Of a stretch of DNA of 40,352 nt, positions 1-40,352 are shown piece by piece. This DNA is from Deltaproteobacteria bacterium (GTDB lineage Bacteria > Desulfobacterota > BSN033 > UBA1163). Below the pieces are notes generated by a model, which searched no databases, was not told the DNA's origin, and worked only from the letters and a program-made list of their open reading frames with translations. How positions within the stretch are numbered: position 1 is the first letter of the stretch; each line of letters starts with the position of its first letter. Location: assembly GCA_016874935.1 (NCBI GenBank), contig VGSS01000013.1:1-40352 (forward strand), written 5' to 3'. The translations under genes were made by a program, and so were the position numbers.

Positions 1-29
1 CCGGCGTCATCAGCGATGTCCTCGAATAA
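1..29 (+). CDS. tuf: Elongation factor Tu, C-terminal end (5' partial)
   Basis: The window opens inside a reading frame whose last residues read GVISDVLE followed by TAA at 27-29. EF-Tu proteins usually end in a similar GVV(T/S)xxxE string, and tuf normally sits directly upstream of rpsJ in the str-S10 arrangement, so the identification rests on this tail plus position. Only eight complete codons are visible, so nothing can be said about the GTPase domain. Confidence 0.8.
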
Positions 30-41
30 GCCCCGTTAGAA

Positions 42-66
42 AAGGTGGGGTTTTGAACTCCACCTT
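42..66. other. Hairpin between tuf and rpsJ
   Basis: AAGGTGGGGTT (42-52) pairs with AACTCCACCTT (56-66) across a TTG loop, giving an 11-bp stem with one G-U pair. It has no T-run, so it is not a classical intrinsic terminator. It could be an RNA-processing or stability element separating tuf from the S10 operon transcript. Function is inferred only. Confidence 0.5.
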
Positions 67-149
67 GCATAAAAAATTGAGGTTTTCTGTAACCACCCCG
101 CCATAAATGAGGGGGGCTTTCTTAGGGGGGAAAGGAAAGGGGTAAAGGA

Positions 150-458
150 ATGACAGCTCAGAAGATCAGGGTCAGCCTTAAATCTTATGACCACAAACTG
201 CTCGATAAGTCAACGGCTGAAATTGTGGATACGGTTAGACGGACCGGAGCCGGCGTGGCAGGTCCCATTCCCCTTCCCACCAGGATCAACCGCTATACCG
301 TGTTGAGATCCCCTCATGTGGATAAAAAATCGAGGGAACAGTTTGAAATTCGAACCCACAAACGTCTCCTCGACATCATCGAGCCCACACAACAGACCGT
401 CGATGCCCTGATGAAACTCGACCTGGCCGCCGGGATCGATGTAGAGATCAAACTATAA
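150..458 (+). CDS. rpsJ: 30S ribosomal protein S10
   Basis: S10 is a small-subunit head protein and, as NusE, a partner of NusB in antitermination. The 102-residue product has the family length and the typical course: [15 protein letters not shown] at the start, then GPIPLPT and the [14 protein letters not shown] segment. The ATG follows an AAAGG ribosome site. It heads the operon here, 14 nt before rplC. The 120 nt upstream hold a stable hairpin and a G-rich tract but no convincing promoter, so transcription may continue from tuf. Confidence 0.97.
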
Positions 459-472
459 GGAATCAAAAGGCC

Positions 473-1138
473 ATGAAACGGACGCTCGGAATTATCGGCA
501 AAAAAATAGGGATGACCCGGATCTTTCAGGAGGACGGCTCCGTCGTTCCGGTCACGGTGGTTGAGGCCGGACCTTGCTGGGTCACCCAGAAGAAGACGAC
601 TGAGAGAGAGGGCTATGAAGCCCTCCAGATTGGTTTCCTTCCAAAAAATGAGAAGAGGGTAAAAAAACCTCTCGCCGGCCATTTCAAAAAAGCGGGCACC
701 GCCCCTGTCACATACTTGAATGAATTCCGTGTGGAGAGCACAGAAGGGTACGAGTTGGGACAGGAGATCAATGTCGGACTCCTCTTCAAACCCGGTGATG
801 TCGTGGATGTGACCGGTCTGAGCAAAGGAAAAGGTTTTACGGGCGTGATGAAACGGCACGGATTCCATGGTTCGCCGGGTTCTCACGGCACGCATGAATA
901 TTTTCGTCACGGGGGATCGGTGGGATCAGCCACCTTTCCTCACCATGTCTTTAAGGGTATGAAGATGCCAGGCCAGCATGGGAATAGTCGGGTGACGATC
1001 CAGAACATCAAGGTCGTGGAAGTCAGGGAGGATCAGAATCTCATTCTCCTGCGAGGGTCGATTCCCGGCAGTCATCTTGGATGGGTTCTCATCCGGATCG
1101 CCACAAAGAAGAAGGGAGCTGCCGAAGCATCTGCGTAA
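473..1138 (+). CDS. rplC: 50S ribosomal protein L3
   Basis: L3 is an early-assembly large-subunit protein whose loop reaches toward the peptidyl-transferase centre. The 221-residue product starts MKRTLGIIGKKIGMT and carries the diagnostic KGKGFTGVMKRHGF and GMKMPGQHGN segments; the Gln in PGQHG is the residue methylated by PrmB in enterobacteria. Length is slightly above the usual ~210. It lies 14 nt after rpsJ and 13 nt before rplD. Confidence 0.97.
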   Translation: MKRTLGIIGKKIGMTRIFQEDGSVVPVTVVEAGPCWVTQKKTTEREGYEALQIGFLPKNEKRVKKPLAGHFKKAGTAPVTYLNEFRVESTEGYELGQEINVGLLFKPGDVVDVTGLSKGKGFTGVMKRHGFHGSPGSHGTHEYFRHGGSVGSATFPHHVFKGMKMPGQHGNSRVTIQNIKVVEVREDQNLILLRGSIPGSHLGWVLIRIATKKKGAAEASA

Positions 1139-1151
1139 GGAAAGGGATGAG

Positions 1152-1775
1152 ATGAGCACATTAGCCGTCTATGACATCAACCATCAGAAGGTGAGGGAGA
1201 TCGAACTCAACGATCGGATCTTCAATGCGAAGATCAACCCTTCCCTCTTCCATGATTCTGTGCGTAGCCACCTCGCCTCCGGGAGAAAGGGGACAGCCGC
1301 CACCAAAAACAGAGCGCTTGTCCGGGGAGGAGGAGCAAAACCGTACCGACAGAAAGGCACCGGCAGGGCACGGGCAGGAACCCGACGCTCCCCTCTTTGG
1401 AGGGGAGGGGGAACCATTTTCGGCCCTATGCCAAGGGATTACTCCTTCTCTCTTCCAAAAAAGGCAAGGCGCGCCGCCCTCTGGGCCGCACTCAGTTTAA
1501 AACGCCGGGAAGAAAAACTAATCCTTCTTGAGGGCTTTCCCTTGGAAGGGTTTAAAACCCGGCAGGTCCTTGAAGTCCTGAAGAGGTTTCAGGTGGAGAA
1601 CGCCCTTATCGTGACGGATGCCCAATATGTTTTTCTGGAGCGATCAGCCCGCAATATTCCAGGCATCGAGGTCCTCCGCTACGAGAGCCTCAATGTCTAT
1701 GACATCTTAAATCATGAACACCTGATTTTATTGGGCCCGGCTGTTGAAAAAATAGAAGGGGTTTTTGCATCATGA
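1152..1775 (+). CDS. rplD: 50S ribosomal protein L4
   Basis: L4 lines the exit tunnel and in some bacteria represses its own S10 operon. I place the start at ATG 1152 (207 residues): an AAGGAAAGGG stretch lies just upstream, and the product then begins [14 protein letters not shown] as the family does. An earlier in-frame start at 1077 would overlap rplC by about 60 nt. The tunnel-loop motif appears as [19 protein letters not shown]. The stop overlaps the rplW start as ATGA, which implies translational coupling. Confidence 0.95.
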
Positions 1776-2062
1776 AAGAGCCGCAGAAGATTATCCGAAG
1801 ACCGTTGATCACTGAAAAGAGCACCCTCCAGAAAGATGAGGGTCATCAATATGTCTTCGAAGTCGATCGGAATTCGAATAAGATCGAGATCCAGTCGGCC
1901 GTTGAACACCTCTTCAAGGTGAAAGTGAGCAATGTCCGGACCATCAATGTTCTTGGAAAAATGAAGCGTCTGGGAAGGAGATCTGGAAAGAGGCCCGACT
2001 GGAAGAAGGCCATTGTGACCCTGAGAGAGGGGGACCGTATCGACTTCTTCGAAGGAGCCTAA
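1772..2062 (+). CDS. rplW: 50S ribosomal protein L23
   Basis: L23 sits at the tunnel exit and is the docking site for trigger factor and SRP. The 96-residue product shows the family opening ([12 protein letters not shown]) and [16 protein letters not shown], with a C-terminal [18 protein letters not shown]. Its ATG overlaps the rplD stop by 4 nt. The 70 nt that follow, before rplB, hold a 7-nt-phased quasi-palindrome rather than a gene. Confidence 0.97.
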
Positions 2063-2069
2063 TAAGAAG

Positions 2070-2117
2070 AAATTTCGGATTGCAGATTTGAAAATCTAAA
2101 ATCTGAAATCTAAATTT
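2070..2117. repeat. 7-nt-phased quasi-palindrome (rplW-rplB gap)
   Basis: The stretch runs from AAATTT to AAATTT. It can be cut into degenerate heptamers such as TGAAATC, and the reverse complement of the right half resembles the left half. It fills most of the 70-nt intergenic gap. Confidence 0.6.
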
Positions 2118-2132
2118 AAACGGAGTGAAAAG

Positions 2133-2948
2133 ATGGGTATTAAAAAATTCAGGCCGACTTCTCCCGGAAGGCGGTTTCAGACCGTACATACCTTTGAAGA
2201 GATCACTTCCACCTCACCGGAGAAAAGCCTTCTTCGTCCCTTGAAGAGGACCGGAGGGAGAAACTGTTACGGAAGGGTCACGGCCTGGCACCGGGGCGGT
2301 GGCCACAAGAGGATGTACCGGATCATCGACTTCAAAAGGGATAAGAGGGAGATCCCTGCGAAAGTGGCTTCCGTTGAGTATGATCCCAATCGATCCGCCC
2401 GAATCGCTCTGCTCCACTATGCCGATGGTGAGAAACGATATATTCTCTCCCCGGATCAATTGAAGGTGGGAGATCAGGTGATGGCAAGTTCCGGCGCCGA
2501 TATCAAACCCGGCAATGCTCTCCCCCTGCGAAACATCCCGACGGGTACGCTGATCCACAATGTGGAGCTCAAGATTGGAAAGGGAGGCCAGATCATCCGG
2601 AGCGCAGGCACCAGCGGCCAGCTGATGGCAAAGGAAGGCAAATATGCCCATATCAAACTTCCTTCAGGTGAGGTCCGGTTGATCCTCCAGGACTGTTATG
2701 CCACCATTGGACAGGTGAGCAATTTCGAGCATGAAAATATCTCTTTTGGAAAGGCTGGAAGAACCCGGTGGAAGGGTTGGCGTCCTGTAACCCGTGGAGT
2801 GGCCATGAATCCCATAGACCATCCGCTCGGCGGAGGCGAAGGGAAAAGCTCCGGAGGCCGTCATCCCTGCACTCCCTGGGGCGTTCCGGAGAAAAAGACA
2901 CGCAAGAATAAGAGAACAGACAAATACATCCTGAAGAGGAGAGATTAA
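2133..2948 (+). CDS. rplB: 50S ribosomal protein L2
   Basis: L2 is a universally conserved primary 23S rRNA-binding protein needed for subunit joining and peptidyl transfer. The 271-residue product has family length, an N-terminal RNA-binding half ([20 protein letters not shown]), an SH3-like centre, and the C-terminal [12 protein letters not shown] loop, where many bacteria have HPHGGGEG. The gene follows a 70-nt repeat-filled gap, with a GGAG-type ribosome site upstream. Its TAA shares one base with the rpsS start codon (TAATG). Confidence 0.97.
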
Positions 2949-3238
2949 TGGCCCGATCAATCAAAAAAGGGCCCTTTGTGGATGCCCATTTGAAGACGAA
3001 AGCGGAGGAAGCCCGGAGATTGAGGGAAGGAAGGGTAATCAAAACCTGGTCCAGGCGATCCACCATCATTCCTGAGATGGTCGGCTTAACTTTTGCCGTC
3101 CATAACGGAAAGAAGTTTATTCCAGTCTTCGTTACCGAGGAGATGGTCGGTCATAAGTTAGGGGAATTCTCCCCCACCCGAACCTTCCACGGCCATTCGG
3201 GAGACCGAAAGACAAAGATTAAAGGAAAGACTCCATAA
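2948..3238 (+). CDS. rpsS: 30S ribosomal protein S19
   Basis: S19 is a head protein contacting the A-site finger and S13. The 96-residue product opens [15 protein letters not shown] and contains [14 protein letters not shown] and the [14 protein letters not shown] signature near the C terminus, which make the assignment firm. The ATG overlaps the rplB stop by one base, and rplV follows after 18 nt. Confidence 0.97.
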
Positions 3239-3256
3239 AAGCAAAGGTTGAAGAAG

Positions 3257-3589
3257 ATGGAAGTCAGGGCAAAATTAAAATATGTGCGTGTGGGACCCAG
3301 AAAGGCAAGGTTGGTGGCCGATCTGATACGGGGCAAACGATCCGAGGAGGCCATCCATATCCTTTCGTTCACAAAGAAAGCGGCCGCCAGGGTCATCATC
3401 AAGGTGTTAAAATCGGCCATTGCCAACGCCACGCAGAAGAAGACGTTGGATGTCGACCGTCTTTATGTGAAGAAGATCTCGGTGGATCAGGGGGCGACCT
3501 GGAAAAGGTTTACCCCGCGGGCTCTGGGTCGGGCCACCCCCATCCGGAAGAGGACGAGCCATATCTCCATCGTCCTGGATGAAAAGTGA
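3257..3589 (+). CDS. rplV: 50S ribosomal protein L22
   Basis: L22 contributes the tunnel hairpin and binds all 23S domains. I choose ATG 3257 (110 residues; [19 protein letters not shown]) over the in-frame TTG at 3248, because the AAAGG at 3243-3247 is 9 nt from the ATG but directly abuts the TTG. Family motifs are [15 protein letters not shown] and the basic hairpin [17 protein letters not shown]. The stop lies 14 nt before the rpsC start. Confidence 0.95.
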
Positions 3590-3603
3590 AAGGAGGCGAA
3601 GTC

Positions 3604-4266
3604 TTGGGTCAGAAAGTGCATCCGATAGGTTTTCGACTGGGGTTTATCAAGAGCTGGGATTCCCGATGGTTTGCGGAGAAGGATTATCCCCAACTTCTCA
3701 TTGAGGACATACGGGTCCGCGACTATCTGAAAAAGAAACTTCACCACGCTGGGGTCTCCAAGATTGAAATCGAACGGGCTGCGAGCAAGGCCAAAAAGGC
3801 AAAGGTGACCATCTGGACCGCCCGGCCCGGGATCATCATCGGGAAAAAAGGAGCCGAAGTCGAGAACCTCAAAAGAGAACTTCAAAAGATGACCAAGAAG
3901 GAAATCCTCATCAACATTCAGGAGGTAAAGAGAGCCGAGGTCAATGCCCAGCTGGTGGCTGAGAATGTGGCTCTCCAGCTCGAACGGAGGGTTGGATTTC
4001 GGAGGGCGATGAAGAAATCCGTTTCCTCTGCCATGAAGTTGGGGGCAAAGGGGATTAAAATTGCGGTTTCCGGAAGACTGGGAGGGGCAGAGATGGCCCG
4101 TCATGAGCGGTACCGCGAGGGCCGGGTCCCACTGCATACCCTCCGGGCGGATATTGACTATGGTCTGGCTGAGGCGAAGACCACTTACGGGATCATCGGC
4201 GTGAAGGTATGGATCTTTAAGGGAGAGATCTATCCGACCAGAGAGGGAGACGAGCAAGCCGCCTAA
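3604..4266 (+). CDS. rpsC: 30S ribosomal protein S3
   Basis: S3 lines the mRNA entry channel. TTG 3604 is the likely start (220 residues, [13 protein letters not shown]). It lies 7 nt after a strong AAAGGAGG at 3589-3596, and this is the normal S3 N terminus; a GTG at 3586 would place the ribosome site inside the gene. The KH domain motif appears as [18 protein letters not shown]. The 113 nt downstream contain a quasi-palindromic repeat before rplP. Confidence 0.95.
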
Positions 4267-4276
4267 CCAACAAAGA

Positions 4277-4368
4277 TCATTGAAAATTGTAAAATGTAAA
4301 ATTAGCAGTTTAAATTTACCAATTCGTCAATGCCAACTTCTCAATTTACAATTTATATTTTGCATTGA
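4277..4368. repeat. 7-nt-phased quasi-palindrome (rpsC-rplP gap)
   Basis: The left arm has repeated TGTAAAA-type heptamers. The right arm has complementary ATTTACA-type heptamers, ending TTTTGCATTGA against the opening TCATTGAAAA. It occupies nearly the whole gap and runs up to the rplP ribosome site. Confidence 0.65.
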
Positions 4369-4379
4369 GGTTTAATCAG

Positions 4380-4796
4380 ATGTTGATGCCGAAGAAGACG
4401 AAATATCGAAAGATGCAAACGGGGAAAATGAGAGGAGCCGCTTCCCGCGGGAACAAGCTCAACTTTGGCGACTTCGGGCTTCAGGCCACTGAATGCGGCT
4501 GGTTGAGCTCCCGCCAGATTGAAGCCGCCCGTATTGCCATGACGCGGTTTATCAAGCGGACAGGTCGAATCTGGATTCGCATCTTTCCGAACAAGCCGAT
4601 CACTAAAAAACCCGCGGAGACCCGGATGGGAAAAGGAAAGGGTCCGCCGGAAGACTGGGTGGCTGTCATCCGTCCGGGCAGAATTCTCTATGAGATGGAG
4701 GGGGTCCCGGAGGAGAGGGCGAGAGAAGCCTTTCAACTGGCCTCGCATAAATTGCCCATCTCCACGAGGTTCATCATGAGGGGGAGCCACCCATGA
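4380..4796 (+). CDS. rplP: 50S ribosomal protein L16
   Basis: L16 organises the A-site tRNA region of the large subunit. The start is taken at ATG 4380 (138 residues) because L16 proteins begin MLMPK(K/R), as seen here, and a GAGG lies 10 nt upstream. A TTG at 4365 would add five atypical residues. Conserved parts are [33 protein letters not shown] and the [10 protein letters not shown] segment. The stop overlaps the rpmC start by 4 nt. Confidence 0.95.
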
Positions 4797-4993
4797 AGAC
4801 AAAAGATCTCCGTCTCCTGAGCGAAGGTGAATTGATTCATAAAGAAAAGGAGCTCCATGAGGAACTCTTCAACCTCCGTTTCCAGCATGCCACGGGGCAA
4901 CTGGAGAACACGATGCGAATTCCCCAGGTCAAGCGGGATATCGCCCGGGTAAAGACAATCCTCAAGGGGAAGGTGCCGAGCAAAGGGAAATAA
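4793..4993 (+). CDS. rpmC: 50S ribosomal protein L29
   Basis: L29 is a small two-helix protein beside the tunnel exit next to L23. The 66-residue product has the family pattern: [21 protein letters not shown], then [19 protein letters not shown] (written here in pieces of its two helices) and [16 protein letters not shown] overlap with rplP and a 5-nt gap to rpsQ indicate tight coupling. Confidence 0.95.
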
Positions 4994-4998
4994 GGTCC

Positions 4999-5256
4999 AT
5001 GGAAGAAAGAGGAAAAAGAAAGACATTAACAGGTGTGGTCTCGAGCGAAAAAATGGATAAGACGGTCGTCGTGATGGTCAATCGTCTGGTTCTTCATCCC
5101 GTCTATAAAAAGTATATCCGGAAGAGGACAAAGGTGAAGGCACATGATGAAAAGAACGAGTGTCACATCGGCGACAAGGTCCTCCTGATCGAGACCCGGC
5201 CTCTCAGCAAAGAGAAAAGATGGCGTGTCAAGGAGATCGTTGAACGGGCCGCCTAA
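4999..5256 (+). CDS. rpsQ: 30S ribosomal protein S17
   Basis: S17 is an OB-fold protein binding 16S helices 7 and 11. The 85-residue product shows [14 protein letters not shown] near the N terminus and the signature [20 protein letters not shown]. The ATG lies 5 nt after rpmC. The 105-nt gap that follows holds a GTGGAA-type quasi-palindrome. Confidence 0.96.
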
Positions 5257-5347
5257 AAATGGAAAGTGGAAAGTCGATTGTGGAAGGTGGAGGATAGTTT
5301 GTGAGAAATCATCTATCCACCGGCCACTTACCACATTCTACTCTTGG
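5257..5347. repeat. 7-nt-phased quasi-palindrome (rpsQ-rplN gap)
   Basis: Left heptamers such as AGTGGAA and TGTGGAA are mirrored by right heptamers such as TATCCAC and TTACCAC, with a short AT-rich centre. The arms read CTATCC at corresponding positions on opposite strands. No promoter or gene is visible. Confidence 0.7.
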
Positions 5348-5361
5348 TAATGGAGTTTATT

Positions 5362-5730
5362 ATGATCCAGATGCGGAGTATTCTTGAAGTCGCCGATAAT
5401 TCGGGAGCAAAAAGGTTGGGGTGCATCAAGGTTCTTGGCGGAACACGCCGGAAATATGCGTCTCTGGGCGATGTGATCATCGTCTCCATCAAAGACGCCT
5501 TGCCCAACTCCAAGATCAAAAAGGGAGAGGTCGCTCGAGCGGTTATCGTCCGAACGAAGAAAGAGGTGGAAAGGCCGGATGGTTCCTTTATCAAGTTTGA
5601 TGATAACTCCGCTGTTCTGATCAATCCTCAGGGAGAGCCCATCGGGACCCGAATCTTCGGCCCTGTTGCCAGGGAGCTCCGCGCGAAGCGATTTATGAAG
5701 ATCATCTCGCTGGCTCCGGAGGTTCTGTAA
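5362..5730 (+). CDS. rplN: 50S ribosomal protein L14
   Basis: L14 forms part of inter-subunit bridge B5/B8 and is the RsfS silencing target. ATG 5362 gives exactly the canonical 122 residues starting [20 protein letters not shown], with a GGAG 6 nt upstream. A TTG at 5344 would add six non-family residues. Further conserved pieces are [24 protein letters not shown] and [10 protein letters not shown]. Confidence 0.97.
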
Positions 5731-5750
5731 AGTACAGAAAGGAATTTGGA

Positions 5751-6080
5751 ATGATCGTCTCCAAAACCCATATTAAAAAGAATGACCTGGTCATGGTGAC
5801 CAACGGAAGAGAGAAGGGCAAAAGCGGCCGTGTGCTGAAAGTTCTTCCGGAGAAGGAGAGAGTGATCATTGAAAAGATCAATTTCGTCAAGAGACATTCC
5901 CGGCCTCACGGACAGCAGAAACGGGGAGGGATCCTGGAAAAGGAGGCGCCCCTTCATGTTTCCAACGTGATGCTCCTCTGTGAAAAATGCAACAAACCCG
6001 TCCGGATCGGCCACCGGAGCCTTGAGGGAGGAAAGAAGACACGGTTCTGCAAAAAATGTGGGGAAATTTTTGATAAATAG
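5751..6080 (+). CDS. rplX: 50S ribosomal protein L24 with zinc-ribbon tail
   Basis: L24 is an assembly initiator binding domain I of 23S rRNA. The N-terminal KOW domain is clear ([23 protein letters not shown]). The product is 109 residues and ends in a C-x2-C / C-x2-C ribbon at Cys77, Cys80, Cys100 and Cys103, a form seen in several non-enterobacterial lineages. It lies 20 nt after rplN and 8 nt before rplE. Confidence 0.96.
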
Positions 6081-6088
6081 GTGATACG

Positions 6089-6628
6089 ATGCCCAGAATC
6101 AAAGAAATCTATCAGGAGCGAGCGGTCCCCGCGCTGATGAAACGGTTCAATTACCGGAGCAAGATGGAGGTTCCCAGGCTCGACAAGATCGTCATCAATA
6201 TGGGACTGGGGGAAGCCATTCAGAACATCAAGATCCTCGACTCCGCCGTTCAGGAACTAAACCTCATTACGGGACAGAAAGCCGTCATCACCAAAGCTAA
6301 AAAATCGATTGCCCAGTTCAAATTGAGAACGGGGATGCCCATCGGAGCGAGGGTCACTCTCCGAAAAGAGAGGATGTACGAATTCTTCAATCGTCTGGTG
6401 AATGTTGCTCTACCGAGAGTGAGGGATTTCAAGGGCCTTTCCCCCAAGTCCTTTGACGGAAGGGGAAACTTCGCCCTGGGCATCAGGGAACAGCTTATCT
6501 TTCCGGAGATTCATTACGATAAGATCGACAAGGTGAAGGGGATGAACATCGTCATCGGCACCACCGCCAAAACCGATGAGGAGGGAAAGGAACTCCTGAA
6601 GCTGCTCGGAATGCCCTTCAGGAATTAA
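6089..6628 (+). CDS. rplE: 50S ribosomal protein L5
   Basis: L5 binds 5S rRNA and contacts the P-site tRNA and S13. The 179-residue length matches the family. Diagnostic stretches are [15 protein letters not shown], the [20 protein letters not shown] region and [15 protein letters not shown]. The gap to rpsN is 50 nt and contains a perfect GC-rich palindrome. Confidence 0.97.
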
Positions 6629-6630
6629 AA

Positions 6631-6660
6631 AACGCTAAGCGCTTAGCGCATTGCGCATGG
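6631..6660. repeat. GCGC heptamer repeat with 16-bp perfect palindrome (rplE-rpsN gap)
   Basis: CGCTAAGCGCTTAGCG at 6633-6648 is its own reverse complement. The stretch continues as GCGCATT and GCGCATG heptamers. It lies just before the rpsN ribosome site and appears to be a short member of the phased-repeat class. Confidence 0.6.
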
Positions 6661-6678
6661 CGATGTTAGGAGGATGAA

Positions 6679-6864
6679 TTGGCGAAACTCTCATTGATGA
6701 ATAAGGCAAAGCAAAAGCAGAAATTCCAGGTCCGCCAGTACAACCGTTGCCCTCTCTGTGGAAGGCCGAGGGCCTTTATTCGGAAATTTAGTATGTGCCG
6801 TCTCTGTTTCAGAAAATATGCCACCCGGGGTGAGATCCCCGGCGTGATCAAAGCCAGCTGGTAA
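6679..6864 (+). CDS. rpsN: 30S ribosomal protein S14, zinc type
   Basis: S14 completes the 30S head. The 61-residue product is the short zinc-binding form (type Z), with Cys24, Cys27, Cys40 and Cys43 in two CxxC pairs ([10 protein letters not shown] and SMCRLCFRK). The start is TTG 6679, five nt after an AGGAGG; the ATG at 6674 is out of frame. rpsH follows after 17 nt. Confidence 0.96.
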
Positions 6865-6881
6865 CCCCTACGGAGTTTGTT

Positions 6882-7280
6882 ATGTCGATGACCGATCCAT
6901 TGGCCAATATGTTCACGCTCATCCGAAATGCGTCCAAAGCCAGGTTCGAAAAGGTGGATGTCCCCTACTCCAAGATGAAGCATGAGATTGTTAAGATTTT
7001 AAAAGAGGAAGGGTTCGTCGCCAATTTCAAAGTCGTTAAGGATGAGAAAGAACATCAGTTGATTCGAATCGTTCTCAAATATGATACGACCCGGAAAGGA
7101 CTCATCCATATCAAGCGGGTGAGCAAACCGGGCCGAAGGGTCTATGTCGGAACCGATCGGATCCCCTCTGCCATGAGCGGCTTGGGAATCTCGATTGTCT
7201 CCACACCCAAAGGGCTCCTGACCGATAAAGCGGCACGGAAAGCCCATATGGGCGGAGAGGTTCTCTGTTATGTCTGGTAG
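6882..7280 (+). CDS. rpsH: 30S ribosomal protein S8
   Basis: S8 is a primary 16S central-domain binder and, in Escherichia coli, the spc-operon translational repressor. The 132-residue product starts [17 protein letters not shown] and ends with the signature [20 protein letters not shown], giving a secure call. The next 168 nt are a repeat-filled gap, the longest within the operon. Confidence 0.97.
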
Positions 7281-7282
7281 GT

Positions 7283-7438
7283 GGAGGAAATCGGGTGATC
7301 AGGAAATCAGTATGGAGGATAGCAGGGAATCAGGATATCGGGAGGAATTAGTAACATCTTTGATCAACCTAATATCCTGGTGTTCTGAGAACCAACACCT
7401 GATGACCTGATAATCTGATATCCTGAAATCTTTAATTT
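7283..7438. repeat. 8-nt-phased quasi-palindrome (rpsH-rplF gap)
   Basis: The left arm (about 7290-7350) consists of degenerate octamers of the type ATCAGGAA. The right arm (about 7367-7431) consists of octamers such as CTGATGAC and CTGATATC, broadly complementary to the left. This is the longest such element in the window, and the unit is 8 nt rather than 7. Confidence 0.7.
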
Positions 7439-7448
7439 TGAGGGAGAT

Positions 7449-7985
7449 ATGTCTCGTATTGGAAGAATGCCGATTCAATTGCCGAAGGAAGTGAAAATCT
7501 CCTGTGATCCTTCGAAAATAGAGGTGGCCGGGCCCAAAGGGACCCTCGCCTGCGACCTTCCCCGTGGCATCGCAGTCTCGGTGGATGGGGGGAAGGTGCT
7601 CATTCAGAGGGAGCGGGAAGAGCGATCATTAAGAGCCCTTCATGGCCTGACCCGGAGTCTGATTGCCAATATGGTGACAGGGGTCACGCAGGGATTTGAG
7701 AAGAAACTGGAGATCATTGGCGTTGGCTTCCGTGCGGATATACAGGGAAATCTTCTCAAACTCAGCCTGGGGTTCTCCCATCCGGTTCTCTTCCCCGTTC
7801 CGGAAGGAATTAATATCCAGGTGGAGAAGCAGACCCTGATCACCGTGAGAGGGGTGAACAAACAGCTGGTGGGGACTATCGCCGCCAAACTCCGCTCGCT
7901 CAAACCCCCTGAGCCTTATAAGGGAAAAGGGGTTCGCTACCTCGGAGAAAAGATTCGCAAGAAGGTCGGCAAGACAAAAGCCTAA
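7449..7985 (+). CDS. rplF: 50S ribosomal protein L6
   Basis: L6 sits near the factor-binding (GTPase) centre. The 178-residue product begins [12 protein letters not shown], contains two L6 folds (VAGPKGTL in the first; the second around [13 protein letters not shown]) and ends with the [14 protein letters not shown] signature followed by a basic tail. A GAGGGAG-type site precedes the ATG. rplR follows 20 nt downstream. Confidence 0.97.
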
Positions 7986-8005
7986 GGAGAAGGAAGTTTT
8001 TTAAA

Positions 8006-8368
8006 ATGGAAAATAAGAAGATCCTGGCAAGAATGAAGAGAAAGAAGCGGGTGCGGAGCTGCATCCGGGGAATATTGGAAAAACCTCGCCTCAATGTCTT
8101 CAGGAGCCCGAAACATATCTATGCCCAGGCCATTGTGGATTCCACGGGAAAAACAGTGGCCAGCGCTTCTACATTGAGCCCTGAGTTAAAAGGGAACCTC
8201 CGTTATACGGGAAATGTCGAGGCGGCGAAGAAGGTGGGAGAACTCATTGCCAGGAAATGTCTTGAGAAAGGAATCCAAACAGTCGTTTTTGACCGCAGTG
8301 GGTATCTCTATCACGGAAGGGTCAAGGCATTGGCGGAAGCGGCGAGAGCAGGTGGCTTGGTCTTTTAG
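8006..8368 (+). CDS. rplR: 50S ribosomal protein L18
   Basis: L18 delivers 5S rRNA to the large subunit together with L5. The 120-residue product has the basic N terminus, the [14 protein letters not shown] strand motif and the C-terminal [20 protein letters not shown] signature. The 77 nt that follow contain short CTCAAG/CTTGAG complements and then the strong rpsE ribosome site. Confidence 0.97.
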
Positions 8369-8445
8369 AAGGTTTCTGAAAAAGTCTCAAAACCTCAAGA
8401 GGGCATGGTGTCGTTCTTGAGAGTTCTCTTTAGGAGGGAGTGACA

Positions 8446-8940
8446 TTGCCGAAGATTGATCCAAGCACACTGGAATTGACAGACCGAGTCATTAATATCA
8501 GCCGGGTGGCCAAAGTGGTCAAGGGCGGAAGACGGTTCAGTTTTAGCGCCCTAGTCGTCGTTGGAGATGGCCATGGCCATGTCGGGAGCGGACTGGGAAA
8601 GGCCAACGAGGTTCCGGAGGCCATTCGGAAGGCGGTCGAACATGCGAAACGTGACTTGATGAAGGTCCCCCTTATCAACAAGACGATCCCCTACGAGGTT
8701 ACAGGAAAATTCGGGGCCGCTCGGATCCTGATGAAGCCGGCCTCTGAAGGAACAGGGGTGATTGCCGGGGCGGTGGTGAGAGCCATTGCCGAGTCCGCAG
8801 GGATTGAAAACATTCTGACCAAATCTCTGGGATCAAACAATCCTTACAACCTCATCAAGGCGACCCTTCAGGCCATCCATCAATTGAAATATCCGGAAGA
8901 GGTGCTTCAAAAGAGGGCTGAAAAAGAGATCGGGAACTGA
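8446..8940 (+). CDS. rpsE: 30S ribosomal protein S5
   Basis: S5 contributes to decoding fidelity and the mRNA entry helicase. TTG 8446 (164 residues, [18 protein letters not shown]) is preferred: an AGGAGG at 8432-8437 lies 8 nt away, whereas the in-frame GTG at 8440 touches that site. The double-stranded-RNA-binding N domain shows [19 protein letters not shown], and the C domain shows [14 protein letters not shown]. rpmD follows after 10 nt. Confidence 0.95.
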
Positions 8941-8950
8941 GGACGCGCTG

Positions 8951-9151
8951 ATGAAGAAGATGGAAAATGGGATGGACAAGAAGGTGACGGTCAGGTGGAA
9001 AAAAAGTGCGATCGGACGGCCTGAAGGTCAGAAGAAGATCATTAAGGCGCTCGGTTTTAGACGGTTGAATCAAACCCTCACCCTCCCGGATCATCCTGGG
9101 ATCCGGGGGATGATTAACCATGTGTCCCATCTGGTCGAAGTGATCGAATGA
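8951..9151 (+). CDS. rpmD: 50S ribosomal protein L30
   Basis: L30 is a small large-subunit protein found in many but not all bacteria. The family core reads VTVRWKKSAIGRPEGQKK then LGFRRLNQTLTLPDHPGIRG. ATG 8951 has a TGAGGA site 7 nt upstream and gives 66 residues. ATG 8972 (MDKKVTVRW, 59 residues) would match the usual length better but has a weaker ribosome site, so the N terminus is uncertain by seven residues. Confidence 0.9.
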   Translation: MKKMENGMDKKVTVRWKKSAIGRPEGQKKIIKALGFRRLNQTLTLPDHPGIRGMINHVSHLVEVIE

Positions 9152-9167
9152 GGGAAAGGAAAGCGTG

Positions 9168-9611
9168 ATGATTCTCGAAGAGCTTAAGCCACCGGAGGGA
9201 TCAAGAAAGAAGAGAAAGCGAGTGGGAAGGGGAACAGGGTCCGGCCACGGAAAGACGGCCTGCAAGGGACACAAGGGCCAGAATGCCCGTGCCGGCAGGG
9301 GGACAAAGGCAGGATTTGAGGGAGGCCAGATGCCCCTTCAGAGACGGCTTCCTAAAAGAGGATTCCGGAACCCTTTCAGGGAAAAGGTGACCATCATCCA
9401 TCTTCGAGATCTCAATCGTTTCGAGAAGGATGCAGTGGTTGATCCCGATCTCCTGTCCGCATCCGGTCTGTGTAAAAAAGGAGAGCTCATCAAACTTCTC
9501 TCCGACGGGGAACTCCAGCATCCCATGACCATCCGTGTTCATCGGGTGAGCCAGGCGGCGCTCACAAAAGTGGAGATGGCCTCAGGGAGGGTGGAGGTCA
9601 TCGGTTCATGA
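9168..9611 (+). CDS. rplO: 50S ribosomal protein L15
   Basis: L15 is a late-assembly protein threading through 23S rRNA. The 147-residue product starts [15 protein letters not shown] and has the glycine-rich extension ([19 protein letters not shown]) and [17 protein letters not shown] motif. ATG 9168 is favoured over GTG 9165 by its 7-nt spacing from AAAGGA. The stop overlaps the secY ATG as ATGA, the common coupling in spc operons. Confidence 0.96.
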
Positions 9612-10936
9612 TTTCAGGCGCCCAGAATATTTTTAAGATCCCTGAGCTGAAACGAAGGATCCTGATGACCCTTCTCCTTCTGGCCATCTATCGGGTCGGG
9701 GTCCACATCCCTACTCCCGGGATCAATGGAGATGCTCTCGCCTCCTTCTTCGCCCATGCGAAGGGAACCCTCTTCAGCCTCATCGATATGTTCTCGGGAG
9801 GAGCCCTGGAAAGGCTTTCTGTCTTTGCCCTGGGCATCATGCCCTATATCAGCGCTTCGATCATCCTCCAGCTTCTCACCGTCGTCATTCCCTATCTGGC
9901 TCAGCTCCAGAAGGAAGGAGAGATCGGACGGAAGAAGATCATTCAATATACCCGTTATGGAACAGTGGTTCTCAGCATGATCCAGGGATTCGGGATCGCG
10001 GTTGGCCTGGAGAATATGACAGGGGCCGCCGGTGAGATGATCGTTCTCAATCCGGGATGGTCCTTCCGGATTATGACCGTGATCACCCTGACCGCGGGCA
10101 CCGCCTTCATCATGTGGCTGGGCGAACAGATTACGGAGAGGGGAATCGGAAACGGCATCTCCCTCATCATCTTTTCGGGTATCGTGGCAAGACTGCCAAA
10201 CGCCATTGCAGGCACCTATGAACTGTTTCGAGTGGGGCAGTTAAACATCTTCACCATTCTCTTCTTGATCGTCCTGATGGTGGCCGTCATTGCGGCGATC
10301 ATCTTTGCCGAGACGAGCCAGAGGAGGCTTCCTGTTCAATATGCCAAACGGATTGTGGGAAGGAAAGTCTACGGAGGACAGAGCACCCATCTCCCGCTCA
10401 AGTTAAACACTGCGGGGGTCATTCCTGCCATCTTCGCCTCATCCATTCTGATGTTTCCTCTGACGATCGCCAGCTTTGTGCCGAAGGCCTTGATGGAGAC
10501 TTATCCCTGGATCCAGTCGATCCTCAACAGTCTCGGCCCCGATGCGATCCTCTATAATCTTCTCTATGTGGGTTTCATCATCTTCTTCTGTTTCTTCTAT
10601 ACGGCGGTCACCTTCAACCCGAACGATGTGGCCGACAACATGAAGAAATTTGGGGGATATATCCCGGGCATCCGGCCCGGTCAGAAGACAGCTGAGTATA
10701 TCGACAAGGTCCTCACCCGCATCACCCTTGGAGGAGCCCTCTATGTTTCGGCGGTCTGTGTACTGCCCACCATTCTGGTCGGGAGGTTCAACGTCCCCTT
10801 CTATTTCGGAGGAACAGCCCTCCTCATTGTCGTGGGAGTGGCTCTGGACACGGTTCAGCAGATTGAGGCTCATATGTTGACCAGACATTATGAGGGATTG
10901 ATGAGGAAGGGCAAATTGAAAGGCAGAAGAGGATAA
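9608..10936 (+). CDS. secY: Protein translocase subunit SecY
   Basis: SecY is the channel of the SecYEG translocon. The 442-residue product has the expected ten hydrophobic segments; the plug region and TM2 are visible as [20 protein letters not shown]. Cytoplasmic loop signatures include QLTVV-type TM3 context, GERGIGNG-like [11 protein letters not shown], and [14 protein letters not shown] before TM9. Translation is coupled to rplO. A 129-nt gap with a phased quasi-palindrome separates it from adk. Confidence 0.97.
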
Positions 10937-10941
10937 ATAAA

Positions 10942-11046
10942 AATCATTGCAAATTGGAAATTGAAAAATGAAAATGGATCATTTTAAAGAGAGGGTCAAA
11001 AACTTTACAATTTGCAATGTTAAATTTGCATTTTGCATTGATCCTT
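10942..11046. repeat. 7-nt-phased quasi-palindrome (secY-adk gap)
   Basis: Left heptamers such as ATTGCAA and ATTGGAA are mirrored by right heptamers such as TTTGCAA and TTTGCAT. The outer ends read AATCATTGC on the left and GCATTGATCC on the right. It ends about 20 nt before the adk start codon. Confidence 0.65.
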
Positions 11047-11065
11047 AAGTGGTCGGTGACGCTGG

Positions 11066-11719
11066 ATGAACTTAATTCTCTTGGGTCCTCCGGGGGCGGG
11101 AAAAGGCACCCAGGCACAGATGATCGTGGAACGTTATCATCTCCCTCAAATTTCCACGGGGGATATCCTTAGGGCCGCCGTGAGGGAAGGGACGTCTTTG
11201 GGGAAACAGGCCAAGGCTTTTATGGACAGGGGCGAGCTTGTTCCGGATGAAGTGGTGATCGGTATCATTGACGAACGGTTGAGGACGCCGGATTGCAAGA
11301 CCGGTTTTATCCTCGATGGATTTCCGAGAACAACCCCTCAGGCCGAGGCCCTTCAGGCCATCCTCGTCAAAATCGAAAAAGCGGTGGACCATGTCATCAA
11401 CATTGAGGTCGATCCCGAGGAACTGGTACGGCGGCTGACCGGCCGCAGGACCTGCAAAAACTGCGGAGGGATGTTCCACAACCTCTTTCATCCCCCCCAG
11501 AAGGAAGGCGTCTGTGACCGTTGTGGCGGATCCCTTTACCAGAGAGAGGACGATAGGGAAGAGACGATTCGAACCCGACTCAAGGAATATAAGAAACAGA
11601 CTGCTCCTCTCATCCAGCATTATCAGAATAAGAAACTCCTTCGTTCGATCCGGGGGATGGGTGGACAGAATCAAATTTTTGAGCAGATCATTCGCGTCCT
11701 GGACGCGAAACCTATTTGA
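11066..11719 (+). CDS. adk: Adenylate kinase
   Basis: Adk interconverts ATP + AMP and 2 ADP. The 217-residue product has the P-loop GPPGAGKGT at 7-15, the AMP-binding STGDILR and DGFPRT motifs, and a long LID carrying a zinc site (Cys130, Cys133, Cys150, Cys153). The ribosome site before ATG 11066 is weak. It sits in the standard secY-adk position, but the usual next gene, map, is missing and infA follows after 21 nt. Confidence 0.97.
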   Translation: MNLILLGPPGAGKGTQAQMIVERYHLPQISTGDILRAAVREGTSLGKQAKAFMDRGELVPDEVVIGIIDERLRTPDCKTGFILDGFPRTTPQAEALQAILVKIEKAVDHVINIEVDPEELVRRLTGRRTCKNCGGMFHNLFHPPQKEGVCDRCGGSLYQREDDREETIRTRLKEYKKQTAPLIQHYQNKKLLRSIRGMGGQNQIFEQIIRVLDAKPI

Positions 11720-11740
11720 GGAGGCAAGCGGAGTCAATCG

Positions 11741-11959
<219 letters not shown>

Positions 11960-11960
11960 G

Positions 11961-12006
11961 AAATCCCCCTCACCCAATTGTGATACAGTCTCCAAAGGGG
12001 GGATTT
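11961..12006. repeat. C5/G5 palindromic repeat (infA-rpmJ gap)
   Basis: AAATCCCCC at 11961-11969 pairs with GGGGGATTT at 11998-12006. The loop contains GATACAGTCTCC, which recurs with small changes in both arms of the element at 28.1-28.3 kb. It can form a 9-bp-stem hairpin in the operon mRNA. Confidence 0.65.
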
Positions 12007-12045
12007 GAAAGTTTAAGTTTAATCTCTTCAAGGCAGGTAAATATC

Positions 12046-12159
12046 GTGAAAGTCAGGGCTTCTGTTAAAAAGATTTGCGATAAGTGTAAGATCGTGAAGC
12101 GAAAGCGGGTGGTCCGGGTCATCTGTGAAAACCCCAAACATAAACAGAGACAAGGGTAA
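12046..12159 (+). CDS. rpmJ: 50S ribosomal protein L36
   Basis: L36 is the smallest large-subunit protein. The gene encodes 37 residues from GTG 12046: [18 protein letters not shown], then [16 protein letters not shown]. Cys11, Cys14, Cys27 and His32 form the zinc knuckle of the zinc-containing form. AGGCAGG upstream may serve as ribosome site. Position between infA and rpsM is canonical. Confidence 0.97.
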
Positions 12160-12182
12160 ATAAAGTTAAAGGAGAGAGGAGC

Positions 12183-12201
12183 GTCCCGTCAAAGACGGGA
12201 C
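12183..12201. other. Perfect hairpin in rpmJ-rpsM gap
   Basis: GTCCCGTC pairs with GACGGGAC across an AAA loop: 8 bp, no mismatch. About 4 nt further a weaker AGGTTT/AAACCT stem ends in five Ts (to 12228). Together they could slow polymerase or offer a processing site ahead of rpsM. No known leader family was recognised. Confidence 0.5.
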
Positions 12202-12286
12202 TTGAGGTTTGGGGCCAAAAACCTTTTTGCCTTGCGCCTCAAACATAGCGATCCTCGATCCTCAAACAGCGACAAAGGAGCTCACT

Positions 12287-12664
12287 ATGGCGCGTATTGC
12301 AGGGGTTGATCTTCCAAAGGATAAACGGGTGGAGATCGCTCTCACTTACATCTATGGAATTGGAAAGCCATTGGCCAATAAGATTCTCCAAAAGGCCAAT
12401 GTGGACCGTGACATCAAGGTCAATAAATTGACCGAATCGGAGGTCATCCATCTCCGGGATGTCATCGACCAGGAACTGAGGGTCGAGGGGGACCTCCGAA
12501 GGGAAGTGGCAACCCATATCAAGCGTTTGATGGATATCGGTTCCTATAGGGGACTTCGCCATCGCCGCTCCCTTCCCGTTCATGGCCAGAGAACCCATAC
12601 CAATGCAAGGACGAGAAAAGGACCTCGCCGAGCCATTGTCGGAAAGAAAAAAGAAAAGGAATAG
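12287..12664 (+). CDS. rpsM: 30S ribosomal protein S13
   Basis: S13 forms the B1 bridges to the large subunit and contacts P-site tRNA. ATG 12287 (125 residues, [16 protein letters not shown]) has AAAGGAG 6 nt upstream. The longer in-frame form from 12209 has an unrelated N terminus and covers the hairpin region. Signature: [20 protein letters not shown] and a basic tail. Confidence 0.96.
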
Positions 12665-12676
12665 CAAGGAGGACAT

Positions 12677-13066
12677 ATGGCCACAGGGCCAGGGACAAAG
12701 AGGAAAAAAATCAAGAAGAATATTCAGGCAGGCATTGCCCATATTCAGGCGACGTTTAACAACACTATCATCACCATCACCGATCATGAGGGAAAAGTCA
12801 TCTGCTGGTCGAGCGCAGGGATCCAGGGCTTCAAGGGTTCCCGGAAGAGCACTCCTTTTGCAGCCCAAATGGCCGCGGAGGATGCCGCAAAAAAGGCGAT
12901 GGAGCATGGCGTACGGACCATCGATGTCTATGTCAAGGGTCCGGGGGCCGGAAGGGAATCCGCTCTCCGGTCGCTTCAGGCAACGGGTCTCAAAGTCCAC
13001 ATGATCAAAGATGTCACCCCCATTCCCCATAACGGATGCCGTCCTCCCAAACGGAGAAGGGTATAA
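12677..13066 (+). CDS. rpsK: 30S ribosomal protein S11
   Basis: S11 lies on the 30S platform near the mRNA exit. The 129-residue product has the family signature near the end ([20 protein letters not shown], then [18 protein letters not shown]) and the [15 protein letters not shown] strand pair. AAGGAGG precedes the ATG, 12 nt after rpsM. Confidence 0.97.
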
Positions 13067-13144
13067 AACGAAAAGAGGGTCGGTGTAATCTATATTTAAA
13101 TCTGTGCAATCAAATTTAATGAAATTAAATGAGGAGGGAACGCA

Positions 13145-13771
13145 TTGGCAAGATACACGAGATCGGTTTGTAGACTCTGCCGGAGAGAGAACGTCAAGCT
13201 CTTTCTCAAGGGGGAGAGGTGTTACACGGAGAAGTGTGCGTTCGACCGGAGGAGCTCTCCGCCGGGGCAACATGGTCAGAGCCGAAAAAAGACTTCAGAC
13301 TATGGGGTCCAGTTAAGGGAAAAACAGAAGGTGAAAAGATTGTATGGTCTCCTGGAGAACCAGTTCCGTAATACTTTCAAAGAAGCGGATCGGCGCAAAG
13401 GGATTACCGGAGAAGTTCTCCTCCAGCTTCTGGAACGTCGTCTGGACAATGCGGTCTATCGGCTCGGGTTTGCCAATTCCAGAAATGAAGCCCGTCAGCT
13501 GGTGCGACACAACCACTTCATGGTCAATCAGTCCAAAGTTAACATACCCTCCTTTTTGCTGAAGCCGGGAGATGTCATCTCGGTGCGTGAAAAGAGCAAG
13601 AAGGTTGTCCGTATCCAGGAGTCTCTGGAAGGGGTGGCCAGGCGGGGCGTCCCTCAATGGTTGGAATTGGAAAAAGAACAAATGAAGGGGAGCATCAAGG
13701 CCCTGCCTGTGCGGGAGGACATCACTCTTCCCATTCAGGAGAAATTGATCGTCGAGTTGTACTCAAAGTAA
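13145..13771 (+). CDS. rpsD: 30S ribosomal protein S4, zinc form
   Basis: S4 is a primary 16S assembly protein and, in enterobacteria, the alpha-operon repressor. TTG 13145 (208 residues, [15 protein letters not shown]) follows AGGAGGGA. Cys9, Cys12, Cys26 and Cys31 indicate the zinc-binding form. The S4 RNA-binding domain shows [19 protein letters not shown] and [10 protein letters not shown]. The preceding 78-nt gap is AT-rich, with short AAATTTAAT-like words. Confidence 0.96.
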
Positions 13772-13805
13772 CTCTCTATCAACCCTTTAAGAAAAGGGAG
13801 GCGAT

Positions 13806-14834
13806 ATGGTTCAAAAAAGTTGGAAAGATCTCATTCGACCGAAGAAGTTGGAAGCGGAGAAAGAAACCTTAACCCCCTTCTACGGGAAATTCACGGCTGA
13901 GCCTTTTGAGAGGGGTTTCGGCATTACGATTGGAAACTCTCTCCGGCGGATTCTCCTCTCATCCCTGCAGGGGGCGGCTCTCACATCGGTTAAGATTGAC
14001 GGCGTGCTCCATGAATTTTCAGCAATCCCCGGCGTGAAAGAGGATGTCACAGAGATTATTTTAAATCTCAAAGAAGTGAGGCTGAAGCTCCATACGGAGG
14101 GCCCGAAGACGATTCGCGTCAAGACAGAAGGCCCCCATGTCTTAAAGGCAGGCGATATCCTTACAGGCGATGCCGTGGAAATTCTCAACCCCGATCACCC
14201 CATCGCCACGCTCTCCAGGGACGGCAAGCTCTCGATGGAGATGACGGTCAAGGTGGGCAGGGGTTATGTCCCGGCAGAGCGAAACAGGGATGAAAATCAA
14301 CCCATCGGGACCATCCCCATGGATGCCATCTTCTCTCCCATTAAGAAGGTCAACTATACGGTGACCAACGCAAGGGTGGGCCAGATCACCGATTATGACA
14401 AATTGACCCTCGAGTTATGGACGGACGGAAGCCTTAACCCGGAGGAAGCCGTTGCCCATGCCGCCAAGATATTGAAGGATCAACTCTCGATCTTCGTCAC
14501 GTTTGAGGAAGGTGAAGAAGAGGAGATCACGGTTCAAGAGCATCAGGGAGACATGGATAAATTGAATGAAAATCTCTTCCGGAGTGTGGATGAATTAGAG
14601 CTTTCTGTCCGATCGGCCAACTGTTTGAAGCATGCCGACATCAGGCTCATCGGAGATCTCGTCCAGAAGACGGAAGCGGAGATTCTCGCAACAAAAAACT
14701 TTGGCAGAAAATCCCTCAATGAGATCAAAGAGATTTTGCTGGAGATGGGACTCGGCCTGGGGATGAAGATAGACAGTTGGCCTCACAAGAATGCAGAGAG
14801 AAAAGAGGAGATCGAATCAGAGGCAACGGAATAG
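13806..14834 (+). CDS. rpoA: RNA polymerase alpha subunit
   Basis: Alpha seeds polymerase assembly and its C-terminal domain reads UP elements and activators. The 342-residue product has the N-terminal dimerisation domain ([19 protein letters not shown], with [17 protein letters not shown]) and the C-terminal domain helix-hairpin-helix ([34 protein letters not shown]). AAGGGAGG precedes the ATG, 34 nt after rpsD. Confidence 0.98.
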
Positions 14835-14843
14835 GAGAAAAGG

Positions 14844-15371
14844 ATGAGGCATCGAGTTGCAGGAAGAAAATTAAGTCGACATACCCAACACCGGGAGCTG
14901 ATGTTCAGAAACATGCTGGTTTCGCTTATTCAGCATGAGCGGATCAGAACCACCCTTGCAAAGGGCAAGGAGCTTCGAATCTTGGCGGATAAGATCATCA
15001 CCCTCGCAAAAAAGAATACCCTCCATGCCCGAAGACTAGCCTTTGCCCGTCTTCGCAATGAGACCATTGTGAAGAAACTCTTTGACGAGATCACCCCCAA
15101 GATGAAAGGGCGGGAAGGCGGGTACACCCGGATCTATAAAATGGGATGGCGTCAGGGAGATGGGGCCCCCCTCTCTCTCGTGGAACTGATCTCTTATTCT
15201 CCGGTGGAAGAGAAGAAGAAGTCGACCGTCGACAAGGCAAAAGAGGTCCTCGGAAAAGTGACCCCTAAGAAGAAAGAAAAGAAAGCCGAGGAAAAAGGAA
15301 AAGAGAAAAAGGTCAAAAAGGAAGAAAAAGAAAAACAAAAGGAAAAACCCTCAAAAGAAAAAAAGAAATAA
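14844..15371 (+). CDS. rplQ: 50S ribosomal protein L17 with lysine-rich extension
   Basis: L17 lies near the tunnel exit. The first ~118 residues are canonical (MRHRVAGRKLSRHTQHRE, RIRTTLAKGKELR, GYTRIYKMGWRQGDGAPLS). The remaining ~55 residues are an almost pure Lys/Glu tail, presumably disordered, making the protein 175 residues against ~120-130 in enterobacteria. It is the last gene of the operon and is followed by a strong terminator. Confidence 0.96.
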   Translation: MRHRVAGRKLSRHTQHRELMFRNMLVSLIQHERIRTTLAKGKELRILADKIITLAKKNTLHARRLAFARLRNETIVKKLFDEITPKMKGREGGYTRIYKMGWRQGDGAPLSLVELISYSPVEEKKKSTVDKAKEVLGKVTPKKKEKKAEEKGKEKKVKKEEKEKQKEKPSKEKKK

Positions 15372-15393
15372 CAATCTCATAGGAAAAATCCGG

Positions 15394-15429
15394 GGCCCTA
15401 TGTCTCACAAGAGCATAGGGCCTTTTTTT
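15394..15429 (+). terminator. Intrinsic terminator of the ribosomal operon
   Basis: GGCCCTATG (15394-15402) pairs perfectly with CATAGGGCC (15414-15422), followed by seven Ts (15423-15429). It lies 22 nt after the rplQ stop. Confidence 0.93.
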
Positions 15430-15451
15430 AGGTTCTTCCGGCTTCTTAACG

Positions 15452-15474
15452 CCCCCTCTTATCTTAAGAGGGGG
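15452..15474. repeat. C5/G5 palindrome upstream of methyltransferase gene
   Basis: CCCCCTCTTA pairs with TAAGAGGGGG across TCT, giving 10 perfect base pairs. It lies immediately before the purine-rich ribosome site of the next gene and resembles the other C5/G5 repeats near 12.0, 28.1 and 37.6 kb. Confidence 0.55.
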
Positions 15475-15485
15475 ATGGGGGAGTT

Positions 15486-16277
15486 ATGAGGGGGAACGCA
15501 CCCACACAAAAGCCGAAAGAAACAAATGAGGTTGTATCGTCATTAAAGGAGAGGAAAAGGTTCACATTGCGATTTTGGGGTGGCTGGTTTATGGTTATTC
15601 TGATGAAAGAACGAATCTCAGAATCTGGGGTGATTGAAGATCGGGAGTTGGCGGAATATTACAGCCTTATGGCTAAGCGGCACATGAGGATTCCCTGCCA
15701 GAGGGTGCTCAGCCGGATAAAAGCAAAGGGAATCGAAAAGGGAAGGGCGCTCGATGTCGGAACTGGTCCCGGAACATTCCCTATTTTTTTGTCGAAAGCG
15801 CTCCCGGATGTCCAGTTTAAAGCAATCGATCTTTCTCCGGTCATGGTCGAAATTGCCAGAAAAAATAGTATGGAAGCGGGCTTAAGAGATGGAATTGATT
15901 TTCAGGTGGGATCTGCTTACTCGCTTCCCTGCGAAGATCATTCCCTCGATCTTTTGCTCTGCATCAACACGCTTCACCATTTAGACCAGCCCGTTACATT
16001 CTTCAATGAGGCGGCCCGCGTCTTGAAAGAGGGAGGGGGCTTTGTTATCGTCGATTTTCACAGGGATTCATCGCCCTTCCTGATCTGGGGCTTTAATGTC
16101 CTGTGGAAACTCTTTTTTAAAAGCCATCACAAGGCAAGGGAAGGATTTTTGGAATCGGTACGATCCTCCTACACTCTGGAGGAATGTCGAAACTTTTTGA
16201 AAGAGTCCATGCTGAAACATTGGGCCCTTTCTACCCGAACCGTGGAGATGTGGATTGAGTCCACTGGCGTAGAATAG
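15486..16277 (+). CDS. Class I SAM-dependent methyltransferase
   Basis: The product has a Rossmann-type methyltransferase core: motif I ALDVGTGPGTFPIFLS near residues 88-103, acidic KAIDLSPVMVEIARK after it, CINTLHHLDQP (motif IV) and VLKEGGGFVIVDF. This belongs to the Methyltransf_11/25 type, whose substrates range from ubiquinone precursors to polyketides, so the acceptor is unknown. The start is uncertain: ATG 15486 has a GGGGGAG site, but residues 1-39 look non-family and ATG 15603 (MKERISESG) is a fair alternative. It ends 3 nt before the next methyltransferase and is probably co-transcribed with it. Confidence 0.85.
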   Translation: MRGNAPTQKPKETNEVVSSLKERKRFTLRFWGGWFMVILMKERISESGVIEDRELAEYYSLMAKRHMRIPCQRVLSRIKAKGIEKGRALDVGTGPGTFPIFLSKALPDVQFKAIDLSPVMVEIARKNSMEAGLRDGIDFQVGSAYSLPCEDHSLDLLLCINTLHHLDQPVTFFNEAARVLKEGGGFVIVDFHRDSSPFLIWGFNVLWKLFFKSHHKAREGFLESVRSSYTLEECRNFLKESMLKHWALSTRTVEMWIESTGVE

Positions 16278-16280
16278 CGG

Positions 16281-17143
16281 ATGAAGAATGAAATAGATAT
16301 TGAAATGGAGGAAATCAATTGTCCTTTCTGCGGAGATCGGGGCAAGGTCCTGCTACATCGTGAAGGTCAATTTCAAATGGTGAAATGTTCTTCGTGTCGA
16401 TTCATCTACGTCAACCCGCGGCCAACCGGTGATGCCCTTCTCCAATTCTATCAGGACTACCTTCCGGAGGGCGAATCTTCGGTAGAGGCTTGGCAGAGGA
16501 TGATGGAGTCGATTTTCCAGAAGGCGGCCAATCTTATAGAGCGTTACAAAAAGAGAGGCAAGCTGTTGGATGTGGGCTCTGGTTTTGGGTTTTTTCTTTC
16601 GGAGATGAGGGGGGGGGATGGGAGGTCGTGGGTGTGGAGATTTCTCGAAAAGCTATGGATTATGCAAAAGATGTCCTGGGTCTCACCCTCCATCTTGGGC
16701 CGCTGGAGAAGGTTGGTTTTCCGGAAAGCGATTTCGATGTGGTGAGCGGCTTCTATGTGATTGAACATCTCCCCGATCCCATGGCCTTTCTGAAAGAGTG
16801 TTATCGAATTCTTAAACCCGGGGGACTTCTCTTGCTAAGGTATCCCCATACCACGCCGATCAAGAACCTTCTACGTTTCTTTGGCATCGAGAATCGCCTC
16901 TATGACCTGCCCGCTCATCTATCTGACTTTTCACCCGAAATGATCCAGCAATGCCTGGAAAAGACAGGATTTAAGGAATGCCAGCACTTCATCGGCGGAT
17001 ATACGCTTCCAAAAGAACCGGGAAAGAAAATCGCTTCATCTATCTTTGGGAATCTCTCCGAAGCCCTATTCCACATTAGCGGAAAGGGATTCCTTCTGCC
17101 TGGAGTGAGCAAAACCGTATTAGCGTTTAAAACGGATTCGTAA
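16281..17143 (+). pseudogene. Zinc-ribbon class I methyltransferase, frameshifted at a G9 run
   Basis: Two overlapping frames together make one typical protein. Frame one (from ATG 16281) gives an N-terminal zinc ribbon (INCPFCGDRG, VKCSSCRFIYVNPRP) and motif I LLDVGSGFGFFLSEM. The second frame continues WEVVGVEISRKAMDYAK, then FYVIEHLPDPMAFLKE and ILKPGGLLLLRYP to the stop at 17143. The break is at nine consecutive G (16609-16617): adding one G or removing two restores one frame. Family spacing between GFFL and GWEV suggests seven Gs originally, an inference from memory of the family. It may be a sequencing error, a true mutation, phase variation or slippage. Confidence 0.8.
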
Positions 17144-17154
17144 AAAGTCGTTTT

Positions 17155-17310
17155 CCGAGTTCCGTACATGCTTCGACAAACCTGCCCTGAGGAACAGTTC
17201 ACCCTTCGAGAGCCTCAGGGCGAACGGTGAGTCGAAGGGCTCAGCACGAACGGAATGTCAATAGGTTAGACCGGTCACCCTGAGCTTGTCGAAGGGTGAT
17301 GTTGACATTT
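17155..17310. repeat. REP-like nested palindromes (TTCGAC/GTCGAA class)
   Basis: Two units lie side by side. The first runs from TTCCGTACATGCTTCGAC to the matching CGAACGGAA. The second centres on CACCC...GGGTG around GAGCTTGTCGAA (17276-17298) and is itself enclosed by AATGTCAA (17254-17261) and TTGACATT (17302-17309). It fills the 197-nt gap before the LolA-like gene. Confidence 0.75.
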
Positions 17311-17340
17311 TATGCGCCCATCTTTAATGGATAACTTATT

Positions 17341-17988
17341 ATGAAAAGGTTCATCCTTTTAATTTTTGTCCTTTTTCTTTTCCTACCTTTCGCTTCCATT
17401 GAAGCCCAGCCTCTGACAGTTGATGAGGTTGTGCAACGGATAAGGGAGTCCCGTGAAAAGATAAAGGACTTTTCCGCCGACCTCCTCCAGGAGAAGAAGA
17501 TATCCTTGCTTAAAGAGAAGGCGATCTCAAAAGGAAGAATTCGATTTAAGAAACCGGACAGGATCTCTATCGAATTCTTTCATCCCGAAACAAGCCAGAT
17601 GGTTTACGATGGCAAGACCTTCCTTCTCTACTTCAAGGAAGAAAAGATGGCGGAACGCTACCAGGTTCAGGGGAACCCTGTTGTTGAAAAATATCTGCTC
17701 TTCTCAAAAGACCCTTTTCAGGAGAAACTGGCTCAGTGGAGGATTGTGGAGGACCGGGAGACCGTTCTGGCACTGGAGGTTTTTCCGAAAGTGAAAGATC
17801 CACTATTTGTTAAGACGAGGATGTGGATCTCAAAGAAGGACTGGATCATTACAGGGATGGAGATGGTTGAAAAGAACGGAGATACAACAACCCTCCGATA
17901 CTCCAATATGAGGGTGAATATGGGGCTTGCCGATTCTGATTTTGAGATTCGACTTCCAAAAGATGTGAAGGTCACAGAGATCAAATGA
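17341..17988 (+). CDS. LolA-like outer-membrane lipoprotein carrier
   Basis: The 215-residue product starts with a signal peptide (basic MKR, then a long hydrophobic stretch ending ASIEAQP), so the mature protein is probably periplasmic. The body matches the LolA fold: IKDFSADLLQEK, GRIRFKKPDRISIEF, MVYDGKTFLLYF and a C-terminal TTTLRYSNMRVN. LolA-type carriers shuttle lipoproteins. LolA homologues are also recurrent members of aryl-polyene and related lipid clusters, which fits here because the stop overlaps the ketosynthase start by 4 nt (ATGA). It could be a specialised carrier for the pathway product rather than housekeeping LolA. Confidence 0.8.
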   Translation: MKRFILLIFVLFLFLPFASIEAQPLTVDEVVQRIRESREKIKDFSADLLQEKKISLLKEKAISKGRIRFKKPDRISIEFFHPETSQMVYDGKTFLLYFKEEKMAERYQVQGNPVVEKYLLFSKDPFQEKLAQWRIVEDRETVLALEVFPKVKDPLFVKTRMWISKKDWIITGMEMVEKNGDTTTLRYSNMRVNMGLADSDFEIRLPKDVKVTEIK

Positions 17989-19232
17989 GAAAGAGGGTTG
18001 TCGTCACAGGCATGGGGGTTGTAAGTGCGGTGGGGAACAGTGTCCCTGAATTCTGGAATTCCCTCGTCGAGGGAAAAGATGGGGCAAAGGAAATTACGGT
18101 CTTCGATGCTTCTCCCTATCGGACAAGGATTGCCTGCGAGGTCGTTGGGTTGGACCTTGGGGCCCACTTCTGGAAAAAGGAGGCTCGAAGACTTTCCCGA
18201 TGTGACCAGTTTGGATTAGTTGCCTTCAGGGAAGCCTGGGGAACAGCCCGCTTTGATCAGAATCCGGTCAATAAAGAAAGAGCAGGAGTTGTATTAGGAG
18301 CAGGATCAGGAGGGATCCTCTCGGTTGAAAAGTATTTCAGGGATTTTTATCAGGGAAAGGGGAGGCCTTCCCCTTCCCTTCTCATCTCTTATTCCCTCGC
18401 CACCACCACCGACCTCATCGCCATTGAATCAGGGCTGAAAGGTCCCCGGACGACCACCGCAACGGTCTGTTCTTCAAGCTCTGCTTCGATTGGTGTGGCC
18501 TACGACCTGATTCAAATGGGCCTGGCCGATGCGGTGGTGACGGGTGGAAGCGACTCCCTTTGCGAGGTCTCCTACAGCGGATTCAGCAGTCTGAAGTTGG
18601 TCGATCCCGAAGGTTGCAGGCCCTTTGATAAAAGGAGGCAGGGACTGATCATCGGCGAAGGAGCAGGCATTCTCATTCTGGAAGAATTAGGACATGCCCT
18701 GAGAAGGGATGCTTTGATCCACGCTGAGTTTTTAGGATACGGGATCTGCGCCGACGCCTATCATCTCACGGCACCTGAACCCAATGGAGAGGGTGTGGAA
18801 AGGGTGATAAGAGGCGCATTATCTCATGCTGGAGTCTCACCGGAAGAAGTCGATACGATCAATGCCCATGGCACGGCCACGCCTTTCAATGACATCGCTG
18901 AGACGAGAGGTATCAAGAGGGTGTTCGGAGAAAGAGCAAAGGAGGTTCCCATCAGCGGGATCAAGTCGATGGTGGGACACTGTCTGGGCTCAGCGGGGGG
19001 GATCGAAGCAGTGGCAACGGTTCTGACAATAAAAAACGGAGTCATCCCTCCCACGATTCACTATGAAGTGCCTGATCCCCATTGCGATCTCAACTATACG
19101 CCGAATCGTTCGATGAAAAAGGATGTTCGAGTCGCCATTTCAAACTCCTTTGCCTTCGGTGGAAATAATGTCTGTTTGGTGTTTGGGAAATACATTTCAA
19201 ATGCGGAATGCGGAGTGCGGAATGCGGAATAA
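17985..19232 (+). CDS. Beta-ketoacyl-ACP synthase (KS-alpha, FabF-like)
   Basis: The enzyme condenses an acyl thioester with malonyl-ACP. The 415-residue product carries the full catalytic set: Cys162 in TVCSSSSAS, His295 in NAHGTATP, and His332 with Lys327 in KSMVGHCLGSAGG. It is coupled to the LolA-like gene upstream and to a catalytically dead partner downstream, as in type II polyketide or aryl-polyene systems. No ACP, ketoreductase or dehydratase gene is in the window, so those would come from elsewhere. The last residues (NAECGVRNAE) are encoded by an AATGCGG heptamer repeat, not by family sequence. Confidence 0.9.
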   Translation: MRKRVVVTGMGVVSAVGNSVPEFWNSLVEGKDGAKEITVFDASPYRTRIACEVVGLDLGAHFWKKEARRLSRCDQFGLVAFREAWGTARFDQNPVNKERAGVVLGAGSGGILSVEKYFRDFYQGKGRPSPSLLISYSLATTTDLIAIESGLKGPRTTTATVCSSSSASIGVAYDLIQMGLADAVVTGGSDSLCEVSYSGFSSLKLVDPEGCRPFDKRRQGLIIGEGAGILILEELGHALRRDALIHAEFLGYGICADAYHLTAPEPNGEGVERVIRGALSHAGVSPEEVDTINAHGTATPFNDIAETRGIKRVFGERAKEVPISGIKSMVGHCLGSAGGIEAVATVLTIKNGVIPPTIHYEVPDPHCDLNYTPNRSMKKDVRVAISNSFAFGGNNVCLVFGKYISNAECGVRNAE

Positions 19233-19267
19233 AAATCCGAAATCCGAAATCCAAACTCCGAACTCCC
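19196..19267. repeat. 7-nt-phased quasi-palindrome at the KS-alpha/KS-beta junction
   Basis: Four AATGCGG-type heptamers (19199-19226) are followed by roughly complementary ATCCGAA-type heptamers (to 19267). It encodes the C terminus of one synthase and the N terminus of the next. Confidence 0.75.
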
Positions 19268-20490
19268 CGAAGGGGCGCCGCGTCGTCGTTACCGGTCTGG
19301 GAATGGTCTCTGCTATCGGGGTGGGTCGAGAGGCGTTCTGGGAAAACTGCCTTCTGGGAACTTCGGGGATCAAACCGGTCCGAAGGTTTGATGTGAGTTC
19401 CTACCGTTCAAAATTGGGAGGACAACTTCCTGAAATCGATTTTAAAATCTTCATTAAACCCGCAAATCTCAGGAGGATGGACCGGATTGGAAAGATCATG
19501 GTTTCGGCAGTAAAGCTCGCCCTCGATGATTCGGGCCTCGATTTAGGGAAGGAGGATCCCCATCAGTTGGGGATTTCGATCGGCACCGGGCTTGGGAGTT
19601 CGGATACGGTTGACCAGTTTTTCCGTGCTCTCTTAAAGGAGGGACCTGTTGGGGGACAACCCCTTCTTTTTCAGACCGCTGTGCCCAATGCGATTACAAG
19701 CCATTGTGCAATTGAACATGGAATCAAAGGAGTCAACATCACCTTTTCCCATAAAGAAACCTCCACAGAGATGGCAATGGCCTATGCCTATCATCTGTTA
19801 AAAGAGGGAAGGGCAGAGGTTATCCTTGCGGGAGGGGGGGATGAATTGAGCGAGCCTCTCTATCATGTCTATTCCATGCTGGGAGCCTTATCGCCTGGGA
19901 AGGGAAAGGGATCCGAAGGGGTGATGCCTTTTGGTAGAGATCGGAATGGGATTGTTCTGGGTGAGGGAAGCGGGATCATCGTTTTAGAGACATTGGAGCA
20001 TGCAGAGAAAAGGGGAGCAAGGATATATGCAGAGATAGGAGGAGTGGGTCTTTCGGGAAGCACAGACGGGGTTCTTCGATATGACCTGAATGGAGATTCA
20101 ATTGCCAGGGCGATGTCCATGGCTGCAGAAGAGCCTGCCATAGTCGATTATATTTCCGCGGGGGCAAATTCCACTCCGGAACTGGATCGGGCAGAGGCCT
20201 CAGCGATCCGAAAGGTTTTTGGAGAGAGGACAAAAGAAATTTTCGTGAGCAGCCTCAAATCGATGATCGGGGAATTTGATGGTTCGGGCGGCGTGAGAGC
20301 CTGCGGCGTTGCATTAAGCCTTTATCATGGGGTGATTCCTCCCACGATTGGCACGGTGAATCTTGATCCCAGTTGTGATTTGAATGTAATTCTGGGTCAG
20401 TCGAAAGAAAAGGAAATACGATCGGCTTTACTTAATAGTTGCTCAAATGGCGGGTCGAATATTTCCATTTGTTTTAAACGTTTTGCATAA
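19222..20490 (+). CDS. Chain-length-factor-like ketosynthase (KS-beta)
   Basis: The protein has the ketosynthase fold from VVVTGLGMVSAIG to SNGGSNISICF, but all three catalytic residues are gone. The Cys position reads FSHKETS (Glu, near residue 179), the first His motif reads SAGANSTP, and the second reads KSMIGEFDGSGG. Loss of Cys next to an intact KS is the hallmark of KS-beta/chain-length factors, which form heterodimers with the active KS and set product length. ATG 19222 has a GGAG 6 nt upstream; 19201 is an alternative. Both lie in the heptamer repeat, so roughly the first 15 residues are repeat-encoded. Length is 422 residues. Confidence 0.85.
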   Translation: MRNKNPKSEIQTPNSPKGRRVVVTGLGMVSAIGVGREAFWENCLLGTSGIKPVRRFDVSSYRSKLGGQLPEIDFKIFIKPANLRRMDRIGKIMVSAVKLALDDSGLDLGKEDPHQLGISIGTGLGSSDTVDQFFRALLKEGPVGGQPLLFQTAVPNAITSHCAIEHGIKGVNITFSHKETSTEMAMAYAYHLLKEGRAEVILAGGGDELSEPLYHVYSMLGALSPGKGKGSEGVMPFGRDRNGIVLGEGSGIIVLETLEHAEKRGARIYAEIGGVGLSGSTDGVLRYDLNGDSIARAMSMAAEEPAIVDYISAGANSTPELDRAEASAIRKVFGERTKEIFVSSLKSMIGEFDGSGGVRACGVALSLYHGVIPPTIGTVNLDPSCDLNVILGQSKEKEIRSALLNSCSNGGSNISICFKRFA

Positions 20491-21058
20491 TTTAAATCCC
20501 AGGATGTTAAGCCTGAACCCGAAGCCTTAATTCCCGTTACGGCATTATGAACATGAACATTCCTATAGACTACTTTTCCGACATTGATCGTGTTTATGTT
20601 GATATTCGTGATATTGACGCTGTGAGGGCCATAATATCCGTAACCGTAGTAGATCTCTCTGGGCGCCAGAGGAACCCAGGAGACATCAGTGTGTCAATCT
20701 GGAGGAAGCTTCCTCTTAATCCCCTGAAATTGGCATAAACCCGACCTTCCGGGAGATAGAACTGATAGGAATCCTGTTCGAGGGTGAGAATGTCGAGGGC
20801 GGTCTTTTCGTCAAGTCGGAGGGCGGTTCCATCTCTTAACTGAAGTTCAGCCCTGCTCCCTTGAGGGACCCATATCCGATCCCCATCCTTCAATGGCATG
20901 TTGATGGATGCAGGGGCCCAATCCTCGGTATCCTCTGTATTAACCTGAACATCCCCTTCTATAAGACTAATACGCAAATGTCCAAGGTTTGCCGGGTAAG
21001 AAAAAGCCGGCAGAAGAATGAGCATCGCTGTCAGCGCCATCCACGTCAGCGTTTTCAT
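20491..21058 (-). pseudogene. FecR-like / DUF6600 protein, internally deleted remnant
   Basis: From ATG 21058 (AGGAGG just upstream) the frame gives a signal peptide (MKTLTWMALTAMLILLPAF) and a FecR-type domain: LRISLIEGDVQV, PLKDGDRIWVPQGSRAELQ, then YLPEGRVYANFRGLRGSF and LQIDT. After LQIDT the open frame becomes nonsense and stops at 20594. In another frame, starting about 20687, the sequence reads DVSWVPLAPREIYYGYGYYG and then NITNININ, the late part of DUF6600 proteins. The long Tyr/Trp-rich middle of such proteins is missing. I read this as a gene with a large internal deletion and frame change, trailing into the convergent KS-beta end. A TACAAT-type -10 lies near 21122-21127. Confidence 0.7.
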
Positions 21059-21522
21059 GGGCCCCCCTCCTTTTTTACATTCAGTAAAAGTCATGAACCT
21101 AAGAACATTTGACTTAGAATTATTGTAGCCTTTTAGATGGTTAGACAAAAGGAAATGGGTTTTTATTCTGTCCGGTTTCTTCTGCCATCATTTCTTGACC
21201 AATAGGAGGAGAACAGGCATGGAGTCTTGGGGTTTGGTCCCAGAGTAGTGGAAGAAAATTAGCGTTGGTGTCGCGTCTGCACGGGCTGTCGCCCAAACCA
21301 ACCTTTTGCCCTTCGACCGCCGTTCATCCTGATCTTGTCAAAGGAGGAATCCTGCGAAACGCAGGGCTGAGGACAGGCTTGTCGAAGCATGAAATCGATC
21401 TGGGCGACAGCCTGTACACTCTTTACAAACCGGTAGAAACCCGATCGCCCAAGTTAGTGTCAAAAAGTGGAAAGCGGGCGGCTATTGGAGTTCGCTTTTG
21501 TGAATAGTGTAGACACGGCACC
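21059..21522. other. Gene-free interval with REP-like element
   Basis: About 460 nt without a convincing gene. The left part is the probable promoter/leader of the minus-strand FecR remnant. The centre is a nested REP-like repeat (21283-21412). The rest shows no ribosome site or family-like reading frame; an 80-codon open frame at 21265-21507 runs through the repeat and is discounted. Confidence 0.6.
21283..21412. repeat. REP-like nested inverted repeat
   Basis: GGCTGTCGCCCA at 21284-21295 is exactly complementary to TGGGCGACAGCC at 21401-21412. Inside lie CCCTTCGACCGCC and GGCTTGTCGAAGCATGAAATCG, the latter shared (inverted) with the element at 23.3 kb. Confidence 0.75.
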
Positions 21523-21789
21523 CTAAACTCCGATTTTTGTGCGCGGTCTTCGGGGCCTGGTTTTTTTGGGGCTCGCTTCCGCAAAAGCAAAATAACTGGA
21601 AGATCTTTTATTGGGTATAAATCTTGACTTTTCTTTGTAAAGGGTTTCTATTCTTTGTTCCGCCTGTGCTGTTAACAGCCGATGTTGATCGAAATGCTCC
21701 ACTGCGGATTTGACAAATTTGTCTTCATCCTTAGTTAAGGCATACTGGTTTAACCCTGACATAATCCATTCAAGCCTGTCTTTATTCAT
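21523..21789 (-). CDS. Hypothetical small protein
   Basis: I do not recognise a named family. The 88-residue product is soluble and charged: it opens MNKDRLEWIMSGLNQYALTK, continues with a helical, Glu/Gln-rich middle (LTAQAEQRIETLYKEK) and ends in a basic Pro-rich tail (SPKKTRPRRPRTK). GGGAGG precedes the ATG at good spacing, supporting translation. It lies 42 nt downstream of an RRM-protein gene on the same strand and is probably co-transcribed. The basic tail would allow nucleic-acid binding, which is speculation. Confidence 0.65.
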   Translation of the reverse strand: MNKDRLEWIMSGLNQYALTKDEDKFVKSAVEHFDQHRLLTAQAEQRIETLYKEKSRFIPNKRSSSYFAFAEASPKKTRPRRPRTKIGV

Positions 21790-21831
21790 AAAACCTCCCT
21801 TTCTATTCTGATGATTTGAGTTGTTAAAGTC

Positions 21832-22101
21832 CTATCGACTTCCCCGGAAGCCACGTTTTTCCGTTGCCTCTTTTACCAACAAATTCTTCCCCATAAAAAC
21901 TGTACGGTTCAGCATCGACACCGCTCTACGGGCTTCCCATTGAGTGGACATCTCCACAAAGGCAATCCCCCTGGGCTGGCCGGTTTGCCTGTCCTCAACA
22001 ATCTTGAGGGACATGACACTTCCAGCCTTAGAGAAAAGGGCTTTGAGTTCTGGTTCACAGGGCTGCGAAGGGAGGTTGGCCACATAAACTTTCCTGTTCA
22101 T
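21832..22101 (-). CDS. RRM-domain RNA-binding protein
   Basis: A single RNA-recognition motif makes up nearly the whole 89-residue protein: RNP2 as KVYVANLPSQ at the N terminus and RNP1 as RGIAFVEM in the middle, then AVSMLNRTVFMGKNLLVKEA. Bacterial single-RRM proteins of this type are often cold- or stress-induced. ATG 22101 has GGAGGAAAT immediately upstream; a longer open frame up to 22245 has no family N terminus. It is the second of two tandem RRM genes on the minus strand, about 97 nt after the first. Confidence 0.9.
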   Translation of the reverse strand: MNRKVYVANLPSQPCEPELKALFSKAGSVMSLKIVEDRQTGQPRGIAFVEMSTQWEARRAVSMLNRTVFMGKNLLVKEATEKRGFRGSR

Positions 22102-22198
22102 ATTTCCTCCATTATTATTTGTGCATTGGTAGAGGGCCCCTGGATAGACCTTCTTTTCTGCGTCATATCGGCCGATGTTTTTTTCTATGGAAACGGGA

Positions 22199-22468
22199 TT
22201 AATAACGATTTGCGCGGCCCTGATCATTGCGAGGACGTGCCTCATTCACGCTTATTGGTTGGCCGAGAAGTTCCTTGCCGTTAAGACTCCTAACCGCCTC
22301 TTGAGCCTGAGCCTGAACAGGCATTTCGACAAAAGCAAATCCTCGGGAGTCGCCGGTATACTTGTCTTTGATAATTTTTGATGAGGTCACTTGGCCAAAG
22401 GACTCAAAAGCCTTCCGGATACTCTCTTCCGTTACATTCGAAGATAAATTTCCCACATAAATGTTCAT
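22199..22468 (-). CDS. RRM-domain RNA-binding protein
   Basis: The 89-residue product has RNP2 (NIYVGNLSSNVTEE) and RNP1 (RGFAFVEM) with the usual spacing and a short basic tail (EARPRNDQGRANRY). It is paralogous to the neighbouring RRM gene. The start is ATG 22468, with AGGGAG upstream; ATG 22474 is possible but too close to that site. The 5' leader contains a hairpin followed by a T-run, so expression could be controlled by attenuation or antitermination. Confidence 0.9.
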   Translation of the reverse strand: MNIYVGNLSSNVTEESIRKAFESFGQVTSSKIIKDKYTGDSRGFAFVEMPVQAQAQEAVRSLNGKELLGQPISVNEARPRNDQGRANRY

Positions 22469-22498
22469 AATCATCTCCCTATTTTGGATTTCTTCCCA

Positions 22499-22539
22499 AT
22501 AAAAAGCCCGCAAAGAAGTCGTTTAGAGTTCTCGCGGGC
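22499..22539 (-). terminator. Terminator-like hairpin in the RRM gene leader
   Basis: Read on the minus strand, GCCCGC (22539-22534) pairs with GCGGGC (22511-22506), with partial AGAA/TTCT pairing inside, followed by TTTTTAT. It lies about 30 nt before the RRM start codon. It may end the DUF3795 transcript or act as an attenuator. Confidence 0.6.
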
Positions 22540-22586
22540 AAACGCTATAAGCCTAAAAGGCTCTCCACAACTTTATTGTTTAATTC

Positions 22587-22615
22587 ATTTTACCCCAATT
22601 CAGGCTCAAAAGCAA
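22587..22615 (-). promoter_or_regulatory. Possible sigma-70-type promoter for RRM genes
   Basis: On the minus strand TTGCTT (22615-22610) is followed after 17 nt by TAAAAT (22592-22587). The -10 matches 5/6 and the -35 only 3/6. A transcript from here would include the terminator-like hairpin. Confidence 0.35.
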
Positions 22616-22649
22616 GGAGATGATTTAAATAGTTTCACTCAAAACAATT

Positions 22650-23171
22650 TCACAACGATCCGTCCAGTTTGTCGGCGACCGGTTTTTTGCAGGCCCGGCA
22701 GTTTTGAGCTCCTCTGAAAAGGGGTTGACCGCATGATGGGCAGTGATAGCGTTCACATTCTGAGCGGGCCCATTTAATGCCGCCCTTCTCATCACCGAAT
22801 TCAGCCACTTTGTCTCTCCATAAAGGAATCGCTCTTTTCATGACCCGTATGCCGGTTGAAAAACCAAAATTCTCTATTAAACTGCATGGCCATTCCTTGC
22901 ATTGATGGCAGGAGTAAAAGCCTTTCGATCTTACGCAATTTCTAATCTTGCATCCCTTGCAAAAGCCATAGAGCTTTTCTGGCGGGTCAGGCTGCATACA
23001 GCCGAGACATTCTGTCTCTTTGGGTTTGGTTCCGTAGAGGTTGCCCATCGCCGCCCTGAATTTCTCATTTTTATCCCTTGTCGCAATGTAAACACCACAG
23101 GCGCCACAGTATAATCCGCAGGGCGCCATCAGGTCCCTATTTCTGATCTCTTCTTCAGTCCATCCTTCCAT
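22650..23171 (-). CDS. DUF3795 cysteine-rich protein
   Basis: The product (173 residues from ATG 23171, behind GGAGGAAGGAAC) has the DUF3795 opening APCGLYCGACGVYIA and a ladder of metal-type Cys pairs: ECLGCMQ, FCKGCKIRNC, SCHQCKEWPC. A C-terminal zinc ribbon, CPSCGQPLFRGAQNCRACKK, makes at least 14 Cys. DUF3795 proteins are common in anaerobes and have no established function; metal or Fe-S binding is inferred from the Cys pattern. It is on the same strand as, and upstream of, the RRM genes. Confidence 0.85.
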   Translation of the reverse strand: MEGWTEEEIRNRDLMAPCGLYCGACGVYIATRDKNEKFRAAMGNLYGTKPKETECLGCMQPDPPEKLYGFCKGCKIRNCVRSKGFYSCHQCKEWPCSLIENFGFSTGIRVMKRAIPLWRDKVAEFGDEKGGIKWARSECERYHCPSCGQPLFRGAQNCRACKKPVADKLDGSL

Positions 23172-23278
23172 GTTCCTTCCTCCCATGAAAAATATTTTGT
23201 AGGATCATCCATTTGGCACTGCAGGTCAATTCTCATGAAAGGGACGTAAATCATCTGTTTTTAAAAGTCAACTCTTCG

Positions 23279-23390
23279 CGGGCTGTTGTTCAAATCGATT
23301 TCATGCTTCGACAAGCTCAGCATGAGCGGAAAGGTGGCATGGTTTCAAAATATCACCGTTTGTCCTGAGCGTGTCGAAGGATGAATGATT
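23279..23390. repeat. REP-like element (GCTTCGACAAGCTCAGC class)
   Basis: GCTTCGACAAGCTCAGCATG and, further on, CCTGAGCGTGTCGAAGG form the two REP-type units. GCGGGCTGTTGTTCAAATCG echoes the outer arm of the 21.3-kb element. It fills much of the 280-nt divergent gap between the DUF3795 and oxidoreductase genes. Confidence 0.7.
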
Positions 23391-23452
23391 AATAGAGGGA
23401 CTACCCGACTGGTTCGACGAGAAGTGAAGGGTTGTGTTATACTGCTGACATC

Positions 23453-24943
23453 ATGCCTGACCTGGATGTGATCATCATCGGAGCAGGAGTGGCGGGGCTT
23501 ACCTGCGGTTGCCTTTTGGCCCAAAAGGGCCTGAAAGTCCTGATCGTTGAGAAGAACCAAAAGGTGGGCGGCTGTTGTTCCTCTTTCGAGAAAGAGGGGT
23601 TCTCTTTTGACCTCTCTGTCCAATCATTGGGCGAATGTCAGGAGGGGGGGAGAATCTGGAACCTTATAAAAAAGTTGGACCTTCATGACCCAATCCGCTT
23701 CATTCACCTTGAGCCGGCAAGGGAGTATCACTTCCCGGATCAAAAAATCGTTCAGTCCTCTCAACTCGAAACTCACATCGAAAACCTCTCAAAACTTTTT
23801 TCAAATGAAAGGGAAGGGATTGCGCAAGTCTATGAAGTTCTGAGAAAGATCTTTGACGAATTTTCTCAAATCCCTTCGAATCTCAACTGGTTTGATCCAT
23901 CCTCCTTCTCGTCGCAATATCCATTTCTCTCAAAATATAAAGATAAAACCTTTGGACAACTTTTGAACGAACACCTCTCCCACCCTTTCCTGAAAACGAT
24001 CCTCTCGATTCGATGTTCCTATGGACTGCTTCCTCCGGAGGAGGTCTCTGTAGCGGGAATGGCAGGGATTGAAATGTCTTATTTCAACCATGGCGTCTCC
24101 TGTGTGGAGGGAAGGGTGGAAGAGCTTCCGCTTAAAATGGGAACGGCTTTTGAGAAAATGAACGGGAAGATTTTCCAGGAGAAAGAAGTTGAAAAAATTA
24201 TTATGGAAGATAGGAGGGCTATTGGCATCAGACTCAAAGACGGCCAAGAATTCACAGGGAAGGTGATTGTTTCCAATATCGATGCCCAGAGAACCTTCTT
24301 CACCCTTCTCGGAGAAGATCAGATCCCGAGCGGCTTTCGGTCAAAACTGAAAGGGATGAAACCCTCCCTCTCTTATTTTATCCTTTATCTTGGAATCAAT
24401 GGGGGTCTGGAGGAGCTTTCTGTTTCAAATAATGAAGTTTTTTCCGATGATCAGCTCTCAGAGGAGTATCGGGCCCTTTATGAGAATCGGATTCCCAATG
24501 GAGCGCCTTTCTACCTACTTGCCCCATCCAGAGTCAATCCCTCTCATGCGCCTGAAGGGAAAAGTACGCTCTGCCTGAGCATGAAGGCTCCGTATCATTT
24601 CAGCCGGGGGTGGGATCAAAAAATGATCGATGACCTCTCCCAATACCTCATCCTAAAGGCATCGGTCCTGGTTCCCGACCTGAATAAGAGGATTCTGGTC
24701 AGAGCGGAGGCGACTCCAAAAACGATTGAGAAATGGACAGGGAATTTTCAAGGGGCCGCTTATGGATGGGCACAAATTCCCGGTCAATCCGGGATTCTTC
24801 GTCTCCAACGGGCAACCCCCATCCCAAATCTCTTTTTAACCGGACACTGGACCTCTCCGGGCGGAGGGATCACCGCGGTGGTGGCTTCCGGAGAGTTGAC
24901 AGCCGAAGCCATTTGGAGCAAATTTGAGAGAGGAGAATTTTAA
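23453..24943 (+). CDS. FAD-dependent oxidoreductase, phytoene-desaturase (CrtI) like
   Basis: The N terminus is a dinucleotide-binding motif (VIIIGAGVAGLTCGCLLA, then VLIVEKNQKVGGCCSSF), and the C terminus has the second FAD contact (TPIPNLFLTGHWTSPGGGITAVV). That is the layout of CrtI/CrtISO/retinol-saturase-type desaturases and isomerases, which act on polyenes at the membrane. ATG 23453 gives 496 residues; the ribosome site is weak. The downstream lipoprotein starts 2 nt after the stop, so this is the first gene of a three-gene operon. Substrate unknown; a polyene or polyunsaturated acyl chain made by the nearby ketosynthase pair is the attractive guess. Confidence 0.85.
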   Translation: MPDLDVIIIGAGVAGLTCGCLLAQKGLKVLIVEKNQKVGGCCSSFEKEGFSFDLSVQSLGECQEGGRIWNLIKKLDLHDPIRFIHLEPAREYHFPDQKIVQSSQLETHIENLSKLFSNEREGIAQVYEVLRKIFDEFSQIPSNLNWFDPSSFSSQYPFLSKYKDKTFGQLLNEHLSHPFLKTILSIRCSYGLLPPEEVSVAGMAGIEMSYFNHGVSCVEGRVEELPLKMGTAFEKMNGKIFQEKEVEKIIMEDRRAIGIRLKDGQEFTGKVIVSNIDAQRTFFTLLGEDQIPSGFRSKLKGMKPSLSYFILYLGINGGLEELSVSNNEVFSDDQLSEEYRALYENRIPNGAPFYLLAPSRVNPSHAPEGKSTLCLSMKAPYHFSRGWDQKMIDDLSQYLILKASVLVPDLNKRILVRAEATPKTIEKWTGNFQGAAYGWAQIPGQSGILRLQRATPIPNLFLTGHWTSPGGGITAVVASGELTAEAIWSKFERGEF

Positions 24944-24945
24944 AA

Positions 24946-25560
24946 ATGGTTCGAAAACCTTATGTTTTGTATAGCCTTTGTCTTTTACTCCTGTCGCTTC
25001 TCCTCTGGGGATGTCCCAAGAAGATTGTTAAGCTTCCTCCGGTTGAAGGGCCTCTGGTCAAGGATCCCATCGCCAGATTTCTGGAAGATTTCTCTTCGGC
25101 AGAATCCCTTCAGGCTAGGGCCTCCATTCGTCTGGACACCGAGAGAAAAGGTGAGGAGATGAGGTTCCTTCTTAACGGGTTGATCCTTTATCAGAAACCG
25201 GATAAATTTCGAATCCTCGGATATCATCCTTTTGGAACAGGTGTTTTCGATGCCCTTTATCGAGGGGGGGAATTTTTCCTTCTCAGCCCTCTACAGAACA
25301 AGGCCTATACCGGTGAAGTTTCAGAATATCGGGATCTTATTGAGAAAACAGACGTCCGGATCTTTACAGAACAGGCCGAGGGGAGCCAAATTCCAAACCG
25401 GATTCGGATCGAACTACCGGAGAAGAGGACCCGTCTCGACCTACGGTTGAAGGAAATCTCTCTCAATTCATCCCTGCCAAAAGATTCCTTTCAGTGGATT
25501 GTGCCAGAAGGGGTCGAAGTCATACCATTGTCCCAATTCTTGAAGGGAAAGAAATTGTAA
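24946..25560 (+). CDS. LolB-like outer-membrane lipoprotein
   Basis: A hydrophobic N terminus ends in a lipobox (LLLWGC, Cys23), so this is a lipoprotein. The remainder (ARFLEDFSSAESLQARASIR, LILYQKPDKFRILGYHPFG, YRGGEFFLLSPLQNKAY) resembles the LolA/LolB/DUF4292 half-barrel fold, and the PLQNKAY-type stretch is common in such proteins. Length is 204. It overlaps the radical SAM start (TAATG). Together with the LolA-like gene at 17.3 kb it suggests the pathway product or a lipoprotein partner is delivered to the outer membrane. Confidence 0.75.
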   Translation: MVRKPYVLYSLCLLLLSLLLWGCPKKIVKLPPVEGPLVKDPIARFLEDFSSAESLQARASIRLDTERKGEEMRFLLNGLILYQKPDKFRILGYHPFGTGVFDALYRGGEFFLLSPLQNKAYTGEVSEYRDLIEKTDVRIFTEQAEGSQIPNRIRIELPEKRTRLDLRLKEISLNSSLPKDSFQWIVPEGVEVIPLSQFLKGKKL

Positions 25561-26903
25561 TGAAAATTGCCCTAATCATCCCCAGATGGCCCAAAGATAG
25601 TTTCTGGGATGTGATCGCCTTTAAATTTCCCCTTCTCTCCACCTCCCTCCTTGCCGGCCTGACCCCTTCCCGGCACGAGATAAGCATCATCGATGAGAGC
25701 ATTTCTGAAATTGATTTCGACCAGAAAGTCGATCTTGTTGCCATCACCGCCATTACTCCCCTGGCACCGAGGGGATATGAGATCGCGGATCAATTCCGGC
25801 AGAGAGGGAAGAAGGTCGTGATCGGAGGGATTCATGCCTCATGGCTTCCCGAAGAGGCCAAAAACCATTCGGATGGCGTGGCGATTGGAGAAGCGGATGA
25901 GACCTGGGCAGAGATTTTGGAGGAAGCCGAAGCAGGAAGGCTGAAGCCTTTTTACCGGCAGAAGGAGAGGACAGATCTGAGCCGCCTTCCCATTCCCCGA
26001 AGGAGCCTCCTCCCACGAAAGGGCTACCTCTTTCACAACCTGATTCAGACCACAAGGGGCTGCCCTTATGACTGTGAGTTCTGTTCGGTGACCGCCCTTC
26101 ATGGAAGAACCTACCGGATGAGGCCGATCTCCGAAGTCGAAAAAGAGATTCGATCTCTTGAGCGATCAAAAGCCTATATCTTCTTTGTCGATGACAATAT
26201 CGTTGGAAACCTCTCTTATGCCAGAGAACTTCTGACCATGCTCTCCCATTACCGGTTGCGATGGGTGAGTCAGGGGCCGATTCATATTGCCGAGAATGAA
26301 GAGATCCTTTCCCTCATGGCGAAAGCCGGATGCCACGGACTCTTCATCGGTTTTGAGAGCCTTCGAGAAGAGAACCTCGACATGATGGGGAAAAGAATTA
26401 ATCGGGTTGAAATGTATGAGAAGGGAATCCAGAGACTTCACGATGCGGGCATTGGAGTCTACGGTTCCTTTGTCTTTGGATACGATTATGACGATGTTTC
26501 TGTCTTCGATGAGTTTCTGGAATTTGCCGATCGAAACAGGATCGAAGGGACTTTTCTTCCCATCCTTACCCCGTTTCCGGGAACGCGGATCTATCAGAGA
26601 TTAAAACAGGAGGGAAGACTTCTCACGGAGAACTGGTCGAAGTATGATATGGCAACGGTGGTCTTTCAGCCGAAGAGAATGACCGTGGAGGAGCTTCAGG
26701 AAGGGTTCTGGAAGGTGAACCGGTCTTTCTATTCCCTTTCTTCGATGGCGAAAAGAATTTTCAATCCCTTTCATCTCCGAAGAAGCCTGATCATCTTTGG
26801 CCCGATGAACCTGGGTCTCTGGCCCGCCGTCAAAAAAGCAGAGCGTTATTTTATTCATAAGAATAAGTTTAAAATGGAATCGTCTCATTTATGTAGAAAA
26901 TAG
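25560..26903 (+). CDS. B12-binding-domain radical SAM protein
   Basis: The 447-residue product has an N-terminal cobalamin-binding-like Rossmann domain (VDLVAITAITPLAPRGYEIA, KKVVIGGIHASWLPEEA) and a radical SAM barrel with the 4Fe-4S motif CPYDCEFC (Cys168, Cys172, Cys175), then FFVDDNIV and GLFIGFESL. This is the BchE/hopanoid-HpnP/HpnJ-like class (B12-rSAM), which methylates, cyclises or rearranges unactivated carbons. The lower cobalamin ligand motif DxHxxG is not obvious. Start at ATG 25560 overlaps the lipoprotein stop. Reaction unknown, probably tailoring of a lipid or polyene. Confidence 0.88.
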   Translation: MKIALIIPRWPKDSFWDVIAFKFPLLSTSLLAGLTPSRHEISIIDESISEIDFDQKVDLVAITAITPLAPRGYEIADQFRQRGKKVVIGGIHASWLPEEAKNHSDGVAIGEADETWAEILEEAEAGRLKPFYRQKERTDLSRLPIPRRSLLPRKGYLFHNLIQTTRGCPYDCEFCSVTALHGRTYRMRPISEVEKEIRSLERSKAYIFFVDDNIVGNLSYARELLTMLSHYRLRWVSQGPIHIAENEEILSLMAKAGCHGLFIGFESLREENLDMMGKRINRVEMYEKGIQRLHDAGIGVYGSFVFGYDYDDVSVFDEFLEFADRNRIEGTFLPILTPFPGTRIYQRLKQEGRLLTENWSKYDMATVVFQPKRMTVEELQEGFWKVNRSFYSLSSMAKRIFNPFHLRRSLIIFGPMNLGLWPAVKKAERYFIHKNKFKMESSHLCRK

Positions 26904-26909
26904 AGTCTC

Positions 26910-27035
26910 TGGGTTAAGGTCAGGGTAAGGATGCCGGTTTCGTAGTTGGGTTAGGGTAATGGGTTTTAAGTCATTAGCCATAACCTTTACCCTTTGACCA
27001 AACTGGCTTCCTAACCTTAACCCCAACCCAAAACC
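26910..27035. repeat. Phased quasi-palindrome (GGGTTA-type) after radical SAM gene
   Basis: The left arm (26911-26970) is rich in GGGTTAAGG and GGGTAA words. The right arm (26979-27034) is rich in the complementary CCTTAACCCC and TTTACCC words. Reverse-complementing the right arm gives GGTTAAGGTTAGG against GGTTAAGGTCAGG on the left, with later stretches (GCCNGTTT, GGGTAA) also matching. Confidence 0.75.
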
Positions 27036-27056
27036 GCAAAATGGTTGTCAAAACGG

Positions 27057-27476
27057 ATGAAAAGAGTCGGTTGGTCATCTCGCATTGTGTTGAGGTATAC
27101 ACTTTTCCAGATCCCCAGTCTGGTTTTGTTAGCCATGATCTTATGGGTGGTTCGACGTTATGTTGATCTCCCCCAATGGTTTTTCTGGGGCTTTATGCTT
27201 TTGTGGGTGGTCAAAGATGCCGTTCTTTTTCCATTTGTCTGGCGGGCCTACGACCGGAGCCAGGAAAGGAGCTTGCAAAAAATGATAGGCAAAAAAGGCG
27301 TTGCTAAAGAACGATTAGACCCGTCAGGGTATATTCAGGTTCATGGCGAACTCTGGAAAGCCGAATTGATGGAGGGAGCCCCTCCGGTAGAAGAGGGAGA
27401 GCCCGTGCGGGTTGAGGGAATCCGTGGCCGTGTCTTGCTTGTGCGGGGAGAAAGTAAGGGTTCCGAAAAGGATTAA
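27057..27476 (+). CDS. NfeD-like membrane protein
   Basis: Two N-terminal membrane helices (YTLFQIPSLVLLAMILWVV and FFWGFMLLWVVKDAVLFPF) are followed by a soluble OB-fold-like domain (GKKGVAKERLDPSGYIQVHG, then EEGEPVRVEGIRGRVLLV), which is the NfeD C-terminal signature. NfeD proteins usually partner stomatin/SPFH proteins or membrane proteases. None is adjacent here; LemA is. ATG 27057 is chosen; TTG 27045 would add four residues and neither has a clear ribosome site. Length 139. Confidence 0.75.
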   Translation: MKRVGWSSRIVLRYTLFQIPSLVLLAMILWVVRRYVDLPQWFFWGFMLLWVVKDAVLFPFVWRAYDRSQERSLQKMIGKKGVAKERLDPSGYIQVHGELWKAELMEGAPPVEEGEPVRVEGIRGRVLLVRGESKGSEKD

Positions 27477-27543
27477 AAAAAATGCTTGAAAATAATTTAT
27501 AAATTCAATACGCTTCACTTCAATCTCAAAAAGGAGGGGAAAA

Positions 27544-28101
27544 ATGACCTGGATCATCATTCTCATCATCCTTGCCATTCTTGTCATCGCTGTGGTCACC
27601 ATTTACAACAAGCTCATCCGGCTCAGGAATACGGTCAAATCTTCGTGGTCGGACATCGATGTTCAGTGTAAAAAACGATTCGACCTTGTGCCCAATCTGG
27701 TCGAGACGGTCAAGGGTTACGCCTCCCATGAAAAGACCGTCTTTGAAAAAGTCACACAGGCAAGAGCAATGGCCATGCAGGCAAGCTCTCCCGCAGAGAT
27801 GGCAAAAGCAGAGAACATGATCAGGGATACGCTGAAGAGCCTGTTTGCGGTTGCCGAGGCTTATCCTGAACTGAAGGCCAATGCCAATTTTATGCAGCTT
27901 CAGAACCAGTTGCAGGAATTAGAGAGCAGTATCGAGCATGCGAGAAGATATTATAATGCCGTGGTGCGGGATTTTAACATTCTGATTGAATCGTTTCCAT
28001 CAAATCTTATAGCCTCGTCATTCAATTTCAAACAGGCTGAATTATTCCAGCTTGAAGCCCCTGAGACGGAAAGGAAACCAGTGAAGGTGAGTTTCTCTTA
28101 A
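27544..28101 (+). CDS. LemA family protein
   Basis: One N-terminal membrane helix (WIIILIILAILVIAVVTIY) leads into the LemA helical domain: NKLIRLRNTVKSSWSDIDV, KKRFDLVPNLVETVKGY, EHARRYYNAVVRDFN, with the family ending LIASSFNFKQAELFQLE. AAAAAGGAGG precedes the ATG. LemA genes often lie beside TPM or DUF2207 genes, as here, and the set is thought to act in envelope stress or assembly, though its biochemistry is unclear. Confidence 0.95.
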   Translation: MTWIIILIILAILVIAVVTIYNKLIRLRNTVKSSWSDIDVQCKKRFDLVPNLVETVKGYASHEKTVFEKVTQARAMAMQASSPAEMAKAENMIRDTLKSLFAVAEAYPELKANANFMQLQNQLQELESSIEHARRYYNAVVRDFNILIESFPSNLIASSFNFKQAELFQLEAPETERKPVKVSFS

Positions 28102-28132
28102 TTTCGGAATTCGGATTGCGGAATGCGGAATC
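28102..28132. repeat. Single-arm 7-nt-phased repeat after lemA
   Basis: Degenerate heptamers ATTCGGA, TTGCGGA and ATGCGGA run in phase right after the LemA stop. The unit resembles the AATGCGG unit at 19.2 kb. No complementary arm of equal length follows directly. Confidence 0.6.
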
Positions 28133-28308
28133 ACCCCCTCCCCAGCCCTCCCCCATCAGGAGGCTGTGTCATAATTCCGTTCATGGTTCGAGAACCTCAC
28201 CACGAACGGAATACGGGATGTTAAAAATCAATCACTTAACCGTTCGTCCTGAGCCTGTCGAAGGGCAAATGGCTGATTACGACACAGTCTCCAGAGGGGG
28301 TGGGAGGG
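28132..28308. repeat. Composite nested repeat: C5/G5 arms enclosing a REP-like core
   Basis: Outer arms CACCCCCTC (28132-28140) and GAGGGGGTG pair, and next to them GGAGGCTGTGTCATAAT pairs with ATTACGACACAGTCTCC. Inside lie the hairpin ATTCCGTTC...GAACGGAAT and a CCTGAGCCTGTCGAAGG REP unit. The 17-nt inner arm recurs in the 12.0-kb repeat loop. Confidence 0.7.
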
Positions 28309-28328
28309 AATAAAGTGAGGAGAGAAAG

Positions 28329-30083
28329 ATGAAAGTGTTTCATAAATTGTTTATTTTTATTATTCTCATCCTCAGCATTAACCTCATCCTCTTCACCGCT
28401 CCTGTCTCTGCTCAATATTTCACCATCACGAAATTCCACTCGGACATCACCATTCAGAAAGATTCGTCTTTTATTGTTCACGAGACGATTGAGGTGAAGT
28501 TCCATAGGCCCAGGCATGGGATTTACCGGGAAATTCCTTTCAAATACAGGGATGAATTCGGCAAGAGGATCACCACGCCTGCCACCATCCTGTCAGTGAA
28601 GGATGGGTCCGGAAAGCCTTGGAAATATCAGGTCAAGAAAGCAGGATCTCTGATCAATATCAGAATCGGTGATCCCAAACGGTTTGTCTCCGGAAACCAG
28701 ACCTATGTGATCACCTACGAAGTGGAGAATGCGATCCTCTTCCTCAACGACCACGATGAGCTCTACTGGAATGTGACCGGAAATTACTGGAAGGCGGATA
28801 TCTCCAACGCCTCCGCAGATGTATCGCTGGCCACAAAAGAGAAGAGCAAGAATTTATGGGCCACTGGATTCACAGGGACCTACGGTTCCAAGGCCTCTGA
28901 GTGTGAACATGAAGCCTATGATAATAGGGGAAAATTTATCACCAGGAAGAGTCTTGCTCCGGGCGAGGGCCTGACCCTTGCCTTTGGATGGGATAAAGGG
29001 CTTGTCTCACCGCCTCCTTCATGGAAAAAATTTCTATGGATGATCAACCTGCAAGAGAATTGGGTATTTTTATTTCCCATCGCCTCATTCCTCTTTATGC
29101 TCAATCTCTGGTATCGAAAGGGAAGGGACCCAAGAGTGAAAGAGGCTGTCACCGTCACCTATGAACCCCCTAAGATTGAAAACCGTTTCCTCACTCCCGC
29201 AGAGGTGGGAACTCTGCTTGACGAAAAACTGGACCCCAGAGATATCACCTCGACGATGGTAGGCCTTGCGGTCAAGGGATATATCCAAATTGAGGAGGTT
29301 AAAAAGGAGGGGTTGATTTTTGACAGGGCGGATTACTATCTCAAAAAGGTGAAAGAGCCTGACGGGACTTTCAGCTCTTTTGAGACGGAACTGATGAGCC
29401 GCCTCTTCTCCTTTGCCCCGGCTCGCCTCTCTGTCTCAAGTTTGAAGAATAAATTTTATAAGGATTTGAATCCCCTGAAGAAGACCCTCTATGGGGAGCT
29501 CGTCAAAAATAAATATTTTCTCATTAACCCTGAGAAGGTGAGGAATCTCTATTTCCTGACGGGGTTTCTCGTCATCGTATTTGGCGGCTTTGTGCTTGCC
29601 TTTCTCTTTCCTTTTTCCATGTGGAAGGGATTTATCGCAAGCGGATTGACCGGCCTTCCCATCCTTTTCTTCGGCAGGCATATGCCTGCCAAGACAAAGG
29701 TAGGAACCCTGGCCTATATGGCGATATTAGGGTTTCAGGAATTTATGAGTCGTGCAGAGAAAGATAGACTTGAACGAATGGGAGGTAAAGATCTCTTTTC
29801 TAAATTTTTACCCTATGCCATTGCCCTCGATGTGGCGGATAACTGGGCAGAGGCATTCGAGGGGATTTACCAGGAACCGCCCAACTGGTATGTGTCTCCG
29901 GGAGGGTTCAGGACATTCCATCCCATTGGCTTTACGCGTTCCATTCACACCGTGACCTCAAGCCTCGGTGCTGCCATGTTCTCCGCACCGAGAGGAAGCG
30001 GCGGTGGCGGAGGAGGCGGAGGATTTGGAGGAGGAGGTTCCTCCGGAGGCGGCTTCGGAGGAGGTGGCGGCGGAAGCTGGTAA
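28329..30083 (+). CDS. DUF2207 domain membrane protein
   Basis: The 584-residue product has a signal peptide (MKVFHKLFIFIILILSINLI...VSAQ), then an exported DUF2207 beta domain (IQKDSSFIVHETIEVKF, HGIYREIPFKY), a membrane segment near 237-255 (WVFLFPIASFLFML), a cytosolic stretch (LTPAEVGTLLDEKLDPRDI), two more membrane segments near 400-440, and a Gly-rich tail (GGGGGGGGFGGGG...GSW). This is the YciQ-like architecture; function unknown. It follows lemA after 227 nt of repeats, a common pairing. Confidence 0.9.
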   Translation: MKVFHKLFIFIILILSINLILFTAPVSAQYFTITKFHSDITIQKDSSFIVHETIEVKFHRPRHGIYREIPFKYRDEFGKRITTPATILSVKDGSGKPWKYQVKKAGSLINIRIGDPKRFVSGNQTYVITYEVENAILFLNDHDELYWNVTGNYWKADISNASADVSLATKEKSKNLWATGFTGTYGSKASECEHEAYDNRGKFITRKSLAPGEGLTLAFGWDKGLVSPPPSWKKFLWMINLQENWVFLFPIASFLFMLNLWYRKGRDPRVKEAVTVTYEPPKIENRFLTPAEVGTLLDEKLDPRDITSTMVGLAVKGYIQIEEVKKEGLIFDRADYYLKKVKEPDGTFSSFETELMSRLFSFAPARLSVSSLKNKFYKDLNPLKKTLYGELVKNKYFLINPEKVRNLYFLTGFLVIVFGGFVLAFLFPFSMWKGFIASGLTGLPILFFGRHMPAKTKVGTLAYMAILGFQEFMSRAEKDRLERMGGKDLFSKFLPYAIALDVADNWAEAFEGIYQEPPNWYVSPGGFRTFHPIGFTRSIHTVTSSLGAAMFSAPRGSGGGGGGGGFGGGGSSGGGFGGGGGGSW

Positions 30084-30122
30084 AACTGTCTCCCCTCACA
30101 TAATTCTACCTGGTGTTTTCCC

Positions 30123-30151
30123 TTGACTTATCTTTTTTTATTTGTTAATTT
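30123..30151 (+). promoter_or_regulatory. Possible promoter for deoxyhypusine-synthase-like gene
   Basis: TTGACT (30123-30128), 17-nt T-rich spacer, TAATTT (30146-30151). The start codon lies about 38 nt downstream. Confidence 0.35.
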
Positions 30152-30188
30152 CCGCAGCAATCTTTCATCCCCACAGGGTGTTTAAGCG

Positions 30189-31238
30189 ATGAAAAAAACA
30201 GGGAAATCGGCCTTTCTCCACCATCCCGTTCGCTCTCTCGATATGAAAAAGACGCAGAGTCTTTACGATCTGATCCAGGCCTTCCAGCATACCTCTTTCC
30301 AGAGCCGGAATCTTTTCAAATGTTTTGAGGTGTTTCGTAAGATGTTGAGCGATCCCGCCTGCATCATCTTTATGGGGTTGTCAGGAGCGATGATTCCTGG
30401 CGGAATGCGGCAGGTCATCCGCGATATGATCGAGATGAAGCTGATCGATGTCCTCGTCTCCACGGGCGCCAACATCTTCCACGACCTCTTTGAGAGCTTC
30501 GGATATCGGCATTATATCGGATCAGTGGAGGGGGATGATGATGCCCTGCGAAGGCACCGGATCGTGCGGGTCTATGATGCCTTGATGGATGATCACGAGA
30601 TTAATCAAGTCATTAACCTCCTCTCCGAGGTTCCAGAAGAGGTGGGGGAGAAGGTCGTCTCGTCAAGGCGCTATCTGGAGGTTTTGGGTAATTGCCTCAA
30701 AGATGACAAATCGATCCTGAAGACAGCCTCCCGGTGCGGCGTTCCCGTCTTTATTCCCGCGCTCAGTGACAGTTCCATCGGCATCGGACTGACCTTTCTC
30801 CATGCCCGGAAGAAGAATTCTTCCGAAGGGCTGATCCTCGACCAGATCCGGGACAGCTTTGAAATTGCCCAGCTGAAAAGAATGGCTAAGACCACCGGAG
30901 CGATCTATGTGGGAGGAGGCGTTCCGAAGAATTATATTCAGCAATTAGGACCTGTGAGCGAACTCCTTTTCAAGAAGGAAAGCGGCCACCGGTTTGCCTT
31001 TCAGGTGACCACGGATGACCCCAAATGGGGCGGCCTCTCAGGCTGCACCTTTGAGGAGGCAAAGTCCTGGGGAAAGATTGAGAAAGAATCGGCCTATGCC
31101 GCCGTCTATATGGACGCCACAGTCGCCCTTCCCCTTCTGGTCGGGGCAGTTTTTCAAGAGGGAAAGATCTGCCAAAAGAGAAAGAGACGCCAGTTTTTAT
31201 GGGAAGGGGACCGCTTAAAGAACATCAAATTTGTCTAA
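30189..31238 (+). CDS. Deoxyhypusine-synthase-like protein
   Basis: The 349-residue product has the deoxyhypusine synthase fold: FMGLSGAMIPGGMR near 61, STGANIFHDLFE near 91, IYVGGGVPKNYI near 239, and SWGKIEKESAYAAVYMDAT with Lys296, the position of the catalytic imine-forming lysine in the eukaryotic enzyme. Bacteria have no eIF5A, so it cannot make hypusine. Bacterial homologues are thought to transfer aminobutyl groups to small polyamines (homospermidine-type products) or unknown acceptors. No polyamine gene lies next to it. Functional call is by fold only. Confidence 0.85.
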   Translation: MKKTGKSAFLHHPVRSLDMKKTQSLYDLIQAFQHTSFQSRNLFKCFEVFRKMLSDPACIIFMGLSGAMIPGGMRQVIRDMIEMKLIDVLVSTGANIFHDLFESFGYRHYIGSVEGDDDALRRHRIVRVYDALMDDHEINQVINLLSEVPEEVGEKVVSSRRYLEVLGNCLKDDKSILKTASRCGVPVFIPALSDSSIGIGLTFLHARKKNSSEGLILDQIRDSFEIAQLKRMAKTTGAIYVGGGVPKNYIQQLGPVSELLFKKESGHRFAFQVTTDDPKWGGLSGCTFEEAKSWGKIEKESAYAAVYMDATVALPLLVGAVFQEGKICQKRKRRQFLWEGDRLKNIKFV

Positions 31239-31291
31239 TCCTCTTTTTTTCTGCTTAAGATCCTCATTTTATTAGCTGCTTTTTCCTATTA

Positions 31292-31390
31292 GGATTCAAG
31301 GGGTCAAGGGGCCAAGGGTTCCAGTAAGAAATTAAATAAAAATTTTTTAAAATCACTTGAATCCTTGAACCCTCGACCTCTTGGACCTTT
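31292..31390. repeat. 8-nt-phased quasi-palindrome (TCAAGGGG-type)
   Basis: The left arm has GATTCAAG, GGGTCAAG units in 8-nt phase. The right arm has TCCTTGAA and CCCTCGAC units, broadly complementary, with an AT-rich centre. Confidence 0.7.
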
Positions 31391-31406
31391 CTCTTCAGAA
31401 AAGGGC

Positions 31407-31434
31407 TTGAAAATAGGCCAACAAGGGTTATATT
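31407..31434 (+). promoter_or_regulatory. Strong promoter for leader RNA / ClpX-like operon
   Basis: TTGAAA (31407-31412), 16-nt spacer, TATATT (31429-31434); each hexamer matches 5/6. The expected start, about 31441, coincides with the first base of the long leader helix. The CTTGAAA context also resembles a heat-shock -35, but no matching heat-shock -10 is evident. Confidence 0.6.
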
Positions 31435-31438
31435 ATAT

Positions 31439-31663
31439 CTAAATTGAGCGATTCACCCTATTTCACAAAGGAGGCAGGGATGCCTCAAACCCTTTTAGAA
31501 TGCGATACGTTGAAAGTTTGGGCAATTGACCATAAGCTTTCACCAAACAGGTGATCATTGAACTATCCCCATGGTTGATTCAACCCATCAAAGGTGATCG
31601 CTCTAAAAGGCTTTTCGGCCTCCCCACCCCCCTTGTGAAGGGTGAAAAAATCGCTCAATTTAG
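31439..31663 (+). ncRNA. Highly structured leader or small RNA (unclassified)
   Basis: Nested helices close the whole segment. CTAAATTGAGCGATT (31439-31453) pairs perfectly with 31649-31663. CACCC (31454-31458) pairs with 31640-31644, and TTCACAA (31462-31468) with 31633-31639. GGAGGC (31470-31475) pairs with 31618-31623. CCTTTTAGA plus GCGAT (31491-31506) pairs with 31597-31610. Inside, TGAAAG/CTTTCA and TTTGG/CCAAA are crossing pairs (31511-31547), a possible pseudoknot. I recognise no RNA family. It could be a 5' leader of the ClpX-like gene, a free small RNA, or a palindromic mobile element. Confidence 0.55.
31480..31554 (+). CDS. Small leader ORF with buried ribosome site
   Basis: ATG 31480 lies 5 nt after a textbook AAAGGAGG (31467-31474) and opens a 24-codon frame (MPQTLLECDTLK, then VWAIDHKLSPNR) ending at TGA 31552-31554. 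The GGAGG is paired with CCTCC at 31619-31623 in the folded leader, while the ATG is in an internal loop. That geometry suggests regulated translation. The peptide has no recognisable family, and the frame could be accidental; the strong ribosome site is the main support. Confidence 0.4.
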   Translation: MPQTLLECDTLKVWAIDHKLSPNR

Positions 31664-31705
31664 GTTATACTTATAACTTGCGAAAAGAAAAGGAGTTTGG
31701 TGTTC

Positions 31706-33493
31706 ATGAAAGATTCCGATTCAAAGATTCCGGACCAGAAGGAATTAGAGAAGGAGCTCAACGAGTATTTAGGGAAGAAGTATGGAGACCGAATCCGGCT
31801 GGTGGTTCCCATGCTCTTTCCCAAGCCCCAGGCCGAAGAGGTCTCGAAGGATGAGAAAGAGGCCGGTGAGAAGAAGAAAAAGATCCAGTTTGATCTGAAG
31901 CCCGAGGAATTGGAAGCCTTTCTCAACGACTATATCATCCGGCAGGAAGAGGCAAAGGAAATCCTGGCCACCAAGATCTGCACCCACTTCAAACGGATCA
32001 AGTTCACTGAGATCACGCAGGGAAAAACACGGTATGAAGGGGTGGGCCATATTAAGAACAATATCCTGATGGTCGGGCCCACCGGCGTGGGCAAGACCTA
32101 TCTGATCAAATTGATCGCAAAGAAGATCGGCGTTCCTTTTGTCAAGGGGGATGCGACGAAGTTCAGTGAGACCGGTTATGTGGGAGGGGATGTCGAGGAT
32201 CTCGTCCGGGATCTTGTTTATGAGGCCGATGGAGACATGGAGATGGCTCAGTATGGGATCATTTATATCGATGAGATCGACAAGATCGCCTCGTCCAACC
32301 ATACCATCGGCCCGGATGTCTCAAGGACAGGGGTCCAGCGGGCGCTCCTGAAACCGATGGAAGAGACAGAGGTGGACCTCAAGGTTCCCCATGACCCCAT
32401 CTCCCAGCTGGAGGCCATCGAACATTACCGGAGAACCGGAAAAAAGGAGAAGCGGACGATCAATACGAAACATATCCTCTTTATCATGAGCGGAGCCTTC
32501 AACGGCCTGGAAGAGATGGTGAAGAAACGGCTCAACCGGGAGGGGATCGGTTTCGGGGCCGAGATCCGTTCCAAGGATGAAAGAGCCGAATATCTAAAAC
32601 AGGTGAAGGCTGAGGACCTCATCGCCTTTGGGTTTGAATCGGAATTCATCGGAAGGCTTCCGGTAACCGCCATCTTTGAGAGACTTGAAATTGAGGATCT
32701 TTATGCGATCCTCAAGAATCCCAATAATCCCATCATTCTGGGGAAGAAGAAGGATTTCAAATCCTATGGAATCAACATCCAGTTTGAGGAGGATGCCCTT
32801 TACGAGTTAGCGGTGAGGGCTTATGAGGAAAAAACAGGAGCGAGGGGGCTGGTCAGCGCCGTGGAGAAAGTGCTCCTCAAATTTGAGAAACGACTTCCCT
32901 CAACCGATATTCGCCAATTCGTTGTCACCCGCGAAGTAGTCAAAAATCCGGAACAGGAGCTGGAACGATTGCTCCAGGATCCCATGCATCCCGATAGGCT
33001 GGCCAAGTTTGAGAAGCTTCTTTCACGGGAGAAGAGGGAGTTAAGGGAGTCGATCCTGAACAGGGAAGGGGAGTTTCGCAAACGTTACGGAATTGCCTTT
33101 CCGGAGAGCCGAATCGATCTGATCGCCCGCCGAATGGTCAATAAGGGTTACGATGTCAACACCGTTTTTGAAGAGGTGGTGGAGGTTCAGCGACAGGTCG
33201 AGGAGTTTGAGAAAGACTTCCAGCAGAGAAATGGAATCCGGCTCCAGTTTGACGGAGAAGCGGTCGATCGAATAACGGAAATGGCGCTCGAAGAAAATAT
33301 GAAGGGAGAGATGGTTTGCTTCCGTCTGTTAAAGGATTATGAGCACGGGATGAAACTGATCCGGGACAGAATGGGCCGGAAGGAGTTTGTGATTACGAAG
33401 GAAGCGATCGACGACCCGGAAGGATATCTCAATCGGGTCATCCAGGAGGTCTATAGCAGACGGTTCGATTTAGAGGCCGAGGGTAACGGATAA
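31706..33493 (+). CDS. ClpX-like AAA+ unfoldase without zinc domain, with duplicated C-terminal subdomain
   Basis: The 595-residue protein has the ClpX ATPase core: Walker A GPTGVGKT at 124-131, pore loop TGYVGGDVE near 156, Walker B IIYIDEID at 185-192, the ClpP-docking IGF loop (EGIGFGAEI) near 281, and sensor-2 TGARGL near 378. The N-terminal C4 zinc domain of ClpX is absent; residues 1-75 are charged and helical. After the normal small domain (about 356-423) comes a helical linker and a second small-domain-like block (about 512-579) that lacks the GARG arginine. Start ATG 31706 is 10 nt from AGGAG. The stop overlaps the J-protein ATG (TAATG). Confidence 0.88.
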
Positions 33494-34413
33494 TGGCGAA
33501 CAGAGATTATTATGAAATTTTAGGTGTCAGCAAGAACGCCAGTGACGAAGAGATGAAGCGGGCTTACCGGAAACTGGCGATGAAATACCATCCGGACCGG
33601 AATCCGAACAAGAAGGATGCAGAGGAACGCTTCAAGGAGATCAACGAGGCCTATGCGGTTCTGAGTGACAAGGAGAAACGAAAGCAGTACGATACCTTTG
33701 GCGCCGATGGATTCCGTCAGCGATTCACCCAGGAGGACATTTTCCGGGGATTCGATTTTGATGAGATTCTTTCGGGCCTCTTTGGCGGAAGGGGGCGGCG
33801 GGAGTTCAAATTCGGAGGAGGAAGGGGCGGCGTCGATTTCGGGGATATTTTCGGCGGTTCATACGGCTACCAGGATATGGGCCGGATGGGCCAGAGGGGA
33901 GAAGACGTCCTTTATGAGTTGACGATCTCTCTTGAAGAGGCGGCTTCAGGCGGAGAGAAGAGGATTTCCTATCGCAAGGATGGCAAAGTGGAAGAAGTTT
34001 CCGTAAAGATCCCGAAGGGAATACCGGCAGGGAAGAAACTGAGGCTCGCCGGGAAAGGAATGGAAGGGAAAAAAGGCGGGCCTCCGGGCGATCTCTACCT
34101 GCAGATATCCATCCAGGAGCACCCCATCTTTACCCGGGAGGAGGATGACCTTATTGTGGAGAAAGAGGTCAGCCTTTCAGAAGCCGTTCTTGGAAACTCC
34201 GTTGAAGTTCCCACCCTTGAAGGGACAAAAAAAATCAAGGTTCCCCCGGGCACCCAGAGCCATACGAAGATGCGTTTGAAAGGGCTTGGTCTTCCCCACT
34301 TTCAGAAAGAGGGCAGGGGAGATGAATATGTGAAGGTGATTGTGAAGATTCCAAAAAGGGTGTCAGAAAAAGCAAAAAGTCTGATCCAGGAGCTTGCCAA
34401 AGAAGGCATCTAA
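33493..34413 (+). CDS. Class B J-domain co-chaperone (CbpA/DnaJ type)
   Basis: The J domain is intact with HPD at 33-35 ([17 protein letters not shown]...KYHPDRNP). A Gly/Phe-rich linker follows ([16 protein letters not shown]), then two beta-sandwich substrate-binding domains ([37 protein letters not shown]). No CxxCxGxG zinc repeats are present, so it is CbpA-like rather than DnaJ proper. It stimulates DnaK. Its start overlaps the ClpX-like stop, so substrate delivery to that unfoldase is a reasonable inference. Length 306. Confidence 0.92.
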
Positions 34414-34470
34414 ATTCGCCATTTCCAATTTTCAATTCTTAACTCTCAACTCATAACTCTTAACCCATCT
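34414..34470. repeat. Single-arm 7-nt-phased repeat
   Basis: AACTCTC, AACTCAT, AACTCTT and related heptamers run in phase after the J-protein stop, ending just before the Lon promoter. Only one arm is visible. Confidence 0.55.
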
Positions 34471-34480
34471 TGTACCTGCG

Positions 34481-34507
34481 TTGACTTTTCCAGTTATCTG
34501 TTATAAA
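34481..34507 (+). promoter_or_regulatory. Probable promoter of Lon-like protease gene
   Basis: TTGACT (34481-34486), 15-nt spacer, TATAAA (34502-34507). The spacer is shorter than ideal. The start codon is 45 nt downstream behind AGGAGG. Confidence 0.45.
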
Positions 34508-34551
34508 TAAACCCGAAAGAGTCCGTTATCTGAACCAGGAGGAAAAGGATT

Positions 34552-37035
34552 ATGACGGAGAAGACCTATGAAGAGGTGTCTGTTGAGAAGTTGCGCTGGC
34601 GGTGCGATCCCAATTCATTCCCAATGGAAACCACCGAAGCGATTGAGCCCTGTCAGGAGATCATCGGTCAGGAAAGAGCCCTGGAGGCGATCCGGGTTGG
34701 TCTGGAAATCGAGAGCATCGGATACAATATCTTTGTGACCGGACTGGCAGGCACAGGCCGCTTCACTACGATCAAAGCGGTCTTTGAAGAGATGGATGTA
34801 AAAGGGAAAATTCCCAATGACCTCTGCTATGTCAACAACTTCAAGAACCCGGATATGCCCCATATGCTCAGCCTTCCAGCGGGGCAGGGAAATGGTTTCA
34901 AAAAAGAGATGGAGACCCTGATCGAAACCTTGAAGAAGAAGGTCCCCCTCATCTTTGAGAACGAGAACTACCTCAATAAGAAGAAAGAGCTGGTTGAGGG
35001 ATTTCGGAACAGGCAGGCAGAGATGTTCCGGGAGTTTGAAAAGAAGGTGAACAAGGAGGGTTTCGCCCTCGTTCAGATCCAGATGGGGCCCTATTCCCGT
35101 CCGGGTATTTTCCCGGTGGTGGAGGGGAATCCCGTCAACATTGAGCAGTTAGAAACGATGGTGGAAGAGAATAAATTCTCCAGAGAGGAGCTCGAGAGAA
35201 TTAAGGGAAAGCAGGCCGAGATGGTCAACGCATTGGAGGATATCTTTAAGGATACCCGGAAATCGGAGAAGGAGATCAAGGATGAATTATCCGCTCTGGA
35301 TACGCAAATGATCTCTCCGGCCGTCAAAGACTCCATTACAGACATTAAGGAAAGGTTTAATTACGAAAAGATTCATCACTACCTGGACGGGGTCCAGGAG
35401 GATATTGTGGCCAATTTTCATCGTTTCAGGGAGAAAGAGGAGTCTCCCCCTTCACCCATTCCGGGGTTGGTTTTGCCTCAGCCGGCGGATACATTCGCCG
35501 AATATCAGGTCAATGTCCTGGTCGATAATTCTGAGACCAAGGGGGCGCCCATCATCGTGGAGATGACGCCAAATTACCGCAACCTTTTCGGCACGATCGA
35601 GAGAGTAGTTGATCGCTCCGGAGTCTGGAAGACCGACTTCACCCATATCAAAGCAGGGTCATTTCTGAGGGCGAATGGCGGGTATCTGGTCTTCAATGCG
35701 CTGGACGGCCTTGTGGAACCAGGGGTCTGGCCCGCCTTGAAGCGGACATTGAAGAATCAGGTGATGGAGGTTCAGACTTTCGATCCCTTCTATTTCTTTG
35801 CCACCACTGCGCTCAAGCCGGAGCCCATCGAGTGCAATACGAAGGTCATCATGATCGGCGACACCCATCTCTATCACCTCCTTTTCAATATGGACGATGA
35901 CTTTAAAAAGATTTTTAAGATCAAGGCGGACTTCGATTCGGTCACCGGCAAGGATGAAGATAAAGTCCGGCAGTACGCCTCCTTCATCCGGAAAGTCTGC
36001 GATGAAGAAAAATTGAGGCCCTTTGATCGAACGGGTGTGGCAGCGGTTGTGGAGCATGGGGTGAGAATTGCAGGAAGGCAGAAAAAACTCTCCACACGAT
36101 TCCACCTCATTGCCGATCTCCTGAGAGAGGCCAACTACTGGGCCGGGAAAAACGGTTCTCCGGTGGTCAAAGAGGCCCATGTGGATAAGGCCATTGAGAA
36201 AAAGGCTTATCGTTTGAATCTTGTGGAGGAGAAGATTCAGGAGATGATTGATGACGGGACGATCCTGATTGATTCCGATGGAATGGTCGCGGGACAGGTC
36301 AATGGCCTCTCTGTCTATAACCTGGGAGATTACGCCTTCGGGAAACCCTCACGGATTACCGTCAAGACCTCCCTGGGAAAGGCCGGCATTATTAATATCG
36401 AGAGGGAAGTGGAGATGAGCGGTCCCATCCATAATAAAGGGGTCTATATCCTTTCGGGATACCTCCGGGACAGATATGCTCAGGACAAACCGATCACCAT
36501 GAGCGCCAGCATCTGTTTTGAACAGTCTTACAGCGGAGTGGAAGGCGACAGCGCCTCCTCCACGGAACTCTATGGACTTCTTTCGAGCCTTTCCGGCCTT
36601 CCTCTCCGGCAGGATATTGCCGTGACGGGTTCGGTCAATCAGAAAGGAGAGGTTCAACCCATCGGCGGGGTGAATGAGAAGATCGAAGGGTTTTTTGAAG
36701 TTTGCAAGGCAAAAGGTTTAACAGGAAAGCAGGGCGTGATGATCCCTCACCTCAATATCGATGATTTAATGTTGAGAAAGGATGTGGTGCAGGCGGTCCA
36801 GGAAGGGAAGTTTTGTGTCTATCCGGTGAAGACCATCGATCAGGGAATTGCGATCCTCACCGGTGTGGAGGCGGGCGAACGGCTGGAGGACGGACGTTTT
36901 AAAGAAGGAACGGTCAATGACCTGGTGGACAGAAAACTTCAGGAATTGGGAAAGAAGATCAAAGAGTATGAGGGAGGCGGAGAGGAAAACAAGGAGAAGA
37001 AGAAAAAGAGAGGGAAAGCTGCCTGCAATGGATAG
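34552..37035 (+). CDS. Lon-like ATP-dependent protease (COG1067 / S16 type)
   Basis: The 827-residue product has an N-terminal AAA region whose P-loop reads TGLAGTGRFTT (Arg70 where Lys is usual, which I believe is common in this family), a long helical insertion (about 115-300), GGYLVFNALDGL near 376, and a C-terminal S16 protease domain with Ser667 in EGDSASSTELYG and Lys710 in GGVNEKIEGFF, the Lon catalytic dyad. The tail is Lys/Glu-rich. AGGAGG lies before ATG 34552. It follows the unfoldase/J-protein pair, together forming a quality-control block, but has its own likely promoter. Confidence 0.93.
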   Translation: MTEKTYEEVSVEKLRWRCDPNSFPMETTEAIEPCQEIIGQERALEAIRVGLEIESIGYNIFVTGLAGTGRFTTIKAVFEEMDVKGKIPNDLCYVNNFKNPDMPHMLSLPAGQGNGFKKEMETLIETLKKKVPLIFENENYLNKKKELVEGFRNRQAEMFREFEKKVNKEGFALVQIQMGPYSRPGIFPVVEGNPVNIEQLETMVEENKFSREELERIKGKQAEMVNALEDIFKDTRKSEKEIKDELSALDTQMISPAVKDSITDIKERFNYEKIHHYLDGVQEDIVANFHRFREKEESPPSPIPGLVLPQPADTFAEYQVNVLVDNSETKGAPIIVEMTPNYRNLFGTIERVVDRSGVWKTDFTHIKAGSFLRANGGYLVFNALDGLVEPGVWPALKRTLKNQVMEVQTFDPFYFFATTALKPEPIECNTKVIMIGDTHLYHLLFNMDDDFKKIFKIKADFDSVTGKDEDKVRQYASFIRKVCDEEKLRPFDRTGVAAVVEHGVRIAGRQKKLSTRFHLIADLLREANYWAGKNGSPVVKEAHVDKAIEKKAYRLNLVEEKIQEMIDDGTILIDSDGMVAGQVNGLSVYNLGDYAFGKPSRITVKTSLGKAGIINIEREVEMSGPIHNKGVYILSGYLRDRYAQDKPITMSASICFEQSYSGVEGDSASSTELYGLLSSLSGLPLRQDIAVTGSVNQKGEVQPIGGVNEKIEGFFEVCKAKGLTGKQGVMIPHLNIDDLMLRKDVVQAVQEGKFCVYPVKTIDQGIAILTGVEAGERLEDGRFKEGTVNDLVDRKLQELGKKIKEYEGGGEENKEKKKKRGKAACNG

Positions 37036-37813
37036 AATCGTTCTCGATCAAAAGGTTGTCATCGGGGAAGAAGTGATCCTCGAAGGGCCTCCTCTGGAGG
37101 CCCTTCGCTTTCAGGGGGGCCGTGTGGGCAGCATCCTCACCCTGACCGATTCTGAAGGGAAGGACTTCAGGGGGAGAGTTCTTCGACTCTCCGGAAAAAA
37201 GGCTTCTGTTCTCACCTTTGAAACTTTTCAATCCCCCACAGAATCACCTCTTGAAATTATCCTTCTTCAAGCACTCCCGGAAAAGGAGAGGATGGAACTG
37301 ATCATCCAGAAGGCAACCGAGCTGGGTGTTTCAACGATCGTCCCTTTTAAGTCCGAGAAGTCTATTTCACTGGAGGAGAGGGAGACTAAACAAAAGAAGG
37401 CTCACCGTTGGCAGGAAATTGCCATCAAGGCGGTCCAGCAGTCGAGAAGAGCAGGGGTGCCCAAAATAGAGAATTATCGGTCCATTGAAGAAGCGCTCGG
37501 ATATTGCCGTGAAGAAGGATTGAAGATCCTCCTCTGGGAGAAAGAGGGTGAAAGCCTCAGAGATGTCCTAAAAAGATTTTCCACATTACATCCCCCCTTT
37601 GGAAAAGAGGGGGAGGGGGGATTTAAGACTAATCACCCGGGAAGAGTCTACATTATGACCGGGCCCGAAGGGGGATTTTCCGGAGAGGAAGTGACATTGG
37701 CCAAAAACCAAGGATTCATACCCGTTAAACTGGGCCAACGAATTTTAAGAACCGAGACCACCGCTATCACTCTGGTTGGAATTCTACAATACGAACTGGG
37801 TGACCTTGGTTAA
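37028..37813 (+). CDS. rsmE: 16S rRNA m3U1498 methyltransferase RsmE
   Basis: RsmE methylates U1498 near the decoding centre. The 261-residue product starts MDRIVLDQKVVIGEEV (PUA-like N domain; ATG 37028 overlaps the Lon gene end by 8 nt) and has the SPOUT knot motifs YIMTGPEGGFSGEEV and LGQRILRTETTAITLVGIL. Mid-protein residues HPPFGKEGEGGFKTNH are encoded by a C6/G6 palindrome that looks like an intergenic repeat inserted in frame, lengthening the variable linker between LLWEKEGESLRDVLKRFS and the catalytic end. Confidence 0.94.
   Translation: MDRIVLDQKVVIGEEVILEGPPLEALRFQGGRVGSILTLTDSEGKDFRGRVLRLSGKKASVLTFETFQSPTESPLEIILLQALPEKERMELIIQKATELGVSTIVPFKSEKSISLEERETKQKKAHRWQEIAIKAVQQSRRAGVPKIENYRSIEEALGYCREEGLKILLWEKEGESLRDVLKRFSTLHPPFGKEGEGGFKTNHPGRVYIMTGPEGGFSGEEVTLAKNQGFIPVKLGQRILRTETTAITLVGILQYELGDLG
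37590..37622. repeat. C6/G6 palindrome inside rsmE
   Basis: ATCCCCCC (37590-37597) pairs with GGGGGGAT (37615-37622) around CTTTGGAAAAG-like loop sequence. It is in frame and encodes Pro-Pro-Phe-Gly-Lys-like residues. It is similar to the C5/G5 element at 11961-12006. Confidence 0.65.
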
Positions 37814-37873
37814 TTTTCAATATATACCCATCCTCCTATCCCGTCAAACCCCGGATTCTTCTGCAATGGGTCA

Positions 37874-37902
37874 TTGACAGGCCCCGTTTAATTTGTTAAC
37901 TT
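37874..37902 (+). promoter_or_regulatory. Promoter of biotin transporter operon
   Basis: A perfect TTGACA (37874-37879) is followed after 17 nt by TAACTT (37897-37902). The -10 lies inside the left arm of the BirA-type operator, so repressor binding would block polymerase. Confidence 0.5.
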
Positions 37903-37924
37903 TTATTAATATAAAGGTTAACAA
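37893..37924 (+). promoter_or_regulatory. BirA-type biotin operator upstream of bioY
   Basis: TTGTTAAC (37893-37900), 16-nt AT-rich spacer, GTTAACAA (37917-37924): a perfect inverted repeat. The published bacterial BirA signal is of the form TTGTWAACC-N14/15-GGTTWACAA, so this fits closely. It ends 21 nt before the bioY start and implies repression when biotin is plentiful. Confidence 0.8.
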
Positions 37925-37945
37925 TTAATGTTCAAGGAGCTTTCT

Positions 37946-38488
37946 ATGCCCGTTGAAAAGCTGAGATGGATCGTTCTTTCCTCCCTGATGGCAGGTCTGA
38001 TGGCCGTAGGAGCCTACATCCATGTGCCGATCGGACCTGTTCCCATCGTTCTGACAAACCTCTTTGTCCTTCTTGCAGGTCTTCTTCTAGGGAGCCGCTG
38101 GGGGACCGCCAGCGCAGGCCTCTATCTCTTTGTGGGAGCCATTGGCGTGCCCGTCTTTTATGGCGGCAAAGGAGGGCTGGCCCATCTATTGGGCCCAACC
38201 GGAGGTTACCTCTTCGGATTTGTTCTCTGTGCCTGGATCACTGGTTTCATCTCCGAACGATTCCGCTACTCTATGATTGGAGGGGTTATCGGGGTCATCA
38301 TCGGATCGCTCGCCGTCTACGGCCTTGGAGTTCCATGGCTTAAGATGATCACCAAAATGTCGTGGAACAAGGCATGGATGATCGGGATGTTTCCCTTTCT
38401 TATTGGAGATGCACTGAAGGCCGCAGTTGCCATCATTCTGGCCCGTGCCGTTAGGCCTATGTTGAATCGTCAACACATGAACGAATAG
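37946..38488 (+). CDS. bioY: Biotin ECF transporter S component
   Basis: BioY is the membrane protein that binds biotin. The 180-residue product has about six membrane helices and the BioY landmarks MAVGAYIHVPIGPVPIVLTN, LLGSRWGTASAGLYLFVGAIG, GGLAHLLGPTGGYL and FLIGDALKAAVAIILARAV. ATG 37946 is chosen for the AAGGAG 8 nt upstream; ATG 37928 would put that site inside the gene. ATPase and T-component genes follow. Confidence 0.95.
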   Translation: MPVEKLRWIVLSSLMAGLMAVGAYIHVPIGPVPIVLTNLFVLLAGLLLGSRWGTASAGLYLFVGAIGVPVFYGGKGGLAHLLGPTGGYLFGFVLCAWITGFISERFRYSMIGGVIGVIIGSLAVYGLGVPWLKMITKMSWNKAWMIGMFPFLIGDALKAAVAIILARAVRPMLNRQHMNE

Positions 38489-38562
38489 TTCGAATGATAA
38501 CGAATTTTACGAATGCAAAGAACTTTCGATTCACTCGCTGTCATTCGTTATATTCGTTTAGC
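38482..38562. repeat. 9-nt-phased quasi-palindrome (ACGAATTTT-type) after bioY
   Basis: Left: GATAACGAATTTTACGAATG. Right: CATTCGTTATATTCGTTTAG, close to the reverse complement. The unit seems to be 9 nt. It lies between bioY and the ATPase gene and may replace a normal ribosome site. Confidence 0.65.
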
Positions 38563-38569
38563 AGTTCAT

Positions 38570-39313
38570 ATGATCAAAATCCAAAACCTCCACCACCGCT
38601 ATCCCGATGGGACCTATGCTTTGAGAGGAATTGATCTCGCTATCTCTAAAGGTGAATTTCTCCTCATCTGTGGACCCAATGGAAGCGGTAAAACGACCCT
38701 GCTCCGGATTATAAGCGGTCTTCTGAAACCTTCGGACGGATCCATTCTAATCAATGGCTATGATTCCGCGAACGATTCTCGCAAGGTCAGACAGAACGTG
38801 GGAATGGTTTTTCAGGACCCGGACAGTCAGATCATAGGAGAGACGGTGCGAGAAGATGTGGCTTTCGGCCCTGAAAACCTGGGGATCTCTTTAAAGGAGA
38901 TCAACGAGCGGGTGGATTGGGCAATCGAGAAGATGGGTCTTCAGGGTCTTTCAGAAAAACCCTGTTACTTGCTCTCTGGAGGAGAAAAGAGACGTCTTGC
39001 CATTGCCGGCGTAATGGCGATGAAACCGGAGGTGATCCTCTTCGATGAACCCTTTTCCCATCTCGATTATCCTGGCATTCAAGAAGTCCTGAGATATATG
39101 ATCCAGTTACATCAGGAAGGACACACCTTAATCGTGACCACTCACGATGTCGAAAAGGTGATTGCACATGTCAATCGAATGGCGATCCTGCAAGGAGGAG
39201 AAATCAAAGCCGCGGGTCTGCCCGAAAGTCTTGTAAAGGAGCTTCCACGGTTTGGAGTTCGACCACCCTGTTATGTACTCCTCGGAAGGGAAAAGATGAC
39301 ATGGCTCGAATAG
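38570..39313 (+). CDS. ECF transporter ATPase (A component)
   Basis: This is the ABC ATPase energising the ECF transporter. ATG 38570 gives 247 residues: MIKIQNLHHRYPDGTYALRG, Walker A GPNGSGKT at 35-42, Q-loop FQDPDSQIIGETV, signature LSGGEKRRLAIAG, Walker B VILFDEPF and switch TTHDVEKV. The in-frame frame from 38513 runs into the repeat and is not used; no strong ribosome site is visible. Context with bioY suggests BioM, though CbiO-like ATPases are shared among substrates. Confidence 0.92.
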   Translation: MIKIQNLHHRYPDGTYALRGIDLAISKGEFLLICGPNGSGKTTLLRIISGLLKPSDGSILINGYDSANDSRKVRQNVGMVFQDPDSQIIGETVREDVAFGPENLGISLKEINERVDWAIEKMGLQGLSEKPCYLLSGGEKRRLAIAGVMAMKPEVILFDEPFSHLDYPGIQEVLRYMIQLHQEGHTLIVTTHDVEKVIAHVNRMAILQGGEIKAAGLPESLVKELPRFGVRPPCYVLLGREKMTWLE

Positions 39314-40056
39314 CTCTTCACTACCTCCCCGGAGATTCCCCTCTTCACCGCTGGGATGCCCGATGTAAATTTTTCGGACTCCTGATGGTCACGGCAACCC
39401 TTGTTCAGACAAGCATCTCTTGGTTCATCTTCGATTCGATTCTTCTTTTTAGCCTCTTCTTCTTTTCTCGATTACCTCTGAAAAATATTCTACGTGATTT
39501 AAACAGCTGGATGATCTTATTATTCGTCCTATTTCTCTTTCAGGTCGTCCTCACGCCAGGAGACCGTTTTCCTTCTCTTTCCTGGCTCCCCATCAGTAAA
39601 GACGGACTCCTCCTGGGAAGCCTGACCTGCTGGCGATTGGGGCTGATTCTCGGTTATGCCGTCCTTTTCACTGCCGTGACCCGTCCCCGAGATCTTCGTG
39701 ATGCCTTGATCTGGATTTTAAAACCTATTCCAATGCTACCTGAAAGACGAATCGGATTGATGGTCTCCCTCACGCTTAGGTTCTTCTCACGAATTTTGGA
39801 TCACGCAGAGGAGGTCCGCCTGGCTCACAGGGCACGATTAGGAGATCGCAATAAAAACCCATTTCGTAAAGCGAAATTTCTCGCTTTGCCGATTCTTCGT
39901 CGCTCCATATTGCAGGCAGAAGAGGTTACCCTTGCCCTTGTTTCAAGAGGCTTTCGTGAGGACATACCCCTTCGCCTTTCAAAAATACCTCTCCCTCACC
40001 TGATTAGTCTCGTCATCTTTTTTGGGATTTTAATAGGGGTGTGGTTTCTTGTTTAA
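39301..40056 (+). CDS. ECF transporter transmembrane T component
   Basis: The 251-residue product is a CbiQ/EcfT/BioN-type coupling protein: N-terminal YLPGDSPLHRWDARCKFFGLL, four to five hydrophobic segments, LMVSLTLRFFSRILDHAEEV, and the coupling helix HRARLG together with LALVSRGFRED, matching the ARx-type motifs that bind the ATPase. It overlaps the ATPase gene by 13 nt. With bioY and the ATPase it makes a complete biotin uptake system. Confidence 0.92.
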   Translation: MARIALHYLPGDSPLHRWDARCKFFGLLMVTATLVQTSISWFIFDSILLFSLFFFSRLPLKNILRDLNSWMILLFVLFLFQVVLTPGDRFPSLSWLPISKDGLLLGSLTCWRLGLILGYAVLFTAVTRPRDLRDALIWILKPIPMLPERRIGLMVSLTLRFFSRILDHAEEVRLAHRARLGDRNKNPFRKAKFLALPILRRSILQAEEVTLALVSRGFREDIPLRLSKIPLPHLISLVIFFGILIGVWFLV

Positions 40057-40078
40057 TGTGGTTAGGAGGAATGGAGCG

Positions 40079-40198
40079 ATGGAATGCCCTAAAATTTCAT
40101 TCTGGGTTGCGCCAGGGAGAACGAGGCGGGAATCTCTTGAACTCCTCTTAAATGATAAAAACGTTCAATTTCAACATGAATCGCTTATTCTCTTTTAA
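40079..40198 (+). CDS. Possible 39-residue small protein
   Basis: ATG 40079 lies 9 nt after AGGAGG (40064-40069), and the frame runs 39 codons (MECPKISFWVAPGRTRRES, LELLLNDKNVQFQHESL...) to TAA 40196-40198. It converges on the end of the minus-strand response regulator, overlapping it by about 4 nt. No family recognised; the ribosome site is the only support. Confidence 0.3.
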   Translation: MECPKISFWVAPGRTRRESLELLLNDKNVQFQHESLILF

Positions 40199-40350
40199 AC
40201 AGGTTCAAGCTTCGGCGTGAGAAATGAGAAGAAACCTTCCTTCTCATTCTCCCGCTCAATCTTTCCAAACGCACACTGCACGGCGGAACGGATCTCTTCG
40301 AGATCAATCGGCTTCATGGCCTGATAGAAGATGCCTGCCCCCCGAAGCCG
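40195..40350 (-). CDS. Response regulator receiver domain, C-terminal part (5' partial)
   Basis: The last 51 residues of a minus-strand gene are visible: RLRGAGIFYQAMKPIDLEEI, then RSAVQCAFGKIERE and a tail FFSFLTPKLEPV. The AMKPIDLEEIRSAV part is the beta5-alpha5 region of CheY-like receivers, with the conserved Lys before Pro. The short tail suggests a single-domain or C-terminally placed receiver. The phosphoacceptor Asp is outside the window. Confidence 0.75.
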   Translation of the reverse strand, partial: RLRGAGIFYQAMKPIDLEEIRSAVQCAFGKIERENEKEGFFSFLTPKLEPV

Positions 40351-40352
40351 TC

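What the first reader, a model, noticed from the sequence alone, without database searches (positions are those of the whole stretch)
2070..38562. A family of locus-specific, 7/8/9-nt-phased quasi-palindromes in intergenic gaps
At least twelve gaps (2070, 4277, 5257, 6631, 7283, 10942, 19196, 26910, 28102, 31292, 34414, 38482) contain low-complexity sequence built from degenerate units of constant length. Most have a left tandem arm, a short centre and a right arm of complementary units. Unit length is mostly 7 (8 at 7283 and 31292, 9 at 38482), and the unit sequence is unrelated between loci. Ordinary REP, MITE or VNTR families keep the sequence and vary the copy number. Here the architecture is kept and the sequence is free, which points to a generating process (for example template-switching or snap-back synthesis of short words) rather than copying of one element. 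Five of the six ribosomal-operon gaps longer than about 90 nt that I checked carry one or another repeat. I know of no established name for this class.
Basis: partly seen in the sequence, partly recalled or inferred. Interest (0 to 1): 0.85.

Follow-up and report, generated by a model that had tools for sequence, protein, structure and literature searches.

The report
Phased-word hairpin repeats between genes
Many gaps between genes in this uncultured bacterium hold hairpin-forming repeats built from 7- or 8-letter DNA words; about a dozen words share one architecture, they look like scattered copies rather than locally invented sequence, and different words occupy the same gap in sister species.

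Summary
The periodicity is real and genome-wide. In 568 gaps from 840 kb of the 3.05 Mb genome, lag-7 self-similarity is 23.6 sd above dinucleotide shuffles; runs at lags 7, 8 and 14 exceed shuffles 12- to 25-fold, other lags far less. Of the 12 listed gaps, 10 are phased at P<=0.003; the period-9 locus is not.

'Sequence is free' needs correcting. Seventy-one phased palindromes fall into about a dozen word families shared between loci and species, alignable end to end where examined. Own arms match no better than arms of other copies (6 of 53 best; chance 8), against snap-back copying. Still, CGAA, CCAA and CTAA elements share one ~134-bp architecture and differ at one word letter changed together at up to eight sites, and orthologous ribosomal gaps carry different families in sister species.

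The 5' arm is purine-rich in 59 of 71 (pyrimidine-rich in 4). Palindromes start a median 7 nt after stop codons, favour co-directional gaps and recur patchily across the phylum.

Best reading: MITE-like foldback repeats of the heptamer type known from Xanthomonas and Nostoc, with many words, spread in trans by an unidentified enzyme. Function, mobiliser and origin of words are unknown.

The parts
2070..2117 (.). rplW-rplB gap: period-7 quasi-palindrome, word GATT/AATC
   Evidence: array 2072-2114, score 16, P=0.001; hairpin 17 pairs, P=0.007; orthologous gaps in G001 and G004 look like the same word, other words in G002, G003, G005, G007, G011, G013, G015, G016 (by eye)
4272..4373 (.). rpsC-rplP gap: period-7 quasi-palindrome, word AATTG/AAATGNA; mismatches recur about every 7 bp in the consensus helix
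   Evidence: arrays 4279-4302 and 4342-4366; P=0.003 and hairpin 34 pairs; consensus fold of 5 orthologues
5257..5343 (.). rpsQ-rplN gap: period-7 quasi-palindrome, word GGAAAGT/ACTTTCC
   Evidence: P=0.001, hairpin P=0.013; same family aligned in 8 relatives
6630..6662 (.). rplE-rpsN gap: period-7 array of GCGCTTA-like units; no separate right arm
   Evidence: P=0.001; hairpin P=0.38
7285..7435 (.). rpsH-rplF gap: period-8 quasi-palindrome, word ATCAGGNN; dispersed family
   Evidence: P=0.001, 37 pairs; 14 matches in the whole genome (self included), 16 in G002 (one place on both strands), 10 in G007, 0 in G001, G003, G004, G008, G009
10938..11047 (.). secY-adk gap: period-7 quasi-palindrome, word AATTGNA
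   Evidence: P=0.001, 29 pairs; gap 87% identical to G014 of another genus while 4-fold sites are 43% identical
19202..19266 (.). period-7 quasi-palindrome, word GGAATGC/GCATTCC, spanning the junction of the called genes 17985-19232 and 19222-20490
   Evidence: score 34, P=0.001; profile hit; gene calls
26904..27044 (.). quasi-palindrome GGTTAAGG/CCTTAACC; period 6/7 weak
   Evidence: P=0.015, hairpin 38 pairs
28103..28131 (.). period-7 array, word GGATTGC/GGAATGC, followed by an unrelated REP-like palindrome
   Evidence: P=0.001; array; sequence
31291..31388 (.). period-8 quasi-palindrome, word TCAAGGGN
   Evidence: P=0.002, 36 pairs; same family at about 11 loci of the 840 kb sample
34414..34464 (.). 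single period-7 array of YTAACTC-like units, no partner arm
   Evidence: score 22, P=0.001; hairpin P=0.91
38480..38558 (.). quasi-palindrome AACGAAT/ATTCGTT; claimed period 9 not significant
   Evidence: hairpin P=0.007, period P=0.17

Best explanation
These are dispersed, non-coding foldback repeats of about 65-160 bp in roughly a dozen word families. Shown: each palindromic element is a run of 7- or 8-nt units (a conserved 4-6-nt word plus a 1-3-nt free spacer), a loop, and a run of mostly complementary units; in this genome the 5' arm is nearly always the purine-rich one; elements favour gaps between co-directional genes, starting a few nt after a stop codon; families recur at unrelated loci and in other species, and orthologous ribosomal gaps of relatives hold different families. 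Inferred: they spread by copying of whole elements, mobilised in trans by an unidentified enzyme, and survive where a hairpin just behind a stop codon is tolerated in the polycistronic mRNA. Inferred: the word is kept near-uniform across units and arms by continuing selection or correction, because word positions stay conserved while spacers drift; new families arise when the word of an existing architecture changes at many units. Which enzyme moves them, how the word changes, and whether the hairpin serves the host are not shown.
For: Families with multiple copies: 46, 23, 23, 19, 19, 15, 11 and 9 near-full-length copies for eight seeds over 1.83 Mb from this genome and relatives; the CAAATG and CCAAT sets partly overlap the CGAA set. 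Non-orthologous copies within the genome reach 89% identity over 142 nt. Family-by-species presence: the ATCAGG element has 14, 16, 10, 5 and 1 matches in G000, G002, G007, G005 and G006 and 0 in the other 13 genomes searched. Word positions conserved, spacers not: conservation peaks at lag 7 or 8 among lags 6-9 in six of six families tested (of eight), and pairing along the helix likewise (weak in family A, 0.23). R-left 59 against Y-left 4 and neutral 8, while unphased hairpins are 36/32/14. Co-directional 106 of 390 gaps, convergent 8 of 50, divergent 4 of 70; 66 co-directional palindromes start a median 7 nt after the stop and end a median 24 nt before the next start. RNA folding z median -4.6. 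TGGAATNN x3 found in 20 of 198 genomes of the phylum, patchily, up to 56 overlapping matches in one genome.
Against: No target-site duplication, terminal tag or mobilising gene was found; the first two were looked for by eye only. Y1 transposase genes (RAYT-like) are numerous here (13) and absent from the element-poor congener G008, but G018, G020 and G023 have 4-8 of them with no phased array in 12-32 kb samples, and G001 has one with many arrays. No pair of phased gaps shares a stretch of 50 nt or more above 90% identity, so no recent burst is seen; pairs with one gap not flagged as phased reach 98% over 58 nt and were not inspected. Elements in orthologous gaps of different genera can be 83-89% identical although 4-fold sites are 40-47% identical, which simple decay of dead copies does not predict. 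The word is not strictly uniform: 17 of 38 fully scored copies of the CGAA/CCAA/CTAA set have one word throughout, 21 have at least one deviating unit. CGAA and CCAA families share an architecture, which pure copying does not explain without a word-changing step.
Confidence: 0.5

Rival explanations
1. Host-functional intercistronic elements: a long purine-5'/pyrimidine-3' RNA hairpin with regular mismatches is selected just after stop codons (mRNA stabiliser, ribosome or Rho insulator, or internal promoter), and the word is a by-product of selection for pairing.
For: Strong bias to co-directional gaps and position right after the stop; R-left rule; folding z median -4.6; cross-genus conservation of some gap elements (83-89%) against saturated 4-fold sites; one compensatory C-G to T-A change in the rpsC-rplP hairpin; promoter-like sites are enriched in 1-12000 (20 against 7.2, sd 2.7) and nine lie in or touch phased gaps.
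Against: Pairing selection would let each unit pair drift to its own word; instead units of an element mostly share one. Deviating letters are not compensated in the partner (59 of 84, 57.0 expected). Ribosomal gaps in G008, G017, G031 and G033 largely lack such elements, and close relatives differ in family. The promoter-like matches may only reflect the A+T-rich words.
Confidence: 0.2
2. Locus-by-locus growth and homogenisation of short tandem units (slippage plus hairpin-guided correction), as for heptanucleotide repeats in cyanobacteria: no mobility, concerted evolution in place.
For: Unit arrays with gradual word shifts along one array (L100:1170-1307); orthologous rplW-rplB element with CGAA words in G002/G007, mixed CTAA/CGAA in G011 and G013, mostly CTAA in G015, with a similar upstream hairpin in four of the five; word letter correlated over all eight unit sites (phi 0.50-0.87).
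Against: Unit-specific spacers and the phase jump in mid-arm are kept between copies at unrelated loci, which de novo growth at each locus would not reproduce; families are shared between loci and species.
Confidence: 0.2
3. One reading: template switching or snap-back synthesis that writes the right arm from the left arm of the same element.
For: Quasi-palindromes in 73 of 117 tested phased gaps exceed all 20 shuffles; template switching can create and maintain hairpins (PMC8794818, title and start of abstract in a search listing only).
Against: Own right arm is the best complement of the own left arm in 6 of 53 cases, 8.0 by chance; permuting arms between copies changes nothing in five of eight families and little in A and J; in B the excess sits mainly at the word letter; single deviations are not mirrored.
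Confidence: 0.08

Closest known systems
Heptamer G-rich repeats (GGGANTN)n of Xanthomonas and GGGGA(C/T)T of Nostoc (PMC4692102; abstract, passages and sections 10 and 14 read)
   Same: 7-nt degenerate units, intergenic, mostly between aligned genes and rare between divergent ones, nearer the upstream than the downstream gene; in Xanthomonas 70 and 75 pairs in convergent orientation that could form stem-loops (by my reading the G-rich arm comes first, as here)
   Different: One word type per genome described, explained by G-quadruplexes; here about a dozen words, most without G-runs, palindromes are common, and words differ between relatives at one gap
Degenerate heptanucleotide stem of the Nostoc trnL(UAA) intron P6b (PMC4476775; abstract and passages read), and STRR repeats of heterocystous cyanobacteria (recalled)
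   Same: A stem built of 7-nt degenerate words (TDNGATT or NNTGAGT); one word class replaces the other at the same site while the structure is kept; TNNGATT resembles the word at window 2070-2117
   Different: Two words at one intron site, against about a dozen words at many operon gaps
TAACTGA direct repeats of Beggiatoaceae, cyanobacteria and Bacteroidetes (PMC4679880; abstract and passages read)
   Same: 7-nt intergenic repeats, some before ribosomal protein genes
   Different: Direct repeats (169 sets and one indirect repeat), not palindromes; one fixed word
GGGACCG x4 elements of Geobacter metallireducens, 49 sites (PMC2700814; passages read)
   Same: Heptanucleotide units, dispersed in the genome
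   Different: One word, four units
REP/REPIN-RAYT elements (PMC3116915, PMC3733652; titles and abstract starts in a search listing only)
   Same: Dispersed intergenic palindromes without coding capacity; RAYT-like Y1 genes are present here
   Different: REPs are 20-40 bp palindromes, many GTAG- or CGTC-tagged; these are about 65-160 bp and phased, and no tag was seen by eye

Membership tests
Degenerate heptanucleotide intergenic repeats (STRR / heptamer type) | Tandem 7-nt units in non-coding DNA, far above chance | tested here: met
   period 7: 115 runs against 4.6 shuffled in gaps; coding sequence 5.1 after scaling to the same length
Degenerate heptanucleotide intergenic repeats (STRR / heptamer type) | One or a few defined words per genome (as in the described cases) | tested here: not met
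   ten clusters of three or more among 71 palindromes, plus 12 single ones; 8-nt units as well
Xanthomonas-type heptamer inverted repeat | Between co-directional genes, close to the upstream stop, rare between divergent genes | tested here: met
   27% of co-directional, 16% of convergent and 6% of divergent gaps of 60 nt or more; median 7 nt after the stop
Xanthomonas-type heptamer inverted repeat | G-tracts able to form quadruplexes | tested here: not met
   most words have no G-run of three: CGAAA, CCAAT, CAAATG, AATTG, GGAAAGT; no folding test was run
REP/REPIN with RAYT | 20-40 bp palindrome with GTAG/CGTC tag | tested here: not met
   consensus lengths 69-138 bp; no such tag at the consensus ends by eye, no systematic tag search
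REP/REPIN with RAYT | Linked, co-distributed RAYT (Y1) gene | tested here: inconclusive
   Y1 13 in G000, 0 in element-poor G008, but present in array-poor samples of G018, G020, G023; 4 of 13 Y1 genes of G000 inspected within 260 bp: one (L134:13547-14482) has a phased array about 60 bp away on one side, a second (L140) has a period-15 run beside it, none shows elements on both sides
MITE | Terminal inverted repeats plus target-site duplication and a cognate transposase | tested here: inconclusive
   palindromic and dispersed; no duplication noticed by eye in orthologous gaps, no systematic test; no cognate found
Quasi-palindromes made by template switching | Arms of one element more alike than arms of different elements | tested here: not met
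   6 of 53 against 8.0 by chance
Rfam RNA families | Match above a gathering score | tested here: not met
   no match in the window to 4227 families
Intrinsic terminators | GC-rich stem plus T-run at the elements | tested here: not met
   16 terminator-like sites in 1-12000, 16.9 expected in shuffles; two, both on the minus strand at 6630-6649, lie in a phased gap

The most novel reading that the evidence does not exclude
A class of foldback repeats in which architecture (7/8-nt phase, mid-arm phase jump, purine-first arm, periodic mismatches) is the heritable unit and the repeated word is a rewritable parameter: some enzyme or hairpin-guided correction process changes a word letter at the units of both arms while sparing unit-specific spacers, so that lineages carry different vocabularies on one architecture.
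Probability: 0.17. Interest if true: 0.87.

Novelty: new variant of a known kind. Interest (0 to 1): 0.55.

Why it matters
The paper I read on heptameric repeats (PMC4692102) says that they are over-represented in bacteria but that reports on 6-9-nt repeats are rare. Here a single genome carries about a dozen word families obeying the same rules, with different families at one ribosomal gap in relatives and a word letter changed at several sites on a retained architecture. That turns 'low-complexity intergenic filler' into a testable system: what moves it, what keeps the word near-uniform, and whether a hairpin behind a stop codon matters to operon expression. It also warns that gap sequence in these genomes need not track the genes beside it.

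Tried and rejected
Snap-back copying of one arm from the other: rejected as the main process. Reverse transcriptase as generator: RVT_1 was not found in G000, G001 and G002, which have the elements, so not required (incomplete genomes). SbcCD loss as the permissive factor: SbcD matched in 3 of 16 f1 genomes searched (one over the cut-off), absent with or without elements, so it does not discriminate. MutS loss: MutS1 above the cut-off in 24 of 25 genomes. Y1/RAYT as mobiliser: suggestive in G008 only, not consistent elsewhere. Intrinsic terminators, Rfam families, tRNA: no. Promoters: 20 promoter-like sites in 1-12000 against 7.2 (sd 2.7), nine in or touching phased gaps; not followed up, may reflect base composition. 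Compensatory evolution: one double change among 30 predicted pairs at rpsC-rplP and 4 of 21 pairs at rpsQ-rplN, too little to prove RNA selection. Avoidance of complementarity in spacers: slightly lower than unit-shifted partners in most families, too small to claim. The R-left rule is not general: in L009 one of three hairpin-positive gaps is strongly Y-left and the others are near neutral.

Limits: gene calls are my own hexamer-based calls; some genes are missed and some 'gaps' hold them. G000 was sampled (840 of 3045 kb); relatives were sampled at 11-213 kb each, in many cases mostly the ribosomal region, which may not be typical. In one search only pairs with gap identity of at least 0.70 were printed, so any lack of relation between gap identity and species divergence rests on a truncated set. 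Word assignment is by eye, and not every relative had both flanking genes. The CGAA alignment was built iteratively and drew in CCAA and CTAA copies; one search tested that against a profile of CGAA copies alone (18 of 19 above all 20 unit-shuffled decoys, but only 14 of 19 above their own reverse complement, so much of what is shared is symmetrical architecture). Cluster number depends on the cut-off 0.55 (10 clusters of three or more and 12 singletons, some not of this class and one an ATCAGG element).
Full report
What was checked. The window is contig 13 of an unnamed 3.05 Mb draft genome; the nearest named records by ribosomal protein L5 are uncultured 'Deltaproteobacteria' and 'Syntrophaceae' MAGs (four at 95-87% identity). 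It begins with an S10/spc ribosomal operon (gene names by my reading of order and size). I called genes with a hexamer model, sampled 840 kb of the genome and fetched the ribosomal region of 20 relatives, further stretches of relatives and 80 named ribosomal loci.

Periodicity. Over 568 gaps of 40-600 nt (101 kb) self-match at lag 7 is 0.290 against 0.260 in shuffles (z=23.6), lag 8 z=14.0, lag 14 z=12.3, lag 6 z=10.2, lag 5 z=9.1; coding sequence is raised at lags 3, 6, 9 and not at 7. Runs of score >=9 number 115 at period 7 (4.6 in shuffles), 61 at 8 (5.0), 89 at 14 (4.2), 24 at 6 (5.9), 19 at 15 (2.7); periods 9-13 give 7-14 (3.7-5.2). At score >=10, 171 runs at periods 7, 8, 14, 15, 16 lie in 126 of 568 gaps. 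The twelve named gaps are judged one by one under the observation check.

Palindromes and the purine-first arm. Of 507 gaps up to 320 nt, 165 carry a hairpin better than all 20 shuffles (24 expected): 73 of 117 phased gaps and 92 of 390 others. In the 71 phased ones with 12 or more pairs the left arm is purine-rich in 59, pyrimidine-rich in 4, neutral in 8; in 82 unphased ones the figures are 36, 32, 14. So the phased class is coherent. RNA folding of the 71 gives median z=-4.6, 87% below -2.

Families. The 71 cluster by arm similarity into groups of 11, 10, 7, 6, 6, 5, 4, 4, 3, 3 and 12 singletons. Profile searches from eight seeds over 1.83 Mb from this genome and relatives give 46 (CGAA), 23 (GGAAAGT), 23 (CAAATG), 19 (ATCAGG), 19 (CCAAT), 15 (TGGAAT), 11 (GGAWTKC) and 9 (TCAAGGG) near-full-length copies, with consensus lengths of 69-138 bp; some copies are shared between the related CGAA, CCAAT and CAAATG sets. 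Conservation within a family is itself periodic, peaking at 7 or 8 among lags 6-9 in the six families tested. Non-orthologous copies in the genome reach 89% over 142 nt; no pair of phased gaps exceeds 90% over 50 nt, but pairs with one unflagged gap do.

Arms are not copies of each other. Among 53 elements in families of four or more, the own right arm is the best complement of the left arm in 6 (8.0 by chance). Permuting right arms between copies leaves pairing unchanged or slightly better in families K, F, I, D, E (own-arm z -2.1 to 0.3 for Watson-Crick pairs) and slightly worse in A and J (own-arm z=2.3, 2.2); in B z=4.7, due mainly to the word letter.

Word change on one architecture. The CGAA profile drew in elements whose word is CCAA or CTAA. 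In the joint alignment of 46 copies the second word letter is canonical at all or all but one of eight sites in 24 copies, changed at 6-8 in 19 and at an intermediate number in 3; correlations between the eight sites are 0.50-0.87 within and across arms. A profile of the 24 CGAA copies alone scores 18 of the 19 others above all 20 unit-shuffled decoys, but only 14 of 19 above their own reverse complement: the shared part is largely the symmetrical architecture. Of 38 copies scored at all eight sites 17 have one word throughout; in the 21 others single deviating units are not mirrored in their partner (59 of 84 matches, 57.0 expected). At the rplW-rplB gap G002 and G007 have CGAA, G011 and G013 mix CTAA and CGAA, G015 mostly CTAA; G007, G011, G013 and G015 have a similar upstream hairpin, G002 does not.

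Turnover. In orthologous ribosomal gaps different relatives carry different families; for example rpsC-rplP has AATTG words in G000, G001, G002, G005, G013, TGGAAT words in G003, G007, G016, CGAA in G011, AGTTCAAA in G012, AAGGTTTAGG-like in G015, an unclear sequence in G004, and nothing similar in G008, G017, G031, G018, G033 (by eye; the other relatives lacked one of the genes). Elements at one gap may be 83-89% identical between genera while 4-fold sites are 40-47% identical, without a matching rise in the flanking genes. Close relatives (4-fold 0.87-0.92) may differ by 23-30% at a gap (G000-G006 and G005-G006) or be 94% identical (G000-G006 at rplE-rpsN) (only pairs with at least 0.70 gap identity were listed). 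Near copies of the rpsC-rplP element lie at other loci of G001 and G006. I cannot tell constraint from lateral exchange here.

Place. 106 of 390 co-directional, 8 of 50 convergent and 4 of 70 divergent gaps of at least 60 nt are phased; the 66 co-directional palindromes start a median 7 nt after the stop codon and end 24 nt before the next start. Single arrays without a palindrome show no strand preference (14 R, 13 Y, 10 neutral).

Distribution. Runs at periods 7 and 8 per 10 kb of gap: 13.7 in this genome, 11.6-37.8 in 13 of 16 other genomes of its family, 3.6 in G004, 4.5 in G010, 0.7 in G008; none in small samples of G017, G018, G020, G023, G033; 11.8 in G022 and 5.2 in G031 on two runs each. 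Small samples mislead: TGGAATNN x3 has 19 matches in the whole of G017 and occurs in 20 of 198 genomes of the phylum, up to 56 overlapping matches (G191), with none in G008, G004 and G010; the backward control hit one genome. For AGCTTAN x3, a word seen in locus L009, one genome of 198 matched; its backward control, which happens to be a CGAA-like word (ATTCGAN x3), hit 11 genomes, up to 34 times. In 76 other ribosomal loci (those shorter than 6 kb skipped) there are 19 period-7 and 4 period-8 runs in 596 gaps, against a mean of 10.0 for other periods; of the 20 runs printed, 16 lie in L009 and L011, two deltaproteobacterial MAGs with their own words. In L009 one hairpin is Y-left. On 200 kb of a Trichormus plasmid period-7 runs are 7 against 0.7, two of them in one purine-first hairpin.

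Interpretation. Copying of whole elements explains families, dispersal and patchy sharing; it needs an unknown mobiliser. A near-uniform word with free spacers needs continued selection or correction. The closest described repeats are the heptamer repeats of Xanthomonas and Nostoc (PMC4692102) and the Nostoc trnL P6b stems in which one heptanucleotide word replaces another at a site (PMC4476775). I found no description of many word families with one architecture in one genome in seven answered literature searches of open-access papers; subscription papers were not searchable.

Noticed in passing
L139:1083-1239, L129:18431-18586, L093:11054-11240; ribosomal gaps of G007, G008, G011: Short GC-rich palindromes (GGTCC..GGAC-GCTTCGCCC and others) are inserted at a recurrent point in the right arm of CGAA elements.
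   Followed up: no
window 28134-28310: REP-like palindrome with CTGAGCCTGTCGAAGGGC and a second outer inverted repeat beside the phased array.
   Followed up: no
window 19202-19266: A repeat lies across the end of one called gene and the start of the next, which overlap there.
   Followed up: partly
L009, L011: Two other deltaproteobacterial MAGs carry phased heptamer repeats in the ribosomal region with different words (AGCTTAT, GTTTTCC, AGCTGTC), one hairpin with the pyrimidine arm first.
   Followed up: partly
L100:1170-1307: A single-arm array of about 115 nt whose unit drifts from GACGATG to AACAATG along its length.
   Followed up: no
window 1-12000: Promoter-like sites are found 20 times against 7.2 in shuffles, nine of them in or touching phased gaps.
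   Followed up: no
G012 contigs 9, 11, 59, 70, 73, 77, 81, 130, 134, 199, 224: Equal-scoring Y1 transposase fragments, several at contig edges, suggesting a multicopy element that broke the assembly.
   Followed up: no
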